Shown one piece after another: positions 1 to 64,000 of a DNA stretch of 64,000 nucleotides. The notes below the pieces were generated by a model. The model worked only from the letters and a program-made list of their open reading frames with translations, made no database searches and was not told the DNA's origin. The DNA lies in the NCBI GenBank assembly GCA_027310665.1, contig DAIDAJ010000009.1:1-64000 (forward strand), written 5' to 3'. Both the position numbers and the translations under genes were made by a program. The stretch is from Sideroxydans sp. (lineage in GTDB: Bacteria; Pseudomonadota; Gammaproteobacteria; Burkholderiales; Gallionellaceae). The stretch's first letter is position 1, and each line of letters starts with the position of its first letter.

Positions 1-102
1 TACAACCGGAAGCGGCTGCACTCGACGCTGGGCTACAAGTCACCGACTCAGTTCTTGAGTGACTGGCTTACCGCTCAGCAAAAGGAAAAACTGGTAGCAT
101 GA
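1..102 (+). CDS. IS3-family transposase (DDE integrase), C-terminal 33 residues
   Basis: The reading frame enters from the left edge and stops at 100-102. The visible tail carries the YNxxRxHSxLGYxSP motif found close after the catalytic Glu of IS3-family (IS3/IS150-type rve) transposases, followed by FLSDW and a short lysine-rich end. The catalytic residues lie upstream and outside the window, so the element's activity cannot be judged. Confidence 0.85.
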   Translation, partial: YNRKRLHSTLGYKSPTQFLSDWLTAQQKEKLVA

Positions 103-141
103 AACCCACCTCTTGGAAGACGATAAACCGAGGGAAGGTCA
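1..141 (+). mobile_element. IS3-family insertion sequence, right end only
   Basis: The left edge of the window holds the last part of an IS3-family element: the transposase tail, then a short A-rich/GGAAG stretch ending in CA at 140-141, as IS3 right inverted repeats usually do. The sequence after 141 switches to outer-membrane barrel coding sequence with no start, so the element appears to be inserted in that gene. The exact end and any target duplication cannot be checked because the left end is outside the window. Confidence 0.7.
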
Positions 142-466
142 CTTATCTTCAAATTCTAACGCAACCAGTTTAGTTGCTGTTCGCACATGGAATGTCTCAG
201 ACACCTTTGGAAATAATGCATTTTCCTTCTTGGCCAAATTTGGCGTTGCCCAAGTCAAATCTAGTGCTAGCGGGTCAGCAACAATCCCAACAATTTTCTC
301 AGCATCTGACAGCTACACAAAAAGAGGGGTTACGGTTGGTGTGGGTGCGAAATACGACTATGATCAAAATTGGGCACTTCGAATAGACGCAGATTCTTTT
401 GATACAGGCCAATATGCTTATGGCAGGGTTCCAGTTTATTCGGTTGGATTAAGTTACAAATTTTGA
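142..466 (+). pseudogene. 3' fragment of an outer-membrane beta-barrel protein gene, cut by the IS element
   Basis: The open frame from about 142 to the stop at 464-466 encodes alternating hydrophobic/polar strands and ends in YSVGLSYKF, a C-terminal phenylalanine barrel signature read by the BAM machinery. Segments such as FLAKFGVAQVKSS and ALRIDADSFDTG resemble the OmpA-like N-terminal barrel, and the protein at 38319-39797 in this window has a related barrel (ARVGMNYAQAS, RAEAERYRIDD). No start codon with a ribosome site belongs to it: the frame runs back into the IS end. I read it as the surviving last third of a gene interrupted by insertion. Confidence 0.65.
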
Positions 467-532
467 AGTCTTCAATTCGCAACATTGGCCCTCAGCAGCC
501 GAACTTCGATCACTTGAATAGAATGCTGTAAC

Positions 533-554
533 GCTGCCGATTATCATCGGCAGC
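533..554 (+). terminator. hairpin after the barrel gene fragment, possible terminator
   Basis: A perfect 8-bp stem (gctgccga / tcggcagc) with a 6-nt loop lies 67 bp after the barrel stop. It lacks a clear T run, so intrinsic termination is uncertain. Confidence 0.35.
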
Positions 555-703
555 TTCGGGTTCTGCAGACCAACACAGTCCGCTTTCAAGCAATTCAACT
601 TCCAATCCCATGAGCGTGAAGCACGCGAAAGCGATCTCAGCAATCTGAGAGATCGCGTCAGATCATTTCCCAGTTAATACAGTTTGAAAAAAACGACTGT
701 CGT

Positions 704-1051
704 TCACTCCGCCCACTCGGCATCGGTAAACACCCGCGACCTTGTGTGGAACGCCTTGCCTTCCGGCCCTTCCAGCGAAAATGTGCCGCCGCGCCCCTCG
801 ATCACGTCGATGATCAGCTGGGTGTGTTTCCAGTATTCGTACTGCGATTTGCTGATGTAAAAAGGACAGCCGCCGATCTCGCCCAGGTATTCGTCGCCCG
901 CCCCTATGGTGATCTCGCCCGGGAGGTAGCAATTGGCGGCGCTGTTGTCGCAGCAGCCGCCCGACTGGTGGAACATCAGGTCACCGTGCTTCTGTTTCAG
1001 AAACGCTATCAGTTCGAGTGCAGCCTCTGTCGCGATCACTTTTTCAACCAT
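704..1051 (-). CDS. DUF779 family protein
   Basis: 115-residue protein of the DUF779 family, often encoded beside acetaldehyde/aldehyde dehydrogenase genes; its biochemical role is not established. The Cys-rich HQSGGCCDNS segment near residue 35 and the later GCPFYIS and EGKAFHTRSRVF segments are typical and could bind metal. I chose the ATG at 1049-1051 because GGAGAGG lies just upstream; the open frame runs further upstream through repeats and is not supported there. It is the downstream neighbour of the aldehyde dehydrogenase on the same strand, separated by about 310 bp containing repeats and a hairpin with a T run immediately before its ribosome site. Likely shares the pathway of the dehydrogenase. 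Confidence 0.85.
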   Translation of the reverse strand: MVEKVIATEAALELIAFLKQKHGDLMFHQSGGCCDNSAANCYLPGEITIGAGDEYLGEIGGCPFYISKSQYEYWKHTQLIIDVIEGRGGTFSLEGPEGKAFHTRSRVFTDAEWAE

Positions 1052-1064
1052 GACTTTCCTCTCC

Positions 1065-1094
1065 AAAAAAATACGGGGCGGTTGCCCGCCCCGT
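1065..1094 (-). terminator. rho-independent terminator or attenuator just upstream of the DUF779 gene
   Basis: On the minus strand a 9-bp perfect GC stem (acggggcgg / ccgccccgt, 4-nt loop, 1073-1094) is followed directly by a run of T. The T run touches the ribosome-binding site of the DUF779 gene, so the hairpin could end the dehydrogenase transcript or modulate read-through into DUF779. Confidence 0.65.
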
Positions 1095-1128
1095 GAAAGT
1101 CGCCGGTAGGCGGCAAGGGTGAAATCAA

Positions 1129-1194
1129 GTAGGGTGCGCTTGCGCACCAAGCGTCTTATGCGCATCGATGAGCTGGTGCGCAAGCGCACCCTAC
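1129..1194. repeat. 21-bp perfect inverted repeat pair
   Basis: Arms at 1129-1149 and 1174-1194 are exact reverse complements with a 24-bp spacer; each arm is itself partly palindromic (ggtgcgcttgcgcacc). It looks like a dispersed extragenic palindrome rather than an operator for a gene. Confidence 0.8.
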
Positions 1195-1309
1195 AAATAA
1201 CCAAATCATTCGTCACACCGGCGAATAACCAGCGACTTGGTTGGCTTTTTTGACAACCTAGTCGAATGGCTAGTAGTCGCATCAGGCCGGCGTCCAGTTG
1301 ATTAAAACA

Positions 1310-1336
1310 CTGGATTCCGGCCTGCGCCGGAATGAC
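1310..1336. repeat. dispersed 27-bp palindromic repeat (ATTCCGG type)
   Basis: Palindromic element with arms ggattccgg / ccggaatg. Near-identical copies occur at 5278-5304 (opposite orientation) and 5379-5405. Elements of this type are abundant between genes in many proteobacteria. Confidence 0.75.
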
Positions 1337-1364
1337 GAAATCATTTATGTGAGGCAAGCTCCAC

Positions 1365-2885
1365 TTAGAAGAATCCGAGCTTCTGCTCGCTGTAGCTCAC
1401 CAGCAGGTTCTTGGTTTGCTGGTAGTGGTCGAGCATCATCTTGTGCGTTTCGCGTCCGATACCGGATTCCTTGTAGCCGCCGAATGCCGCACCGGCTGCG
1501 TAGTCATGGTAGCAGTTGGTCCACACACGACCGGCCTTGATGGCACGACCCATGCGGTAAGCGACGTTGCCGTTGCGGCTCCAGACGCCAGCGCCCAGAC
1601 CGTACAAGGTGTCGTTGGCGATAGCGAGTGCTTCTGCTTCGTCCTTGAAGGTGGTCACGGCCAGTACCGGTCCGAAGATTTCTTCCTGGAAGATGCGCAT
1701 CTTGTTGTGGCCTTTGAACAACGTCGGCTGCACGTAATAGCCGCCTTCCAGATCGCCGCCCAAGTGAGCTTGTCCGCCACCAGCCAGCACTTTGGCGCCT
1801 TCCTGCTTGCCGAGGTCGAGGTAAGACAAGATTTTTGTCAGTTGCTCCTTGGATGCCTGGGCACCCATCATGGTGTCGCTATCGAGCGGATTGCCCTGCT
1901 TGATCGCGGCAACACGCTTCAGCACGCGGTCCATGAACTTGTCGTAGATGGATTCGTGGATCAGTGCGCGCGACGGGCAGGTGCACACTTCGCCCTGGTT
2001 GAAGGCGAACAGCACGAGACCTTCGATCGCCTTGTCCAGGAAGCCGTCATCCTTGTCCATGACATCGGCAAAGAAAATGTTGGGCGACTTGCCGCCCAGT
2101 TCCAGCGTGGCCGGAATCAGGTTGTTCGCGGCGGCCTGGGCGATGACGCGACCCGTGGTGGTGGAACCGGTGAAGGCGATCTTGGCGATGCGCTTGCTGG
2201 TTGCGAGCGGCATGCCGGCTTCGCGGCCAAAACCGTTGACGATATTCAGCACGCCGGGCGGCAGAAGGTCGGCGATCAGGTCGGCCAGGATCAGGATGCT
2301 GATCGGCGTGGACTCGGCGGGTTTCAGCACCACGCAGTTGCCTGCACCGATGGCAGGCGCCAGTTTCCACGCTGCCATCAGGATGGGGAAGTTCCACGGG
2401 ATGATCTGGCCGACCACGCCCAGCGGTTCGTGGTAGTGATAGGCAATCGTCGTTTCGTTGATTTCCGACAAGCTGCCTTCCTGTGCACGTAAACAGCCGG
2501 CGAAATAACGGAAGTGATCAATGGTCAAAGGAATGTCGGCATTCAGCGTCTCGCGGATCGCCTTGCCATTGTCCACGGTTTCAGCGTAAGCCAGTAGTTC
2601 CAGGTTGGCTTCGATACGATCAGCGATCTTCAGCAGGATGTTGGAGCGCTCGGTGATCGAAGTCTTCCCCCACTTGTCGGCAGCGGCGTGTGCTGCGTCG
2701 AGCGCCAGCTCGATGTCCTCTGCCCCGGAACGCGCCGCCTTGGTATAGGGCTTGCCGGTGATCGGGGTGATGACGTCAAAATATTGGCCTTTGGCCGGGG
2801 CGACCCACTTGCCGCCGATGAAGTTGTCATATTGTTTCTTGAAAGCAATCTTGGCACCGGCGGTGCCTGGGGCTGAGTAAATCAT
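1365..2885 (-). CDS. NAD-dependent aldehyde dehydrogenase (AcoD/ExaC type)
   Basis: 506-residue aldehyde dehydrogenase oxidising an aldehyde (probably acetaldehyde) to the acid with NAD. Visible family marks: the cofactor-loop motif [24 protein letters not shown], the general-base Glu in [11 protein letters not shown] and the nucleophilic Cys in [11 protein letters not shown], then [10 protein letters not shown] and [12 protein letters not shown]. Length is normal. I start at the ATG 2883-2885, which has GAGGAG 8 bp upstream; the frame continues to 2978 but without a ribosome site. It is divergent from an AcoR-like sigma-54 activator and has a candidate -24/-12 promoter upstream. The substrate is inferred from the AcoD/ExaC-like context (regulator and DUF779 neighbours). 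Confidence 0.93.
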
Positions 2886-2960
2886 ATGTTTCTCCTCTAT
2901 ATTTCGTGTGTATTGACGATGGATTAGGATCGTTGCCGATACGATGTTGCAATCCTTATG

Positions 2961-2977
2961 TCTCAAGTAACGTGCCA
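2961..2977 (-). promoter_or_regulatory. candidate sigma-54 (-24/-12) promoter of the aldehyde dehydrogenase gene
   Basis: Reading the minus strand, TGGCACG TTAC TTGA matches the sigma-54 consensus TGGCACG-N4-TTGC at every fixed position but the last (A for C). It lies about 76 bp upstream of the dehydrogenase ATG and the divergent gene encodes a sigma-54 activator, which supports the call. Confidence 0.65.
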
Positions 2978-3055
2978 AGGCCGGCAGGCCTGTTAGCTCG
3001 TTGATTCAAAGCAATTTACAGTAGGCAGCAGGCGACACCCTGTTTGCCGGGCAAC

Positions 3056-3089
3056 GTTCCAAACTACGACACTTGTAACAAAATGGAAC
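3056..3089. promoter_or_regulatory. possible upstream activator site for the AcoR-like protein
   Basis: GTTCCA at 3056-3061 and TGGAAC at 3084-3089 form an inverted pair 80-110 bp upstream of the -24 element, a usual distance for sigma-54 enhancer sites. Only the symmetry supports it. Confidence 0.3.
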
Positions 3090-3201
3090 AGTCAGGCAAA
3101 TTTCATCTGCGCAGCTATTGCACTACGTCGCCATCCTTTTATACTTGCCTAAAAAAAGGGCAGCAAAAATATAAAGCAATACACCGTCGGGAGAGACAAA
3201 C

Positions 3202-5112
3202 ATGCAATCGACACCGTCTGCATCGGTTTTGCGTCAGGCACGTTCGCACTTGCTGGAACATGGCGACTGCCTGCCCGGCACAATTGACGAACGCGTTGCC
3301 CGCTCCTGGCGGCGCAGCCTGGACGCGGGCCTGCTGCCCACTGGCCGGTTGGCAGACCGCGAACATTCCAGCGGCGGCAACCTGCGCCATGCGCTGGCGT
3401 GCAATCATGATCTGCTCGCACATTCGCGCCCTGTCATGGAGTATCTTTTCGAGCAGGTGCGGCATAGCCACAGCATGGTCATCCTGGCCGACAACCGGGC
3501 CACGCTGATGCACACCATGGGCGATGTCGACTTCCTGACCAAGGCCGAGCGTGTGGCCTTGTCCACCGGTTCCTCCTGGCAGGAACAGCACCGCGGCACC
3601 AATGCCATCGGCACGGCGCTGGCAGAAGCCTGCAGCGTCGAGATACACGGCGCGGAACATTTTCTGGAACGCAACGGTTTCCTCACCTGCGCCGCGGCAC
3701 CGATCATGTCTGCGGCAGGCGAACTGATGGGCGTCATCGACATTTCCGGCGACCAGCGCAGCCGGCACCCGCACACGCTGGGCCTGGTCAGCATGGCCGC
3801 GCGCATGATCGAGAACCGTCTCGTCATCGCCGCCTGCCGCCAACACATTCGCCTGCATCTGCACACCCACCCGGAAGGCATCGGTTCTGTAGCAGAAGGC
3901 ATCGTTGCCCTTTCCGAGGACGGCTGGATCGTCGGTGCCAACCGCACTGGCCTCGCCATGCTCCGCCTCACCCCCGCCGACCTGAGCACTACGCCGCTTA
4001 GCCGCTGCATGGATGTACGCTTCGAGGAATTGCTTGCACGCCACAAGCGCCACCCGGATCAGCCGACCCAGGTACGTCTGCACGACGGCAACATGCTCTT
4101 TGTCCACGTGTATGCCGAACAGGCAGCGCTCACGATAACTCCCCCTGCCACCGGTACAATCGCCGCCCCGAACGATGCGCTTTCCCGTCTCGATACAGGC
4201 GACCTTCGCTGGCGCGCCGCCGCTGAAAAGGCCAGGCGCATCGTCGGGAAACCAATTCCTCTGCTGATCCACGGCGAATCCGGCGTGGGCAAGGAACTCT
4301 TCGCGCGTGCGGTGCACGACAGCGGTCCGAGGGCCGAAGGACCTTTTGTAGCGATCAACTGCGCCGCGTTACCGGAGAACCTGATCGAATCAGAATTGTT
4401 CGGCTATTCCCCGGGTGCCTTTACCGGAGCAAAACGCGAGGGTTATATTGGAAGATTGCGCGAAGCGCATGGCGGAACGCTGTTCCTGGATGAGATCGGC
4501 GACATGCCGTTGTCCATGCAGACCCGTTTGTTGCGCGTGCTGCAGGAACGGCAAGTTTCCCCGCTCGGCGGCGGACGGGCGATCGATGTCGATTTCGCAT
4601 TGATCTGTGCGACACACTGCAAGCTGCGTGAAGCGGCAGATCGGGGGATCTTCCGTAGCGACCTGTATTACCGAATCAATGGCCTCACCGTTACCCTGCC
4701 CGCATTGCGCGAACGCAGCGATTTCCAGGCGCTCACCGAGCGAATGCTTGCCTGTCTCAACCCGGAACGGGACATCTATCTTGCGCCCGACCTGCTCTCG
4801 CAACTGAGCCGCCATCCATGGCCCGGCAACCTCCGCCAGTACTCGAACGTGCTGCGCACGGCCTGCGCCATGCTCGAACAGCACGAGGACCTGATCGACT
4901 GGCGGCACTTGTCCGACGACCTGATCGAAGAACTCACCGCCATCCCAAAATCCGTTGCGTTGTCCAACACTGAAGCTCCATCGCAAAATCTCGACGAAAT
5001 TTCCCGTTCCGCCATCCGTCAGGCACTTGAATGCAGCAGCGGCAATATTTCGGAAGCAGCGCGGCGTCTTGGCATCAGCCGTCAAACGCTATACCGCAAA
5101 CTGAATACCTGA
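3202..5112 (+). CDS. sigma-54-dependent transcriptional activator, AcoR-like
   Basis: 636-residue enhancer-binding protein. The N-terminal ~300 residues contain a GAF-like sensory region (HRGTNAIGTAL, CAAAPIMSAAGELMGVIDISG). The central AAA+ domain carries Walker A GESGVGKE near residue 357, the sigma-54 contact loop GAFTGA, Walker B LFLDEIGD and RHPWPGNLRQ. A Fis-type helix-turn-helix (NISEAARRLGISRQTLYRKL) closes the protein. The ATG at 3202 follows GGGAGAG. It is transcribed divergently from the aldehyde dehydrogenase gene and most likely activates it from the -24/-12 site; AcoR relatives respond to acetoin, ethanol or acetaldehyde, but the inducer here is not visible. Confidence 0.93.
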   Translation: MQSTPSASVLRQARSHLLEHGDCLPGTIDERVARSWRRSLDAGLLPTGRLADREHSSGGNLRHALACNHDLLAHSRPVMEYLFEQVRHSHSMVILADNRATLMHTMGDVDFLTKAERVALSTGSSWQEQHRGTNAIGTALAEACSVEIHGAEHFLERNGFLTCAAAPIMSAAGELMGVIDISGDQRSRHPHTLGLVSMAARMIENRLVIAACRQHIRLHLHTHPEGIGSVAEGIVALSEDGWIVGANRTGLAMLRLTPADLSTTPLSRCMDVRFEELLARHKRHPDQPTQVRLHDGNMLFVHVYAEQAALTITPPATGTIAAPNDALSRLDTGDLRWRAAAEKARRIVGKPIPLLIHGESGVGKELFARAVHDSGPRAEGPFVAINCAALPENLIESELFGYSPGAFTGAKREGYIGRLREAHGGTLFLDEIGDMPLSMQTRLLRVLQERQVSPLGGGRAIDVDFALICATHCKLREAADRGIFRSDLYYRINGLTVTLPALRERSDFQALTERMLACLNPERDIYLAPDLLSQLSRHPWPGNLRQYSNVLRTACAMLEQHEDLIDWRHLSDDLIEELTAIPKSVALSNTEAPSQNLDEISRSAIRQALECSSGNISEAARRLGISRQTLYRKLNT

Positions 5113-5277
5113 TGTGTTACCGTGGGCCTTCGCACATGACAGATCGATCCTTGGCTAATCCGCACGCATGATTGACCGCTTTTCACTTGTTCCTATGCGC
5201 ACAGGAAGTATCCCCTCCTCCCAGCCCTCTTATTGAGGTTTCCATAATTGGCGACATCGCACGAAACCTGCTGCCTC

Positions 5278-5405
5278 GTCATTCCGGCGAAGGCCGGAAT
5301 CCAGTTCGTCAAGCAGTACCGCGCAGCGGACAAAACCATATTGGGTGTTGTCCCACTGCGTGGGGTTATGTCAACTGTCTGGATTCCGGCCTTCGCCGGA
5401 ATGAC
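5278..5405. repeat. two inverted copies of the ATTCCGG repeat in a 400-bp intergenic region
   Basis: Copies at 5278-5304 and 5379-5405 are inverted relative to each other, so the 128-bp block could fold into a long hairpin. The surrounding gap 5113-5517 holds these repeats and the promoter of the arsR-like gene; I see no gene in it. Confidence 0.8.
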
Positions 5406-5466
5406 GGAGGTTCGCAAGATTTGTGTAATGAATTACAGCAAGGTTAATAATACTTGACGAAATTAG

Positions 5467-5496
5467 TTGACAGATATAATTTACCAATCGGTTAAT
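5467..5496 (+). promoter_or_regulatory. promoter with overlapping candidate operator for the ArsR-type gene
   Basis: TTGACA at 5467-5472 is a consensus -35 box; a weak -10 (gttaat) sits 18 bp later. The imperfect dyad ttacc-aatc-ggttaa at 5481-5495 overlaps the -10, a suitable place for autorepression by the downstream ArsR-type protein. Confidence 0.5.
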
Positions 5497-5517
5497 TAAT
5501 AATCGGGTATCTTGAAA

Positions 5518-5886
5518 ATGCCAGTCGACCGTCTCAGCAGCACTTTCGCGGCACTCGCCGACCCAACCCGCCGTGCGATTCTTGCGCGTCTAGCGCAGGG
5601 TGAGACATCCGTCGCCGAACTGGCCGCCCCCTTCTCAATCAGCCCGCCCGCCGTCACCAAGCATCTCAAGGTATTGCAGCGTGCCGGGCTTATCACCCAA
5701 GGCCGCCAGGCGCAATGGCGCCCGTGCAAGCTGGAAGCCGCACCGTTGCAAGAAGCAGCCAGCTTCATCGAGCAGTACCGCCAGTTCTGGGAACAGAGCT
5801 TCGACCGTCTGGACAGCTATCTGCAGGAACTGCAAAAACAGGAACAGGACAAGAAGGCCGTTCGCAAGAAAAAGACAAACCCCTGA
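5518..5886 (+). CDS. ArsR-family winged-helix transcriptional regulator
   Basis: 122 residues. The winged helix is plain: LADPTRRAILARL, then GETSVAELAAPFSISPPAVTKHLKVLQRAGLI, then a wing with GRQAQWRPC. No metal-binding ELCVCDL-type Cys box is present, so it belongs with the non-metal ArsR proteins that sit in front of SRPBCC (AHSA1-like) genes. The C-terminal tail is rich in Lys/Gln. Start is ATG 5518; a TTG two codons earlier is also possible. The next gene starts 16 bp after the stop, so it probably represses its own operon (5518-9005). Confidence 0.9.
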   Translation: MPVDRLSSTFAALADPTRRAILARLAQGETSVAELAAPFSISPPAVTKHLKVLQRAGLITQGRQAQWRPCKLEAAPLQEAASFIEQYRQFWEQSFDRLDSYLQELQKQEQDKKAVRKKKTNP

Positions 5887-5902
5887 CCCAAGGAGAATGG
5901 AC

Positions 5903-7315
5903 ATGGACGCAACCGTGAATACCGCCGCAAACCAGGAAGAATTCGTCATCTCGCGTATCTTCAACGCCCCCTGCAAGCAAGTATGGATGGCCTGGACGGA
6001 ACGCGAGCAACTGATGCAGTGGTTCGGCCCGCAGGGCTGCACCCTCTCCCACGCCGCGCTCGACCTGCGGGTCGGCGGTACCTTCCACTATGCGATGCGT
6101 ATGCCCGACGGGCACGAGATGTGGGGGAAGTGGACGTTTCGCGAGATCGATGTCCCCAGGAAGCTGGTATTGATCAATTCGTTCTCCGATGCACAAGGCG
6201 GCATCACGCGTCATCCCTTGTCGGCCGATTGGCCGCTGGAGATGCTGTCGACCACGACATTCGAGGCACTGGGTGACAAGACCAGGCTCACCCTGCGCTG
6301 GTCCCCCTGGAACGCGACCGGGCAGGAGCGGAAGACCTTTGCCGAGGCAACGGGCAGCATGGAGCAAGGCTGGAACGGCACGTTTGCGCAACTTGAGGCG
6401 TATCTGGAAAAGCAAGGTCCGAACATGGCGGACAGGGAGATCGTCATCAGCCGGGTGTTCAATGCCCCGCGCGAGCTGGTATGGGAGGTGTGGACCAATC
6501 CGGAGCATGTGGTGCACTGGTGGGGCCCGAACGGCTTCACCACGACCATCAAGCAAATGGATTTCCGCGTGGGCGGCGTGTGGAAACATGTGATGCACGG
6601 CCCGGACGGCACCGACTATCCCAACAGCAGCGTATTCAAGGAGATCGTCAAACCGGAACGCATCGTCTTTGCTCACGGTGGTGGCAGGGAGGACGGTCCG
6701 GGTGCGCATTTCATGGCGACATGGACCTTCGAGGCCATGGACACGCAGACGCGCGTGACCTTGCGTCTGGTGTTTGATTCCCCGGCCGATCGCGAGCTCG
6801 TTGTCAGGGAGTTTGGCGCCATCGAGGGCGGCAAGCAGACACTGGCGCGCCTCGATGCCTATCTGGCAAAGACGCATTCCCTGCACAGGAAAGGGAACAT
6901 CACGCAGATCCAACCCTATCTGTTTTTCGACGGACGCTGCGACGAGGCCATCGAGTTCTACTGCAGTGCGCTCGGGGCAGAAGTGACGATGCTCATGCGC
7001 TTCAAGGACAGCCCGGAACCTCCGCGACCCGGCACGATCCCGCCCGGCTCGGAAAACAAGGTGATGCATGCAAGCTTGCGCATCGGCGATGCCACGGTCA
7101 TGGCTTCAGACGGCATGTGCCTGGGAAAGCCGTCATTCCAGGGCGTCTCGCTCTCGCTCACGGTGCAAGGCGATGCTGAAGCCGAGCGCCTGTATGCCGC
7201 GCTGGCCGACGGGGGACAGGTGCAGATGCCAATGACCAGCACCTTCTTTTCCTCGCGCTTCGGCATGGTTGCCGATCGCTTCGGCGTGTCCTGGATGATC
7301 ATGGCCGGACAATGA
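5903..7315 (+). CDS. triple-domain fusion: two SRPBCC/AHSA1-like domains and a PhnB-like VOC domain
   Basis: 470 residues. Residues ~12-165 form one AHSA1-type SRPBCC domain (FNAPCKQVWMAWTEREQLMQW, LRVGGTFHYAM); residues ~175-325 form a second (FNAPRELVWEVWTNPEHVVHWWGP, FRVGGVWKHVM); residues ~335-470 are a PhnB/glyoxalase-like VOC domain (QPYLFFDGRCDEAIEFYCSALGAEV, DRFGVSWMI). Such domains are normally separate proteins of 130-160 residues, so this is a fusion. AHSA1-like proteins bind hydrophobic ligands; the VOC part may be an unrecognised enzyme. AAGGAG lies 7 bp before ATG 5903. The stop overlaps a possible ATG of the next gene (ATGA). No function can be assigned with certainty. Confidence 0.85.
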   Translation: MDATVNTAANQEEFVISRIFNAPCKQVWMAWTEREQLMQWFGPQGCTLSHAALDLRVGGTFHYAMRMPDGHEMWGKWTFREIDVPRKLVLINSFSDAQGGITRHPLSADWPLEMLSTTTFEALGDKTRLTLRWSPWNATGQERKTFAEATGSMEQGWNGTFAQLEAYLEKQGPNMADREIVISRVFNAPRELVWEVWTNPEHVVHWWGPNGFTTTIKQMDFRVGGVWKHVMHGPDGTDYPNSSVFKEIVKPERIVFAHGGGREDGPGAHFMATWTFEAMDTQTRVTLRLVFDSPADRELVVREFGAIEGGKQTLARLDAYLAKTHSLHRKGNITQIQPYLFFDGRCDEAIEFYCSALGAEVTMLMRFKDSPEPPRPGTIPPGSENKVMHASLRIGDATVMASDGMCLGKPSFQGVSLSLTVQGDAEAERLYAALADGGQVQMPMTSTFFSSRFGMVADRFGVSWMIMAGQ

Positions 7316-7350
7316 CTTCCTCGCCCGACCATCCAGAACACGGAGACATG

Positions 7351-7833
7351 ATGTCCGCGAAAACCATCGAGAACCCGGAATCGCATGAACTGCTTATCAC
7401 GCGAACCTTCGACGCGCCGCAATGGCTGGTATGGCAGGCATGGACCGCCCCCAGACACATCATGCAATGGTGGGGACCGGCAGGCTTCAATAACGAAACC
7501 TGCGAAAGCGACCTGAGGGTGGGCGGGCGCTTCCGCCTTGAGATGCGGGCGCCGGACGGCAATGTGTATCCCTGCATCGGCACGTTCCTCGAGATCGTCG
7601 TATCGGAGCGCATCGTGTACGAGGGCGAAGCGGCGGATGGTCATCCGTGCGGGGCAGGCATCCCGCCGCGCGCCACAGTGACTGTCAGTTTTGCGGAACA
7701 GGCTGGCAAGACACGCCTGACCCTGCATACGCGCTTTGCCAGCGAGGAACGCAAACAGGCCGCAGCGGACGCCCGCTTTGTCGTCAGTTGGAACGAAGCT
7801 CTGGACCGCCTGGCGGAAGCCTTGCGTGCTTAG
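7351..7833 (+). CDS. SRPBCC/AHSA1-like domain protein
   Basis: 160-residue single-domain member of the AHSA1-type SRPBCC family: FDAPQWLVWQAWTAPRHIMQWWGP near the start and LRVGGRFRLEMRAPDG in the middle match the two SRPBCC domains of the preceding protein. GGAG stands 5 bp before the ATG at 7351, so I prefer it; an ATG at 7312 overlapping the previous stop would give 13 more residues. It lies in the ArsR-led operon. Ligand unknown. Confidence 0.87.
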   Translation: MSAKTIENPESHELLITRTFDAPQWLVWQAWTAPRHIMQWWGPAGFNNETCESDLRVGGRFRLEMRAPDGNVYPCIGTFLEIVVSERIVYEGEAADGHPCGAGIPPRATVTVSFAEQAGKTRLTLHTRFASEERKQAAADARFVVSWNEALDRLAEALRA

Positions 7834-7876
7834 CAACGGCAACTCCATTCCACCACCGAATCACAAGGAGAAGAAC

Positions 7877-8542
7877 ATGAGCAAGGTGAGAGTCGCAAGC
7901 TTTTCGATTTCGCTGGATGGCTATGGTGCGGGACCGGACCAGGACATCAATAATCCCTTGGGTGTGGGCGGGATGGAACTGCATCAATGGGCAATGCCGA
8001 CCAGAACCTTCCAGAAAAACGTACTGGGTGCGGAGGGCGGCACAACGGGGATGGACGACGATTTTGCCGCGCGCGGTTTCAGCAACGTGGGCGCCTGGAT
8101 ACTGGGCCGCAACATGTTCGGGCCGATACGCGGCCCCTGGCCGGACATGGACTGGAAAGGCTGGTGGGGAGACAACCCGCCGTATCACGTGCCGGTTTTC
8201 GTGCTGACGCATCACGCGCGTCCATCCATCGCGATGGATGGAGGCACTGTTTTTCACTTCGTCACCGGTGGCATACGCGAGGCACTGGATCGGGCGCGGG
8301 AGGCCGCGGCAGGAAAGGATGTGCGCATAGGCGGAGGCCCGGACACCATTCGGCAATATCTGGCGGCAGGCCTGGTAGACGAGCTGCACATTGCCATTGC
8401 ACCGGCGCTGCTGGGCAAGGGAGAACCCCTGTTTGCCGGACTGGACATGCGCGCGCTGGGCTACGAATGTGTCCAGTTTGTTTCCACAGAAAAAGCAGCC
8501 CACGTCGTACTGCAGAATACTCGCAAACAAGCAGTGAAATAG
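7877..8542 (+). CDS. RibD C-terminal/dihydrofolate-reductase-like protein
   Basis: 221 residues with the RibD-C fold: an N-terminal VASFSISLDGY strand/loop, WILGRNMFGP, VFVLTHHARP and the nucleotide-binding IGGGPDTIRQYLAAGLVDELHIAIAPALLGKGEPLF. Relatives are NADPH-binding reductases with mostly unknown substrates and often sit with ArsR/AHSA1 genes as here. AAGGAG precedes ATG 7877. Fourth gene of the ArsR-led cluster. Confidence 0.9.
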   Translation: MSKVRVASFSISLDGYGAGPDQDINNPLGVGGMELHQWAMPTRTFQKNVLGAEGGTTGMDDDFAARGFSNVGAWILGRNMFGPIRGPWPDMDWKGWWGDNPPYHVPVFVLTHHARPSIAMDGGTVFHFVTGGIREALDRAREAAAGKDVRIGGGPDTIRQYLAAGLVDELHIAIAPALLGKGEPLFAGLDMRALGYECVQFVSTEKAAHVVLQNTRKQAVK

Positions 8543-8558
8543 AACAGGAGGATCGATC

Positions 8559-9005
8559 ATGACAACCAACACCATACAACTGCACCGGGTGCTCAAGACC
8601 GCGCCCGAAAAGATCTATCGCGCATTCCTAGACGCCGATGCGACCGCCAAATGGCTCCCCCCGTATGGCTTCACCTGCAAGGTTCACCAGCTGGAAGCAA
8701 GGGTCGGCGGCAGTTACAAAATGTCGTTCACCAATTTCTCTACCGGTCACGGCCATTCTTTTGGCGGGAAGTATCTGGAACTGGTTCCGAACGAACGCAT
8801 CTGCCACACGGACCAGTTCGACGATCCCAACTTGCCCGGGGAGATGAAGACGACCATCACGCTCAGGCAGGTCTCGTGCGGAACCGAACTGAACGTCGTG
8901 CAGGAAGGCGTGCCCGAAATGATTCCGGCGGAAGCCTGTTACCTCGGCTGGCAGGAATCGCTCACGCAGCTCGCACAGCTGGTGGAACCGGACATTCCGG
9001 ATTAA
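8559..9005 (+). CDS. SRPBCC/AHSA1-like domain protein
   Basis: 148 residues, SRPBCC fold: VLKTAPEKIYRAFLDADATAKWLPPYGF, then LEARVGGSYKMSFTNF, and a C-terminal helix GWQESLTQLAQLVE. AGGAGG lies 9 bp upstream of ATG 8559, 16 bp after the preceding stop. Last gene of the ArsR-led cluster; the following 100 bp before the convergent sensor gene hold nothing recognisable. Confidence 0.9.
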   Translation: MTTNTIQLHRVLKTAPEKIYRAFLDADATAKWLPPYGFTCKVHQLEARVGGSYKMSFTNFSTGHGHSFGGKYLELVPNERICHTDQFDDPNLPGEMKTTITLRQVSCGTELNVVQEGVPEMIPAEACYLGWQESLTQLAQLVEPDIPD

Positions 9006-9107
9006 GCATGACATCAAGATGTACGGACAACTCACCAGCCAAAGGCCGGCTCTGCCCTTCCCGCGGACAACGACAGGTCGCGGAATCAACCTGCGGCCTG
9101 CCGGGAT

Positions 9108-10823
9108 TCAGCCGATTACCACGTCTTGCGATTCGAAAAATCGTATCGCATTCCGCCCCGATCCCTTGGCCTGAAGCATTGCCGTGTTGGCCTGCCTGAT
9201 CAAATCATCCGCCGACTCGCTGTTGCCGCAAATGATCCGCACGCCGATACTGGCTGTGCTCATATGCGTTTCGTCTTTGAGACGATAAGGCGCCGAAAGG
9301 CTTGTGCGTATATTCCCGGCAATTTCCGCAGCAAGTCTTGTGGCATCGCTGTTGTCCGCGCACCCGACATCTTCGATCAGCACCGCAAATTCGTCGCTGC
9401 TGATGCGCGCCACCGTATCCACTTCCCGTACGCACGAATTTATCCGATGAGCCACTTCGATCAACAACATGTCTCCATATCCCGGCCCGAGACTTTCGTT
9501 GATCGCCTTGAACTTGTCCAGATCGATATACATCAATGCGCCGCAATTCTGGCGGTTCTTGCCGGCTGCGAGCGCATGCTCAAGCCGGTCGTTTAACAGG
9601 CGGCGGTTAGGCAAGCTGGTCAACAGATCGTAATTGGCCTGCCAAAAGATCAGTTCGTCCTTTTGCTTCTTTTCGGTAACGTCGGTGAATTGCGCGACAT
9701 GACGGTACACGCTGCCGTCCGAGCGACGCACGACCGTGATTCGAGCCAGCTTGGCGCGAATTTCCCCGTTTTTGCCTTTGTCCCACATCTCGCCCTGCCA
9801 ATATCCTTCATTCAGAATCGTCTGCCACATTTGCCTGTAGAATTCCTGGTCATGCAACCCGGATTGCATCATTCTGGGGTTCTTGCCGATCACGTCGTTC
9901 AGGGTAAATCCGGTGATGCGGGTAAAGGCCGGATTGACGTCCACGATCAGATTGTTCTCGTCAGTCACGACGATCGCATCGGCGTTCGACTGATATATCG
10001 CAGCCGACAACTTCATCGTTTTCTCGGAATCGGATAATGCCTCGGCCATCTTGTTGAACGCCATGCCGAGTTTTCCGATCTCGTCCTGACAGCCTTGCTT
10101 CAACTCAACCGGGACAAACCGCTCCATGCTGCCGCTGAATTGCATCGACTCCATCGCGGATTGAAGTTTCACCAGTGGCTGCATAAAACGGCGGATCAGC
10201 CAATTGATCAATATGAACAGCAAGACTTGAAGCAATATATGGCCCAGTATCAACATATTCTTGATGTGCCTGATATTGCCCAGTTCGCTTGTCATGTCTA
10301 TGGTGATGCTTGCCGCACCATTGACAGAGCCCGCCGGCACGTGATGGCAGGTCAGACAGTTGGTACCGCGATAATCGGCGTTTGCAATGAAGGGCACCAC
10401 CGCCCGCACGGTGAATTTGCCTCCACCTTCGCTTAACATGAACTGGGATTTTCGCGACTCTATCGCGCGACGATCCATGTCGTCCCGGGCTTGCTCCTCC
10501 GGCAGGCCCGGGCCAAATTGATCCTGCACCTGCCGGGAGCGAATGATGCGCAGATCATTGACATTCTCCGATGCCCCCATCTTTCTGATGAAAAGGCGGC
10601 GATTCTCCGGATTGGAAATCATGCCGGTGACCATCAGCATGTTCATGCCATTGATGACGCCATCCGCTGAAATCTCCGCGCGTCTTTCGGCTTCCTCCAC
10701 GACCCCTTCGTTGACCAGTCTCATGATCCAGAAGTGCGCAAGAAACAGCACAACGACGAGCATTCCCTGGATCAGGATGCTCAGTTTTGTTCCAATCCCG
10801 AGTGACCTCCACCAGCTATTCAA
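9108..10823 (-). CDS. membrane heme-c sensor with HAMP, PAS and degenerate GGDEF domain
   Basis: 571 residues. A membrane segment at ~14-34, a periplasmic Tll0287/DUF3365-like domain with a c-type heme motif CLTCH at residues 156-160, a second membrane segment (~190-210), HAMP (~211-262), PAS (~275-385) and a GGDEF-family domain (~400-565). The signature reads ISSDEF instead of GGDEF, although the inhibitory-site REVD is kept, so diguanylate cyclase activity is doubtful; it may be a c-di-GMP receptor or regulatory partner. No EAL domain. The frame starts at TTG 10823 with GGAG 8 bp upstream; the nearby ATG at 10830 is in another frame and closes at once. It could report redox state or NO to an intracellular partner. 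Confidence 0.85.
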   Translation of the reverse strand: MNSWWRSLGIGTKLSILIQGMLVVVLFLAHFWIMRLVNEGVVEEAERRAEISADGVINGMNMLMVTGMISNPENRRLFIRKMGASENVNDLRIIRSRQVQDQFGPGLPEEQARDDMDRRAIESRKSQFMLSEGGGKFTVRAVVPFIANADYRGTNCLTCHHVPAGSVNGAASITIDMTSELGNIRHIKNMLILGHILLQVLLFILINWLIRRFMQPLVKLQSAMESMQFSGSMERFVPVELKQGCQDEIGKLGMAFNKMAEALSDSEKTMKLSAAIYQSNADAIVVTDENNLIVDVNPAFTRITGFTLNDVIGKNPRMMQSGLHDQEFYRQMWQTILNEGYWQGEMWDKGKNGEIRAKLARITVVRRSDGSVYRHVAQFTDVTEKKQKDELIFWQANYDLLTSLPNRRLLNDRLEHALAAGKNRQNCGALMYIDLDKFKAINESLGPGYGDMLLIEVAHRINSCVREVDTVARISSDEFAVLIEDVGCADNSDATRLAAEIAGNIRTSLSAPYRLKDETHMSTASIGVRIICGNSESADDLIRQANTAMLQAKGSGRNAIRFFESQDVVIG

Positions 10824-10955
10824 GACTCATGCTCCATTGATATATCGCGATATGCGGACTGTAAAGACAAGTGCGGCCGCACCCATGCCGGGATCGGCCG
10901 AATACGGCTGCTGCCTTTTTTCGGCAACGCACACGCTCGTCAGCAGAAGGCACTG

Positions 10956-11381
10956 CTATTCCGGATAGAAATTGGGTGAATATTTTTGAAGGATAGGCTT
11001 CATCAGCATGTCTTCACGGATGACATGATTCATTAACCAGTCACGCATGAAGTTGGTGAAATGATGGACGGCTCCCGATGGATATTCCAATCCCATCGCG
11101 TCAATCTCGCCCCCGAGTTGATCAAGTTGCCTGAGTAACTCATCGTGAGACTGATTCACCTGCGGTGCCTGCCTGTATCCGATCGCATGGGCAATTTTTT
11201 CTTCCCTGTCGAAATGCGCCCGGGAATATCGTGACAGCGCATCGAATGCCGCCGCGATCTCGCCGCGATTCCTTGTACCAACGCTATGTTCAACCCTGTT
11301 GATGGTTTCAATCAGAAACTTGTGGTCGGAATCAATCACGTTATTTCCGACGCTCAACTGATCACACCATGACAAGCTCAT
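10956..11381 (-). CDS. bacteriohemerythrin
   Basis: 141-residue diiron oxygen-binding protein. Ligand positions are all visible: H in DSDHK, HFDREEK, QSHDELL, and FMRDWLMNHVIREDMLMKP, the usual H/HxxxE/HxxxH/HxxxxD set. The start MSLSW...LSVGNNVID is typical of the family, so ATG 11379-11381 with a GGGGG tract upstream is preferred over in-frame starts up to 11411. It lies 130 bp upstream of the heme sensor gene on the same strand; both could serve oxygen or NO sensing. Confidence 0.92.
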   Translation of the reverse strand: MSLSWCDQLSVGNNVIDSDHKFLIETINRVEHSVGTRNRGEIAAAFDALSRYSRAHFDREEKIAHAIGYRQAPQVNQSHDELLRQLDQLGGEIDAMGLEYPSGAVHHFTNFMRDWLMNHVIREDMLMKPILQKYSPNFYPE

Positions 11382-11842
11382 TTGTGCCCCCAAACGACCC
11401 ATCAATACCATTTGATGATTAAGGTCATGGTAGCGCCGGCGTCGTCAAGCGAGCGTTAATTTTAGGTCAAGTGATAGTTAAATCGCATTGACACAACCGA
11501 TGAGTTTGCGACGAGATTTTTTTGATTTGGATCGAGGCAGGTGATGGCCAAAGATGCGGCATACATCCGGCAGACTTGCGGATGAGTTATATGCATGACG
11601 AGCATCTAGGATGAATCCCGGCCAACATCCTCATTTGTTCCAATTATGGAACACGCCATCCCGTATTAACCGCTTTATCTTTCCCGGCATGCAACCTAAC
11701 ATGCAGGCGCTTTCTTTCCGGCGAGCCCGGAATTGAAAACCAAATGGGGCAGCGCCGTTCCGCTGCAGTTGAAAAATGGGCCTCGATACCCGGCACCCAA
11801 AGTGCCTTGATAACGCGGCCACAGCAACCAAAGGAATCAAAC
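11382..11842. other. intergenic region without recognisable gene
   Basis: About 460 bp between the hemerythrin and CDGSH genes, AT-rich around 11440-11530. I find no RNA gene, repeat or convincing small ORF. It must contain the divergent promoters of both genes, but no strong -35/-10 pair stands out. Confidence 0.5.
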
Positions 11843-12088
11843 ATGTCCGAAAAGAAACCCCATATCGCCCAGAAGTCACCCTATGCCGTCGCAGTTGAGG
11901 CCGGCAAGAGCTACTGGTATTGCACCTGCGGAAAAAGCGCCGGGCAGCCCTTTTGCGATGGCAGCCACAAGGGCAGCGAGTTCACACCCAGGGAATACAA
12001 GGCCGAAAAATCGGAGACTGTCTACTTCTGCGGCTGCAAGCACAGCGGGAACGGCATGACTTGCGACGGCACCCACCAGAAGCTGTAA
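11843..12088 (+). CDS. CDGSH iron-sulfur domain protein
   Basis: 81 residues with two CDGSH-type [2Fe-2S] sites: CTCGKSAGQPFCDGSH at ~33-48 and CGCKHSGNGMTCDGTH near the C terminus, each giving the three-Cys-one-His ligand set. No membrane anchor or signal is seen, so it is probably a small cytosolic redox or cluster-transfer protein. AAAGGA precedes ATG 11843. Stands alone between minus-strand genes. Confidence 0.93.
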   Translation: MSEKKPHIAQKSPYAVAVEAGKSYWYCTCGKSAGQPFCDGSHKGSEFTPREYKAEKSETVYFCGCKHSGNGMTCDGTHQKL

Positions 12089-12136
12089 TCCCGGAAGATG
12101 TGATCTAAAGAGGGGGCTGCGGAGTTTGCGGCGCCC

Positions 12137-12526
12137 TCATTCAACCTCCCCGTCCACGTAGAACCATCTCCCGTTTTCGAATACGAATCGGCTGACTTCA
12201 TGCAGCCGGTAGGCGCGCCCGTTCATTTTGTAGCGGGCCACGAATTCGACCCTGGCGTGTTCCGCATCCGTTTGCTCATGACGTTTGACCTGCAGGCCGA
12301 TCCATTGGGTGGGTATGTCTTCTGCCAGACCCAATGCAGATGGCCGGGTGGAAGAATGCCAGGTCGCGAGCAGGTAGTCTTCGCGCGGCAGCGTGTAGGC
12401 GGCATAGCGCGAGCGCATCAGCGCTTCGGCAGTGGGTGCAGGTTCGTTTCCGTCGATGTAGCGGGCGCAGCAATCTGAAAAATCCTTGTTGCTGCCGCAT
12501 GGGCACAGGATGGATGAGCTATTCAT
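12137..12526 (-). CDS. YchJ-like protein with SEC-C zinc motif (UPF0225)
   Basis: 129 residues. The N terminus has the SEC-C-type metal site CPCGSNKDFSDCC, followed by the YchJ-like core (TAEALMRSRYAAYTLPREDYLLATWHSS, VEFVARYKMNGRAYRLHEVSRF, WFYVDGEV), an NTF2-like fold. Function unknown. ATG 12524-12526 fits the usual family start; the upstream frame is longer but without support and the ribosome site is weak. Confidence 0.9.
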   Translation of the reverse strand: MNSSSILCPCGSNKDFSDCCARYIDGNEPAPTAEALMRSRYAAYTLPREDYLLATWHSSTRPSALGLAEDIPTQWIGLQVKRHEQTDAEHARVEFVARYKMNGRAYRLHEVSRFVFENGRWFYVDGEVE

Positions 12527-12790
12527 GTTCGTGTCGTCAACTGATACTTGATCCGTTCGGGCTTGAGTATTGAACCGGGCACGGGGAACCGTACGCGGCC
12601 CAATACATGGAAAATCCCGGATGAAGTCTACCATTGCGAGGATTCCACGCGAGCGTCGCGCTCAAGCATTTTGCGCATCTTGCTGCCGGGTGCGTACCGC
12701 CCGGCGTGATCTAAGCGGATGCCCGCGGATCGACTCAACCATTGGGCTCAACGTTTACCACAACATCCAATTCGGAAACATTCGGTAGCC

Positions 12791-12868
12791 GCAAAAAAAG
12801 GCCCAGTCGGGGGGACCGGCCGGGCCTTAGTACATCAGGTGCTCATCAGGGGGAGGAGAGAAACACCC
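12791..12868 (-). ncRNA. candidate small RNA with a CU-rich anti-Shine-Dalgarno loop
   Basis: On the minus strand, no protein-coding gene precedes a strong terminator at 12793-12828. If transcription starts 7 bp after the -10-like hexamer 12880-12875, the first base is 12868, exactly at the base of a hairpin: stem ggtg/cacc (12864-12867 with 12838-12841) around a 22-nt loop (12842-12863) holding ctctcctccccc, complementary to ribosome-binding sites. The RNA would be about 78 nt with two stem-loops and a U7 tail, the architecture of Hfq-type regulatory RNAs. The upstream GTGCG-N4-CGCAC site faces this direction (right half CGCAC perfect, then AGAACG). Not confirmed by homology. Confidence 0.55.
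12793..12828 (-). terminator. rho-independent terminator of the candidate small RNA
   Basis: Minus-strand hairpin with outer stem aaggccc/gggcctt (12798-12804 with 12822-12828) followed by seven T. No coding gene upstream on this strand explains it. Confidence 0.8.
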
Positions 12869-12874
12869 GCGTGC

Positions 12875-12916
12875 ATCTTCTACCCGCATGCCGATCCGTT
12901 CTGTGCGTTAGCACAC
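12875..12916 (-). promoter_or_regulatory. GTGCG-N4-CGCAC site and promoter facing the candidate small RNA
   Basis: Minus strand: GTGTG CTAA CGCAC at 12916-12903, followed by AGAACG; a -10-like GAAGAT begins 36 bp from the site start (12880-12875). The site also lies 74 bp upstream of the cheB/R-type gene on the plus strand, but its asymmetry matches the minus direction. Confidence 0.55.
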
Positions 12917-12989
12917 TTAAAGTCAAAAAATAGAATACGCCCGAATTCGGAGTAGCATAGGCCCGTTCCCGCATAAGCAAGGATATTCT

Positions 12990-15971
12990 GTGACAATCAG
13001 GAAAGTCGTGAGGCATCCAAAAACCCCTCCCGTCGAGGCCAAACCGGCACCCGTAAAAGCCAGAAAAATAGATACCGGCTTCCACGTCGTTGGCATCGGT
13101 GCCTCGGCGGGCGGGCTGGAAGCGTTTGAGCAGTTCTTTCGCAGCATTCCTCCGGACAGCGGCATGGCTTTCGTGCTGGTATCGCATCTTGACCCCGATC
13201 ACGACAGCATGCTTACCGAGATCTTGCAGCGCACCACCAGCATGCCAGTGGTCGAGGCTCAGGACCATGTGAAAGTAGAACCGAATTGCGTGTATGTGCT
13301 GCCGCCCAATCGCGAAATGGCCATCTTCCATCGCAATCTGCAGCTCAGCACACCGGAAATGCCGCGTGGACAACGCATGGTCATCGATTCCTTCCTGCGT
13401 TCGCTGGCGGAAGATCAGGGCGAAAAAGCCGTCGGCATCATCCTCTCGGGTACAGGTACCGATGGCACGCTGGGACTGCGCGCCATTCAAGGCGCAGGCG
13501 GTATCACGCTGGTGCAGGATCCAGCCACCGCGAAATACGACGGCATGCCGGTCAGCGCGATTCAGGCCGGTTACGCTTCCTATACATTGCCGGTGGAAAA
13601 AATGCCGGCGCAGTTGCTGAATAACAGGCTCAAGCTGTCTGCCGCCAACGAAGCAGCGCCTTCTCCGGCGGCTGAAAATAGCCTGAGCCGGATCCTGATG
13701 CTGTTGCGCTCAGGCACCGGAAACGACTTCTCGCTGTACAAGAAAAGTACCATAGGCCGCCGCATCGAGCGACGCATGTCGCAACACAACATCGACGACA
13801 TGGATACTTACGCGCGCTACCTCAAGGAACACCCGCCCGAAGTCCAGTCGCTGTTCAAGGAGCTGCTGATCAACGTCACCAGCTTCTTCCGCGACCCGGA
13901 GGCGTTCGTAGTGCTCAAGCAAAACATTCTGCCGGAACTGCTCAAAAACAAGCCGGAACACTATGTGTTCCGCGTCTGGGTGGCAGGTTGCGCCACCGGC
14001 GAAGAAGCCTATTCCATCGCCATACTTCTGCATGAACTCATGGGCGAGAATGAATTCGATTTCAAGACGCAGATCTACAGCACCGACCTCGACGACGATG
14101 CCATCGCCGTCGCGCGCGCCGGCGTCTATCCGCCCAACATCGCCCAGGATGTCACACCGGAAAGGCTGCGCCGCTTCTTCGTCAAGGAAGACGCGGGTTA
14201 CCGGGTAAAAAAGGAGATCCGCGAGATGGTGGTTTTCGCCACCCAGAACATCATCAAGGATCCTCCGTTCACCAAGCTGGACCTGCTCAGTTGCCGCAAT
14301 CTGATGATCTATCTGGAGCCGGAGCTGCAAAACCGTGTCATTCCCGCGTTTCACTACGCGTTGAAGCCCGGAGGCGTGCTGTTCCTCTCCCCCTCGGAAA
14401 GCATCGGCAACCATGTCGAACTTTTCACGGCGCTCAACCGAAAATGGAAGTTCTACCAGACCACGCCCTCGATCGCTTCCACCCGCACAGTGATGTCCAG
14501 CGGACTGTCCTGGACCAAAGATAACCCGACCAAAGGTCCTGATGACGTGACGACCCAGATCAAAGAAACCGACTTCGCCGAATTGACCCGGCGCGCACTG
14601 CTGCAGTCCTATGCCCCGGCTTCGGTGGTGATCAACACAAAAGGCGACATATTGTTCGTGCATGGCGACACCGGGAAATACCTGCGTCCCGCACCCGGCC
14701 AGGCCACGCTCAACGTGATCGAGATGGCGCGCGAGGGATTGCAGCTGGAATTGCGTACCGCCATTCAGGCGACGATCGACAAAGGAATCCCCACCCTGAA
14801 CAGGGAAGCCACATTTGGAAGCGACGGCAACATACTCAGAGTGAGCTTCAGCGTGCGGCTCCTGCCCTTTGCAGACATCGGCCGGGGATTACTGCTGGTG
14901 AGTTTCCAGGACGTGATGAACGCAAAGCCGGAAAAGGCAGCCGCTGAATCATCCGCAATGACGGGCAAGTCCGCACGCGGCAAGCGCGCTGCCGTATCGG
15001 CAGAGCAACTCCACATCGAAGAACTGGAACGCGACCTGACTTACACCAAAGAGAACCTGCATGCCACCATCGAGGAACAACAGGCCTCCAACGAGGAGCT
15101 CAAGTCCGCCAACGAGGAGATGCAGTCCACCAATGAAGAACTGCAGTCCACCAATGAAGAGCTGGAGACTTCCAAGGAAGAACTGCAATCCGTCAATGAA
15201 GAACTGGTGACGGTCAACGCCGAGCTGCAAAACAAGATCGAGCAACTGGCCGGCATGCAGAACGACATGAAGAACCTGCTCGACAATATCAACGTCGGCA
15301 CGGTATTCCTCAACGACACGTTGAATATCAAGCGCTTCACGCGCGAGGCGGTGCAGGTCTATCGCCTCGTTTCCTCGGACGTGGGCCGCCCGCTGGGCGA
15401 CATCAAATCGAACATCAAGGATGATGACCTGCTGGCCGATGCACAGGCTGTGCTCGATACACTGGTGCCGCGCGAACGCGAAGTGAGCACCGCGTCCGGT
15501 GCCTGGTATCAGGCACGCATCCAGCCCTACCGCACGCTGGACAACGTGATCGACGGCGTGGTGCTGACTTTTACCGACATCACCAAACGCATGCTGGCCG
15601 AAACCGCAACGAAGGACGCGCGCGAATTATCCGAAAGCATCGTGAACACGGTGCACGAACCGCTCATCGTGCTGGATGGCACATGCAGGATCATCCTGGC
15701 CAGCAGCTCGTTCTACGACAGCTTCAAGGTCTCGCCGCAAGACACGGTAGGCCGCCAACTGTACGAACTGGGCAACCGCCAGTGGGACATTCCCAAACTC
15801 AGGGAGCTGCTGGAATCCCTGTTGCCGGGCAACCAGGTAATCGAAGGCTTCGAAGTCGAGCATGACTTCCCGGTCATCGGGAAGCGCAAGATGCTGCTCA
15901 ACGCGCGGCGCATCACCGGCAAGGCGGAAGGAACTCCCTTGATCCTGCTGGCGATAGAAGAAGTCAAATAA
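12990..15971 (+). CDS. CheB-CheR fusion with coiled coil and two PAS domains
   Basis: 993-residue multidomain signalling protein. Residues ~30-215: CheB methylesterase domain with catalytic Ser in GIGASAGG (S39), His in SHLDPDH and Asp in GTGTDGTLG. Residues ~228-495: CheR methyltransferase (NVTSFFRDPEAF, SAM-binding VAGCATGEEAYS, DLLSCRNLMIYL). Residues ~672-758: a long coiled coil made of repeated NEEL/STNEEL heptads. Then two PAS domains, the last ending at the C terminus without a kinase domain. The GTG start at 12990 has AAGGA 6 bp upstream. No chemoreceptor or flagellar genes are in the window, so it likely acts in a non-chemotactic sensory pathway. The last PAS is closely similar to that of the next gene. 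Confidence 0.92.
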   Translation: MTIRKVVRHPKTPPVEAKPAPVKARKIDTGFHVVGIGASAGGLEAFEQFFRSIPPDSGMAFVLVSHLDPDHDSMLTEILQRTTSMPVVEAQDHVKVEPNCVYVLPPNREMAIFHRNLQLSTPEMPRGQRMVIDSFLRSLAEDQGEKAVGIILSGTGTDGTLGLRAIQGAGGITLVQDPATAKYDGMPVSAIQAGYASYTLPVEKMPAQLLNNRLKLSAANEAAPSPAAENSLSRILMLLRSGTGNDFSLYKKSTIGRRIERRMSQHNIDDMDTYARYLKEHPPEVQSLFKELLINVTSFFRDPEAFVVLKQNILPELLKNKPEHYVFRVWVAGCATGEEAYSIAILLHELMGENEFDFKTQIYSTDLDDDAIAVARAGVYPPNIAQDVTPERLRRFFVKEDAGYRVKKEIREMVVFATQNIIKDPPFTKLDLLSCRNLMIYLEPELQNRVIPAFHYALKPGGVLFLSPSESIGNHVELFTALNRKWKFYQTTPSIASTRTVMSSGLSWTKDNPTKGPDDVTTQIKETDFAELTRRALLQSYAPASVVINTKGDILFVHGDTGKYLRPAPGQATLNVIEMAREGLQLELRTAIQATIDKGIPTLNREATFGSDGNILRVSFSVRLLPFADIGRGLLLVSFQDVMNAKPEKAAAESSAMTGKSARGKRAAVSAEQLHIEELERDLTYTKENLHATIEEQQASNEELKSANEEMQSTNEELQSTNEELETSKEELQSVNEELVTVNAELQNKIEQLAGMQNDMKNLLDNINVGTVFLNDTLNIKRFTREAVQVYRLVSSDVGRPLGDIKSNIKDDDLLADAQAVLDTLVPREREVSTASGAWYQARIQPYRTLDNVIDGVVLTFTDITKRMLAETATKDARELSESIVNTVHEPLIVLDGTCRIILASSSFYDSFKVSPQDTVGRQLYELGNRQWDIPKLRELLESLLPGNQVIEGFEVEHDFPVIGKRKMLLNARRITGKAEGTPLILLAIEEVK

Positions 15972-16002
15972 ACAGGCAACAACCCGGCTTTAAGGACGCA
16001 CT

Positions 16003-16983
16003 ATGGACGACAAGACAAAAATACCGGATTCCCTGCGCTCAGAAGCCGAGTCGCGCATCGAGAAAGAGCAGATGGTGCTCGTGAATCCGCAACCGGGAGA
16101 GGAACTGCTGCATAAACTCCTGCATGAACTGCAAGTGCACCAGGTCGAGCTGCAAATGCAGAACGATGCCCTGCGCCAGGCAGAGATCGCCATGGAAGAG
16201 TCCCGCGACCGCTACGCGGATCTCTATGACTTCGCACCCATCGGCTATCTCACCCTCAGCCGAGAAGGCATGATCAACGAGATCAACCTCACAGCCGCCG
16301 ATATGCTGGGCGTGGTGCGAGGCAAACTGATCAAGCGCCGCTTTTCGCAATTTGTCGCCGAGGCAGACCGTGAGCGCTGGTATCTGCATTTTGGCAGCGT
16401 GCTGAAACACGACCAGAGACAGCGGTGCGAACTGGTGTTTCAGCGCGAGGATGGTTCGCACTTTAACGCCCAACTGGATTCGCTGAAGGTGCGCAATGCG
16501 CTTGGCACCGAGGAGCTTGAGCAGGCACCCGGCCTGCACGCCAAAGACGGAGCATTCTCGGTGCGCATCGCCGTTACCGACATCACCGAGCGGGTGCAGG
16601 CCGAAACCGCGGTTACGGAAGCACGCGAATTCGCCGAAAGTATCGTGGATACGGTGCGCGAGCCTCTTATCGTGCTGGATGACGCCCTCAAGGTCGTTTC
16701 CGTCAGCCGCTCGTTCTACCAGAAATTCCATGTCGTGCCGGAAGATACCGTGGGCCGCCAGATCTATGAATTGGGCAAGCACCAGTGGGATATTCCAAAA
16801 CTGAGGGAAATGCTGGAAACCATACTGCCGCACGACCGGGTTCTCGAAGACTTCGAAGTCGTGCATGATTTCCCGGGCATCGGAAAGCGCAGGATGCTGC
16901 TCAATGCCAGACGCCTCGTCTGCAGGACAGGCCGGACACAATTGATCCTGCTTGCGATGGAGGATGCCACTGAACGAGGGTAG
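16003..16983 (+). CDS. tandem PAS-domain protein without output domain
   Basis: 326 residues: a short helical N terminus (LLHKLLHELQVHQVELQMQN), PAS at ~66-195 (APIGYLTLSREGMINEINLTAADMLG) and a second PAS at ~210-320. The second PAS repeats motifs of the preceding protein's C terminus (ESIV..TV.EPLIVLD, DTVGRQ.YELG..QWDIPKLRE, GKR.MLLNARR), so the two arose by duplication. Relatives of this type normally continue into a histidine kinase; here the frame stops just after the PAS. It lies 31 bp after the CheB-CheR gene and is probably co-transcribed. Confidence 0.85.
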   Translation: MDDKTKIPDSLRSEAESRIEKEQMVLVNPQPGEELLHKLLHELQVHQVELQMQNDALRQAEIAMEESRDRYADLYDFAPIGYLTLSREGMINEINLTAADMLGVVRGKLIKRRFSQFVAEADRERWYLHFGSVLKHDQRQRCELVFQREDGSHFNAQLDSLKVRNALGTEELEQAPGLHAKDGAFSVRIAVTDITERVQAETAVTEAREFAESIVDTVREPLIVLDDALKVVSVSRSFYQKFHVVPEDTVGRQIYELGKHQWDIPKLREMLETILPHDRVLEDFEVVHDFPGIGKRRMLLNARRLVCRTGRTQLILLAMEDATERG

Positions 16984-17046
16984 GTTTCAGGCGAGTCAGG
17001 CCGGATGGAGGGGCGACGCACTGAACTCATCCCGCAACCGTTGTAC

Positions 17047-17088
17047 GTGCGGTAGCGCACATAACCGCACCTGATAGCATGCTATACA
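17047..17088 (+). promoter_or_regulatory. perfect GTGCG-N4-CGCAC site with promoter, upstream of the crp-like gene
   Basis: GTGCG GTAG CGCAC at 17047-17060; -10 TATACA at 17083-17088, giving a start near 17095 and a site centre at -41.5. Suggests autoregulation of the Crp-like gene. Confidence 0.7.
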
Positions 17089-17182
17089 AGCATATGTAGC
17101 TGAGCCTTTGCAGTATTTCGTTTCTATATTTCCGTTGCATTATCGGTTTTACCCATCAGCTGCACGCTCCGGAGACAAGAAA

Positions 17183-17905
17183 ATGGTTGCCAAGATGCCC
17201 ACACAGCAAACACCCTGGCAGAACCATCTTCTCGCCTCGCTGCCGAAGGAGACATTCGAACGCATCGCCCCCCATCTGGAATTGGTCTCAATGCCGCTCG
17301 GCGAAGTCCTCTATGAATCCGGCGACCAGCTGCATCATGTCTATTTCCCGACGACCGCCATCGTGTCACTGCACTACGTCATGGAAAATGGCGCCTCTGC
17401 AGAAATCTCGGGCGTGGGCAATGAAGGTGTCGTCGGAATCTCCCTTTTCATGGGCGGCAATACCACGCCCAGCCGTGCCGCAGTGTGCACCGGCGGTTAT
17501 GGCTACCGCCTCAAAGCCCAGGTGATGATGGAAGAATTCAATCGGGCGGGACCGATGATGAAACTGATGCTGCGTTATACCCAGGCATTGATCACGCAAA
17601 TGTCGCAAACCGCAGTCTGCAACCGCCACCATTCGATGGAACAGCAAATGTGCCGCTGGCTATTGCAGACGCTGGACCGCTTGCCATCGCAGGAATTGAT
17701 CATGACACAGGAACTGATTGCCAGCATGCTCGGCGTCCGGCGCGAAGGGATCACGGAAACTGCCGGCGACCTGCAGCGCGCCGGTTTGATCAGTTACCGC
17801 CGCGGACACATCACCGTACTGAGCCGTGCAGGATTGGAAAAGCATTCATGTGAATGCTACGACGTGGTCAGGAAAGAGTTCCATCGTTTGCTGAAGGAGG
17901 CATAA
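17183..17905 (+). CDS. Crp/Fnr-family transcriptional regulator
   Basis: 240 residues. Residues ~15-140 form a cyclic-nucleotide-binding-like beta roll (LELVSMPLGEVLYESGDQLHHVYFP, GNEGVVGISLFMGG) but lack a clear cAMP-contact RxS motif and Fnr-type N-terminal cysteines, so the signal is unknown. A dimer helix and a helix-turn-helix follow (MTQELIASMLGVRREGITETAGDLQRAGLI). The recognition helix keeps the Arg-Glu pair of CRP R180/E181 but has Glu where CRP has R185, and the tail ends HSCECYDVVRKEFHRLL as in a distinct proteobacterial subfamily. ATG 17183 has GGAG 8 bp upstream. The next gene, a hybrid kinase, starts 4 bp after the stop. The strongest candidate reader of the GTGCG-N4-CGCAC sites. 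Confidence 0.92.
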   Translation: MVAKMPTQQTPWQNHLLASLPKETFERIAPHLELVSMPLGEVLYESGDQLHHVYFPTTAIVSLHYVMENGASAEISGVGNEGVVGISLFMGGNTTPSRAAVCTGGYGYRLKAQVMMEEFNRAGPMMKLMLRYTQALITQMSQTAVCNRHHSMEQQMCRWLLQTLDRLPSQELIMTQELIASMLGVRREGITETAGDLQRAGLISYRRGHITVLSRAGLEKHSCECYDVVRKEFHRLLKEA

Positions 17906-17909
17906 CGCC

Positions 17910-20483
17910 ATGGTTGAAGAAATACACATTCCCGATAGCCGCAACCCGTCTTCCGCTTCGGCGGAAGGCATGACAGAGATTCGAAGGCAGGAAACATTGC
18001 TCAAAACCGGTGCTCTGCAAAATGCGATCCTGAACAGTGCGAACTTTTCCAGCATCGCCACCGACGAAAAGGGCGTCATTCAGATATTCAATATCGGGGC
18101 CGAACGCATGCTGGGGTACAAGGCAGCCGATGTGCTGAACAAGATTACCCCCGCCGACATCTCCGATCCCCGGGAAGTGATCGCGCGCGCCAAGGCATTG
18201 AGCGCAGAGCTCGGAACGACGATCACACCCGGCTTCGAGGCACTGGTGTTCAAGGCCTCCCGCGGCATCGAGGATATTTACGAATTGACCTACATTCGCA
18301 AGGACGGCGCACGTCTTCCGGCCATCGTGTCGGTCACCGCCCTGCGCGATGCCCGGGATTTCATCATCGGATATCTGCTGATCGGCACCGACAACACTGC
18401 GCGCAAACAGATCGAAGCCGAGCGGCAACAGTTGCTCGACGTCCAGGAACAGACAAACAAGAAATTGCAGCAAACCAATCTCATCTTGCAGATCAGCGAA
18501 GAAAGACTCGCTGTGACGCTCAACTCCATAGGCGATGCGGTGATCACCACCGATGCGGAATCGCGAGTGACCTTGCTGAACCCGCTCGCCGAAAAACTCA
18601 CCGGCTGGACAAAAGCGGAGGCGCTTGGTCGCCCTGTGGACGAAATATTCCAGATCATCAACCAGGAAACCCGCCTGCCTTCCCCTATCCCGGTCAAGGA
18701 AACCCTGGCGCACGGCACCATCCAGGGCCTGGCCAACCACACCATTGTGATCGCACGCAACGGCAGCGAATGTGCCATTGCCGACAGTTGCGCACCGATA
18801 CGCGGCCGCGACGGCCATGTGATCGGAGCTGTGCTGGTGTTTCGCGACGTCACCGAGGAATATATCGTGCAGCAGACGTTGCGCGACAATGCTGCAATGG
18901 TCCAGACGGTACTCAACACCGTGGCGGACGGCATCATCACTTTCATTGCGGGCAGCGGCAAGATCGAGACCTCAAATCCTGCCGCCGAAAAGATGTTCGG
19001 CTACTCCGTTGAGGAGCTTGTCGGACGGGATTTCAACATGCTGATACCCGAGATCGACAGGAATCAGAGCAATAATTTCCGGGATCTTCAGGTTGGTGAT
19101 GATACACAGGACGCCTCCCCGGGTCATGAAGTCTTGGGTAAGCGCAAGGACGGCAGCACCTTTGCTATCGAGATAGCGCTTAGCGAGATGTGGTTGCGCG
19201 GCCAGCGCTACTTTACCTGCATCCTGCGCGACATCACCGAGCGCAACGAGATGGACAAAGTCATGCAGCAAAACAATATCGACCTGAAGAAAGCAAAATC
19301 TGCTGCGGAAAAGGCCAATCTCGCCAAATCGGATTTCCTCTCCAGGATGAGTCACGAATTGCGCACGCCGCTCAACGCCATTCTCGGCTTCTCTCAGTTG
19401 CTGGAAGCCGGCTCACCGTCGCTTACGGTCTCCCAGGCGGAAAGACTGCACCAGATCACCAAGGCCGGCTGGTATCTGCTGGAACTGATCAACGAGATAC
19501 TCGATCTTGCCGTGATCGAATCCGGCAAGCTATCGCTGTCGCGGGAACCGGTGTCACTGATCGACGTGATGCACGAGTGCCAATCCATGATCGAATCGCA
19601 GGCACAAAAGCACCACATCCGGCTGGAATTCCTCCCTTTCGATCACTCCTGGTTCGCCAATGCCGACCGAACCCGCGTCAAGCAGGTACTGATCAATCTC
19701 CTTTCCAACGCGATCAAATACAACAACCCGCATGGAACAGTCGTGGTGGAATGCAGCGCGATCGATCCGGAGCGTATACGTATCAGCATCAGGGACAGCG
19801 GCGCGGGCCTGTCGTCGAAGAAGATGGGACAGCTATTCCAGCCGTTCAATCGGCTCGGGCAGGAGAACGGTACCGAGGAAGGGACCGGCATGGGCCTGGT
19901 GGTTGCCAAGCAACTGGTCGAACTGATGGGCGGCACCATCGGCGTGGAAAGCTCCGTAGGCAAGGGCAGCCAATTCTGGATAGAACTGATACGGTGCATG
20001 CCGCCGAATTATGCCGCCAGAATCAGTACTCCCACCGAGAATGCGGCTCCGGCGCACAACGAGCTCAAGGCAGGCACACTGCTCTATGTGGAAGATAATC
20101 CGGCAAACTTGATGCTGGTCGAACACATCGTCGAGGGCCTTTCGCATGTGAACATGCTGAGTGCCCGGGACGGTCATCACGGCATCGCGCTTGCACGCAC
20201 CCGTCTCCCCGAAGTGATCCTGATGGATATCAACTTGCCGGACATCAGCGGCATCGAAGCACTCAAGATCTTGCGCAAGGATCCGGCAACAAAGCATATC
20301 CCCGTACTTGCCCTGAGTGCGAATGCGATGCAGCACGATATCGAGAGAGGACTGGAAGCCGGCTTTTTCCGTTATCTCACCAAGCCGATCAAGGTCAACG
20401 AGTTTTTGAATGCGCTGGACGATGCACTGGAATTTTCCAAAACAGAACAGGCATCGCAAATGAAGCAGGAGGAAATGAAATGA
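17910..20483 (+). CDS. hybrid sensor histidine kinase: three PAS, HisKA, HATPase, REC
   Basis: 857 residues, no membrane segments, so a cytosolic sensor. PAS domains at ~30-165, ~195-325 and ~330-445; dimerisation/phosphoacceptor helix with His in MSHELRTPLNAILG near residue 480; HATPase with N box LLSNAIKYN, DSGAGL and GTGMGLVVAKQL; C-terminal receiver at ~728-845 with the phospho-Asp in ILMDINLPD and Lys in TKPIK. GGAGG precedes ATG 17910. Follows the crp-like gene by 4 bp and overlaps the next gene by 4 bp (ATGA), so the three are an operon. Confidence 0.93.
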   Translation: MVEEIHIPDSRNPSSASAEGMTEIRRQETLLKTGALQNAILNSANFSSIATDEKGVIQIFNIGAERMLGYKAADVLNKITPADISDPREVIARAKALSAELGTTITPGFEALVFKASRGIEDIYELTYIRKDGARLPAIVSVTALRDARDFIIGYLLIGTDNTARKQIEAERQQLLDVQEQTNKKLQQTNLILQISEERLAVTLNSIGDAVITTDAESRVTLLNPLAEKLTGWTKAEALGRPVDEIFQIINQETRLPSPIPVKETLAHGTIQGLANHTIVIARNGSECAIADSCAPIRGRDGHVIGAVLVFRDVTEEYIVQQTLRDNAAMVQTVLNTVADGIITFIAGSGKIETSNPAAEKMFGYSVEELVGRDFNMLIPEIDRNQSNNFRDLQVGDDTQDASPGHEVLGKRKDGSTFAIEIALSEMWLRGQRYFTCILRDITERNEMDKVMQQNNIDLKKAKSAAEKANLAKSDFLSRMSHELRTPLNAILGFSQLLEAGSPSLTVSQAERLHQITKAGWYLLELINEILDLAVIESGKLSLSREPVSLIDVMHECQSMIESQAQKHHIRLEFLPFDHSWFANADRTRVKQVLINLLSNAIKYNNPHGTVVVECSAIDPERIRISIRDSGAGLSSKKMGQLFQPFNRLGQENGTEEGTGMGLVVAKQLVELMGGTIGVESSVGKGSQFWIELIRCMPPNYAARISTPTENAAPAHNELKAGTLLYVEDNPANLMLVEHIVEGLSHVNMLSARDGHHGIALARTRLPEVILMDINLPDISGIEALKILRKDPATKHIPVLALSANAMQHDIERGLEAGFFRYLTKPIKVNEFLNALDDALEFSKTEQASQMKQEEMK

Positions 20484-21310
20484 TAAATGAACAGGAAATC
20501 CGTAGCGCCCGCATTCTGATCGTGGATGATCAGCCCTCAAATGTACTGTTGCTGGAAGAAATGCTGAGAGCCGTCGGGTATATCGGGATCGAGTCGACCA
20601 CCGATCCATTCGCAGTCTGCGGACTGCATCGCGAGAACAATTACGATCTGATCCTGCTCGATCTGCAGATGCCCGGCATGGATGGCTTCCAGGTGATGCA
20701 AGGCCTCAAGGAGATCGAATCGGACGGCTACCTCCCGGTACTTGTGATTACTGCCCAACCGGATCACAAACTGCGCGCACTCGCCGCGGGCGCCAAGGAT
20801 TTCGTTGCCAAGCCATTCGACCTGGTCGAAGTACAGACGCGTATCCATAACATGCTGGAAGTGCGCCTGCTGTACAAAAAACTGGCACAGCAAAACCGTG
20901 AGCTGGAACAGACGGTGCAGGAGCGCACAGCCGAACTGCGCAAAAGCGAAGCGCGCTATCAACGCCTGACCGAACTGTCATCCGACTGGTATTGGGAACA
21001 GGACGAGCACGGGCAGTTCACCAAAATCTTCGGCCCGGTGTTTGAAATGCTCGGGATCCGGGTCGACGACGAGCTCGGCCACACCCGAGACGATCACGGC
21101 GGAACCTGGAACGAGAACGAGCGGGAAATGCTGGAAGCAAATCTGGCCACCCGGAAACCGTTCCTGGATTTTGTCTACAGCCGGACCAAACCGGATGGCA
21201 CAAGGCAATTTCTGATGGTGAGCGGAGAGCCGATGTTCAATCCCTCCGGACGCTTCATCGGCTACCGCGGCATCGGCAAGGACGTGACCGGAACGATCTC
21301 CCCTGCCTGA
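20480..21310 (+). CDS. response regulator, REC-PAS, without catalytic output domain
   Basis: 276 residues. Receiver at ~10-125 with the acceptor Asp in LILLDLQMPGMDG and KPFDL; a coiled-coil linker (LAQQNRELEQTVQERTAELRKSEARYQRL); PAS at ~160-270 ending GYRGIGKDVTG. Its receiver and linker resemble the REC-HD-GYP protein at 34336-35400, which suggests a common origin with exchange of the output module. Translationally coupled to the hybrid kinase, its likely phosphodonor partner. Confidence 0.9.
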   Translation: MINEQEIRSARILIVDDQPSNVLLLEEMLRAVGYIGIESTTDPFAVCGLHRENNYDLILLDLQMPGMDGFQVMQGLKEIESDGYLPVLVITAQPDHKLRALAAGAKDFVAKPFDLVEVQTRIHNMLEVRLLYKKLAQQNRELEQTVQERTAELRKSEARYQRLTELSSDWYWEQDEHGQFTKIFGPVFEMLGIRVDDELGHTRDDHGGTWNENEREMLEANLATRKPFLDFVYSRTKPDGTRQFLMVSGEPMFNPSGRFIGYRGIGKDVTGTISPA

Positions 21311-21345
21311 ACCATTCCCGTCCTGCCGGTAACAATGCCGCCAAT

Positions 21346-21387
21346 GTGCGAGAGCGCACGGTGAGTTGCATGCCTGTACGCTAGGAT
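21346..21387 (+). promoter_or_regulatory. perfect GTGCG-N4-CGCAC site with promoter, upstream of the 410-residue response regulator
   Basis: GTGCG AGAG CGCAC at 21346-21359; -10-like TAGGAT at 21382-21387, exactly 36 bp from the site start. Confidence 0.65.
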
Positions 21388-21466
21388 CAGTCAGGTATAA
21401 GGATGATGCGCTGCCGGCCGTTTCGCAGACTTCATCCGACTCATCCAGGCCACGCGGAGATCACTG

Positions 21467-22699
21467 ATGGGAAATGAATTTTGGCAATCGACCAAAAGCA
21501 GCAGTCAATCACCTGCGGGCAAGCACGCCCCGATCGCAAGCACGATCATGATCGCCTCGGACTGCGTCGGCGATGCCGCCCAAGTTCAGGACCTGCTCCA
21601 CTCGGAATTCGATCACGTCTATATCTCCACCGGCGCAGACAAGGTACCGGGGGACTTCGTACGCTACCGCCCCAGTGTACTGGTACTCGCGTTCGACACG
21701 CTGGAAAAGGCGGAAAGTTATTTCCTGGAGTTGTACCGCCTGTGCGAAGAAGTACGCCAGCAACCTTTGCGCACCGTGATTCTGTGCAACAGAAATCAGA
21801 TAAGCCAGGTATATGAACTTTGCAAAAAGGAGTATTTCGACGACTACATCCTTTTCTGGCCGATGTCCGATGACTCATCGCGCTTGGCCATGACCATCCA
21901 CCATGCGTTGCATGATCTTGCGGCACTCAAGACAGAAGGGCCATCCAAGGCCGAGTTTGCAGCCCAGGCGCGCCATTTGGCCGAGCTTGAAAACACGCTT
22001 GACCGGCAAATCGTGGAAGGCGGCCTGCATATCAAAGTTGCCAGCCTGGCAGTGGAGCACGCCGCACAGGGAGTCGGCGCAGCACTGGACGGACTTTCCC
22101 GGCGGATCATCTCGGGAGCACTTCCCGATGCGGTAGAAGTCAAGAGTGCCGATGAGCTTAAAAATGAAATCAGCCGCTTCAAGCGCGAAGAAGTTCAGCC
22201 GCACTTCAATTCCGCTCTCGAAGTCACCCAGCCATTGAGGCAATGGGCGGATAATTTCAAACAGGAGTGCGAACCATTCCTGCAATCGGCACGAGCCTTG
22301 AACGCCATGGCCGAATGTATCCAGCCCACCGTACTGGTCGTGGACGACGATGAGGCGCAGCGCATCGTCATCGACAGGCTCCTGACGGCGAATCACTACA
22401 ATCTTCTTTTTGCCCGGGATGGTTTTGAGGCCCTGAGCATTCTGCGCAGCAAACGACCGGACCTGATCCTCATGGACATCATGATGCCCTACATGAATGG
22501 TATGGAAACGACCCGGCGGCTCAAGGAGATACCGGAATTCGCCGGAACTCCGGTGATCATGATCACCGGCATGAGCGAGGGGGAAGTTGTTGTTGACAGC
22601 ATGAAAGCCGGCGCGGTCGATTTCGTGGTAAAGCCTTTCGACCATAACCTGCTTGTCGCCAAGATCAAACATGCGCTGAATGCAGCGATCCCGACATGA
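21467..22699 (+). CDS. response regulator with N-terminal pseudo-receiver and C-terminal receiver
   Basis: 410 residues. Residues ~24-150 look like a receiver-type fold (TIMIASDCVGDAAQVQDLL, VLVLAFDTLEKAESYFLELY) without a recognisable phospho-Asp pocket. A helical middle (~165-280) follows, and a true receiver at ~285-405 has TVLVVDDDEAQR, acceptor Asp in LILMDIMMPYMNG and KPFDHNLL. No DNA-binding or catalytic output is present. GGAG lies upstream of ATG 21467. Own promoter upstream; followed by the 56-bp repeat array. Confidence 0.88.
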   Translation: MGNEFWQSTKSSSQSPAGKHAPIASTIMIASDCVGDAAQVQDLLHSEFDHVYISTGADKVPGDFVRYRPSVLVLAFDTLEKAESYFLELYRLCEEVRQQPLRTVILCNRNQISQVYELCKKEYFDDYILFWPMSDDSSRLAMTIHHALHDLAALKTEGPSKAEFAAQARHLAELENTLDRQIVEGGLHIKVASLAVEHAAQGVGAALDGLSRRIISGALPDAVEVKSADELKNEISRFKREEVQPHFNSALEVTQPLRQWADNFKQECEPFLQSARALNAMAECIQPTVLVVDDDEAQRIVIDRLLTANHYNLLFARDGFEALSILRSKRPDLILMDIMMPYMNGMETTRRLKEIPEFAGTPVIMITGMSEGEVVVDSMKAGAVDFVVKPFDHNLLVAKIKHALNAAIPT

Positions 22700-22754
22700 C
22701 GGCAAGTCGTGCCTGGCCAACAATCTCTTGCTTGCGAAATCAGCCACCTGCGCT

Positions 22755-23034
22755 GGTTAGCCTTGCACAGCCATCCCACCAGCCAACCAGAAGACGATTG
22801 CCAAGTGGGTGGTTAGCCTTGCATAGCCATCCCACCAGGCAATCAGAAGACGATTGCCAAGTGGGTGGTTAGCCTTGCATAGCCATCCCACCAGGCAATC
22901 AGAAGACGATTACCAAGTGGGTGGTTAGCCTTGCATAACCATCCCACTAGGCAATCAGAAGACGATTGCCAAGTGGGTGGTTAGCCTTGCATAGCCATCC
23001 CACTAGGCAATCAGAAGACGATTGCCAAGTGGGT
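22755..23034. repeat. five tandem 56-bp repeats, each with an internal hairpin
   Basis: Units start at 22755, 22811, 22867, 22923 and 22979 and are nearly identical; the first is the most divergent. Within each unit, CCATCCCAC and GGCAAT pair with ATTGCC and GTGGGTGG across a 9-nt loop, so a transcript would carry a row of stem-loops. The array fills most of the 22700-23142 gap and stops 6 bp before the GTGCG-type promoter site of the next gene. There are no spacers, so this is not a CRISPR. Confidence 0.95.
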
Positions 23035-23040
23035 GGTTAT

Positions 23041-23082
23041 GTTCGGTGGCGCACGGAGGGGGATATTTTCGATTGCTACGAT
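23041..23082 (+). promoter_or_regulatory. GTGCG-type site with promoter, upstream of the PAS-GGDEF gene
   Basis: GTTCG GTGG CGCAC at 23041-23054 (one mismatch in the left half); -10-like TACGAT at 23077-23082, 36 bp from the site start. Directly follows the tandem repeat array. Confidence 0.6.
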
Positions 23083-23142
23083 CCGGTTTCAATCAGCAGT
23101 CAACGCGGCCAAACACACAACGAGCCCGGACGCCAGCAAACT

Positions 23143-24513
23143 ATGTTCAAGACCGTGGCATTGCAAAAGGCGATTCTCAACAGCGCCCACTTCTCGATCA
23201 TCGCGACGGATGCCCAAGGCGTCATCCAGGTATTCAACATCGGCGCAGAACGCATGCTCGGTTACACGGCCGCCGAGGTGTTGAACAAGGTCACTCCGGC
23301 TGCGTTTTCAGACCCCCAGGAAATGATCGCCCGTGCGAAATCGCTCAGCATCGAACTCGGAACCGCGATCGCGCCGGGGTTCGAGACATTGGTATTCAAA
23401 TCATCGCGCTGCATCGAGGATATCTACGCGTTGACCTGCATCCGCAAAGATGGCAGCCACCTCTCGGCGATCATGTCAGTGACTGCATTGCGCGACGCGC
23501 AGGGCCTCATCATCGGTTACCTGCTGATCGGCACCGACAACACTTTGCCCATGAAGATCGAGGCGGAACGGCAGCAGCTTGCCCTGCGCCTGAGCGACCA
23601 GCAGTTCTATACGCGCGCCTTGTTCGAATCCAGCGTCGATGCGCTCGTGACGACCGATCTGGAAGGCATCATCACCGACGTCAACAGGCAGATGGAGGCG
23701 CTCACCGGCAACACGCGCGACGGCCTGATCGGCGCTCCGTTCAAGAGTTGCTTTTCCGATACCGAGCATGCCGAAGCGGGATTCAAGCAAGTCCTCAACG
23801 GCATCAAGCTCACCGACCATGAACTCGCCGTATCCGGCCGGGACGGGAAAGAAACGGTGGTGTCCCTTAATGCCACCACTTTCACCGACCGCAGCGGCAA
23901 GCCGACGGGTGTATTTGCCGATGCACGCAACATCACGGAGCGCAAACAGGCTGAGAAGCAAATCCTCTATCTGGCTTTTCATGACTCGTTGACACAATTG
24001 CCCAATCGCCGCCTCCTGGACGACCGGCTGCGGCAAGCAATGACAGTCAGCAAACGCAACGGCCGCTACGGCGCGCTGATATTCCTGGACCTGGACAATT
24101 TCAAGTCGCTCAATGATGCACAAGGGCATCATGTCGGGGATCTGCTACTGATCGAAGTGGCACAACGCATCAACGATTGCGTGCGCGAGGTGGATATCGT
24201 CACGCGCTTTGGCGGAGATGAGTTTGTGGTGATACTCGGCAATCTGGATGCCGATAAGGCCACATCTACCGCACAGACAATGGTCGTTGCAAACAAGATC
24301 CGCACCACGTTGAATCACCCCTATGTCTTGAAAGTCCGGCAGGAGGGAACAGCGGATAAGGCCATTGTGCATCACTGCACCGCGAGCATCGGCGTTGCGC
24401 TGTTCCTGGATCACGAGGTCGGTACCGAGGAGGTCATCAAGTGGGCGGATATAGCAATGTATCAGGCCAAGGAAGCCGGGGGCGATTCCATTCGTTTCTT
24501 TGACGCTGAATAA
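23143..24513 (+). CDS. diguanylate cyclase with two PAS domains
   Basis: 456 residues. First PAS (~1-130) is a paralogue of the module repeated in the kinases of this island ([37 protein letters not shown] in pieces); second PAS ~150-275; GGDEF domain ~285-455 with intact RFGGDEF and an inhibitory RxxD (REVD) five residues before it, so an active, product-inhibited c-di-GMP synthase is expected. I use ATG 23143; the frame is open upstream into the tandem repeats but no ATG or ribosome site supports that. Ribosome site for 23143 is weak. Confidence 0.9.
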   Translation: MFKTVALQKAILNSAHFSIIATDAQGVIQVFNIGAERMLGYTAAEVLNKVTPAAFSDPQEMIARAKSLSIELGTAIAPGFETLVFKSSRCIEDIYALTCIRKDGSHLSAIMSVTALRDAQGLIIGYLLIGTDNTLPMKIEAERQQLALRLSDQQFYTRALFESSVDALVTTDLEGIITDVNRQMEALTGNTRDGLIGAPFKSCFSDTEHAEAGFKQVLNGIKLTDHELAVSGRDGKETVVSLNATTFTDRSGKPTGVFADARNITERKQAEKQILYLAFHDSLTQLPNRRLLDDRLRQAMTVSKRNGRYGALIFLDLDNFKSLNDAQGHHVGDLLLIEVAQRINDCVREVDIVTRFGGDEFVVILGNLDADKATSTAQTMVVANKIRTTLNHPYVLKVRQEGTADKAIVHHCTASIGVALFLDHEVGTEEVIKWADIAMYQAKEAGGDSIRFFDAE

Positions 24514-24588
24514 GCACAGTATTTGCCTGCGAAATCCGGCGGATTTATTTCAGCCTTCAACTTTTCCGATGAAGCGAGAGCCAGCTAT

Positions 24589-24630
24589 GTGTGGGAACGC
24601 ACGGAGAGCTGGCGGTTTGACCGATAAGCT
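24589..24630 (+). promoter_or_regulatory. GTGCG-type site with promoter, upstream of the large hybrid kinase
   Basis: GTGTG GGAA CGCAC at 24589-24602; -10-like TAAGCT at 24625-24630, 36 bp from the site start. The remaining gap to 24796 is leader sequence. Confidence 0.55.
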
Positions 24631-24796
24631 TTTACTTTGACAGCAGGTGGAGTTTGATTCGCGGCTCTGTCATAGCAAATTCGGCCAGGCCAAAACCCGA
24701 GATCCCGTCATTTGGCACATTTCTGCCGGCGGCTCATGCACCGGATAGTCGCAATCCAGTGCATCTGCCGCTACATCAACCAAAGGGGCGCTTGCC

Positions 24797-27700
24797 TTGA
24801 GAACCAACCATAAATTCGTCGCTTTGCTTGCGGGTACCGGGCTATTCGCTGCCATAGCGGTAACCGCCGCGTTCCTGGCTTACCGTCAGATCGGGGAGGC
24901 TGCGGAATCGCGGCAGCATAGCCATGTCCTCATGAATAGCGCCGGCGACCTGATGTCCTTATTGAAGGATGCAGAGACTGGCCAGCGCGGATATTTGTTG
25001 ACAGGCGACGCGTCCTATCTCGAACCCTATTTGGCAGTGCGCGACGGCCTCAAACTGCATCTCGCAGAATTGCGCCGGCTGACTGTGATTCCAGCTGCCC
25101 GGCAACATCTGGACGCAATGGCGCCATTGATCGATGCAAAGCTGTTGGAGCTGGCGCAGACCATCGAGCTGCGCCGCAAACACGACATGGCTGCTGTCAC
25201 GGCACGGCTAAGCACGGGTCGCGGCAAGCAATTGATGGATGCGATCCGTGCCGAGATGGGCCTTTACATCCAATTGGAGGATGGCGTGCAGACACGGCAG
25301 GAAGCCGAATTCGAATCTGACATGCTACGCATGTTGGCAGCCATTGTTTTCACCAGCCTGCTGGTACTGCTATTGGCTCTGGCCTTCGCCTATTTCATCT
25401 ATCGGGAAACCCGGCAGCGGCTGCAGAATCTGGTTCATGCCGAAACACGTCATCTCCTCGATGTACAGGAGGAGATGAACAAACAGCTGCGGCAGGCCAA
25501 CGATACCCTGCAGATCAGCGAAGAAAAGCTCGCGGTGACGCTCTACTCTATCGGCGATGCAGTACTGGTCACCGATGCACAAGGCCGGGTGCAAATCCTG
25601 AACCCCCTTGCCGAACTGCTCACCGGCTGGACGCAGGCACAAGCCATCGGTCATCCGGTGGACGAGGTATTTCACATCATCAATCAGGAGACCCGGCAAC
25701 TCTCCACGATCCCCGTCCTGGCAACCCTTGCTCATGGCACGATACAGGGCCTGGCCAACCACACCGTCCTGATTGCACGCAACGGTAGCGAGAGCGCCAT
25801 TGCCGACAGTTGCGCACCGATACGCGGCAGCGACGGCAAGGTGGTCGGCGCCGTGCTGGTGTTCCGCGATGTCACGCGGGAATATGCGGCACAGCAGACC
25901 CTGCGCGACAATGCCTCGCTGATCCAGACGATACTGAATACCGTGCCGGATGGCATCGTCACCATCAATGAACACGGCGTGGTTCAGACAGCGAACCCGG
26001 CCGCCGAGCTTATCTTCGGTTATACCGCCGCTGAGACCTTCGGCAAAAACCTCAATATGCTGATGCCCGAACCCTATCACAGCCAGCATGACGGGTATCT
26101 CGCGCATTATCTGGCCACCGGCGAGGCGCGCATCATCGGTATCGGTCGCGAGGTCTCCGGGCGGCGAAAAGACGGCAGCGTCTTCCCGATGGATCTGGCC
26201 GTGAACGAGATGCGGCTGGATGGTCAACGCTACTTCGTCGGCATCGTGCGCGACATCAGCATGCGCAGGAATGCGGAAGAAGAACTGCTCAAGGCGGGCG
26301 CCCTGCAAAGCGCCATCTTCAACAGCGCCAACTTCTCCAGCATCGCCACCGATGCCAAGGGCGTCATCCAGATCTTCAACGTCGGCGCCGAGCGCATGCT
26401 GGGCTACACCGCCGCCGAAGTGATGAACAAGATCACCCCGGCCGACATCTCCGATCCACAGGAAGTGATCGCGCGTGCCGAGACATTGAGCGCCGAACTG
26501 GGCACCCCCATCACGCCGGGCTTCGAAGCCCTGGTGTTCAAGGCGAAGCGCGACATCGAGGATATCTATGAGCTGACCTATATCCGCAAGGACGGCAGCC
26601 GCTTCCCGGCTGTCGTGTCCGTCACCGCGCTGCGCGATGCCCAGGACGCCATCATCGGCTACCTGCTGATCGGCACCGACAACACCGCGCGCAAGCAGAT
26701 CGAGGCCGACCAGAAGCAGCTTGCCCAGCGCCTGCGCGACCATCAGTTCTACACGCGCTCCCTGTTCGAGTCCAACATCGACGCGATCATGACCACCGAC
26801 CCGTCCGGCATCATCACCGACGTGAACAAGCAGATGGAGACCCTGACCGACTGCACGCGCGACGAATTGATCGGCGCGCCGTTCAAGGATTACTTTACCG
26901 ACCCGGACCGGGCCGAAGAAGGCATCAAGCAGGTTTTAAGCGAAAAGAAGGTCACCAATTACGAACTTACCGCGCGCGCCAGGGACGGCAAGGAAACGGT
27001 GGTGTCCTACAACGCGACCACCTTCTATGACCGCGACCGCAGATTGCAGGGCGTGTTCGCCGCGGCACGCGACATCACCGAGCGCAAACTGCTGGATCAG
27101 GTGTTGCAGGAAAAGAATGTCGAGCTGGAAAGCGCACGGTCCGTGGCAGAAAAGGCCAATCTCGCCAAGTCTGATTTCCTCTCCAATATGAGTCATGAGA
27201 TCCGCACCCCGATGAATGCCATCATCGGCATGTCCTATCTGGCGATGAAAACCGACCTGACGCCGCGCCAGCGCGACTATATCAAGAAGATCAAAGGTTC
27301 CGGCCAGCATCTGCTGGGCATCATCAACGACATTCTCGATCTTTCGAAGATCGAGGGGGGCAAGCTGGCAGTCGAGCGCACCGAATTCGAACTGGAGTCG
27401 GTGCTCGACAATGTGGCCAACCTGATTGCAGAAAAATCTTCCACCAAGGGGCTGGAGCTGGTTTTCGACATAGACAGGAATGTGCCGCAATACCTGATCG
27501 GCGACCCGCTGCGACTGGGGCAGATACTGATCAACTACAGCAACAATGCCGTCAAGTTCACCGAACGCGGCGAGATCGACATCATCATCCGGCTCAAAGA
27601 ACAGACCGACAAGGATGTATTGATCTACTGCGCGGTGCGCGATACGGGCATCGGATTGACTCCGGAACATATCGGGCGGCTGTTTCAGAGTTTTTCACAA

Positions 27701-29374
27701 GCCGACACTTCGACCACGCGCAAATTCGGCGGTACCGGCCTGGGACTGGTCATTTCGAAACAATTGGCCGAACTGATGGGCGGCGAGGTCGGCGTTGAAA
27801 GCGTACCCGGCAAAGGCAGCACCTTCTGGTTTACTGCGCGCCTCGACAAGGGGGTGGGCCAACAGCGCAAGATGGCGCTATCCGGCGACTTGCAGGGCAA
27901 ACGCGTGCTGGTAGTGGACGACAACGAGTATGCACGCCAGGTACTGGGCGAACTGCTCTCCGGCATGAGCTTCAAAGTCGACCAGGCAGAGTCCGGACAA
28001 ACAGCCATTGATGCCGTAGCCCAAGCCGAGGCGCAGGGCATGCCCTACGAGATCGTGTTCATCGACTGGCTGATGCCGGTCATGGACGGCGTCGAGACCG
28101 CAAAACGACTGGGCGAGCTTCCGCTGAAGCGGATCCCGCACTTGATGATGGTAACCGCCTATGGGCGCGAGGAAGTCATCCGGGGAGCGGAAAATGCCGG
28201 CATCGAGGATGTGCTGATCAAGCCGGTCAGCGCCTCGGTGCTGTTCGACGGCGTGGTACGCATGCTGGGAGATGTCGTCCATGTCCCGCGCAGGGCCGGT
28301 GACGTACCAACAGACACTGTCGAACAGCTCGCCACCATCAAGGGTGCCCGCATCCTGCTGGTTGAGGACAACGACCTCAACCAGGAAGTAGCGACCGAGT
28401 TGCTGCACGATGCCGGATTCGTCGTCGACCTGGCCGGGAACGGCCGGATCGCGCTGGAAAAGATCGGATCGAGCCATTACGACATCGTGCTGATGGATAT
28501 GCAGATGCCTGTGATGGACGGCGTGACTGCAACGCAGGAGATACGCAAGGATGATCGCTTCAAGGATCTTCCCGTGGTGGCCATGACCGCCAACGCCATG
28601 CAGGGCGACCGCGATCGCTGCATGGCGGCGGGCATGAACGATCATGTCGCCAAGCCGATCGAGCCGGAAGACTTGTGGAAGGCGCTGCCCAAATGGATCA
28701 AGCCGCGGCACTTTCCGGTAGCCACAACCGGCCAGAAGCAACAGCTAGCGCAGGAGGTCGACCTGCCATCCGGCATCGAAGGACTGGACATCGCCAACGG
28801 CCTGCGCCGCGTGCTCGGCAAGAAGGCGCTTTATCTCTGGATGCTGCGCAAGTTCGTCAGCGGGCAGGAATCGGCAACAGTAGAGATCTTCGATGCGCTG
28901 GAAAACAGGGACTGGGATACTGCGGAACGCATCGCCCATACATTGAAGGGCGTTTCCGGCAACATCGGCGCCACCAGCCTGCAATTGCTGGCAGGACAAC
29001 TTGAAGCCGCGATCAGGGAACGCCATCCGCGCAAGACGATAGACGCGCGTCTTGGCGAACTGAGAAAGCCGCTGACCAAGTTCATCACCCAACTGGAAAA
29101 GAGTCTGCCCGAGGAACAGCACAACCTGCCTGTCAAGGTCGATCACATGAGACTCAAGACTGTCCGCGACCAGCTACTGGCGTTGCTGGCCGCAGACGAC
29201 TCGGCGGCATGCGAATTGCTGGACGCCAATTCGGAGCTGCTCGATGCCGCATTCCCCGACCGGTTTCGCAAAATAGAAGACAGTATCCGCTCGCTCGATT
29301 TCGAAACCGCGATCGCGTTACTGCGAACCGCTTCGATCGGCTCGGGAGAGGCCGTCACGGAAATTACCACCTGA
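24797..29374 (+). CDS. large hybrid histidine kinase: CHASE3, four PAS, HisKA, HATPase, two REC, HPt
   Basis: 1525 residues. Membrane segment ~10-30, periplasmic CHASE3-type domain ~36-175 ([21 protein letters not shown]), second segment ~180-202, four PAS domains between ~238 and ~765, phosphoacceptor His in [14 protein letters not shown] near 800, HATPase with [12 protein letters not shown], receiver 1 (~1033-1155, [11 protein letters not shown]), receiver 2 (~1183-1300, [20 protein letters not shown]) and an HPt domain with His in [13 protein letters not shown] near 1379. A BarA/ArcB-like phosphorelay in one chain. TTG start at 24797 with AAAGGGG upstream; no better ATG. Followed after 9 bp by a response regulator. 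Its third and fourth PAS DNA is almost identical to part of the 31745-34312 gene. Confidence 0.93.
26285..26880 (+). repeat. PAS-coding segment nearly identical to 32285-32880
   Basis: The sequence aligns without gaps to 32285-32880, at an offset of exactly 6000 bp, with roughly a dozen base differences seen by eye. Codes for one whole PAS domain and the start of the next. Confidence 0.9.
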
Positions 29375-29383
29375 AAGCCCGCC

Positions 29384-29869
29384 ATGAACATGACCGCACA
29401 TGCCAAAAAACCCGAGATACTGGTGGTGGACGACACGCCGGAAAGCCTCGCCCTGATGAGCAACCTGCTCAAGGATTACTACAGCGTGAAGGGTGCCAAC
29501 TCGGGAGAGCAGGCATTGAAGATCGCCGCGTCCGATGCTCCCCCCGACCTGATCCTGCTCGACGTCATGATGTCCGGCATGGATGGCTACGAAGTATGCC
29601 AGCGACTCAAGCTCGACCCCGCAACGATGTACGTCCCGGTGATCTTCCTCACCTCCAGAGCCGAGGTTGCCGACGAACAAAAAGGACTGGAGCTCGGTGC
29701 GGTCGATTACATCACCAAGCCGATCAGCCCGCCCATCGTCCTGGCCCGTGTGAAAACCCATCTGGCGCTCAAGGCCATGTCCGATCTCCTGCGCAATCAG
29801 AACAATTATCTTGAATTCGAGGTGGCCAAGCTCGAATGGCTTCCACATACCAATACACACGCAAAGTGA
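29384..29869 (+). CDS. single-domain response regulator
   Basis: 161 residues: receiver at ~10-125 with EILVVDDTPES, acceptor Asp in LILLDVMMSGMDG, Thr in FLTSR and Lys in TKPIS, followed by ~30 residues that look like the beginning of the helical linker seen in REC-HD-GYP proteins. No output domain. Starts 9 bp after the large hybrid kinase and is its likely partner; the ribosome site is weak, consistent with coupling. Confidence 0.9.
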   Translation: MNMTAHAKKPEILVVDDTPESLALMSNLLKDYYSVKGANSGEQALKIAASDAPPDLILLDVMMSGMDGYEVCQRLKLDPATMYVPVIFLTSRAEVADEQKGLELGAVDYITKPISPPIVLARVKTHLALKAMSDLLRNQNNYLEFEVAKLEWLPHTNTHAK

Positions 29870-29968
29870 AGATGGCTTCGGCCGGGAATATTTGCGCCCG
29901 CGCCACGTGCCCGCACCGGAAATGCAGGACAGCGCCAGGTACGCCATATAACAGAAGAAAGACAGGAT

Positions 29969-31552
29969 ATGCTCGACAAGAAAACCCGGTTCCTCGTTGT
30001 CGATGACCTGGAGCCGATGCGCAAAGTCACTGCCAACCAACTACGCTCGATGGGTGCCGAAAGCATCGTGATGGCCGCCAATGGCGCCGAGGCCCTGCGC
30101 ATGCTGCAAAACAAGCAGATAAACATCGTGCTTTCCGACTGGAACATGCCGGTCATGGCCGGGATCGATCTGCTCAAGGCGATGCGTGCCGATGAGAAAT
30201 TGGCACGCTTGCCCTTCATCATGATCACCGCCGAAGCCGAGCGCCACCGCATCGAGGAGGCTATCAACGCAGGTGTCAGTGATCTGCTGGTCAAACCCTA
30301 TACCGCGATCTGTCTCGCAGAACGTGTCGAAAAAGCATTATCCGCGCTTCCCCGCTCTAGTTCGGCCATGCTCGGGGAGTTGGCCCGAGGCAGGGGACCG
30401 TCGGCGCCGCCGTCCGATGCCGCCCAACCGGCGGTCGCATTCGAACCGGGACGCCCGACGATGCTGGTAGTGGACGATACCGCGGACAATCTGCTTCTGA
30501 TTTCACACCTGTTCAAGGACGAATATCGGGTGCGTATCGCGCACACCGGCGCAAAGGCGCTGGCGATCTGCCAGTCCGACAGTCCGCCCGATCTGGTTCT
30601 GCTCGACATCATGATGCCCGGCATGGATGGCTTCGAAGTGGCCAGGCGCATGCGAGAACACCCCTCGTCGGAAACCATTCCGGTGATCTTCGTCACCGCC
30701 ATGACAGGCGACAACGAGCGGCAAAAAGGTCTGGAACTCGGCGCCGTGGACTTCATCACCAAGCCCATCGATCCCGATGCGCTCAAGCTGCGCGTGCACA
30801 ACTTCATGCGCTACGTCGGATTGCGCAAGCAACTGCAGGCCAACTATGACGGCATGCTGGAATTGGCGCGACTGCGCGAGCAAGTCGAACATATCTCGCG
30901 GCATGACATGAAAGGGCCCCTGGCCGGTGTGATCGGGCTGGTTCAGGCGCTGGCATACGACAGCAAATTGAACACCGAGCAGATCAGGCAGCTGCGCATG
31001 GCTGAAGATTCCGCACTTGATGTGCTCGACATGATCAATCTGTCCTCCGAACTATTCAAGATCGAGACCGGACGCTTCAAACTCGATGCCAAACCGGTCA
31101 GGATCGTCGACATCCTGTATCGCATCGTCGAGATATCCAACACGACTTTCGCCGAAAAGCATCTTGATGTCGCCTTCGGCACCGATGTGCCGCCGGGCGA
31201 GAATGAGCCGCAGGTGCTGGGCGATGCCACGTTCTGCAATTCCCTGCTCCAGAACCTGATCAAGAATGCCTGCGAAGCGGCACCGAATGACAGCCGGGTA
31301 GCCGTCACACTGAATAACGGTTCGCCTCTGTGCATCGATATCATGAACAAGGGGACAGTTCCTGCCGCAATTCGCGAACAATTCTTCGGCAAGTTCGTCA
31401 CCCACGGCAAACAAGGCGGGACCGGCCTCGGCGCATATTCAGCCAAAATGCTTGCGGAAGCCCAGAACGGCACGATTTCGCTGGAAGTTTCCGACAAGGA
31501 CAACCAGACCACGATCTCTGTTTCACTGCCACGTTATGCTTTGTGTGCGTAA
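29969..31552 (+). CDS. REC-REC-histidine kinase protein
   Basis: 527 residues. First receiver ~5-125 (FLVVDDLEPMRK, NIVLSDWNMPVMAG; CheY-like), second receiver ~165-285 (LVLLDIMMPGMDG, TKPIDPD), then a kinase core: His in HISRHDMKGPLAGVIG near 312, N box LIKNACEAAP and GTGLGAYSAKML. Such proteins pass signals between kinases. AGACAGGA precedes ATG 29969. Third gene after the large hybrid kinase; 31550-31552 is its stop and overlaps the next GTGCG-type site. Confidence 0.9.
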   Translation: MLDKKTRFLVVDDLEPMRKVTANQLRSMGAESIVMAANGAEALRMLQNKQINIVLSDWNMPVMAGIDLLKAMRADEKLARLPFIMITAEAERHRIEEAINAGVSDLLVKPYTAICLAERVEKALSALPRSSSAMLGELARGRGPSAPPSDAAQPAVAFEPGRPTMLVVDDTADNLLLISHLFKDEYRVRIAHTGAKALAICQSDSPPDLVLLDIMMPGMDGFEVARRMREHPSSETIPVIFVTAMTGDNERQKGLELGAVDFITKPIDPDALKLRVHNFMRYVGLRKQLQANYDGMLELARLREQVEHISRHDMKGPLAGVIGLVQALAYDSKLNTEQIRQLRMAEDSALDVLDMINLSSELFKIETGRFKLDAKPVRIVDILYRIVEISNTTFAEKHLDVAFGTDVPPGENEPQVLGDATFCNSLLQNLIKNACEAAPNDSRVAVTLNNGSPLCIDIMNKGTVPAAIREQFFGKFVTHGKQGGTGLGAYSAKMLAEAQNGTISLEVSDKDNQTTISVSLPRYALCA

Positions 31553-31586
31553 GCGCACGGTAGGCGGGTGAAATATTTCCTATGAT
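31545..31586 (+). promoter_or_regulatory. perfect GTGCG-N4-CGCAC site with strong -10, upstream of the 855-residue kinase
   Basis: GTGCG TAAG CGCAC at 31545-31558, overlapping the stop codon of the preceding gene; -10 TATGAT at 31581-31586, 36 bp from the site start. The leader to 31745 is about 150 nt. Confidence 0.7.
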
Positions 31587-31744
31587 CAAACACAGATACT
31601 TAATACTGTTCCGCCGACTCATTCCGGCACCGGCATGCGCGGGCAGGCAATTATCTTACCGGGTTAGCTCAAGTAGACGGGGTGACGCACGCACCTCGTC
31701 TATGCGATTCGCAGGATTCATTCGCGCTTTAACAAAGGTCGGCC

Positions 31745-34312
31745 ATGCAAAATAGTCATAGTTCAAGCGATCCATCCCTTCCCGGGTCTTCTGCAGGCGC
31801 AAAGGATGACCTGACTGATACCGGCAAACGGGCAACCTGGCTCAAAGCTCAGGAGGCATTGCTTAAAACCGGCGCCCTGCAGAACGCGATTCTTACCAGC
31901 GCCAACTTTTCCAGTATCGCCACCGACGAAAAAGGCGTGATCCAGATCTTCAACGTCGGCGCTGAGCGCATGCTGGGCTACACCGCCGCCGAAGTGATGA
32001 ACAAGATCACCCCGGCCGACATCTCCGATCCACAGGAAGTGATCGCGCGTGCCAAAGCACTGAGCGCCGAGCTGGGTACCCCCATCACGCCGGGCTTCGA
32101 AGCCCTGGTGTTCAAGGCATCGCGCGGCATCGAAGATATCTATGAGCTGACCTATATCCGCAAGGACGGCAGCCGCTTCCCGGCCGTCGTGTCCGTCACC
32201 GCGCTGCGCGATGCCCAGGGTGCCATCATCGGCTACCTGCTGATCGGTACCGATAACACCGCACGCAAGCGGGCGGAAGAGGCATTGCTCAAGGCGGGCG
32301 CCCTGCAAAGCGCCATCTTCAACAGCGCCAACTTCTCCAGCATCGCCACCGATGCCAAGGGCGTGATCCAGATCTTCAACGTCGGCGCCGAGCGCATGCT
32401 GGGCTACACCGCCGCCGAAGTGATGAACAAGATCACCCCGGCCGACATCTCCGATCCGCAGGAAGTGATCGCGCGTGCCAAAGCACTGAGCGCCGAACTG
32501 GGCACCCCCATCACGCCGGGCTTCGAAGCCCTGGTGTTCAAGGCGAAGCGCGACATCGAGGATATCTACGAGCTGACCTATATCCGCAAGGACGGCAGCC
32601 GCTTCCCGGCCGTCGTGTCCGTCACCGCGCTGCGCGACGCCCAGGATGCCATCATCGGCTACCTGCTGATCGGCACCGACAACACCGCGCGCAAACAGAT
32701 CGAGGCCGACCAGAAGCAGCTTGCCCAGCGCCTGCGCGACCATCAGTTCTACACGCGCTCACTGTTCGAGTCCAACATCGACGCGATCATGACCACCGAC
32801 CCGTCCGGCATCATCACCGACGTGAACAAGCAGATGGAGACCCTGACCGACTGCACGCGCGACGAATTGATCGGCGCTCCGTTCAAGAATTACTTCACCG
32901 ACCCAGACAAGGCGGAGACCAGTATCAAACTGGTCCTGAGCAACAAAAAAGTCACCAATTACGAACTTACTGCACGCGCCAGGGACGGCAAGGAAACGGT
33001 GGTGTCCTTCAATGCGGCCACATTCTATGACCGTGACCGCAGGTTGCAGGGTGTGTTCGCCGCGGCACGCGATGTCACCGAGCGCAAACTCCTGGATCAG
33101 GTGCTGCAGGAAAAGAATGTCGAGCTGGAAAGCTCACGGTCTGTGGCGGAAAAAGCCAACCTCGCCAAGTCAGAATTCCTTTCCAGCATGAGCCATGAGC
33201 TGCGCAGCCCGCTGAATGCCATTCTCGGCTTTGCCCAGCTGATGGAATCGGATTCCCCCCCCGCGACACCATCCCAGAAAGACAGCATCGCCCAGATCCT
33301 TCAGGCAGGATGGCATCTGCTGAAGCTGATCAACGAGATCCTCGATCTTGCCAAAGTCGAGTCCAGGCAGGTTCCATTGTCGGAAGAGCCTGTATCGCTG
33401 GCCGAAGTCATGATCGATTGCCAGGGCATGATCGAACCCCAGGCACAACAGCGCGGCATTAAACTGAGCTTTCCCCTGTTCGATACGGACATTTTTGTCA
33501 GTGCAGACAGGACCAGGCTCAAACAGGTTCTCATCAACCTGCTTACCAACGCGATCAAATACAACGTCAAGCAGGGAACGGTTGATGTGAGCTGCAATGT
33601 GAGCACGCCGGGGCACATCCGCGTGAGCATCAAGGATACCGGGGCAGGATTGAATCCCGAACAGCTGTCGCAGCTATTCCAGCCGTTCAACCGCCTCGGG
33701 CAGGAAGCCGGCGGTGAAGAAGGGACAGGCATCGGGCTCGTGGTTGCCAAGCGGCTGGTTGAACTGATGGGAGGAATCATCGGCGTGGAAAGCGCCGTTG
33801 GCACGGGCAGCATATTCTGGTTCGAACTCAACTCGGCTGCCGAGCCACAAATTGTCGCGGAAGAAACCGCCATCGCCGGCACCGCGACACCGTTGCGCCC
33901 GCCATTTGGATCGCGCGCCGCACGAATACACACTCTGCTCTACGTGGAAGATAATCCGGCCAACATGAAACTGGTCGAGCAGGTCATCGCGCGGTATCCC
34001 GACCTCAGCCTGCTGACTGCCATCAACGGGAATAGCGGCATCGAAATCGCGCGCGCCTCCCTCCCCGAGGTGATATTGATGGACATCAACCTGCCCGATA
34101 TCAACGGCTACGAAGCACTGAAGATCCTGCGTGCCAATCCCTCCACGAAGCACATCCCGGTCATTGCCATCAGCGCGAATGCCATGCCCCTCGACATCGA
34201 AAGGGGCCTGAAGGCAGGGTTTTTCCGCTATATCACCAAGCCGATCAAAGTCGACGAGTTCATGGAAGCGCTGGAGGTTGCACTTGATATGGCTGAAACC
34301 GATTCTGCCTGA
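31745..34312 (+). CDS. hybrid sensor histidine kinase: three PAS, HisKA, HATPase, REC
   Basis: 855 residues, cytosolic. PAS 1 (~39-176) and PAS 2 (~181-318) are near-identical tandem copies; PAS 3 ~329-447. His in MSHELRSPLNAILG near 485, HATPase with LLTNAIKYN, DTGAGL and GTGIGLVVAKRL, receiver ~732-850 with ILMDINLPD and TKPIK. The whole architecture and C-terminal half match the kinase at 17910-20483. Followed 23 bp later by a REC-HD-GYP protein, its likely target, so this operon probably lowers c-di-GMP on signal. Confidence 0.93.
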   Translation: MQNSHSSSDPSLPGSSAGAKDDLTDTGKRATWLKAQEALLKTGALQNAILTSANFSSIATDEKGVIQIFNVGAERMLGYTAAEVMNKITPADISDPQEVIARAKALSAELGTPITPGFEALVFKASRGIEDIYELTYIRKDGSRFPAVVSVTALRDAQGAIIGYLLIGTDNTARKRAEEALLKAGALQSAIFNSANFSSIATDAKGVIQIFNVGAERMLGYTAAEVMNKITPADISDPQEVIARAKALSAELGTPITPGFEALVFKAKRDIEDIYELTYIRKDGSRFPAVVSVTALRDAQDAIIGYLLIGTDNTARKQIEADQKQLAQRLRDHQFYTRSLFESNIDAIMTTDPSGIITDVNKQMETLTDCTRDELIGAPFKNYFTDPDKAETSIKLVLSNKKVTNYELTARARDGKETVVSFNAATFYDRDRRLQGVFAAARDVTERKLLDQVLQEKNVELESSRSVAEKANLAKSEFLSSMSHELRSPLNAILGFAQLMESDSPPATPSQKDSIAQILQAGWHLLKLINEILDLAKVESRQVPLSEEPVSLAEVMIDCQGMIEPQAQQRGIKLSFPLFDTDIFVSADRTRLKQVLINLLTNAIKYNVKQGTVDVSCNVSTPGHIRVSIKDTGAGLNPEQLSQLFQPFNRLGQEAGGEEGTGIGLVVAKRLVELMGGIIGVESAVGTGSIFWFELNSAAEPQIVAEETAIAGTATPLRPPFGSRAARIHTLLYVEDNPANMKLVEQVIARYPDLSLLTAINGNSGIEIARASLPEVILMDINLPDINGYEALKILRANPSTKHIPVIAISANAMPLDIERGLKAGFFRYITKPIKVDEFMEALEVALDMAETDSA
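31861..32712 (+). repeat. tandem 426-bp duplication coding for two PAS domains
   Basis: Two direct copies with period 426 bp (142 codons), for example tgccatcatcggctacctgc at 32221 and again at 32647. The frame is kept, so the protein carries two almost identical PAS domains. The second copy is the one also present at 26285-26880. Confidence 0.9.
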
Positions 34313-34335
34313 GGTCGACTGGATATCGAGATTCC

Positions 34336-35400
34336 ATGACAAGTGCATCCAACATTCTTCACGGGAACATCCTGATCGTAGATGATCAGGAAGCGAACGT
34401 CCGTTTGCTTGAGCGGATACTGCGCAGTGCCGGCTATGACTCCATCACGACCACGATGGATTCCGGCACAGTCTGCGAACTTCACGCACGGAACAACTAT
34501 GACTTGATCCTGCTTGATCTGCAGATGCCCGGCATGGACGGGTTCCAGGTAATGGAATGCCTGAAGCGGATCGAGACGGGGGATTATCTTCCGGTTCTGG
34601 TAGTCACTGCCCAGCCGGATCACAAACTGCATGCATTGAAAGCCGGAGCGAAGGATTTCGTCAGCAAGCCTTTCGAACTGCCCGAGGTGCTCGCACGCGT
34701 GCACAACATGCTTGAAGTGAGGCTGTTGCACAAGGAATTGCATCAGTACAACGAGGTGCTGGAGCAACGCGTAAGCCAAAGGACTGCCGACCTTCAGGAA
34801 AACTATCTGGAGACCCTCTTTGCCATGACACGTGCAGCGGAACACAAGGACGAAGACACCGGCGCACATGTGAAACGCATCAGTTATTACTGCCGCGACC
34901 TGGCAAGACTGCTCGGAATGAATGATGCCTTCGTTGACAACATCTTTTTCTCCAGCCCGATGCACGACGTCGGCAAGATAGGCATCCCCGACCATATCCT
35001 GCTCAAGCCGGGCGGCTTCACACCGGAGGAATGGGAGATCATGAAGGGACATGCCGCGATGGGTTCGGAGATCCTCGGAAACAGCAAGTCGCCCTATCTC
35101 AGGATGGGTGCCGAGATTGCGCTGAATCACCATGAAAGATGGGATGGCGGAGGTTATCCGAATGGCAAGCGCGGGGAGGAGATCCCTATCGCGGCGCGCA
35201 TCATGAATATTTGCGATATCTACGACGCCTTGCGCAGCAAGCGCCCATACAAACCCGCATTCGATCATCAAAAGACCGTCGACATCATTTCAAACGGGGA
35301 CGGCCGCACCATGCCGGAACATTTCGATCCGGATATTTTCGCTGCCTTCAAGCAAAACCAGGCAATGTTCAACGAAATCTACGAGGCATACGCTGCATAG
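34336..35400 (+). CDS. response regulator with HD-GYP phosphodiesterase domain
   Basis: 354 residues. Receiver ~10-125 (ILIVDDQEANVRLL, LILLDLQMPGMDG, KPFELPEVLARVHNMLEVRLL), coiled-coil linker, HD-GYP domain ~155-345 with MHDVGKIGIPD, HAAMGSEIL and HHERWDGGGYP, and NICDIYDALRSKRPYKPAF. All metal-binding His/Asp motifs are visible, so c-di-GMP hydrolysis is expected on phosphorylation. Co-transcribed with the hybrid kinase just upstream. Confidence 0.93.
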   Translation: MTSASNILHGNILIVDDQEANVRLLERILRSAGYDSITTTMDSGTVCELHARNNYDLILLDLQMPGMDGFQVMECLKRIETGDYLPVLVVTAQPDHKLHALKAGAKDFVSKPFELPEVLARVHNMLEVRLLHKELHQYNEVLEQRVSQRTADLQENYLETLFAMTRAAEHKDEDTGAHVKRISYYCRDLARLLGMNDAFVDNIFFSSPMHDVGKIGIPDHILLKPGGFTPEEWEIMKGHAAMGSEILGNSKSPYLRMGAEIALNHHERWDGGGYPNGKRGEEIPIAARIMNICDIYDALRSKRPYKPAFDHQKTVDIISNGDGRTMPEHFDPDIFAAFKQNQAMFNEIYEAYAA

Positions 35401-35449
35401 GGTCCGAAGCTGGCCTTACCCGGCCTACTGCTGCTCATGAAGATAGGAT

Positions 35450-35632
35450 TCACGACTCTTTGATTGATTCGCCCTGGTCGTCGTCCTGGTTATAAAGCGG
35501 CAGATCGCCGACCTGCAGCTGCTTGAACGAAAAATATGACGGCGCCAGGCTCACTACCGCGTCGGCCAGTTTGCGGTTGAGCGAACCCTGGCGCAGGCTG
35601 CCGACCACAACGGCGATCTTGTACGCAATCAT
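35450..35632 (-). pseudogene. N-terminal fragment of an NADPH-dependent FMN reductase
   Basis: 60 codons encoding the first flavodoxin-like strand and phosphate loop of the family (KIAVVVGSLRQGSLNRKLADAV, then VGDLPLYNQD) before diverging and stopping; intact members have about 180 residues. Its ATG overlaps the stop of the pqiA-like gene by ATGA, so it may still be translated. I read it as a decayed or truncated gene; it lacks most of the flavin site. Confidence 0.7.
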
Positions 35633-36999
35633 GACTGCCCCTCCGCAAAGGTCATGGATGATTTGGCCGCGTTACGTTCGCGCTGTGCCGGTAAACGTTT
35701 CATTGCTTGCGGAGCGACTGCCACATAGGGGTTTCGGCGCTCCTCCGCATGATGCTTCTTGGTAAGCAGTTCGGACAAAAACAGGGCCAACAGGGTGTAA
35801 GTCAGGAACAGGTAATAGCCCGGTTGCAGAGAAGTGCCGTTCGTCGTCAGGAGGACAAGCTCATCGCTGCTTGAATTCAAATGACTCAATTGGTTGGCAA
35901 TGATCCCGTCGAATCCGATATAGGCCATGAAGATCGCAACCACCATGACATCGGCCATCGACCACTTTCCGGAATACAGGACAAAGAACTTGATCACCGG
36001 ATTTCTCCTCGCATGGTGAATATCGAAAAAGAAGCCCAGTGTCGACGCCATTTTCAGCAACGGAAAGATGATACTGAACGTGATCAGCAGAATGCCCACC
36101 AGTTTCATTTCGATTTCGCGATGATCGATCATGATCCTGAATACATCCAGTATGCTTTTGCTCTGGAAGTACAACACCTGGTTTTCGAAATGGACCGGGT
36201 TGCCCAATAACATGAAACTCATCTGCGATATTTTTGCTTCCATGTCGATCGTGGGGGTGGTGACGCCGGCAGACAGCAAGACGAGCAGGATCAAGACGAG
36301 GGATGCATAACGCGACGGGGTCAGGGATTGCTTGTTCAATCCTGAAACGACAAAGAGCAGCACGGCCAACAGGATCAACAAAATCTCTTCCTTGACGATC
36401 AGGCCATGCTTGAATGCGATTTGATCATTCAGCTTGACCCTTGCAGCTTCGACATCGGCAGAATTTGTCCTGAGAAGAATGCGGGTGAGCTCGGGCGTAT
36501 CCTGAAAATCAAAGGTCAGCTTTGAATACTTTTCCAGTTGTTGGTGAAGCACAGCCTTGACTTGGCGTTTGGTCTTCGTTTTCGTCAGCTCATGCATGAC
36601 CGCGTCCGTATATTCGGGTATCCCCTTCTTGATCTCGTCCAGATTAACAAACAGATCGATAAAGGACTGCGAGAGCCGCCCGCCAGCCGTTTCGGCATTT
36701 TCCGTCCTGATCTTCCTGTCGACCTGATCGATCAGCGTATTCAACAGTGTCTCGATATGTTTCCGGATCACCCTCTCGTTCGCTCTCGACAGATACAGCT
36801 TGTTGATTTCCGCGGCAAGAATGACTGTGACTTGCCGCTTCCATTCATCGATGCTGAGAAGGCCATATTTGACATGATTGAGTTCGGCATAATCATTTTT
36901 GTTCTGCTGGTTGATCACCGAGTTCGAAATGATCTGTTGGCATAGCAGCACTGCTGCGATGACCGTTATTGCGGAGAGGATGATATTGAAGAGTTTCAT
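35629..36999 (-). CDS. paraquat-inducible protein A (PqiA)-like membrane protein
   Basis: 456 residues. A membrane anchor at ~5-25, a large periplasmic helical part (~30-200), then several membrane segments (~205-225, ~235-252, ~300-325, ~345-368, ~395-415). The PqiA domain mark YSGKWSMADVMVVAIFMAYIGFDG is clear near residue 345. PqiA proteins take part in envelope lipid homeostasis with MCE partners, none of which is in the window. The extended N-terminal extracytoplasmic part is unlike short PqiA proteins. Start overlaps a small upstream ORF (ATGA) and the stop overlaps the next start, so it is part of a tightly coupled run. Confidence 0.8.
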   Translation of the reverse strand: MKLFNIILSAITVIAAVLLCQQIISNSVINQQNKNDYAELNHVKYGLLSIDEWKRQVTVILAAEINKLYLSRANERVIRKHIETLLNTLIDQVDRKIRTENAETAGGRLSQSFIDLFVNLDEIKKGIPEYTDAVMHELTKTKTKRQVKAVLHQQLEKYSKLTFDFQDTPELTRILLRTNSADVEAARVKLNDQIAFKHGLIVKEEILLILLAVLLFVVSGLNKQSLTPSRYASLVLILLVLLSAGVTTPTIDMEAKISQMSFMLLGNPVHFENQVLYFQSKSILDVFRIMIDHREIEMKLVGILLITFSIIFPLLKMASTLGFFFDIHHARRNPVIKFFVLYSGKWSMADVMVVAIFMAYIGFDGIIANQLSHLNSSSDELVLLTTNGTSLQPGYYLFLTYTLLALFLSELLTKKHHAEERRNPYVAVAPQAMKRLPAQRERNAAKSSMTFAEGQS

Positions 37000-37145
37000 A
37001 GCCCTGCCTGTGGCACCCGCATGAATGTGACCGGGCTTTTCTTTTCCCGCTCATCCGGTTTCAATTCCGGGACAGGATTGGAGTGTTCCGGCGTATCTTC
37101 CGGAGTCGGCAAGCGGTCAACTGTGGTTTTCAGGTTGAAGCGCAT
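36996..37145 (-). CDS. small ORF between lapA-like and pqiA-like genes
   Basis: 49 codons from ATG 37145 to a TGA that overlaps the pqiA-like ATG by 4 bp. The peptide is polar and proline-rich (TVDRLPTPEDTPEHSNPVP, then FMRVPQAGL). The same frame stays open upstream to the TGA of the lapA-like gene at 37191-37193, so it might instead be a continuation of that protein after a nonsense change. The ribosome site is poor. Not recognised. Confidence 0.35.
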   Translation of the reverse strand: MRFNLKTTVDRLPTPEDTPEHSNPVPELKPDEREKKSPVTFMRVPQAGL

Positions 37146-37190
37146 CTGGAACTTGTCGGGGCTGAACTGCCTGGTCCACTTTGTGGCGCT

Positions 37191-37424
37191 TCAGAATTCC
37201 GAGCGTGAATAAACAGCCCTGCCTTTATATTTCCGGTACCTGAGGTAATCGTTCAAATACCAACCCAGTGCAAACCCGAATATCAAGGTAAAGAAGATCA
37301 GCAAGGAACTTGAGATTGAAGCGTTCCAGAACAGGAATCTGATCTCGACCGCGACGATATTTTGTGCGACGAAAACTAGTGCCAGGGTTGAAAAAACAAG
37401 CAGCAGAGCCAATTTGATATTCAT
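37191..37424 (-). CDS. LapA-domain (DUF1049) inner-membrane protein
   Basis: 77 residues with two membrane segments: LALLLVFSTLALVFVAQN and LLIFFTLIFGFALGWYL, the family marks of LapA/DUF1049 proteins (with AQN and the Gly-rich second helix). E. coli LapA and LapB together control LpxC and lipopolysaccharide amount; no lapB is adjacent here. GGGGGT precedes ATG 37424. The TGA stop is followed by 63 further sense codons in frame. Confidence 0.85.
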   Translation of the reverse strand: MNIKLALLLVFSTLALVFVAQNIVAVEIRFLFWNASISSSLLIFFTLIFGFALGWYLNDYLRYRKYKGRAVYSRSEF

Positions 37425-37500
37425 CTTTCAACCCCCTTAAGGCGTAACACATCACTTCGGATGCCGCCGGCGACCTGACTGGCGTCACCCGCAGTGTCGT

Positions 37501-37788
37501 TCACTTGAATTTCGAATGAGCGTCGGCCACGCCACTTTTCAGATCGTCCCAGACTTTATCCGCAGTCACTTTGACCTGCTCCCAGGCATCGCCACTGGCC
37601 TTCCCCAATTCCTTCATTTTTTCCGATGCCGCATGTTGCTGAGCGCGCAACGCCTTGATTTGCTCGGCACGCTTGATCTGCATATCTGCTCCGACATTTT
37701 CCAATTTCGCCTCCATCAGATTGATTTGCGCACCCCACTCCTTCAATTGCGCAGCTTTTTTTTGCTTATAAGCTTCCTGGATTTCCAT
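37501..37788 (-). CDS. coiled-coil hypothetical protein
   Basis: 95 residues, almost wholly charged amphipathic helix rich in Ala, Lys, Glu and Gln, with heptad character from ~10 to ~65 and a final amphipathic DAWEQVKVTADKVWDDLKSG. No signal peptide. Similar short coiled-coil proteins accompany BON and stress genes in betaproteobacteria. AAGGAG lies before ATG 37788. Function unknown. Confidence 0.8.
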   Translation of the reverse strand: MEIQEAYKQKKAAQLKEWGAQINLMEAKLENVGADMQIKRAEQIKALRAQQHAASEKMKELGKASGDAWEQVKVTADKVWDDLKSGVADAHSKFK

Positions 37789-37823
37789 GACTGTCTCCTT
37801 CAACGATTGCTATTTGCACGATC

Positions 37824-38246
37824 TTATTTACCGGACTTGACCATCAGATCGTTATTGACCTTTCTGACTCCGGATACGGCACCCGCCATGGCCTTGGCCA
37901 TATCGCTATGCGACTGCGTATCGACCGATCCGCTCAGCGTAACCACGCCGTTTACGGTATCAACGCTGATCTGCAGCGTCTTGAGGCCCGACTCGGCAAG
38001 AAATGCCGCCTTGATCTTGGCTGTGATCTCGGTGTCATCGATCGCCACACCGGCTTTCTCACTTTGCTGGCTCATCTTGTCGCCGACCTTGTCGGCAGTT
38101 TCACCGATCTTCTGGCCAACCTGATCCACCGTTCTGTCGATGTTCTTTCCGGCTGTCTCGGCAGGGCCCGGTTTGTCGCAAGCCGCGACCCCGGCAACGA
38201 GCAGCACCGTCATGCCGAACAGCTTGAAGTTCTCAAAGATTTTCAT
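37824..38246 (-). CDS. BON-domain lipoprotein
   Basis: 140 residues. Lipobox VAGVAAC at ~18-24 marks a lipoprotein. A helical repeat region (~30-70) precedes a BON domain at ~72-138 (TAKIKAAFLAESGLKTLQISVDTVNGVVTLSG in pieces, then GVRKVNNDL). BON domains bind phospholipid and occur in OsmY-type envelope-stress proteins. AAAGGT lies before ATG 38246. Same strand as its neighbours. Confidence 0.9.
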   Translation of the reverse strand: MKIFENFKLFGMTVLLVAGVAACDKPGPAETAGKNIDRTVDQVGQKIGETADKVGDKMSQQSEKAGVAIDDTEITAKIKAAFLAESGLKTLQISVDTVNGVVTLSGSVDTQSHSDMAKAMAGAVSGVRKVNNDLMVKSGK

Positions 38247-38318
38247 TTCTTTACCTTTCAAAATGCGTTTATCGTGAATACCGGGCGCCGGCTCTATTGC
38301 CGTAACCCGGTGCTGTAT

Positions 38319-39797
38319 TTATTTCCTGGGGTAACTGAAGATGATGTTGACCCTGCGGTTTTCCTGCTGGCCTTCCAACGTCGTGCCGTAAGCGACGCGG
38401 CGGGTGCGGCCGTATGCCTCGGCGGAAAGTCTCGAACGGGAAATGCCTTCTTTTTCGACCAGATAATCCATCACTTTATTCGCGCGAAGACTGGAAATTG
38501 CCATGGATTTTTCCGGGGAAACGTGGACTTTTCCAACCATATTGGATGAATGTCCCTCCACGGCGGCGGTCACTTCCGGATTCGCTTTCATGAAACTCGC
38601 CACTTCATGCAACTCGCCGTAGTACTGCGGTTGAATCTCGGTTTTGTTCGGGTCGAAATCCATTTCCAGTGCCATGGTCATCCTCGCGGGTACCACCTTG
38701 AGGCCGGCGACATCCGTCGCACATGCGATGACGGCATCGATACGCCGGTTCATCTGCTGGCCTTCCCTGGTGCTGTTGTCTGCGATAGGGCGAGCCTCTC
38801 CGTATCCCACTGCCGACAATCGCGCCGGTGCGATATGAAGCGTATCCACCAGATAACTCACCACGGCCTCAGCCCTGCGCAAGGAGAGTTTCAAGTTGTA
38901 TTCGCTTTTCCCGACGTTGTCGGTGTGTCCCTCGATCACCGCAGTGGTGTCTGGATACTTGTTCATGAAGGTTCCCACGACGGCGAGCTTCTCCTTTTCT
39001 TCGCGCTGAATCTCGTCCTGCTTGATCTCGAACTGGATATCGAGAATGCTGCAGTATCTCTGAAGCTTGATGACCGGCACGATGACGAAGATCGGAGCCG
39101 GTTCAACGACAGGAGCCGGTTCCGCTTTTTGTACGGGAGCGGGCTTTTTCTCGTCGAAGCGATAGACCAGGCCAAGCGAGAACATATTGATGTCCCCCTT
39201 GTTGCCGACGGCATCATCAATACGGTAACGCTCCGCCTCGGCGCGCAGACCGAATGCCTTGGTGATGTCATATTGAAGCCCCAGGCCTGCCTTGTAATTG
39301 AGCGCATTCTTGCTGGGGTTCGGATTCACCGGCACCGCAACCACACCGGAGTTGGAGAATGTATCGCTGGCTTGCGCATAGTTCATACCCACCCTGGCAA
39401 ACGCGGAGAATTGCTGCGTCAGAGGCAGTATGCCCAGCACATCCATTCCCACCCCTTTGAGCTTGATGTTGCCATTCAATGTCCCGGCCGGTACTGTAGT
39501 CGCGGTATAGCCAAACTGCCCCAGAGCAAAGTAGCTTGCCTCAAGGGCAAAATTCTTGTTCAGCTGATAGCCGCCAAATAATTTGTAGGCCAGGTGATTC
39601 TCGTCGTTGGCGATCGAGGTCGTGGTCAGTCCTGTCCCGAGCAACTGGTTGGCGATCCTTGCATCGTCGATCTTCGCTCTGGATTGGCCGATGTTGCCCC
39701 CCATATACCAGAATGAATCGTCTGCTGCGGCGAACGGGCTGGTACAGATGGCAACCGCCGCCACTCCCAACGATAGTGATGTTCTTGATAATTTCAT
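38319..39797 (-). CDS. OmpA-family protein with N-terminal barrel and two OmpA C-terminal domains
   Basis: 492 residues. Signal peptide ~1-24 (ending AAADD), an eight-strand OmpA-like barrel to ~215 (FSLGLVYRF at its end), a Pro-rich linker (PAPVQKAEPAPVVEPAP), then two peptidoglycan-binding OmpA domains: the first with IEGHTDNVGKSEYNLKLSLRRAEAV and NRRID, the second with VEGHSSNMVG, SLRANKVMDYLV and NRRVN. A tandem pair is unusual. It should anchor the outer membrane to peptidoglycan. GGAGAAC lies before ATG 39797. Confidence 0.9.
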   Translation of the reverse strand: MKLSRTSLSLGVAAVAICTSPFAAADDSFWYMGGNIGQSRAKIDDARIANQLLGTGLTTTSIANDENHLAYKLFGGYQLNKNFALEASYFALGQFGYTATTVPAGTLNGNIKLKGVGMDVLGILPLTQQFSAFARVGMNYAQASDTFSNSGVVAVPVNPNPSKNALNYKAGLGLQYDITKAFGLRAEAERYRIDDAVGNKGDINMFSLGLVYRFDEKKPAPVQKAEPAPVVEPAPIFVIVPVIKLQRYCSILDIQFEIKQDEIQREEKEKLAVVGTFMNKYPDTTAVIEGHTDNVGKSEYNLKLSLRRAEAVVSYLVDTLHIAPARLSAVGYGEARPIADNSTREGQQMNRRIDAVIACATDVAGLKVVPARMTMALEMDFDPNKTEIQPQYYGELHEVASFMKANPEVTAAVEGHSSNMVGKVHVSPEKSMAISSLRANKVMDYLVEKEGISRSRLSAEAYGRTRRVAYGTTLEGQQENRRVNIIFSYPRK

Positions 39798-39849
39798 GTT
39801 GTTCTCCAAAATTGGTGATGAATTAAATTTCCGTCTAATACATCAAACC

Positions 39850-41346
39850 TTACGGGGCAGGTACGTTCACCGTGCTGGGGGGGCCATTCAGGGCAATGGT
39901 GCCGGCATAGATCGCTCCTGCCAGTATCCGGCCGTAGATCGTTGCACTACCCGCAGAAGTCGCATCTCTGCCAGATACGATGGTTCCGTTGAAGATGGTG
40001 CCCGAGCCGATGGTCGCATCCAGAGTGGGTACCCAAAATACATTCTTGGCCTGAGCGCCGTTCATCAGCGTGACATCAGCTCCCGTCGTCAGCGAAGAAC
40101 CAACCTGGAACACCCAGACGGCATTCGCATTGCCTCCCGCATCGAGAACGATATGGGTTCCGACCAGCATCGTGCTGCCGGAACAATAGACACCAGGCGG
40201 GATACCTGTAGGGTAAACATATAAGCCGCCAAGATCGGCAGAGCCTACCGTTGTTGCACATGCCAAGCCCTTGGCGTTGTTATACGAACTCAGCAGGTCG
40301 GCCCTGGCCTGCGCCGATACGGTGTCGTTGATATGAATCGAGCCGTTCACGATCGCCGGTGGGAAGCCGGTCATTGAAGTGCCCGGGTCCAGCGAAACAT
40401 CTCCATTTATGATTGAAGCACTGGCAGCGGTGACCGCGGCCGTTGCCATGATCCCGAAGGTGCTGGCCGATCCCAGCGCCACTGCCCCGGGTGCGAGTCC
40501 CGTACCCGTGGTGAATGTCCACGGGTTCGCCGGTGAAGCTGCTGCAGGCACAACCAGTGCATTGCCTGCCAGGTCCTTGGCTCCATTGGTCACCGTCGCC
40601 GTATATGTAGTACTGGCGACGAGATTGCTTGATGGAGTAAAGATCGCAATATTGTTCACCGAATCATAGGTGACTGCTCCCAATACACTCACTGCAGGTA
40701 CCGCACTGGTCGCCAGGGTAAACGTCGTCGTGCTGAGCGTTGCCTGATCCATCGCCTTGCTGAACGTTGCATTGACGGCGCTGTTAAGCGGCACGGCAGT
40801 GGCAAGATTGGCCGGACTGGTCAGTGTTATGGTCGGCGCGGTCACATCTGCCGCAATTGCGGTAAAGGACCACACATAGTCGCTGGCTGCGGGCAAAGGG
40901 GCCTGGTTACCCGCGAGTGCATTGCCTGCCAGATCTGTAGCCGCAGTAGTGATCGTGGCGGTATAGCCCAACGTTGGCGTAAGCGCTGCTGTCGGTTTAA
41001 AGGTTGCGGTTTTGCCGCCCACTGAGTAGGTGACCGTTGCACCCGGCACGTTCGTTCCGCTGACCGTTTCCTTGACCGTAAAGGTTGCAGGTGCGGTGAC
41101 CGTTGCGGGCGCCATATCCTTGGAGAACGTTGCCGTGATTGCCGAATTGGCAGCCAGCGAACCCGCATTGGCAGGGACGGTAAGAGTCACCGTAGGCCGT
41201 GTCTTGTCGACCAGGGTTCCCGGAAGTCCGGCACCGCCTCCTCCCAGGATGGGACTGCTGCCTCCGCCGCATCCCGCCGCTAATACGGTCAGTAGCAATG
41301 CCACAAACCCCACTAGCGGTTTTGTAATACTGTCGATTCTTTTCAT
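39850..41346 (-). CDS. lipoprotein with two Big_5 Ig-like domains and a DUF3494 ice-binding-like domain
   Basis: 498 residues. Lipobox LAAGC near 22, two bacterial Ig-like (Big_5) repeats at ~45-155 and ~165-275 (NSAITATFSKDMAP, ATDLAGNALAG, NSAVNATFSKAMDQ, AKDLAGNALVV), then a DUF3494 domain (~285-498) with the beta-helical pattern of ice-binding-like proteins (ATFGIMATAAVT in variant form, INGDVSLDPGTS, GVYCSGSTML, AVWVFQVGSSL, KNVFWVPT). Probably displayed at the outer surface; ice binding is family knowledge and not shown here. AAAGGAG precedes ATG 41346. Its promoter region carries a GTGCG-type site. Confidence 0.88.
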   Translation of the reverse strand: MKRIDSITKPLVGFVALLLTVLAAGCGGGSSPILGGGGAGLPGTLVDKTRPTVTLTVPANAGSLAANSAITATFSKDMAPATVTAPATFTVKETVSGTNVPGATVTYSVGGKTATFKPTAALTPTLGYTATITTAATDLAGNALAGNQAPLPAASDYVWSFTAIAADVTAPTITLTSPANLATAVPLNSAVNATFSKAMDQATLSTTTFTLATSAVPAVSVLGAVTYDSVNNIAIFTPSSNLVASTTYTATVTNGAKDLAGNALVVPAAASPANPWTFTTGTGLAPGAVALGSASTFGIMATAAVTAASASIINGDVSLDPGTSMTGFPPAIVNGSIHINDTVSAQARADLLSSYNNAKGLACATTVGSADLGGLYVYPTGIPPGVYCSGSTMLVGTHIVLDAGGNANAVWVFQVGSSLTTGADVTLMNGAQAKNVFWVPTLDATIGSGTIFNGTIVSGRDATSAGSATIYGRILAGAIYAGTIALNGPPSTVNVPAP

Positions 41347-41527
41347 TTGTTTCTCCTTTAGTTTTCCCGAAAGCGTCGAATCGATATTCCGAACTTTTTG
41401 CGGGCACTCAAACCGTTGTGCTAAGCCGATGGTCGCGAAAGCCTGTCTGGCTGATTTCCACTTCAATCCGATCTGCTCCCATTCATGATCAGATCGGCGG
41501 GAATCGGGCACATCCATACTCACCACG

Positions 41528-41569
41528 TTTATCCCCCTTTCCCGCCCGCCGCTCTGTGCTCTCGCACAC
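41528..41569 (-). promoter_or_regulatory. GTGCG-type site with promoter, upstream of the DUF3494 lipoprotein 39850-41346
   Basis: Minus strand: GTGTG CGAG AGCAC at 41569-41556, then AGAGCG; -10-like GATAAA at 41533-41528, 36 bp from the site start. Confidence 0.55.
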
Positions 41570-41673
41570 ATAATGGGATTCTTTCGATCACTTTCAGGAA
41601 ATGAGTCCTGGATGTGCTTGCTTCTCCCACGCACAAACCGCCGGATACGATTTAGCAAGTGCAATGCCCCAAG

Positions 41674-41700
41674 AAAAAAGGCCGTCTCTCGACGGCCTTT
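41674..41700 (-). terminator. rho-independent terminator of the 41732-43492 gene
   Basis: Minus-strand stem aaaggccgtc/gacggccttt with a 4-nt loop, followed by a T run, 32 bp after the stop codon. Confidence 0.85.
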
Positions 41701-41731
41701 CATTACTGCTTTGCATCTTTACTTCTCGCCT

Positions 41732-43492
41732 TTACGGCCCTACTGCATTGCTGATCAGCGTGACCGCGGTCTGCGCCAGTGCTCTGCCATGTACTACTGC
41801 GCCGGATTGCATCACGACTTGTGTTGCGGTCAATATATTTCCGTTGAACACAGAATTCGGGAGAATGGTCACGTCGCCGCCGACTTGCCAGAAGATGTTG
41901 CTGGCCAGGCAGCCACCTTTCAGATTGATATTGGCAGGCCCCCCCGTTGGCGCAGTACCCGATTGACCTAATGTGAGGGTTTGCGCTGCTGCAATCTGGA
42001 AGATGAACACGGAAGTCGAGCCTCCTGCGGTACAGTCGAGAGTGACGCCCGTCGTATCGCCACCGCCAATATTATTGGGGTTGTTCGCGTATATCAGAAC
42101 ACTGGTCGACCATTTATAAATGCCGGGGGTAAGGGTCATTCCGCTGATGTTCCCTGCGCCAAGTTCCACGGTAGGAGCTGGCACTGTCCGTCCGGCAGCA
42201 TCGTTGTATGCGGTTAATGCATTGGCTACCGCGGTATCTACTATGGTCTTGTTGGCTCCGCCACTGGCAGTACCAGACAAAGAACAGGCGGCATCTGCGA
42301 ATGTATCATCGACCTGATAAACCTTCCCGGTCAGCATCGATGCGCAAGCTACAGTCATAGTCGAACCGGCGGCCGGACTCACTCCAATATTTCCGGTAAT
42401 GGACGATGCACCGGCATCGGTGATCATCGTTTGGGCCAGAATCGAGAAATTGTCTGCTCCGCCGAGAGGAACGCAACTCGTTCCGGTACCAGTACAGACC
42501 AATGAAGTTGAAGCTGCAGCCACGGTAACGGTAACGTTATAGATCGCGGTTGTAGCATCCGCCGCATGCACCGTGTAGGCCAGCGAGGCTGGGGCGGCCG
42601 GGAAGTTATTCAATGTCGTACCGCTCACCTGGGTGACAGCACCTACCGTGACGCTTGCGCCTGTGGTGGTGAATGTCGCGACCAGCCCCGTTAAGGATGT
42701 ACCGTTTGGCACAGTCACCGCAATGGCGAATGGCGATGTCGTTCCGGATATCACCCCTATCGATGCGGGAAATGCGGCAAACGAATAGCCGGTAATGGCC
42801 TTGGCGGAAGTCGAAGCCACAGTGACGGTGACACGATAGGTCGCAGTCGTGCTGTCAGCCGCAGTGACGATGTACGCCTTCGGTGTTGTGAAGTCATTCG
42901 CCGTCGTACCGCTCACTTGTGACACTGAAGCTACCTTTACGCCTGTCCCCGTGGCCGCGAAGGTCGCGACCAGGTTCGTTACAACGGTCCCGCTTGGCAC
43001 GGTCACCGCGATGTCGAATGGAGATGCAGTTCCGGTGATGGTTCCGATAGCCGCAGGATATGCGGCAAACGAAAAGGAGGACATTGCCTTGGAAGACGCC
43101 GAGGCGACGGAGACGGTGACGGTATAGGTCGCCGTCGTTCCGTCTCCCGCTGTGACGATGTACGGCTTCGGCAGCGTGAAGTCATTCACTGTTGTGCCGC
43201 TCACCTGGCTCACGCCGCCCACCGTGGGTGAGCCCACTCCTGTGCTGGTGAATGTCGCAACCAGAGCCGTGACGGACGTGCCGTTCGGTACGATCACCGC
43301 GATGGTCTTCAGCGGTTCGTTTATGGTGACTACGGCCGCAGGATAGGCTGCCAGCGAATAGGCCGTAATGGCCTTGGTGGATCCCGGGGCCACAGCTACG
43401 CCGCTGCTCCCGCCACATCCGGCGACAAATGCGACTACCAGTAACGCCATGAACCACCGTAGTGATTTCGTAACGCCCATAAATATATTCAT
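41732..43492 (-). CDS. lipoprotein with three DUF5018-like repeats and a DUF3494 domain
   Basis: 586 residues. Lipobox VAFVAGC near 24; three ~90-residue repeats (~40-125, ~130-215, ~220-310) each with AYPAAxGTI/ VPxGTxVT.LVATF / VSQVSGTTxNDF / ATYxVTVxVA, of the DUF5018 type; then DUF3494 (~325-586) with FSILAQTMITDAGASSITGNIGVSP and the SVFIFQIAAA, NIFWQVGGDVT and LAQTAVTLI segments. Surface-exposed adhesin or ice-binding-like role is inferred from the family. AAAAGGAG precedes ATG 43492. Neighbours carry the same C-terminal domain with other stalks. Confidence 0.87.
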   Translation of the reverse strand: MNIFMGVTKSLRWFMALLVVAFVAGCGGSSGVAVAPGSTKAITAYSLAAYPAAVVTINEPLKTIAVIVPNGTSVTALVATFTSTGVGSPTVGGVSQVSGTTVNDFTLPKPYIVTAGDGTTATYTVTVSVASASSKAMSSFSFAAYPAAIGTITGTASPFDIAVTVPSGTVVTNLVATFAATGTGVKVASVSQVSGTTANDFTTPKAYIVTAADSTTATYRVTVTVASTSAKAITGYSFAAFPASIGVISGTTSPFAIAVTVPNGTSLTGLVATFTTTGASVTVGAVTQVSGTTLNNFPAAPASLAYTVHAADATTAIYNVTVTVAAASTSLVCTGTGTSCVPLGGADNFSILAQTMITDAGASSITGNIGVSPAAGSTMTVACASMLTGKVYQVDDTFADAACSLSGTASGGANKTIVDTAVANALTAYNDAAGRTVPAPTVELGAGNISGMTLTPGIYKWSTSVLIYANNPNNIGGGDTTGVTLDCTAGGSTSVFIFQIAAAQTLTLGQSGTAPTGGPANINLKGGCLASNIFWQVGGDVTILPNSVFNGNILTATQVVMQSGAVVHGRALAQTAVTLISNAVGP

Positions 43493-43638
43493 TTTGACTC
43501 TCCTTTTATTTGCCACCGAAAATCATCGGTGCAATCGATTGACTCTTTGCCGGCGTTTTGCAATGACTTGATCCAGGGTTGGTTCTGTCGTGCTCCAATC
43601 CAATATCGAATCGGTCGAAACCGAATCACACCAGTTGC

Positions 43639-43680
43639 ACTCTCTCACGTGCGTACAAGTTCCTCTGTGCGGTAGCACGC
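43639..43680 (-). promoter_or_regulatory. GTGCG-type site with weak promoter, upstream of 41732-43492
   Basis: Minus strand: GCGTG CTAC CGCAC at 43680-43667, then AGAGG; -10-like GAGAGT at 43644-43639, 36 bp from the site start. Confidence 0.5.
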
Positions 43681-43702
43681 ATGCGGAAACTGCCGGTCAA
43701 TA

Positions 43703-43727
43703 GAAAAGGCCGTCTTTCGACGGCCTT
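43703..43727 (-). terminator. rho-independent terminator of the 43744-45216 gene
   Basis: Minus-strand stem aaggccgtc/gacggcctt, 4-nt loop, followed by TTTTCT, 17 bp after the stop. Nearly the same hairpin as at 41674-41700. Confidence 0.85.
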
Positions 43728-43743
43728 CCAGATGCAACGTGAC

Positions 43744-45216
43744 TTACGGCTGTGTAACTGTAGTCGCGTCCAGAACGACCGCGGTCTGGGCAAGCAGCCT
43801 GCCGTTGATCGATGACAGATTATTAAACGTGATCGATGTCTGCCCCAGAATGATTCCTGCAAAGTGAGAACCCGCCCCGATGGTTACAGCGCCTGAGACC
43901 TGCCAGAAGATATTCTGCGGCAACGCACCTCCGCTCAGAATAACGTTCTTGGCAGCGGCCATGTCGAGCGTTCCCGCCACCTTGAAGATCCAGACATCTG
44001 TTGAACTGCCATTAAGCGTGAGATCAGTCGGTATGGAAACTGCGCTCCCCCACTCATAAACACCGGGTGTAAGTGTCAGGCTGGTCAGTGTTCCTGCGCC
44101 CACGTTGGTCGTCGCAGCCGATGTGGCAGTCCGTCCTGCCGCATCGGTATATGCCGTGCCCATATCGAGCACGGCAGTGCCCAGGTCGGCAGAAGTGGTC
44201 CCTCCCACCAGGTCGGCTGCATATAACTTTCCAGGTGAGACCACTTGCGGGGAGGTGGCATAAGTATCCGTTACGTCATAGGTCTCCGACCAGCCGGTCA
44301 AGTATGTTCTGGCAACCGGACTCACGCCCACATTTCCCGTCACGACAGAAGTCGGCACGGTCGAAACGCCGGTCTTTGCCAGAATCGCATAGTTGGCTGC
44401 AGTTCCCAGGAGCACCAGCGCCGGTCCCGCCGCTACCGTTGTGCCTGTGGTAAAACCCCATGTTTTTGCGACGGCCAGCGCATTGCCGGCCAGATCCTTG
44501 ACCCCGGTTGTAACCGTCACCGTATAGGCGGTACTGGCTGCAAGGTTGCTGGCGGGTTTGAAAACCGCACTTGTACCAAAGGAAGCGTTTGCGCTCACGT
44601 AGCTGACCGTGCCTGCAACTGGCGTGGCCCCTTGCATCAAAGTGATGGTCGTGGCGTTGATCGTCAACGGATCCATGGCTTCGCTGAAAAAGGCACTGAC
44701 AGTCGCATTCAGGGCTACACCGGTTGCCAAATCCGCGGGAACAGTTGAACTCACGGTCGGCGGTGTGGTATCCGCCGTCGCACCTGTGGTAAAGCTCCAG
44801 GTTTTAGCGACAGCCATCGCATCACCCGCCGCATCGGTCACTGCAGTGGATATTTTCGCAGTCAACAAACTGCTGGCCGGCAGCGTTGACGTCGGCGTAA
44901 AGATCGCTGTCTTGGTCGCGATATCGTAGACTACAGCGCCCGTTACGGCCATTCCGCCCAATGTGGTGTTCACCAGCGTAAAGCTGCTTGTGGTGATCGT
45001 TGCCGGAGCCATGTCCTTACTGAACGTCGCCGTGACCTTGCTGTTGGTTGCCACGCCTGTGGCATTAGCAGCAGGTATGGTGTAACTCACTTTTGGCGCC
45101 GCGGGCGATACGGCGACAGTTCCACTGCTGCTCCCGCCGCATCCGGCTGCAAAAACAGTCAGCAGGAATGCCATAAACCAAGTCACCGGCTTTGCTACTT
45201 TCTCGATTTCGTTCAT
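43744..45216 (-). CDS. lipoprotein with two Big_5 Ig-like domains and a DUF3494 domain
   Basis: 490 residues. Lipobox FAAGC near 25; Big_5 repeats at ~40-150 and ~155-265 (NSKVTATFSKDMAPATI, NATVSAFFSEAMDPLTI, KDLAGNALAVAKTW); DUF3494 at ~275-490 with NYAILAKTGVSTVPTSVVTGNVGVSP, GVYEWGSAVSIP, DVWIFKVAGTL, NIFWQVSGAVTIG and LAQTAVVLD. Same architecture as 39850-41346, so duplicated. GAGGAAA precedes ATG 45216. Preceded by a GTGCG-type promoter. Confidence 0.88.
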   Translation of the reverse strand: MNEIEKVAKPVTWFMAFLLTVFAAGCGGSSSGTVAVSPAAPKVSYTIPAANATGVATNSKVTATFSKDMAPATITTSSFTLVNTTLGGMAVTGAVVYDIATKTAIFTPTSTLPASSLLTAKISTAVTDAAGDAMAVAKTWSFTTGATADTTPPTVSSTVPADLATGVALNATVSAFFSEAMDPLTINATTITLMQGATPVAGTVSYVSANASFGTSAVFKPASNLAASTAYTVTVTTGVKDLAGNALAVAKTWGFTTGTTVAAGPALVLLGTAANYAILAKTGVSTVPTSVVTGNVGVSPVARTYLTGWSETYDVTDTYATSPQVVSPGKLYAADLVGGTTSADLGTAVLDMGTAYTDAAGRTATSAATTNVGAGTLTSLTLTPGVYEWGSAVSIPTDLTLNGSSTDVWIFKVAGTLDMAAAKNVILSGGALPQNIFWQVSGAVTIGAGSHFAGIILGQTSITFNNLSSINGRLLAQTAVVLDATTVTQP

Positions 45217-45401
45217 TTTATTTTCCTCGTTATCTGATTCAAACAGCATCGGTTCAGCCTATCGTCATGGCCGGTGCGTATCCGCATCCGCTCAGCAATG
45301 TTCTCCGGGGCCAAGCTTCTCGGCTCTGCGAACCTCGGCCCGGCCTACGGCAACTCAAAATCAAATCGGCCGAGGTAAAGACACAAGTTGCACACGTGGC
45401 G

Positions 45402-45443
45402 GTTATCCCCCATTAGTGGGAAACGCTCTGTGCACTTGCACAC
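45402..45443 (-). promoter_or_regulatory. GTGCG-type site with promoter, upstream of 43744-45216
   Basis: Minus strand: GTGTG CAAG TGCAC at 45443-45430, then AGAGCG; -10-like GATAAC at 45407-45402, 36 bp from the site start. The gap 45217-45691 holds this and the divergent site at 45579; no gene seen. Confidence 0.55.
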
Positions 45444-45578
45444 ATAGGAAAATCTGTCGGTACAGCCCCGGGCAGGCAGAATCGAGTTGTGTTTGAAGAG
45501 AGCTCACACACGGCAGTCTGGTTGAATCTGTGCCAGATCATCTCGTTGCCTGTATATGAAGGGCATTTTTCGCGTCAT

Positions 45579-45620
45579 GAGCGCTAGCGCACAGAGCGTA
45601 CTCCGGGTAGTTGCGAGAAT
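45579..45620 (+). promoter_or_regulatory. GTGCG-type site with promoter, upstream of the AI-2E family permease
   Basis: GAGCG CTAG CGCAC at 45579-45592, then AGAGCG; -10-like GAGAAT at 45615-45620, 36 bp from the site start, about 65 bp before the gene. Confidence 0.55.
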
Positions 45621-45691
45621 CGCGGCAAGCTGAAATCCCGAACCAATCAGTTCCCGCAGGAACTATCAGAGATTAAATCAAGGTGTGCAGC

Positions 45692-46915
45692 ATGCAGGGT
45701 GATCGACCAAACAAACACGATGGAAGGGGGATCGAGGAGATTCCCGTTGTCACAATTGACGACATGAACCTCAAAAACGAGACCTCGCACGATACCCCGA
45801 CTGAGGATTCCGCGGCAGTCAGGATCCGTTCGTCCCGTTACCTGCGCATGAATGTGTCGCTCGGCGTATTGGCGATCATTGCCTTCGTTGCTGCACTTTA
45901 TCTCGCACGGGATTTCATCGTGCCTTTGCTGATCGGCATCCTGGCAAGCTACACGCTGACCCCGCTGGTAAACTGGCTCAAGGCCTGTTATGTGCCGCGC
46001 CCACTGGGAGCCGCCCTGGTGCTTGGCGTTATTCTCGGAGGACTGTTCTGGATCGCATACTCCTTGCACGACGATGCCGTGGCGATGATCAAGAACCTGC
46101 CCGAGACGACGCGCAGGATGCGACAGAACCTGAGCGATACGCGCGGTGGACCGACCGCCTTGCAAAACATGCGGGAAGCCGCAAAACAGCTTGAAGGCGC
46201 TGCCGCCGATGCCGGTGTGAAGCAAGGTGCGCTTATCGTCGTCGCACCATTACCCAAAGAGCCGTCGTCCTGGCTGAGCGACTATCTGCTTGCATTGTCC
46301 ACGCCGATGATCACGGTGATCGGACAATCGGTCGTCGTCCTGATACTCACCTATTTTCTGCTCGCTGCCGGCGCACATTTCCGGCGTAAGCTGATTGGCC
46401 TGGTCGGTCCGTCAATTGCAAAACAAAAGGAGGCCGTGCGCATACTCGACGAGATCAATGTGCAGATACAGCTTTACCTGCTGACGATGCTGGTTTCGAA
46501 TGTCCTGATCGGCGTCGGTACATGGCTTGCTTTCGGAGCGATGGGAATGGAGCAGGCGGGAATATGGGGTGTCATCTCGGGCGTGCTGTCGTTCGTCCCC
46601 TATCTGGGCCCGGCCTCGGTCGCCGGCGCCAGTGGAATCGCGGCATTCTTGCAGTTCGGCTCGCCGCTCCATGCGCTTGCAGTCACGGGTGTATCGCTAC
46701 TGGTGACAGGTATCGTCGGATTGATATTCATGCCATGGCTGCAAAGCAAGTTCGCCCACGTAAACATGGCCGTGATTTTCATCGCATTGCTGTTTTTCGG
46801 CTGGTTATGGGGAATTTGGGGCGTGCTGCTTGGTGCCCCGCTGGTCGCGATCATCAAAGTAATCTGCGACCGGGTCGATTCGCTCAGGCCTATCGGTGCG
46901 CTGCTTGGCCGTTAG
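45692..46915 (+). CDS. AI-2E family transporter (PerM-like membrane protein)
   Basis: 407 residues with about eight membrane segments in the PerM/AI-2E pattern: two near the N terminus (VSLGVLAIIAFVAALYLA, FIVPLLIGILASYTLTPLVNWL), a soluble helical insertion (~130-200), then paired C-terminal helices with GVLSFVPYLGP and the closing WGIWGVLLGAPLVAIIKVICD. The family contains exporters of autoinducer-2, Na+/H+ antiporters and unknowns, so substrate is open. ATG 45692 has AAGG upstream; a GTG nine bases earlier is possible. The N-terminal 50 residues are polar and variable. Confidence 0.9.
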   Translation: MQGDRPNKHDGRGIEEIPVVTIDDMNLKNETSHDTPTEDSAAVRIRSSRYLRMNVSLGVLAIIAFVAALYLARDFIVPLLIGILASYTLTPLVNWLKACYVPRPLGAALVLGVILGGLFWIAYSLHDDAVAMIKNLPETTRRMRQNLSDTRGGPTALQNMREAAKQLEGAAADAGVKQGALIVVAPLPKEPSSWLSDYLLALSTPMITVIGQSVVVLILTYFLLAAGAHFRRKLIGLVGPSIAKQKEAVRILDEINVQIQLYLLTMLVSNVLIGVGTWLAFGAMGMEQAGIWGVISGVLSFVPYLGPASVAGASGIAAFLQFGSPLHALAVTGVSLLVTGIVGLIFMPWLQSKFAHVNMAVIFIALLFFGWLWGIWGVLLGAPLVAIIKVICDRVDSLRPIGALLGR

Positions 46916-46983
46916 CAGTCCTGGTCGCAATAGCCTCCGGCGATCACCTGGCATCAATTCGCTCTGCCCTGTTCGGCATCAAT

Positions 46984-47025
46984 GTGGGCTAACGCACAGA
47001 GCGCATATCCGAATAGGTGTCCAAT
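46984..47025 (+). promoter_or_regulatory. GTGCG-type site with promoter, upstream of the lipoprotein/OmpA/stress block
   Basis: GTGGG CTAA CGCAC at 46984-46997, then AGAGCG; -10-like TCCAAT at 47020-47025, 36 bp from the site start. The leader to the first gene is about 148 nt. Confidence 0.55.
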
Positions 47026-47179
47026 CATGCCGAATACGTGTGGATGCCGCTTATAGCGATTTTTTTCCCGCAGACATCGGGGTTGCACATGCAAGCTTCA
47101 AGGGAATCAGTTAATCGTCGCAAGCACAGGAAATCGTTTGTAACGGTTGAGTTCGGCGTTAAATTCATGAATGGGGAAT

Positions 47180-47575
47180 ATGATGAAAAATCTTGGCAAC
47201 TCCAGATCGTATCAAGCTCTACGCGGGATCGGCGTGTCACTGGCAGCCGTGATTCTGATATCGGCCTGCGCCAGCGTCCCTCCGCCCATCGAGCAGATGG
47301 CAGTCTCAAAGGCCGCGCTTAACGATGCGAATAGTGCCGGAGCAAATGAATTCGCACCGGTACAACTCAAGTCGGCGATGGACAAAATGCAGGGAGCAGA
47401 GCAGGCAATGGCAGCAAAGGATTATCCGCTGGCTAAACGGTTGGCTGAAGAAGCGGAAGTCGACGCAAAGCTTGCCGGACTGACTGCCCGCTCTGTCAAG
47501 GCGCAGAAAGCCGCCGAAGCGATACAGGAAGACAGTCGCGTGTTGCGCAATGAGATAGACCGTAAAGCCAAGTAA
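47180..47575 (+). CDS. DUF4398-type lipoprotein
   Basis: 131 residues. Signal peptide with lipobox ISAC near residue 30 (VSLAAVILISACAS), then a helical DUF4398 domain: PIEQMAVSKAALNDANSAGANEFAP, SAMDKMQGAEQAMAAKDYPLAKRLAEEAEVDAKLA. The next gene has the same kind of domain fused to OmpA, 18 bp downstream, so the two probably work together at the outer membrane/peptidoglycan interface. Two adjacent ATG codons (47180, 47183) follow a GGGGA site. Confidence 0.87.
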   Translation: MMKNLGNSRSYQALRGIGVSLAAVILISACASVPPPIEQMAVSKAALNDANSAGANEFAPVQLKSAMDKMQGAEQAMAAKDYPLAKRLAEEAEVDAKLAGLTARSVKAQKAAEAIQEDSRVLRNEIDRKAK

Positions 47576-47593
47576 CTCTCAATGGAGTCCATC

Positions 47594-48484
47594 ATGAAAA
47601 AAATCCAATACTTCCCTATGGCGCTGATCGCTTTGGCGCTCCTGGCCGGCTGCAACACTGTCAGGACCAATCCTGCTCTCGCCGGTGCACACAGCAACTA
47701 CAACAATGCAAGCGCCAACCCGGAAGTCACGAATCTTGCAGCGCTTGAATTGAAGGAAGCCAGTGACTCTCTGTACAAAGCGGATACCGCACTGAGCGAC
47801 GGTGACGACACTGCCTCCGTCAACCACTTGGCCTATCTGGCCAATCAGCGCGTGGCGATCGCACAGGAGACAGCCAAACGAAAATCGGCTGAATTAGCGG
47901 TCGCCGACGCCACTGCACGCCGCGATCAGGTTCGCCTGGATGCGAGGACAGCTGAAGCCGATGCGGCAAAAAAGCAGGTATCGAGCATGCAAAAGACCGC
48001 TGACCAACAAAATGAGGAATTGGCGGCTGCCAGCGCCAATTCGGCAAGCGACCAAGCGCTGATCGCCAAACAGGCACTGGAGCTCAAGGCATTGAATGCC
48101 AAGCAGACGAACCGTGGTCTGGTAATCACGCTTGGCGATGTGCTGTTCGGTATCAACAAGGCGCAATTGAAATCCGGCGGAACGCGCAATGTGCAGAAAC
48201 TGGCCGATTTCCTGAAGGAATACCCGCAGCACAAGGTGCTGATCGAAGGCTACACCGACAGTACCGGCAGCGACAGTCTGAACCAGGATCTCTCAGAACG
48301 CCGCGCAGAGGCAGTACGCAGAGCGCTGGTCGATGGCGCGGGCATCAGCGGTGATCGCGTCTCGACTCGCGGTTATGGCAAGGAGTTTCCCGTCGCAAGC
48401 AACGACACAGCTACCGGCCGTCAACTGAATCGGCGAGTCGAAGTCATCATTTCGGACGGGAAGGGCAATTTCGCTCCGCGTTAA
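47594..48484 (+). CDS. lipoprotein with DUF4398 helical part and OmpA C-terminal domain
   Basis: 296 residues. Lipobox LLAGC near 20; helical region ~25-165 rich in Ala/Glu/Lys (DUF4398-like, then a coiled coil AEADAAKKQVSSMQKTADQQNE); OmpA peptidoglycan-binding domain ~175-290 with GDVLFGINKAQLK, LIEGYTDSTGSDSLNQDLSERRAEAV and GRQLNRRVEV. Should tether outer membrane to peptidoglycan. GGAG precedes ATG 47594. Second gene of the block 47180-50552. Confidence 0.92.
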   Translation: MKKIQYFPMALIALALLAGCNTVRTNPALAGAHSNYNNASANPEVTNLAALELKEASDSLYKADTALSDGDDTASVNHLAYLANQRVAIAQETAKRKSAELAVADATARRDQVRLDARTAEADAAKKQVSSMQKTADQQNEELAAASANSASDQALIAKQALELKALNAKQTNRGLVITLGDVLFGINKAQLKSGGTRNVQKLADFLKEYPQHKVLIEGYTDSTGSDSLNQDLSERRAEAVRRALVDGAGISGDRVSTRGYGKEFPVASNDTATGRQLNRRVEVIISDGKGNFAPR

Positions 48485-48520
48485 TCATCTCTTCCAGCAA
48501 TTCAGACAAGGAGAATCCAA

Positions 48521-48679
48521 ATGTCATTGGGAATGATTTTATTGATCATCGTTGTGTTGATGCTGATCGGCGTAATCCCGGCCTGGCCGCACAGCAGGGC
48601 ATGGGGTTACGGACCCAGCGGTGGGCTCGGACTGGTTCTGATCATTTTGCTGATTTTGCTGCTGTTGGGACGATTGTGA
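48521..48679 (+). CDS. DUF3309 family small membrane protein
   Basis: 52 residues. N-terminal membrane helix MILLIIVVLMLIGVIP, the conserved AWPHSRAWGYGPSGGLG centre, and a second helix VLIILLILLLLGRL, matching the DUF3309 pattern along its full length. AAGGAG lies 8 bp before ATG 48521. Found with stress-response genes in many proteobacteria; function unknown. Confidence 0.9.
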   Translation: MSLGMILLIIVVLMLIGVIPAWPHSRAWGYGPSGGLGLVLIILLILLLLGRL

Positions 48680-48785
48680 GGTGCTCTCAATGATTCATGG
48701 CACGCCTGCCGCAGGTTGATCGCGCCGATATTTTTGAAAATTGCATATGGGTTAAATTGCCCAATCATCTGTTAGGAGATCGAAC

Positions 48786-49097
48786 ATGAAACAACTCAAA
48801 TATTTTGCCGCACTATTCATGACCGTCGCTTTGCTGTTCTCTTTCGGGTGCGCTTCCACGGCAACCAAGGAAAGTACCGGCGAATATTTCGATGACAGTG
48901 TAATCACCACCAAGGTCAAGGATGCCCTGTTCAACGAATCTACTTTGAAATCATCCGAGATCAACGTTGAAACTTACAAGGGCATCGTTCAATTGAGCGG
49001 CTTTGTCAGTTCACAGGCGAACATGGACAAAGCGGTTGAAATCGCAACCGGTGTCAAAGGAGTGCAGTCCGTCAAGAACAACATGCAGAAAAAATGA
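48786..49097 (+). CDS. BON-domain lipoprotein
   Basis: 103 residues. Lipobox FSFGC near 22, followed by a single BON domain (~37-103): SVITTKVKDALFNESTLKSSEINVETYKG in pieces, IVQLSGFVSSQANMDKAVEIATGVKGVQSVKNN. Resembles OsmY-type osmotic/envelope-stress proteins and the BON lipoprotein at 37824-38246. AGGAG precedes ATG 48786. Confidence 0.92.
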   Translation: MKQLKYFAALFMTVALLFSFGCASTATKESTGEYFDDSVITTKVKDALFNESTLKSSEINVETYKGIVQLSGFVSSQANMDKAVEIATGVKGVQSVKNNMQKK

Positions 49098-49168
49098 ACA
49101 CCGTATGACAAATATCCCGATGGGCACTTGATCCATCAAACACGAAATTTCATCCAAGGAGTAAAGCA

Positions 49169-49495
49169 ATGACAACGAAAACCATGCACACAGACATATC
49201 AATCCCGAAGGACAAGCTTATGGAAGACTTGCGCCTGGTCGTGGCGGACGCGGAGGAACTGTTGCGCGCGACTGCCAGCCAGGCGGGCGAAGGGGCGACA
49301 GCTGCACGTGCGCGTATCCAGAAAAGCCTGCAAACCGTGAAGGAGCAATTGGTCGATGCAGAGGACGCCGTGATCCGGCGCACCAAAGAGGCGGCGAAGG
49401 TCACTGACCAATATGTCCACGACAATCCCTGGAAAGCGATCGGCATCTCCGCCTGTGTGGGGGCCATCATCGGGATGTTGATCGCACGGCGCTAG
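49169..49495 (+). CDS. DUF883 family protein (YqjD/ElaB-like)
   Basis: 108 residues: helical N-terminal part (DLRLVVADAEELLRATASQAGEG in pieces) and a C-terminal membrane anchor WKAIGISACVGAIIGMLIARR with the YVHDNPW motif of the family. E. coli YqjD and ElaB are inner-membrane proteins that bind ribosomes in stationary phase. AAGGAG precedes ATG 49169. First gene of the yqjD-yqjE-yqjK-like trio. Confidence 0.93.
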   Translation: MTTKTMHTDISIPKDKLMEDLRLVVADAEELLRATASQAGEGATAARARIQKSLQTVKEQLVDAEDAVIRRTKEAAKVTDQYVHDNPWKAIGISACVGAIIGMLIARR

Positions 49496-49497
49496 AT

Positions 49498-49875
49498 ATG
49501 CCGCAATCTACCGGACTCATGGAGTCGTTAAAGAGGATGACGAGCACTTTGCTCGCCATCATCCAAACGCGGATTGAACTGCTGGGCAATGAGATCGAGG
49601 AGGAGCGGCTGCGCGTCAGGCAAATGCTGTTCTATGGTAGCGTCGCCCTGTTTTTCCTTGGCATGACGATCATGCTGCTGACGGTATTTGTCGTGGTGGT
49701 GTTCTGGGATAGCTACCGCCTGCAGGTATTGGGTGGTCTGACTTTGCTGTTCCTGGTTGCCGGTCTGTCATTCTGGTACGCCTTGCGCAGTATCGCACGC
49801 GCAAGGCCCAGACTGTTTTCCACGACCCTGTCTGAATTGTCCGACGATATTGACCGCCTTAACCCACGCCCATGA
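49498..49875 (+). CDS. YqjE-like membrane protein (phage holin superfamily 3_6)
   Basis: 125 residues: N-terminal amphipathic helix (LLAIIQTRIELLGNEIEEERLRVRQM), two membrane helices (~45-70 and ~78-97), polar tail. The family is named for holins but chromosomal YqjE proteins follow YqjD, as here (2 bp gap); no phage gene is near. Role unknown, probably membrane stress. Confidence 0.9.
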   Translation: MPQSTGLMESLKRMTSTLLAIIQTRIELLGNEIEEERLRVRQMLFYGSVALFFLGMTIMLLTVFVVVVFWDSYRLQVLGGLTLLFLVAGLSFWYALRSIARARPRLFSTTLSELSDDIDRLNPRP

Positions 49876-50213
49876 ACAAGCACCTTGCTCGTCTTGCGCA
49901 ACGCCGCCTTGAGCTTCTTGAACAAATTGAAGCCCAGCGCATGGCCATGGCCGAGAGCTCCCAGGATTTGCATAAGCCATTGGCAGTAGTCGATGCCGGC
50001 TTGCATGCGGTTCGCCTGATCTACGCCCATCCCGTATTGTTTGCAGGCGGTATGACGGCACTGCTGACATGGCGCCGTCACGGTATCGTCGGCCTTGCAA
50101 AGAACGGATGGCGCTTGTTGTATCTCTATCCTTCTGCCATTTTCTTCGGCCTGAAATACCTTGGCTCTGCTCTTGGGTCAAAATCCGGAGATTCCGATAC
50201 TGACGTTCAGTAA
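49872..50213 (+). CDS. YqjK-like protein
   Basis: 113 residues. Basic N-terminal helix with RLAQRRLELLEQIEAQR, a central hydrophobic stretch and WRRHGIVGLAKNGWRLLYLYP, typical of YqjK-like proteins that follow YqjD and YqjE. The ATG overlaps the yqjE-like stop by 4 bp. Function unknown. Confidence 0.85.
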   Translation: MNKHLARLAQRRLELLEQIEAQRMAMAESSQDLHKPLAVVDAGLHAVRLIYAHPVLFAGGMTALLTWRRHGIVGLAKNGWRLLYLYPSAIFFGLKYLGSALGSKSGDSDTDVQ

Positions 50214-50264
50214 GCATTGGGGTCGGCAATCTTTCAATGCTCACGCAATCCACAGGAGTATGAA

Positions 50265-50552
50265 ATGTCCAACATCGACTATCACGAGTCAAAACATGAA
50301 CTGTCCGAAGCTGTGTGCAACATGCACAAGGCCCTTGTTTCCCTGACGGAAGAACTGGAAGCCATCGACTGGTACAACCAGCGCGCCGATGTGTGCAAGG
50401 ACAAGGAGCTCAAAGCGATCCTGATACACAACCGGGACGAGGAGAAAGAACATGCGTCCATGTTGCTGGAATGGATCCGGCGCAACGACCCCAAGTTCTC
50501 AAGCGAATTGAAGGACTGCTTGTTCACCAAAAAAAACATTGCAAAGCTGTAA
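50265..50552 (+). CDS. encapsulated-ferritin-like (EncFtn) protein
   Basis: 95 residues matching the EncFtn family: MHKALVSLTEELEAIDWYNQRAD supplies the first metal-binding Glu and the Trp-Tyr pair, and HNRDEEKEHASMLLEWIRRNDP supplies the second Glu and His (ExxH). Two-helix EncFtn subunits assemble into rings with ferroxidase centres and are usually loaded into encapsulin shells through a C-terminal targeting tail. Here the protein ends soon after LFTKKNIAKL and no shell gene is adjacent. AGGAG precedes ATG 50265. It sits 51 bp after the yqjK-like gene. Confidence 0.85.
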   Translation: MSNIDYHESKHELSEAVCNMHKALVSLTEELEAIDWYNQRADVCKDKELKAILIHNRDEEKEHASMLLEWIRRNDPKFSSELKDCLFTKKNIAKL

Positions 50553-50683
50553 TTTCAGGACTCACCACGACAAAAGGCCGTCTTCTGCAAATAGCAAGCT
50601 TTGACTGTGCCGCATGAAGCTACTACCAGCCACTGCTTGTTGCAACGGTCTTTATCATTTCTTCACGCCCGGCACTGCATCGC

Positions 50684-51517
50684 TTACGGAACTGTAATCG
50701 TATTCTGATTAAGCGTCACGGCACTTTGCGCCAGCAGTCTGCCGTTCATTTTTGCACCCGCCTGCAGATTGATGGCAGTTTGCGACAATATCACCCCCTG
50801 CATGAGCGCAGTCGTTCCGATATCCACTGCGCCGGCGATCTGCCAGAACACATTCCTGGGTAACGCACCTCCTGCCAGGGTGACTTGCGTCGCGGCAGAC
50901 TGTGTCAGGCCTTGCGCAAACTGGAACACCCACACGTCCGTTGCCGTGCCGCTGAGTGTGATGTTCGTTGGTATGGTAACGCCGTTGGCACATGTATAGA
51001 CGCCCGGAGCAATGGTCAACCCGCTCATAATGCCGCCCCCCGGACACGGTCCTCCCGCTTTTCCGGCAGCCGCGGTATAAGCAGTCTGCATGTCGCCAAC
51101 TGCCGTCGTGAGATCAACAGACGTCGTCCCTCCCACATTGTCAGCTGCATATAGTCTTCCGGGTACTGCAACCTGGGTGGATGAAAAAGAGGTATCCGTG
51201 GGCTCGGATATCAGTGACCATCCGGTCAAAAAGGTCCTGGCGGCGGGACTCAGCCCGACATTTCCGGTCACTACCGAACCTGGAACGGTTGAAACACCTG
51301 TTTTTGCCAGAATCACGTAATTTGCGGCCGTTCCGAGAGGAACGCAACTCGCGCCCGCACATACCGCCCCCACCGGACCGGTACTTGCAGGACCGACAGC
51401 CGCGGCCGACACACCCGCTCCACCACTTCCGTCCATCCAGCATCCGGTTGTCAAAGCAGTCATCAGCAACGTCATTGTTAACATCAGTGGTTTGAAAATG
51501 ATTTCAGATTTGTACAT
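50684..51517 (-). CDS. DUF3494 ice-binding-like lipoprotein without stalk
   Basis: 277 residues. Lipobox ALTTGC near 26, short Gly/Ala linker, then DUF3494 filling the rest: ANYVILAKTGVSTVPGSVVTGNVGLSP, GVYTCANGVTIP, TDVWVFQFAQGL, NVFWQIAGAVDIG and LLAQSAVTL. Same C-terminal domain as the three larger lipoproteins at 39.8-45.2 kb but with no Ig-like or DUF5018 part. AGGAG precedes ATG 51517. Own GTGCG-type promoter. Confidence 0.88.
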   Translation of the reverse strand: MYKSEIIFKPLMLTMTLLMTALTTGCWMDGSGGAGVSAAAVGPASTGPVGAVCAGASCVPLGTAANYVILAKTGVSTVPGSVVTGNVGLSPAARTFLTGWSLISEPTDTSFSSTQVAVPGRLYAADNVGGTTSVDLTTAVGDMQTAYTAAAGKAGGPCPGGGIMSGLTIAPGVYTCANGVTIPTNITLSGTATDVWVFQFAQGLTQSAATQVTLAGGALPRNVFWQIAGAVDIGTTALMQGVILSQTAINLQAGAKMNGRLLAQSAVTLNQNTITVP

Positions 51518-51617
51518 GTTTTTTCTCCTGAAAGGCGAAACCTCGAAATGAAATCCAACACGTCAAATGCGATGCTTTGCAGTGGCGTTTCCTGGCGCAA
51601 CTCGCCGAGACAAAACT

Positions 51618-51659
51618 CTTATCCGCCTTTACCGGAAGACGCTCTGTTCGTTAACGCTC
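51618..51659 (-). promoter_or_regulatory. GTGCG-type site with promoter, upstream of the short DUF3494 lipoprotein
   Basis: Minus strand: GAGCG TTAA CGAAC at 51659-51646, then AGAGCG (two mismatches); -10-like GATAAG at 51623-51618, 36 bp from the site start. Confidence 0.5.
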
Positions 51660-51748
51660 ATATGGCCGGCTAGCGCATTCCGGATCGAATCCGTTGGCAT
51701 TTATCCCGGTATCGGGCCGTCTCACATTCCGGTCTTCGTCCTGTCACT

Positions 51749-51788
51749 GTATGCAAACGCACATACAACAATTCATGCTTGCTATAGC
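51749..51788 (+). promoter_or_regulatory. weak GTGCG-type site upstream of the outer-membrane protein gene
   Basis: GTATG CAAA CGCAC at 51749-51762; TATAGC at 51783-51788 begins 34 bp from the site start instead of 36. Least certain of the thirteen. Confidence 0.4.
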
Positions 51789-51912
51789 CTTTACAACGTA
51801 CGGGAATCACGGATATGCAATAGCCTGATCGCACCTGCAATACGGTTGGATATGCGCCGGATGAATTTTCCCCGCATCTCCGCCGAAATTATGTCCATGC
51901 CTGAAGAGAATC

Positions 51913-52905
51913 ATGACGCTTCAATCCACCTCGATATCCGGAATGCTGGCTCCGTTGTCACTGGCTATACTAATCGGGTTTCCGGCATCGGCGTTCGGCG
52001 ATGATTTCGTCGGCCCCCCCCTTCCTCCTCCGCCCCCCGATCGGAAAAACAAACTGGACAGTTCGCGCGACTATCTGTCCGGAGAGTTCGTCGACTTTGT
52101 CAGCTATATCGATCGCTCCTTCGGCAATGACCGCAATTACCAGGATGCCAACGACAGTGTGATGCAGGTCGATATCATGCGGGTGTCGGGATACGGTGGA
52201 GATCGCTCGTTCGTCTGGTCGGCCAGAGCGAATGTGCACCTGCCCATTGCGGAGAAAAAACTTCACCTGTTGCTGGAAACAGACCCTGACAAGAATGCGA
52301 CCGTCGACCCGAGACAGTCACTCTCGCCGCCTCTCGCGCAGCCCTCCTCCCCGCAGAGCTATGCCGCTGCCCTGCGCTTTGAGGAAGCAGCCGCGGAGAA
52401 ATGGCATTTCAATTTGGACGGCGGCATGAAATTCGCCGGACTTAATACGGCTCCCTTTGCACGTACAGGAGCCGTATTGGCAGTCCCTTTGGATCTGTGG
52501 CGCGTGAGGTTTTCGGAAACTGCATATTGGTTCAATACAACAGGCGTAGGCGAGACCACCGAACTCGATCTGGACCGTCCCATCAGCGAACCTGTCTCGT
52601 TCCGCGCCACCAGCGTTGCGGTCTGGCTCGACAGGACACAGTATTTCGACATGCGCCAGGATCTGACGGTCTTCCACAAACTGGATGAGCGCACTGCCCT
52701 TATGTATCAGGCGAGCGCCTTCGCGCTGAGTCGCCCGAATACGGTGGTGACAGAATATGTCGTCTTGATGCTATATCGCTATCGCCTGCATCGGGAATGG
52801 ATGTTCTTTGAAGTGAGTCCGCAGCTGCATTTTCCGAGAGCGCTCAATTTCCATAACAACGCGATGCTCAGTTTACGGCTGGAAATGCTATTCAGCGGAA
52901 TGTAG
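51913..52905 (+). CDS. probable outer-membrane protein, function unknown
   Basis: 330 residues. Signal peptide ~1-29 (LSLAILIGFPASAFG), a proline-rich stretch GPPLPPPPPDRK, then alternating beta-strand sequence to the end (WSARANVHLPIAEKKLHLLLETD, WRVRFSETAYWFN, YRYRLHREWMFFEVSPQLHF, AMLSLRLEMLF), compatible with a barrel. I do not recognise a named family. GAAGAGA precedes ATG 51913. Stands alone; weak GTGCG-type site upstream. Confidence 0.75.
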   Translation: MTLQSTSISGMLAPLSLAILIGFPASAFGDDFVGPPLPPPPPDRKNKLDSSRDYLSGEFVDFVSYIDRSFGNDRNYQDANDSVMQVDIMRVSGYGGDRSFVWSARANVHLPIAEKKLHLLLETDPDKNATVDPRQSLSPPLAQPSSPQSYAAALRFEEAAAEKWHFNLDGGMKFAGLNTAPFARTGAVLAVPLDLWRVRFSETAYWFNTTGVGETTELDLDRPISEPVSFRATSVAVWLDRTQYFDMRQDLTVFHKLDERTALMYQASAFALSRPNTVVTEYVVLMLYRYRLHREWMFFEVSPQLHFPRALNFHNNAMLSLRLEMLFSGM

Positions 52906-52961
52906 TACGATGGATCGATTACTCTCTTGCCAGCCGGACAACGCTTTTGGGCAGGAATGAA

Positions 52962-53951
52962 TCAGGTTTGCCACAGCGGCGCCTCTTCCATGAGTGCAAT
53001 CTGTTCGCGCAATTCAAGGATGCGATTCTGCCAATAGATCTGCGTATTGAACCAGGGAAATGCCTGCTTGAAAGCGGCATCGTCCCAGCGCCGGGCAAGC
53101 CACGCGGAATAATGGATGAGGCGCAGGGTGCGCAGGGCTTCGATCAGGTGCAGTTCGCGCGCGTCGAATTCGCAGAAATCCTCGTAGCCTGCAAGTACAT
53201 CGCCCATCTGCCGAACGCGGTCTTCGCGCTCGCCGGAAAGCAGCATCCACAAGTCCTGCACCGCCGGCCCCATACGGCTGTCGTCGAAGTCCACAAAGTG
53301 AGGGCCTTCCTTCGTCCACAGCACGTTGCCGGCATGGCAATCGCCATGCAATCTCAGACTTTTCAGCTCTCCCGCGCGATCGAAGCAATGACGCACGCCA
53401 TCCAGTGCCTGTTGCGACACGCTGCGATAGGCGGCGTCGATATCCGCCGGGATGAATCCGCTCGTCAACAGGAACTCACGCGGTTCGATGCCGAATGTTT
53501 CGATGTTGAGCACAGGACGATGCCGATAATCCCTGATTGCACCGACGGCGTGGATGCGCCCGAGGAAGCGCCCCAGCCATTCCAGCGTATCGCGGTCTTC
53601 CAGTTCGGGGGCGCGGCCGCCATGTTTTGGAAAGACCGAGAAACGGAATCCCCCGAAGGAAAGCAATGTCTTGCCGCCGATCACGAGGGCCGGCACGACA
53701 GGTATCTCGCGCTCGGCCAGTTCTTGTACAAAAGCGTGCTCTTCCAGGATGGCTTCATCCGTCCAGCGCGCAGGGCGATAGAACTTGGCCACCAGCGGTG
53801 CACTGTCTTCGATACCTGCCTGGTACACGCGATTCTCATAGCTGTTGAGCGCGAGCAGCCGCCCGTCGCAGCGCAGCCCCACGCTCTCCAGCGCATTCAG
53901 CACGCAGTCCGGAGTGAGTGAAGAAAAGGAGTAGCCTTGGTTGGTATCCAT
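52962..53951 (-). CDS. srkA: SrkA/YihE-like stress response serine/threonine kinase
   Basis: 329 residues of the aminoglycoside-phosphotransferase/choline-kinase fold, YihE branch. ATP and catalytic marks: NSYENRVYQ, VAKFYRPARWTDEAILEEH, the catalytic loop LHGDCHAGNVLW and metal-binding FVDFDDSRMGPAVQDLWMLL. E. coli SrkA counters stress-induced death and Cpx signalling. Length matches. The C-terminal SAWLARRWDDAAF...FPWFNTQIYWQ segment is family-typical. ATG 53951. Confidence 0.92.
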   Translation of the reverse strand: MDTNQGYSFSSLTPDCVLNALESVGLRCDGRLLALNSYENRVYQAGIEDSAPLVAKFYRPARWTDEAILEEHAFVQELAEREIPVVPALVIGGKTLLSFGGFRFSVFPKHGGRAPELEDRDTLEWLGRFLGRIHAVGAIRDYRHRPVLNIETFGIEPREFLLTSGFIPADIDAAYRSVSQQALDGVRHCFDRAGELKSLRLHGDCHAGNVLWTKEGPHFVDFDDSRMGPAVQDLWMLLSGEREDRVRQMGDVLAGYEDFCEFDARELHLIEALRTLRLIHYSAWLARRWDDAAFKQAFPWFNTQIYWQNRILELREQIALMEEAPLWQT

Positions 53952-53997
53952 GGGGACTAGGATACCGTCATTTCAGAGTGGGCGGGAAATCGGAGAA

Positions 53998-54160
53998 AAT
54001 AATTCCGTTCGTCCTGGGCTTGTCGAAGGGCAAGCCTTCGGAATTGGGTGTTATAGATATATTCCATTCATGGCTCGACAGGCTGTGCGTGTGCTGTTGA
54101 GGCAAACGCCCCTTACAGCCACGGTCTACCCCTTGCGGGTGCACCACGAACGGAATAATT
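53998..54160. repeat. imperfect long inverted repeat (TTCGTCC/TTCGACA type) between genes
   Basis: aattccgttcgt near 54001-54012 and acgaacggaataatt at 54146-54160 are inverted, and cttgtcga / tcgacaggc sit inside them, so the ~160-bp gap could form a cruciform. Resembles dispersed extragenic repeats of betaproteobacteria. No gene seen in it. Confidence 0.6.
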
Positions 54161-54165
54161 CGACG

Positions 54166-54744
54166 TCATTTAGTGCTTTTATCGCGTTGAACTTCAGCCA
54201 GCCCCAATGCATTCCAGCCCTCATGCCCGAGCTTGCGCATGGTCTCGATGTTTTTCTCGAAGATCTGCTCGGCTTCGGGAAATGCGGCCACCGCCTTGTC
54301 GATGCTGTCTTCGCGCAATATGTGCAAAGTTGGGTATGGCGAGCGGTTGGTGTAGTTGGTGATGTCGTCCAGTTCAGTGTCGGCGAACTGATATTGCGGA
54401 TGCATGCTGGCGACTTGCAGCTCACCCGCCAAATCGACATCTTCCAGCGCCGCATCGACCACGGCCAGAAAATCGTTGTAGTCGAGAAAGTCGCTCAGCA
54501 CATGTGGATGGATCAGCAGGGTGGTATCTATCGCCTCGGGGCTGGACTCAGCCAACACTTCGAACTCATGCAGAACATCGGCCAGCAACTCCTCCGGCGT
54601 TTGTGCTGCACTCACCACGTAGCGAATTTGATCCTTGACCTGCACGCCCTTGGCGAACGGACACAGGTTAAGACCGATCACCGCACGCTCTACCCAGAGT
54701 TTGGTGGCGGCGATGGCCTCTTCATTGGTGACTGGAGTGCTCAT
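54166..54744 (-). CDS. DUF1415 family protein
   Basis: 192 residues, matching DUF1415 in full length: WVERAVIGLNLCPFAKGVQ near the start, then DTTLLIHPHVLSDFLDYNDFL, LQVASMHPQYQFADT and NRSPYPTLHILREDSID. The conserved LNLCPFA Cys is kept. Function unknown. ATG 54744 overlaps the TGA of the rhlE-like gene by one base, so it is translationally coupled to the helicase. Confidence 0.92.
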   Translation of the reverse strand: MSTPVTNEEAIAATKLWVERAVIGLNLCPFAKGVQVKDQIRYVVSAAQTPEELLADVLHEFEVLAESSPEAIDTTLLIHPHVLSDFLDYNDFLAVVDAALEDVDLAGELQVASMHPQYQFADTELDDITNYTNRSPYPTLHILREDSIDKAVAAFPEAEQIFEKNIETMRKLGHEGWNALGLAEVQRDKSTK

Positions 54745-56138
54745 CAACGACCACGCCCGCCGGAGCGGTGTTGCGCTGCAGCGGGCGCCGCAGCACCGCG
54801 ACCTGCACCACCTGCCGGTTTGCCAGATACGCTACTGCGCGGTCCACCACCAGTGCGAGCTTGCCCTGTGGCCGCACGAGCCTGTCCGCCGCCCGCACGC
54901 GGTGCAGATTGGCTGCGGCCCTGCCCCTGCCCGCGTCCGCCCTGGCCGCGGCTCTGTCCGTTTCCACGGTTCTGGCCGTTCAGGATAGGTTCGGCCTTGA
55001 TGCGCGGATCCGGTTCGAAACCGGGCACTTGCACCACGGGAATTTCGCGCTTGATCAGGCGCTCGATGTCGTGCAGCAGTTTGTGTTCGTCGATGCACAC
55101 CAGAGAGCTCGCTTCGCCATTGCTGCCGGCACGGCCGGTGCGTCCGATGCGGTGCACGTAATCCTCCGATACATTGGGCAGTTCATAATTCACGACGTGC
55201 GGCAGTTCGGCAATGTCGATGCCGCGCGCAGCGATGTCGGTCGCCACCAGCACTTGCAGTTTGGCGGTCTTGAATTCGGCCAGCGCGCGGGTGCGCGCCG
55301 CCTGGCTCTTGTTGCCATGGATTGCCAGCGCCGGGATGCCTTCCTTGTTCAGATGGTCTGCAAGGTTGTTGGCTCCGTGCTTGGTGCGCGTGAATACCAG
55401 CACCTGGAACCAGTTGTGCTCCTTGATGAGATGCGTGAGCAACACGCGCTTCTTCTCGCGATCCACCGGATACACCCGCTGCTCGATCAGCTCGGCGGTC
55501 GCATTGCGGCGCGCCACTTCGATCAGCACAGGATTGTTCAGCAGGCCGTCGGCCAATAGTTTGATCTCGTCGGAGAAGGTGGCGGAGAACAGCAGGTTCT
55601 GACGCTGCTTGGGCAGCACGGCGAGCACGCGCTTGATGTCACGGATGAAGCCCATGTCCAGCATGCGGTCGGCTTCGTCCAGCACCAGTATCTCGACGTG
55701 CGACAAATCGACCGTCTTCTGTTGCAGGTGATCGAGCAGGCGCCCCGGCGTCGCCACCAGAATGTCGACACGGCCATGTAATTGCTTGATCTGCGGATTG
55801 ATGTTCACACCGCCGAACATCATCATCGATTTGAGCGGCAGGTGCTTGCCGTACAGGCGCACGCTTTCTTCCACCTGGGCGGCGAGTTCGCGTGTCGGAG
55901 TAAGCACCAACGCGCGGATGTGCGTCTTGCCGGAAACCGGCTTGCCCATCAGGCGCTGCAGCAATGGCAGCGTGAATCCGGCAGTCTTGCCGGTGCCGGT
56001 CTGTGCGCCGCCCATCAGGTCGCCGCCCTTCAGAATAACGGGGATAGCCTGCGCCTGGATGGGCGTGGGTTCGGTATAACCGCGCTCGGTAACGGCGCGA
56101 ACGAGTTCTTCGGACAAGCCGAGAGATGAAAATGACAT
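54744..56138 (-). CDS. rhlE: DEAD-box RNA helicase RhlE
   Basis: 464 residues. All helicase motifs are visible: Q motif [14 protein letters not shown], Walker [43 protein letters not shown] and [10 protein letters not shown]. The C-terminal ~80 residues are Gly/Arg/Gln-rich ([12 protein letters not shown] type), a low-complexity RNA-binding tail. RhlE remodels RNA in ribosome assembly and decay and is often cold-induced. ATG 56138 chosen because [12 protein letters not shown] is the family start; the ribosome site is weak. Confidence 0.94.
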
Positions 56139-56389
56139 ATATAACTTTCTTGTTACAAACGGCCTGTCGCCCATGAGGAGCGCCAGTCTGAGGCAGAATG
56201 AGGTGGGAACTGCGAACCGGGATCGGCGGCGACAACTAGACTGAAACGATATCGCGGCGCGCATTGTAGCATTTTATACTGCAGTTTAATTGCGGCTGTT
56301 CCCTGCCCGCATTATGATGATATGGTTTCCGGTATCGCAAGATTCCATTGCGTTAACCCTGAACCCCTTTTTCATTCAAGGAGAACGTC

Positions 56390-56959
56390 ATGAAAATATC
56401 ATTTGCAGTTGCAAAATGGCTCGCCATCGCGGCCACGGTCCTGTTCATCGCGGCCTGTTCCAGCACCACGAAAGTGGAAAGCAACCTCGGGATCAAAGGC
56501 GCTCCCGACTGGGTCAACGAGGGCAGCAGCGTCCTTAACGACAAGGATGGACGCCTGTTCCACGGAGTAGGTTCGGCTTCGCCGATGGGGGACATGTCGC
56601 TGCAAAAATCCGTGGCCGATGACCGGGCTCGCGCCGAAGTTGCGCGCGTTTTGTCATCCTACATGGACGTGGTTTCCAGCGACTACATGGATTCCGCAAA
56701 GTCGGGTGGCGCCAATGTGGCGGATGAATCGGTATCGCGCCAGATCAAGAACCTGAGCAAGGTCAACCTGACCGGCGCGAAGATCATCGGTTCCTGGCGC
56801 GACCCTAAGAGCAATATCATCTATTCCATCGCCGAACTGGACATGAAGCATGTCAAAGACACGCTGAGCGGCGTGCAGGAGATGGACTCCGATCTGAAAC
56901 GCTATATCGAAACCCATGCGGACAATATTTTTGACCGCGTCGCCAAGGAGAAAAAATAA
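56390..56959 (+). CDS. LPP20-family lipoprotein
   Basis: 189 residues. Lipobox FIAAC near 22; LPP20 domain with GAPDWVNEGS, FHGVGSASPMGDMSLQKSVADDRARAEVARVLSSYM in pieces and KIIGSWRDPKSNIIYSIAELD. AAGGAG precedes ATG 56390. First of four lipoprotein genes (56390-60046) on this strand; its stop overlaps the next start (TAATG). LPP20-like proteins occur with LpoB, suggesting a role in outer-membrane control of peptidoglycan synthesis. Confidence 0.9.
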   Translation: MKISFAVAKWLAIAATVLFIAACSSTTKVESNLGIKGAPDWVNEGSSVLNDKDGRLFHGVGSASPMGDMSLQKSVADDRARAEVARVLSSYMDVVSSDYMDSAKSGGANVADESVSRQIKNLSKVNLTGAKIIGSWRDPKSNIIYSIAELDMKHVKDTLSGVQEMDSDLKRYIETHADNIFDRVAKEKK

Positions 56960-57570
56960 TGAGCAGGTCCATGTTTTCAACAAAATCGGCTGTTGTAGTG
57001 TTGTTCCTGGCATTGTTTGCAAGCGGTTGCTCGACCGAGGTGCAACGGGTTGATGCAAGCAAGGCGATAGACCTCAGCGGCGCGTGGAATGACACGGACT
57101 CCCAGCTGGTGGCGGAAGAAATGATGAAAGACGTGCTGAACCGCGTCTGGATCGACGACTTCAACCGTGAACACAAGCGGCAACCTGCCGTGATCGTGGG
57201 TGAAGTTCGCAACCTCAGCAACGAGCACATCAACGTCAATACATTTGTTTCTGAATTGGAGCGCCACCTGATCAATTCGGGACGAGTGCAGTTTGTCGCA
57301 TCATCCACCGAGCGGCAGGAAATCCGCGATGAGCGCAAAGACCAGGACCTGAATGCCAGCGAGGCCACGCGCAAAGCGATGGGCCAGGAGAAAGGCGCCG
57401 ACTTCATGCTGAAAGGCACCATCAACACCATCATCGACGTCTCCGGCAAAACTCAACTGCGTTACTACCAGGTGGATCTGAACCTGATCAGCCTGGCAGA
57501 TAACCGCCTGGTATGGATGGGACAGAAAAAGATCAAGAAACTGGTGGAGCGCAGCACGCTGACCTTCTAG
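56959..57570 (+). CDS. lpoB: LpoB-like penicillin-binding protein activator lipoprotein
   Basis: 203 residues. Lipobox LFASGC near 23; the LpoB domain begins DLSGAWNDTDSQLVAEEMMKDVL and continues with VIVGEVRNLSNEHINVNTFVSELERHLINSGRVQFV in pieces and KGADFMLKGTINTI. LpoB reaches from the outer membrane through peptidoglycan to activate PBP1B. One-base overlap with the preceding gene. Name is by family resemblance; the partner PBP is not in the window. Confidence 0.87.
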   Translation: MSRSMFSTKSAVVVLFLALFASGCSTEVQRVDASKAIDLSGAWNDTDSQLVAEEMMKDVLNRVWIDDFNREHKRQPAVIVGEVRNLSNEHINVNTFVSELERHLINSGRVQFVASSTERQEIRDERKDQDLNASEATRKAMGQEKGADFMLKGTINTIIDVSGKTQLRYYQVDLNLISLADNRLVWMGQKKIKKLVERSTLTF

Positions 57571-57577
57571 TCCGGAA

Positions 57578-59011
57578 ATGCTTCGGTTCCCGACTCCCGC
57601 CCTGCTCCTGCGCGGCAGGATGGAAAACCTGCCGCACTGCGGCAGGTTTTGTGTCTGGCTGGCCGCATGGACCTGCATCCTGGCCTTGAACGGATGTGCA
57701 ACTTACAGCAACTCGTTCACGACCGTCGAACACCAGCTGGAAAAGCAGCAGTACGACGACGCCCTGAAGACGATCGACAAGCAGTCCAAGGACAAGAAGG
57801 ATCATGTGCTGTATCTGCTCAACAAAGGCATGGTGCTGCGCATGAAGCGCGACTTTGTGGCGTCCAACGAATCCCTGGAGGCCGCCAAGCATGAGATGGA
57901 AAACCTGTATGCCGCCAGCGTCAGCCAGAACGCATTGTCCTTCGTGATCAACGATGCAACCGTCAGCTACGCCGGTGACGATTACGAGCAGGTACTGGTG
58001 CACCTGTACATGGCGCTCAATTATCTGGAACTGGGCCAGCCTTATGAAGCCCGGGTCGAGGCCCAGCAGATCGATATCAAGCTGCGCGAAATCGAGGAGA
58101 AGATACCCGGCAGCAAGTTCACCGAGGATGCCCTTTCGGAATATCTCTCCGGCCTGATCTATGACGAACTGGGTGAATGGAGCGATGCCATGATCTCCTA
58201 CCGCAAGGCGTATGAAGCCTACAAGAAATACCAGGTCAATTTTTCCGTGCCCATGCCGACCATGCTCAAATTCGATCTGGTGCGGCTGGCGCAGCGGGAA
58301 GGCCTGACTGACGAGCTTGCCCGTTACGAAAAGGAATTCGGCATAACTCCCGCGAAAAGGAATACGGCCGACAGCAACCCCGAAGGCGAGCTGGTTTTTG
58401 TGCTGAACAGCGGCCTGGCACCCATCAAGCGGGAACGAGTCATCCGCACCTTCGCGCCTCCTCCTTCGACTATCGTGAGTGCGCGCAGACGGGCCGAGTA
58501 CATGGAGCAGCCTACCCCACCAGTAATGGTCGACATCGCGCTGCCCTATTACGAATCGCGCCCCAACAGGGTGGCCGGCGCCCGTATCAGCGTTTCCGGC
58601 AGGCAGGCCGATACCCAAATGATGGAAAACATCGATGCCATCGCACGCGCCAGCCTGAATGCGCGCATGCCCGCCATCACGGCCCGCGCCATCGCACGCG
58701 CAGTTGCCAAGGGAACGATACAGGAGTCCGTGGACAGGGCAGGACAAAACAGGGATGACCCGGCGGTACAGCTGATCGGCTCATTGCTCGTACGGGTCGC
58801 CGCGATCGCGACCGAACGCGCCGACACCCGCAGCTGGCTGACATTGCCAGCCGACGTCCAGATGGCCCGGCTTCCCCTGCCGCCCGGGACTTATGACGTG
58901 ACCGTCGAACTGCTCGGAAACAACGGTCAAGTGATAGAAACCAATGTGTTCCCGCAAGTCGCCATCCGCAAGGAACACAAGACTTACCTGAGCCAGCATA
59001 CAATGCCATAA
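57578..59011 (+). CDS. COG3014-type TPR lipoprotein
   Basis: 477 residues. Lipobox LALNGC near residue 40 if started at ATG 57578; ATG 57620 would give a more usual 26-residue signal, so the start is uncertain. TPR-like helical repeats at ~45-250 (EKQQYDDALKTID, YMALNYLELGQPYEARVEAQQ, YLSGLIYDELGEWSDAMISYRKAYEAY), then a beta-rich domain (ELVFVLNSGLAPIK, LPPGTYDVTVELL). Found beside LpoB and LPP20 genes in several proteobacteria, probably one envelope complex. A terminator-like hairpin lies in the first codons. Confidence 0.87.
   Translation: MLRFPTPALLLRGRMENLPHCGRFCVWLAAWTCILALNGCATYSNSFTTVEHQLEKQQYDDALKTIDKQSKDKKDHVLYLLNKGMVLRMKRDFVASNESLEAAKHEMENLYAASVSQNALSFVINDATVSYAGDDYEQVLVHLYMALNYLELGQPYEARVEAQQIDIKLREIEEKIPGSKFTEDALSEYLSGLIYDELGEWSDAMISYRKAYEAYKKYQVNFSVPMPTMLKFDLVRLAQREGLTDELARYEKEFGITPAKRNTADSNPEGELVFVLNSGLAPIKRERVIRTFAPPPSTIVSARRRAEYMEQPTPPVMVDIALPYYESRPNRVAGARISVSGRQADTQMMENIDAIARASLNARMPAITARAIARAVAKGTIQESVDRAGQNRDDPAVQLIGSLLVRVAAIATERADTRSWLTLPADVQMARLPLPPGTYDVTVELLGNNGQVIETNVFPQVAIRKEHKTYLSQHTMP
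57624..57650 (+). terminator. terminator-like hairpin inside the 5' end of the COG3014 gene
   Basis: Perfect 12-bp stem aaaacctgccgc/gcggcaggtttt with a 3-nt loop ending in TTTT, 54 bp after the lpoB stop. It is strong enough to act as an intrinsic terminator or attenuator, but it is within coding sequence for either proposed start of the next gene. Confidence 0.5.
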
Positions 59012-59035
59012 CCATCACGTAATCAGGAGACGAAA

Positions 59036-60046
59036 ATGAAACTCTCTACCTTTGCCGTATTTGCCGTGACCCTCTCTTTTCTTTCCGGATGTGCCAGCCA
59101 GCCGGCCGTACCCGACTGGGTATCCGGTGAAAGCGCCAAGTACAAGAACGATCAATACCTGATCGGCCGCGGGAGCGCCGATGCGCAAGAGGAAGCGAAG
59201 GATCGTGCCCGTGCCGATGTCGCCAAGGTATTTCAGGTTGCTGTAGTCGCAAACACTGACGATACGCAGCGTTCCAAATCCGACTCCTCCGGCGCGGTGC
59301 AATTCGAGGAACAAGCCTCGCGCCACATCAGCACGAGCACCGACCAGATCATCAGCGGCATCCAGATCGCGGACATGTGGAAAAACCCGGCCAACGGCAA
59401 CGTTCATGTACTGGCGGTCCTGCCGCGCCTGCAAACGGCAACCAGCCTGCGCCAGCAAATCGGCGAACTCGATGATGCCACCCGCGACTATGTCGCTCAA
59501 TCGCGCAAGGAAGACGACCTGTTCCTGAAAATTGCCGCTGCCAGCCACGCACTGGAAACGCAACTGGAACGCGACGGGTTGCAAAAGAATCTGCAGGTTG
59601 TGGATATCACCGGTCGCGGGGTTGAGCCGCAATGGAACAGCGACAAGCTCAAGGCCGATCTGGGGGATCTGCTGAAACGAGTCAGCATTGCACCACGTGT
59701 GGCGCCCGGTTCACCCGCGGGATTGGAGGAAATCGTGGCCGGGGCGTTGGCAAGAGCCGGTTTCATGCCGGATACCGGCGATCATCCCGCCTACGTGCTG
59801 CAAGCCCGCATGAATCTGAACGATCTGGGATTAATAGACGGTTGGTACTGGCAGCGCGGCAATCTGGAAATCACCCTGACCGAAACAGCCAATAACCGGG
59901 TACGCGGAACCAAGCAATGGAGTATCAAAGGCAACGCCCAGAATACGGCCGAAGCGGTTCAGCGCGCCATGGACCAAGCCGACGCCATTTTGAAACGCGA
60001 ACTGGGCGATACGATCATCGGCATGGCAACTGCACGGCAAGAGTAG
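59036..60046 (+). CDS. LPP20-family lipoprotein, long form
   Basis: 336 residues. Lipobox FLSGC near 19; LPP20 domain at ~25-145 (VPDWVSGESAKYKNDQYLIGRGSADAQEEAKDRARADVAKVF in pieces, QIADMWKNPANGNVHVLAVL). The C-terminal half (~180-336) adds a mixed alpha/beta part with NLEITLTETANNRVRGTKQWSIKG. AGGAG precedes ATG 59036. Last gene of the lipoprotein operon; paralogue of the first gene of that operon. Confidence 0.9.
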   Translation: MKLSTFAVFAVTLSFLSGCASQPAVPDWVSGESAKYKNDQYLIGRGSADAQEEAKDRARADVAKVFQVAVVANTDDTQRSKSDSSGAVQFEEQASRHISTSTDQIISGIQIADMWKNPANGNVHVLAVLPRLQTATSLRQQIGELDDATRDYVAQSRKEDDLFLKIAAASHALETQLERDGLQKNLQVVDITGRGVEPQWNSDKLKADLGDLLKRVSIAPRVAPGSPAGLEEIVAGALARAGFMPDTGDHPAYVLQARMNLNDLGLIDGWYWQRGNLEITLTETANNRVRGTKQWSIKGNAQNTAEAVQRAMDQADAILKRELGDTIIGMATARQE

Positions 60047-60061
60047 CTTTTACAGCTCCGA

Positions 60062-61153
60062 TCAAACGTTGAACAGGAAATTCATCACGTCGCCGTCCTG
60101 CACGACGTAGTCTTTCCCTTCCACGCGCATCTTTCCCTTTTCTTTTGCGCCCGCTTCACCGCCACAGGCGATGAAGTCGGCGTAGGAAATGGTCTGCGCA
60201 CGGATGAATCCCTTCTCGAAATCCGTGTGGATCACGCCCGCCGCCTGCGGCGCGGTGTCGCCCTTGTGGATGGTCCATGCGCGCACTTCCTTCACGCCGG
60301 CCGTGAAATAGGTCTGCAGGCCCAGCAGCTCGTAGCCGGTGCGGATCAGGCGATTCAAGCCGGGCTCGTCCAGGCCGAGGTCGGCGAGGAACTCCTTTTT
60401 GTCTGCCTCCTCCAAGTCGGCCAGTTCGGCTTCGATCTTCGCGCACAGCGCCACGACCGGCGCGCCTTCTTTCGCCGCGTGCTCGCGCAGGCGATCCAGA
60501 TGCGGGTTATTCTCGAAGCCGTCTTCCAGCACGTTGCCGACATACATCGCGGGCTTGATGGTAAGCAGGCACAGCGGTTTGATGAGCTGCTTTTCTTCGT
60601 CGCTCAAACCGAATGTACGGGCCGGCTTGCCTTCGTTCAGGTGAGGCAGCAGCCGCTCCAGCACAGCCACCAGTTTCTGCGCATCCTTGTCGCCGGACTT
60701 GGCCTTCTTGCCGTCGCGCTGGATGGTACGCTCAACCACGGCCAGGTCGGCCAGCGCCAGTTCGGTGAGGATGACTTCGATGTCGGAGATCGGGTCGACC
60801 TTGCCGGCCACATGTACCACGTTGGGATCGTCGAAGCAGCGCACGACGTTGACGATGGCATCGGTCTCGCGGATGTTGGCAAGGAACTGGTTGCCCAAGC
60901 CTTCTCCCTTGGACGCACCAGCAACCAGGCCGGCGATGTCGACGAACTCGACGATGGCCGGCTGCATGCGTTGCGGATTGACGATCTTCGCCAGCTCGGC
61001 CATGCGCGGATCGGGCACCTCGACGATGCCGACGTTGGGCTCGATAGTGCAGAAAGGGTAATTTTCTGCAGCGATGCCCGCCTTGGTGAGCGCGTTGAAC
61101 AGCGTGGATTTACCCACGTTAGGGAGGCCGACGATACCGCATTTCAAACTCAT
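60062..61153 (-). CDS. ychF: YchF/OBG-family ATPase
   Basis: 363 residues. G1 motif [16 protein letters not shown]2/G3 region with [20 protein letters not shown], and the NxxE form of G4 that gives YchF ATP preference (region [14 protein letters not shown]), then the TGS domain ending [17 protein letters not shown]. YchF binds ribosomes and affects oxidative-stress responses and start-codon choice. Neighbour of pth, as in most proteobacteria. Confidence 0.96.
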
Positions 61154-61170
61154 GATTGTTTCCTCTTAAA

Positions 61171-61245
61171 CAGGATACGGGATTCGGGATACGGGATACA
61201 GTCGGCACGGCGCACCGCTTGCTGTATCCCGTATCCTGTATCCTG
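61171..61245. repeat. imperfect inverted repeat between ychF and pth
   Basis: Left arm 61171-61201 (repeated GGATACGGGAT units) and right arm 61222-61245 (repeated GTATCC units) are inverted about a 20-bp centre. Belongs to the GGATAC/GTATCC class of extragenic repeats. Confidence 0.75.
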
Positions 61246-61249
61246 AATC

Positions 61250-61828
61250 CTAATTGCTATGCAATTTAAGCATCGCTGCTTCCATTTTTCCTTCGATGAC
61301 CGGCGCCGCGACATCCAGTGCGCGTTTCAGCGCTTCATCGATCAAGACCTGCTCTTCCTTGCGCGGCGCGTTAAGCACGTAATTCACCACTTCCGAGCGC
61401 TCGCCGGGGTGACCGATGCCGATGCGCAGGCGCCAGAAATCCTTGGTACCGAGATGCGCGATGATATCTTTCAGGCCGTTGTGTCCGCCATGCCCGCCGC
61501 CCAGCTTGAGCTTCGCGCTGCCCGGAGGCAGGTCGAGCTCGTCATGCACGACCAGTATCTGGTCCGGCAATATCTTGTAAAACAGCGCCAGCGCGACCAC
61601 TGCCCGCCCGCTTACATTCATGAAAGTCTGCGGCTTGAGCAGACTGGTTTCATGCCCATGCACAGTGGCACGTGCAACCAGGCCGTGAAACTTGTTGTCG
61701 GATTTGAAATTGGCGCCGTGCATGCGCGCAAGTTCATCCACCCACCAGAACCCAGCGTTATGGCGTGTGGCTTCGTATTCCCTGCCGGGGTTGCCCAGCC
61801 CGACGATCAGCTTGATTGGTTCGCTCAT
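61250..61828 (-). CDS. pth: peptidyl-tRNA hydrolase
   Basis: 192 residues. Family marks: [24 protein letters not shown] with the catalytic His, [45 protein letters not shown] and [12 protein letters not shown]. Frees tRNA from peptidyl-tRNA. ATG 61828 (MSEPIK) follows the rplY terminator T run directly with no Shine-Dalgarno; an in-frame ATG at 61846 lies inside the terminator stem. Confidence 0.96.
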
Positions 61829-61832
61829 AATG

Positions 61833-61870
61833 AAAAAACCCGCCATGCACCGTTAGATCGCATGGCGGGT
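61833..61870 (-). terminator. rho-independent terminator after rplY
   Basis: Minus strand: 11-bp perfect stem acccgccatgc/gcatggcgggt with an 11-nt loop and a run of six T, 16 bp after the rplY stop and directly before pth. Confidence 0.9.
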
Positions 61871-61885
61871 CGTACAGTTTGCAGA

Positions 61886-62563
61886 TTACTTCTTGGCGTC
61901 TGCTGCGGGCTTCGCTGCGGCAGCTGCAGGAGCAGCGGCCGCTGTTGCGGCGGCAGATGCAGCTTCGGAAGCAGCGGCTTCAGCGGCAGCCTCGACATGT
62001 CCGCGCGGTACCTGCACCGTCGCCACGGCATCGCTGGCGTGGTGGTGACCCGAAACCTCGACGCCCTTGGGCAGCTTGATGTCGGAGACGTGGATGGAGT
62101 GACCCAGATCCAGAGCGGCCAGATCCACTTCGATCGCCGCGGGCAGATCGGCCGGCAAGCAGGTGATTTCCAGGTCGTTCAATACGTGACTGATGATGCC
62201 GCCGCCGGTCTTCACGCCCGGGGCGATGTCCGCGTTGATGAAGTGCAACGGCACCTTCATGTGGATCTTCTTCTTCGCATCGACGCGCTGGAAGTCGATA
62301 TGCAACACTTGCTGGCGGAACGGGTGCATCTGGAAGTCACGCAGGAGAACGGACTGCTTCTTGCCGTCCAGATCCAGCGACAGGATCGATGCGTGGAACG
62401 CTTCGTTGCGCAGTGCGTAATACAATGTATTGTGATCGAGTTCGATCATGGATGCCTCGCCTGTGCCATAAACGATGCCAGGGACGCGATTCGTCTTGCG
62501 CAGACGGCGGCTCGCACCCGTTCCTTGCGCTTTGCGTGTTGTTGCTGCGATTTCGATAGCCAT
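61886..62563 (-). CDS. rplY: 50S ribosomal protein L25 (Ctc form)
   Basis: 225 residues. N-terminal L25 domain ~5-95 ([43 protein letters not shown]) that binds 5S rRNA; C-terminal TL5/CTC domain ~100-190 ([35 protein letters not shown]); then a low-complexity Ala-rich tail of about 35 residues. GGAGAAG precedes ATG 62563. Classic neighbour of prs and pth. Confidence 0.97.
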
Positions 62564-62645
62564 TTTACTTCTCCACTTCTAGTGAAGCTCTCCGCGACCA
62601 GAGGGCTTCGGGTTGCGCGATGACCAACATGGCCATCGCAAATTC

Positions 62646-63593
62646 TCAGTCCATGAACAGCGAACTGACCGACTCTTCCGCATTGATTCGACGCATGGTT
62701 TCAGCCATCAGTTCGGCCACGCTCAGCTGGCGGATGCGTTTGCAGTTGCGCGCTTCTTCGCGCAGCGGGATGGTGTCGGTCACCACCAGCTCGTCGATCG
62801 CGGATTTTTCCAGACGTTCGATCGCCGGACCGGACAGCACCGGATGGGTACAGTAGGCGATCACCCGCTCGGCGCCCTTTTCTTTCAAGGCATTGGCCGC
62901 TTCGCACAAGGTGTTTGCCGTATCCACCATGTCGTCCATGATGATGCAGGTGCGCCCGGCAACGTCGCCGATGATGTTCATCACCTTGGCTACATTGGGC
63001 TTCGGACGGCGCTTGTCGATGATCGCCAGGTCCGATTCCAGGCGCTTCGCCAGCGCACGGGCACGCACCACACCGCCCACATCGGGCGAAACCACCACCA
63101 GGTTCTGGAAGTTCTGCTTCCATACATCCGACAGCAGGATAGGCGCGGCATAGATATTGTCCACCGGGATATCGAAGAAACCCTGGATCTGGTCGGAGTG
63201 CAAGTCCATGGTCAGCAGGCGGTCGACGCCGACGCCGACCAGCATGTCCGCCACCACCTTGGCGGTGATCGCCACGCGCGCGGAGCGCGGACGGCGGTCC
63301 TGGCGGGCATAGCCGAAATACGGCAATGCCGCGGTAATACGGGCTGCCGAGGCGCGCTTCAGCGCATCCACCATCACCATCACTTCCATCAGGCTGTCGT
63401 TGGTCGGCACGGAAGTGGACTGCAGCACGAACACGTCCTTGCCGCGCACATGCTCGAGGATCTCGACCATCACTTCGCCGTCGGAGAAACGGCCCACCGT
63501 GGCGCGACCGAGATGGATGTGCAGATGCTTCGCCACGTCTTGCGCGAGCTTGGGATTGGCATTGCCGGTGAAGACCATCATGTCGCCGGACAT
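62646..63593 (-). CDS. prs: ribose-phosphate pyrophosphokinase
   Basis: 315 residues. Makes PRPP from ribose 5-phosphate and ATP. Visible: [20 protein letters not shown], the ATP-site [47 protein letters not shown] and the PRPP-binding loop [14 protein letters not shown]. Length normal. GAGG precedes ATG 63593. Lies just after tRNA-Gln. Confidence 0.97.
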
Positions 63594-63604
63594 GAGTACC
63601 TCGC

Positions 63605-63631
63605 AAATTTAAAATGGGCGCGAACGCCCAT
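63605..63631 (-). terminator. hairpin between tRNA-Gln and prs, possible terminator
   Basis: Minus strand: stem atgggcg/cgcccat with a TTCG tetraloop, then TTTTAAATTT. Could end the tRNA transcript or stabilise the prs 5' end. Confidence 0.6.
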
Positions 63632-63651
63632 CATGACTTCATTGAAGAATC

Positions 63652-63726
63652 TGGCTGGGGAGGTAGGGATCGAACCTACGAATGTCGGAATCAAAATCCG
63701 ATGCCTTACCACTTGGCGACTCCCCA
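63652..63726 (-). tRNA. tRNA-Gln (anticodon TTG)
   Basis: 75 nt with encoded 3' CCA. Acceptor TGGGGAG pairs with CTCCCCA, the T arm has GGTTCGATCC, and the anticodon loop reads TTTTGAT, giving TTG for CAA codons. Placed between ispE and prs, the standard betaproteobacterial order. Confidence 0.97.
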
Positions 63727-63770
63727 ATTAACTGCTCAGAAGCCGTTTAAACCACTGCTTGCGCTACGTT

Positions 63771-64000
63771 TTAAACAGCCTCTGTCACAACAAAATCTTT
63801 CAGCGGATGCTGCTGCAAACCCCGCGCGACAAATCCGCGCATATTCGACGGCAACCGCTGCAATACCGCTTGTGCTTCCGCTTCCGTATCGAATTCGGCA
63901 AATACGCAGGCGCCGGAACCTGTCATCAGTGCCGGGCCGAATTGCGCCAGCCAGGCCAGATGTTCGCCAACCACCGGATACAGCTTACAAGCCACTGCCT
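63771..64000 (-). CDS. ispE: 4-diphosphocytidyl-2-C-methyl-D-erythritol kinase, C-terminal part
   Basis: The frame enters from the right edge and ends at 63771; about 76 residues are seen. The GHMP-kinase mark MTGSGACVFAEF, the following EAEAQAVLQRLP and MRGFVARGLQQHPL tail identify IspE of the non-mevalonate isoprenoid pathway. The N terminus with the ATP loop lies outside the window. Confidence 0.9.
   Translation of the reverse strand, partial: AVACKLYPVVGEHLAWLAQFGPALMTGSGACVFAEFDTEAEAQAVLQRLPSNMRGFVARGLQQHPLKDFVVTEAV

Follow-up and report, generated by a model that had tools for sequence, protein, structure and literature searches.

Predicted operators of a Crp-like class II activator before sensor, envelope and stress-protein genes of a Sideroxydans genome

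At class II promoters of Escherichia coli, CRP recognizes TGT-N10-ACA over 16 bp, with the operator centred at -41.5. FNR and ANR likewise act by class II activation and hold an Fe-S cluster within the N-terminal region, and NtcA is a class II activator with the operator GTA-N8-TAC. We have analysed 64,000 nt of Sideroxydans sp. (Gallionellaceae; assembly GCA_027310665.1, contig DAIDAJ010000009.1, positions 1-64,000), hereafter the window, in which a sequence-only reading had described 13 sites of the GTGCG-N4-CGCAC type. Our main reading, to which we give a probability of about 0.83, is that these palindromes are operators of a Crp/Fnr-superfamily class II activator, most probably the one encoded at 17183-17905, that raises the expression of sensor and envelope/stress genes. 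In iron-oxidising and methane-oxidising bacteria, this little-studied Crp-like regulator probably ties genes for sensors to those for envelope and stress proteins. The operator and the regulator clade are new; the kind of system, a class II activator regulon, is known. Our literature search, with most subscription journals outside its scope, found no description of the operator, the regulon or the Crp-like clade. PMC8510549 and PMC6446978 deal with other CRP/FNR regulons.

Thirteen sites in the window

All 13 sites lie where they had been described (12903 to 51762), and inspection of the sequence bears out those at 17047, 21346 and 31545 as 5+5 palindromes without mismatch. The other ten are imperfect, as had been said, with one or two mismatches each and the claimed maximum of three in none. 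Counting the plain pattern in the window was rejected as uninformative: with up to two mismatches it occurs 72 times, versus 65 +/- 7 expected, and so is not enriched. The signal is carried by further positions, which give the operator consensus TNTGTGCG-NTAN-CGCACANA. An independent matrix was derived solely from sites that precede crp-like orthologues at 18 loci in other genomes, with seeds picked for likeness to TGTGCG-N4-CGCACA and with the near-identical strain L016 left out of both the matrix and the conservation counts. The 13 top-scoring places of the window under this matrix are exactly those described earlier; 11 score at least 12 and 12 score at least 10, versus 0.35 and 0.7, respectively, per random 64 kb in 20 first-order Markov sequences. 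Twelve are intergenic, and one (31545) lies over the stop codon of ORF 29969-31552. We regard all 13 as genuine regulatory sites that chance does not account for. As predicted operators they are:

12902..12917, + strand: score 24.4, before the CheB-CheR-PAS gene 12990-15971
17046..17061, + strand: score 25.3, before the crp-like gene; -10 candidate TATACA at 17083-17088
21345..21360, + strand: score 9.8, before the response-regulator gene 21467-22699; -10 TAGGAT at 21382-21387
23040..23055, + strand: score 19.2, before the PAS-GGDEF gene; -10 TACGAT at 23077-23082
24588..24603, + strand: score 13.4, before the CHASE3-PAS hybrid kinase gene 24797-29374; -10 TAAGCT at 24625-24630
31544..31559, + strand: score 11.7, before the PAS hybrid kinase gene 31745-34312; -10 TATGAT at 31581-31586
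41555..41570, - strand: score 15.6, before the ice-binding-like gene 39850-41346 (-); weak -10 GATAAA at 41528-41533
43666..43681, - strand: score 15.8, before the ice-binding-like gene 41732-43450 (-); weak -10 GAGAGT at 43639-43644
45429..45444, - strand: score 15.9, before the ice-binding-like gene 43744-45249 (-); weak -10 GATAAC at 45402-45407
45578..45593, + strand: score 18.5, before the AI-2E family transporter gene 45692-46915; -10 GAGAAT at 45615-45620
46983..46998, + strand: score 22.0, before the DUF4398/OmpA/BON/DUF883 block; weak -10 TCCAAT at 47020-47025
51645..51660, - strand (+ orientation used in the 105-site set below): score 21.4, assigned to the ice-binding-like gene 50684-51517 (-); weak -10 GATAAG at 51618-51623
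51748..51763, + strand: score 14.8, before gene 51913-52905; -10 candidate TAGCCT at 51785-51790

Sensor or regulator units with a site besides crp number five by Pfam (12903, 21346, 23041, 24589 and 31545), not the four originally listed. The PAS-GGDEF gene (ORF 22966-24513) probably has its true start at 23143, the ORF of the ice-binding-like gene 39850-41346 (-) is open to 41703, and gene 51913-52905 belongs to no Pfam family.

The candidate regulator and its distribution

17183..17905, + strand: Crp-like regulator, 240 aa, with HTH_Crp_2 and weak cNMP_binding domains, the proposed reader of the operators

In Pfam this protein scores 52.9 bits for PF13545 (cut-off 27) and 28.0 bits for PF00027 (cut-off 27.5), and no HTH family other than its own turned up in the scan of 29 window proteins. 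The best Foldseek match of the predicted structure (pLDDT 90.6) is MtbCRP 4a2u (E 3.3e-13, TM 0.74), followed by GlxR, FNR and NtcA; judged by this model, the protein has the CRP/FNR fold and is a member of the Crp/Fnr superfamily. The Cys/His residues C146, H150, C157, C223 and C225 are invariant across 37 homologues.

Motif number follows the close orthologue of this gene, defined by E<1e-85, a cut picked once the table had been seen. The 61 of 150 Gallionellaceae genomes with such an orthologue carry a mean of 6.33 motif copies versus 0.52 for a reversed-pattern control, and the 71 of 150 without one carry 0.69 versus 0.55 (with versus without, p 9e-19). Co-occurrence also holds within genus g12 (p 1.7e-9) and genus g1 (p 1.6e-5); exceptions are 12 of the 61 with at most two copies and 6 of the 71 with at least three. 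It had been argued that equal density inside coding sequence, or no conservation upstream of orthologous genes, would speak against a regulon. In the crp neighbourhoods of 37 other loci, sites are intergenic in 74 cases (4 of them matrix seeds) versus 2 in coding sequence, and orthologous genes of relatives again have sites upstream of them. Gene models for placement counts, here and in the Sideroxydans genome, came from a simple codon-usage caller trained on the latter. Placement, conservation and motif number that tracks the close orthologue together support the proposed regulon with a CRP-spaced operator.

The upstream region of crp itself carries a site at 18 of 38 loci outside Cupriavidus, a count that leaves out 21 Cupriavidus or L016 loci. 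The other 20 regions, Methylobacter tundripaludum SV96 included, have no site within 400 bp, and none occurs in the 11 Cupriavidus crp upstream regions examined. In the cultured SV96 strain the operator is enriched (21 places versus 0 in the control). Motif and control counts for Cupriavidus and Paramagnetospirillum are 3 v 3, 6 v 0, 1 v 1 and 0 v 0, and Cupriavidus neighbourhoods hold 7 intergenic sites versus 1 coding site. The operator is probably not common to every homologue.

Same-clade paralogues are present in this genome and others. It is unlikely that one of them, such as the 46% identical product of a second crp-like gene at contig position C53:92388, is the real or joint reader and the 17183-17905 protein mainly a target. 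The C53:92388 paralogue shares the recognition stretch GVRRE and has a site before its own gene, as do 6 of 7 distant paralogues in relatives (<60% identity). Genomes of genus g1 with weaker homologues only (n=9), however, carry 0.44 copies versus 4.55 with a close orthologue (n=11), and the 18 Gallionellaceae genomes with a weaker or truncated homologue average 1.6, with 15 of their 28 copies in genome G122, where the homologue is a 79% identical fragment. We infer that the 17183-17905 protein rather than a paralogue binds the sites.

Promoter geometry, targets and similar palindromes

In an alignment of 105 sites on their centres, the -10 hexamer stands at one fixed offset. Of 88 offsets, 29 scores highest (z 11.8; z 11.4 for the 92 sites outside the window and 6.5 for the 13 within it) in a set biased, as are the downstream-gene counts, by loci L115-L184, which were fetched for carrying the motif. 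A -10 occurs there in 72 of the 105 sites, as against a mean of 12.4 and a maximum of 23 at other offsets. The -10 matrix was written by hand, and the hexamer is also visible without it in the alignment; for the relatives, sites with genes on both sides were dropped. Because the hexamer lies at a fixed offset, the operator centre is placed at -41.5 from the predicted start sites, the position of class II CRP/FNR activators. Within the window, the best -10 in the offset range 12-99 falls at 29 for only five sites, plus one tie; the hexamer is weak at 41555, 43666, 45429, 46983 and 51645, and operator 12902..12917 departs from the rule, its candidate -10 lying at offset 21 or 43.

Two promoter subclasses, with T (39) or G (16) at -12, are seen among the 72 sites with a -10.

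We propose that a dimer would bind the consensus with CRP half-site spacing and its centre at -41.5, cover the -35 region and recruit RNA polymerase to promoters with a -10 in the class II mode. Its action would increase the expression of the operon that encodes it, of a group of PAS-type sensor/regulator genes and of envelope/stress genes, namely the DUF4398-OmpA-BON-DUF883-YqjK-EncFtn block, the ice-binding-like proteins and the AI-2E transporter. The signal may be a stress or growth state, received via PAS proteins or sensed by the regulator itself. That the sites are instead repressor operators of the same family, or dual-purpose, is highly improbable: an operator covering the -35 region can block polymerase too, but the -10 keeps one distance from the operator in many promoters, as polymerase contact at -41.5 would demand, and a repressor needs no fixed spacing. 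We infer activation rather than repression. The genes under the proposed activator are:

12990..16983, + strand: CheB-CheR-PAS protein and PAS protein, putative targets (Pfam)
17910..21310, + strand: PAS-HisKA-HATPase-receiver hybrid kinase and receiver-PAS protein (Pfam), immediately downstream of crp and probably cotranscribed with it
39850..45249, - strand: three ice-binding-like (DUF3494) proteins, putative targets (Pfam PF11999)
45692..46915, + strand: AI-2E family transporter, putative target (Pfam PF01594)
47171..50552, + strand: putative target block of DUF4398, DUF4398-OmpA, small ORF 48533-48679, BON, DUF883, Phage_holin_3_6, YqjK and EncFtn-like (Pfam)
50684..51517, - strand: fourth ice-binding-like protein, putative target (Pfam PF11999)

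From their Pfam families, we take DUF883 to be the YqjD type and Phage_holin_3_6 the YqjE type. The crp-kinase-receiver neighbourhood (17910..21310) is retained in many relatives. At the loci found by crp homology, a site lies upstream of BON in 7/7 cases, DUF4398 in 2/2, CheB-CheR in 5/8 and ice-binding-like genes in 2/3; the operon-internal genes RR-PAS (0/18), PAS (0/6) and OmpA (0/2) have none. Conserved targets include crp-like genes. The site is carried by 21 close crp orthologues, for 18 of which this is expected by construction because the seeds were chosen by likeness to the motif. Scans covered 137 downstream genes (158 minus 21 crp orthologues) and 129 control genes (140 drawn, 11 dropped, some as crp homologues or very short). 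PAS genes were discarded as a mark of the regulon, being equally common among genes without a site. Regulon members also occur outside the window.

Two more perfect palindromes in the window, at 1134 and 1176, are the arms of a REP-like inverted-repeat element, the better of which has an operator-matrix score of 6.9. Since these are low-scoring REP-like arms, the reported absence of the motif from 0-12 and 53-64 kb is true of the operator and not of the bare pattern. It is barely credible that the 13 sites are themselves no operators but REP/BIME-like repeats or RNA hairpins: genome-wide, the exact pattern belongs largely to paired repeats (a manual count puts 22 of its 36 places in pairs or clusters of this sort, 1134 and 1176 among them), but the 13 sites are unpaired, score 9.8-25.3, differ in cores and flanks, precede genes with a -10 at fixed distance and depend in number on the crp-like gene. 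With REP-like pairs dominating, the exact-pattern count was set aside. In a 400-kb sample from the rest of the genome, made up of 20 stretches hand-picked, not drawn at random, from the longer contigs, coding sequence holds 8 of the 9 matches that score at least 8. The looser pattern TGTNCGNTANCGNACA with two mismatches occurs 182 times versus 112 in the reversed control. It was rejected as an operator finder: only 6 of its 19 single-mismatch places outside the window are intergenic with a score of at least 8 (4 are coding at that score and 9 score below 8), so most arise by chance.

Comparison with known systems

BON/OsmY proteins are counted with sigma-S-type genes. PMC10746276 describes the E. 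coli yqjCDEK operon as sigma-S-dependent, and PMC5437024 places a Salmonella CsbD protein under tight sigma-S control. RpoS was found in 0/150 Gallionellaceae genomes and in 54/120 genomes of the order (4/120 being family members), so that many outside the family also lack it; in M. tundripaludum, RpoS and the motif occur together. It is hypothesized that the activator stands in for RpoS. Our broader proposal is tentative, at somewhat worse than even odds. Gallionellaceae, without a recognised RpoS, may run a general stress/stationary-phase programme via a Crp-like class II activator that takes in YqjD-E-K, CsbD and BON types (sigma-S-dependent in enterobacteria), ice-binding-like proteins and PAS sensors. 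The activator may sense through C146, H150, C157, C223 and C225 rather than cAMP, in a circuit common to methane-oxidising gammaproteobacteria. For a clade of Crp-like regulators, the analysis supplies a probable mode of action along with the operator and its targets, and a testable answer is offered as to how envelope/stress genes are controlled in these iron-oxidising genomes with no recognised RpoS. It would also account for four ice-binding-like genes and many PAS sensors being controlled together.

The system resembles E. coli CRP in superfamily fold, in TGT-N10-ACA half-site spacing over 16 bp and in the centre at -41.5. It differs in its targets, in its invariant Cys/His residues and in the half-operator, TGTGCG instead of TGTGA: under the consensus TGTGCG-N4-CGCACA, 36 of 42 half-sites have C at the position of the A in cAMP-CRP sites (TGTGA-N6-TCACA), and cAMP-CRP operators were rejected because that consensus is not matched. 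FNR/ANR share the CRP/FNR fold, and A. fischeri FNR is among the best PDB matches; unlike FNR, the window protein lacks cysteine throughout its first 100 residues, so that the N-terminal cluster is missing and an FNR identity was rejected, and its operator is not TTGAT-N4-ATCAA. Of the sequence matches whose structure is solved, cyanobacterial NtcA is one of the best, but its operator has no CG step, and the NCBIfam NtcA model gives 22.6 bits where its cut-off is 244.95, which rejects that identity. With the RpoS general stress regulon of enterobacteria the system, judged by gene content, shares overlapping genes, but its regulator is an operator-binding activator and not a sigma factor.

The bare palindrome, a paired repeat and an independent matrix

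All 13 palindromes located by the sequence-only reading at 12903-51762 are present in the window sequence. Allowing up to two mismatches, the bare pattern GTGCG-N4-CGCAC occurs there 72 times against 65 ± 7 expected, which is chance frequency, and 22 of its 36 exact places genome-wide (hand count) belong to a paired inverted repeat reading GTGCGCTTGCGCAC / GTGCGCAAGCGCAC, plus close variants; a better test was required. The REP-like pairs, with arms 23-42 bp apart, are scattered over the genome: one lies in the window and others are on contigs C34, C39, C52, C54, C75 and C90.

Features of the window
1134-1189: REP-like element of two arms (1134 and 1176), perfect inverted repeats
17183-17905, plus strand: crp-like gene (240 aa), proposed reader of the operators

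For an independent operator matrix, 59 loci around relatives of the crp-like protein were taken from named genomes (Gallionella, Sideroxydans, Sideroxyarcus, Methylobacter, Methylovulum, Crenothrix, Cupriavidus and others). An upstream site, defined as agreement with TGTGCG-N4-CGCACA at 10 or more of the 12 positions, no more than 400 bp before the crp-like gene, was found at 18 of 38 loci (Cupriavidus and the near-identical locus L016 excluded), as against 0 of 38 for the reversed pattern and 16 of 760 shuffled sequences; none of the 11 Cupriavidus upstream regions inspected reached 10 matches. The 21 upstream sites of these 18 loci yielded a symmetric, 24-bp matrix with the consensus TNTGTGCG-NTAN-CGCACANA and the variants TGTACG and TGTTCG. 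Its top 13 matches in the window (scores 25.3 to 9.8) are precisely the 13 palindromes reported previously, and the 14th is the repeat arm at 1133 (score 6.9). Scores of at least 12 were reached 11 times in the window versus 0.35 in random sequence.

Genomic placement and promoter geometry

By our own gene models, on which all intergenic and coding calls are based, 12 of the 13 window sites are intergenic and the remaining one (31544) overlaps a stop codon. A sample of twenty 20-kb stretches from the rest of the genome contained nine matches scoring at least 8, eight of them coding, a share that fits chance, since coding sequence makes up 86.5% of the bases scanned. Among single-mismatch places outside the window, 6 of 19 were intergenic with a matrix score of at least 8. 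Sites are present yet sparse elsewhere in the genome, so the window is a dense island of the regulon.

The six intergenic sites outside the window, by contig (gene labels, the crp-like one excepted, were read off translations and are not library matches)
C25: before a BON-like gene, then a DUF3309-like gene; second site close by
C53: before a second crp-like gene (46% identity)
C108: before an outer-membrane-barrel-like gene
C102: by small membrane/glycine-zipper-like genes
C45: by PAS-like genes
C75: by a gene of other character

Within the window, a 56-bp unit repeated five times in tandem (22754-23039; 96% matches) lies immediately ahead of the operator of the PAS-GGDEF gene.

Alignment of 105 oriented sites on their centers revealed a single clear conserved block beyond the operator, T-A-T-n-A-T at offsets 29-34. 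With a generic -10 matrix, offset 29 scored best among the 88 tried (z = 11.8 for the full set of 105, 11.4 for the 92 sites from beyond the window and 6.5 for the 13 inside it). The combination of A at 30 and either A at 33 or T at 34 occurs in 72 of the 105 sites; the corresponding count at other offsets averages 12.4 and never exceeds 23. This -10 block puts the operator center at -41.5 relative to the predicted start, which is the class II position. For 12 of the 13 window sites, the best -10 candidate of offsets 27-31 is exactly at 29, with 51645 oriented towards the minus-strand gene; five of the hexamers at offset 29 are weak, only five remain the best when every offset from 12 to 99 is considered, and the site before CheB-CheR (12902) falls outside the rule. 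Two -10 subclasses appear among the 72 promoters: 39 carry T at -12 and 16 carry G, often as GGAT.

Co-occurrence with the regulator and conserved targets

Across 150 Gallionellaceae genomes, TGTGCGNTANCGCACA with at most one mismatch occurred 463 times versus 74 for the reversed control. Genomes were classed as having a close orthologue of the crp-like gene (E < 1e-85), no homologue (none below 1e-40) or weaker/truncated homologues. Mean counts were 6.33 (control 0.52) in the 61 genomes of the first class, 0.69 (control 0.55) in the 71 without a homologue (orthologue contrast p = 9e-19) and 1.56 (control 0.17) in the 18 of the weaker class, which did not differ significantly from the class without (p = 0.21). 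The association recurred within genus g12 (5.81 copies with the orthologue in 27 genomes vs 0.79 without in 39; p = 1.7e-9 for orthologue genomes versus the other two classes combined) and genus g1 (4.55 in 11 genomes, 0.14 without in 14 and 0.44 weak-only in 9; p = 1.6e-5). Exceptions were 12 of 61 orthologue genomes with at most two copies and 6 of 71 without that had at least three.

Counts of TGTRCGNTANCGYACA versus control in ten further genomes
Methylobacter tundripaludum SV96: 21 vs 0
M. psychrophilus: 11 vs 3
Methylovulum psychrotolerans: 7 vs 0
Crenothrix polyspora: 6 vs 1
Gallionella MAG: 7 vs 2
Nitrosomonadales MAG: 4 vs 2
Three Cupriavidus: 3 vs 3, 6 vs 0, 1 vs 1
Paramagnetospirillum kuznetsovii: 0 vs 0

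The SV96 crp gene has no site within 400 bp upstream; self-activation is therefore not universal.

The intergenic preference held in relatives: crp neighborhoods at 37 other loci contained 74 intergenic vs 2 coding sites scoring at least 12, in 63 vs 318 kb, with four of the 74 having been matrix seeds and bases 5600-6000 of each locus omitted (immediately upstream of crp in loci where that gene begins at 6001). Cupriavidus loci had 7 vs 1, in 32 vs 205 kb.

The proposed conservation before orthologous targets was borne out for several families. Counting homologues of window genes in loci obtained by crp homology only, a site lay within 420 bp upstream of BON (7/7), DUF4398 (2/2), CheB-CheR (5/8), ice-binding-like (2/3), AI-2E (1/2), DUF883 (1/2), hybrid kinase (8/30), close crp (21/39, mostly matrix seeds) and distant crp (6/7) genes, and of no RR-PAS (receiver-PAS; 0/18), PAS (0/6), OmpA (0/2), holin-like (0/2) or YqjK (0/1) gene; the in-gene control was 0 throughout. 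A scan of 137 of the 158 genes that follow a site (21 crp orthologues dropped; many loci picked by motif) gave, among the 25 of 108 families listed, PAS 17, HTH_Crp_2 11, BON 9, Ice_binding, CheB, CheR, CsbD and DUF4398 5 each, and DUF5670 3. Site-less control genes from crp neighborhoods (129 of 140 drawn) gave PAS_9 26, Response_reg 21, PAS 18, HTH_Crp_2 4 and BON 3, with CsbD and Ice_binding absent among the 25 families listed. Because PAS genes are equally frequent among these controls, they were rejected as a regulon mark by themselves.

CheB-CheR, PAS, hybrid kinase and RR-PAS genes often surround crp, wholly or partly, in Gallionellaceae and Methylobacter loci; none occurred in 20 Cupriavidus loci, bar one weak kinase match. 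A single 12.7-kb stretch of one relative's locus (L046) carries ice-binding-like, DUF4398, OmpA, DUF883 and holin-like genes together with two crp-like genes, CheB-CheR, PAS, kinase and RR-PAS. In the window, four ice-binding-like (DUF3494) genes lie inside 12 kb (39850-51517), and an EncFtn-like, encapsulated-ferritin-type protein (50217-50552; Pfam 135 bits; TIGR04535 122 bits, under the cut-off of 125) closes the DUF883/YqjK block.

The regulator, a proposed mechanism and comparison with RpoS

The 17183-17905 protein combines an HTH of the CRP type with a weak cyclic-nucleotide domain, and its AlphaFold2 model (pLDDT 90.6) structurally matches MtbCRP, GlxR, FNR and NtcA; it scores far under the NtcA cut-off. 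Within the recognition region, G184-V-R-R-E188 is identical in 37 of 37 aligned sequences. C146, H150, C157, C223 and C225 are likewise invariant in all 37 (the window protein and 36 homologues), with a CECY motif, and the first 100 residues of the window protein contain no cysteine. This Cys/His set is possibly a metal or redox sensor.

We propose that the PAS proteins, or else the Crp-like protein directly, sense a signal that would yield more of the active dimer, which would boost its own operon and turn on envelope and stress genes through class II promoters.

This target set resembles part of the enterobacterial RpoS regulon, since yqjCDEK is sigma-S-dependent in E. coli (PMC10746276) and a CsbD protein is listed under tight sigma-S control in Salmonella (PMC5437024). 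An RpoS model matched 0 of 150 Gallionellaceae genomes and 54 of 120 across the order, and RpoS is also present in M. tundripaludum. Replacement of RpoS by the crp-like regulon in Gallionellaceae is attractive, but the data do not require it. The operator, target set and clade appear new to the literature within reach of our search. The operator and regulon were reported nowhere in the literature searched (most subscription journals lying outside it), including PMC8510549 and PMC6446978; a Crp/Fnr class II regulon is itself of a known kind.
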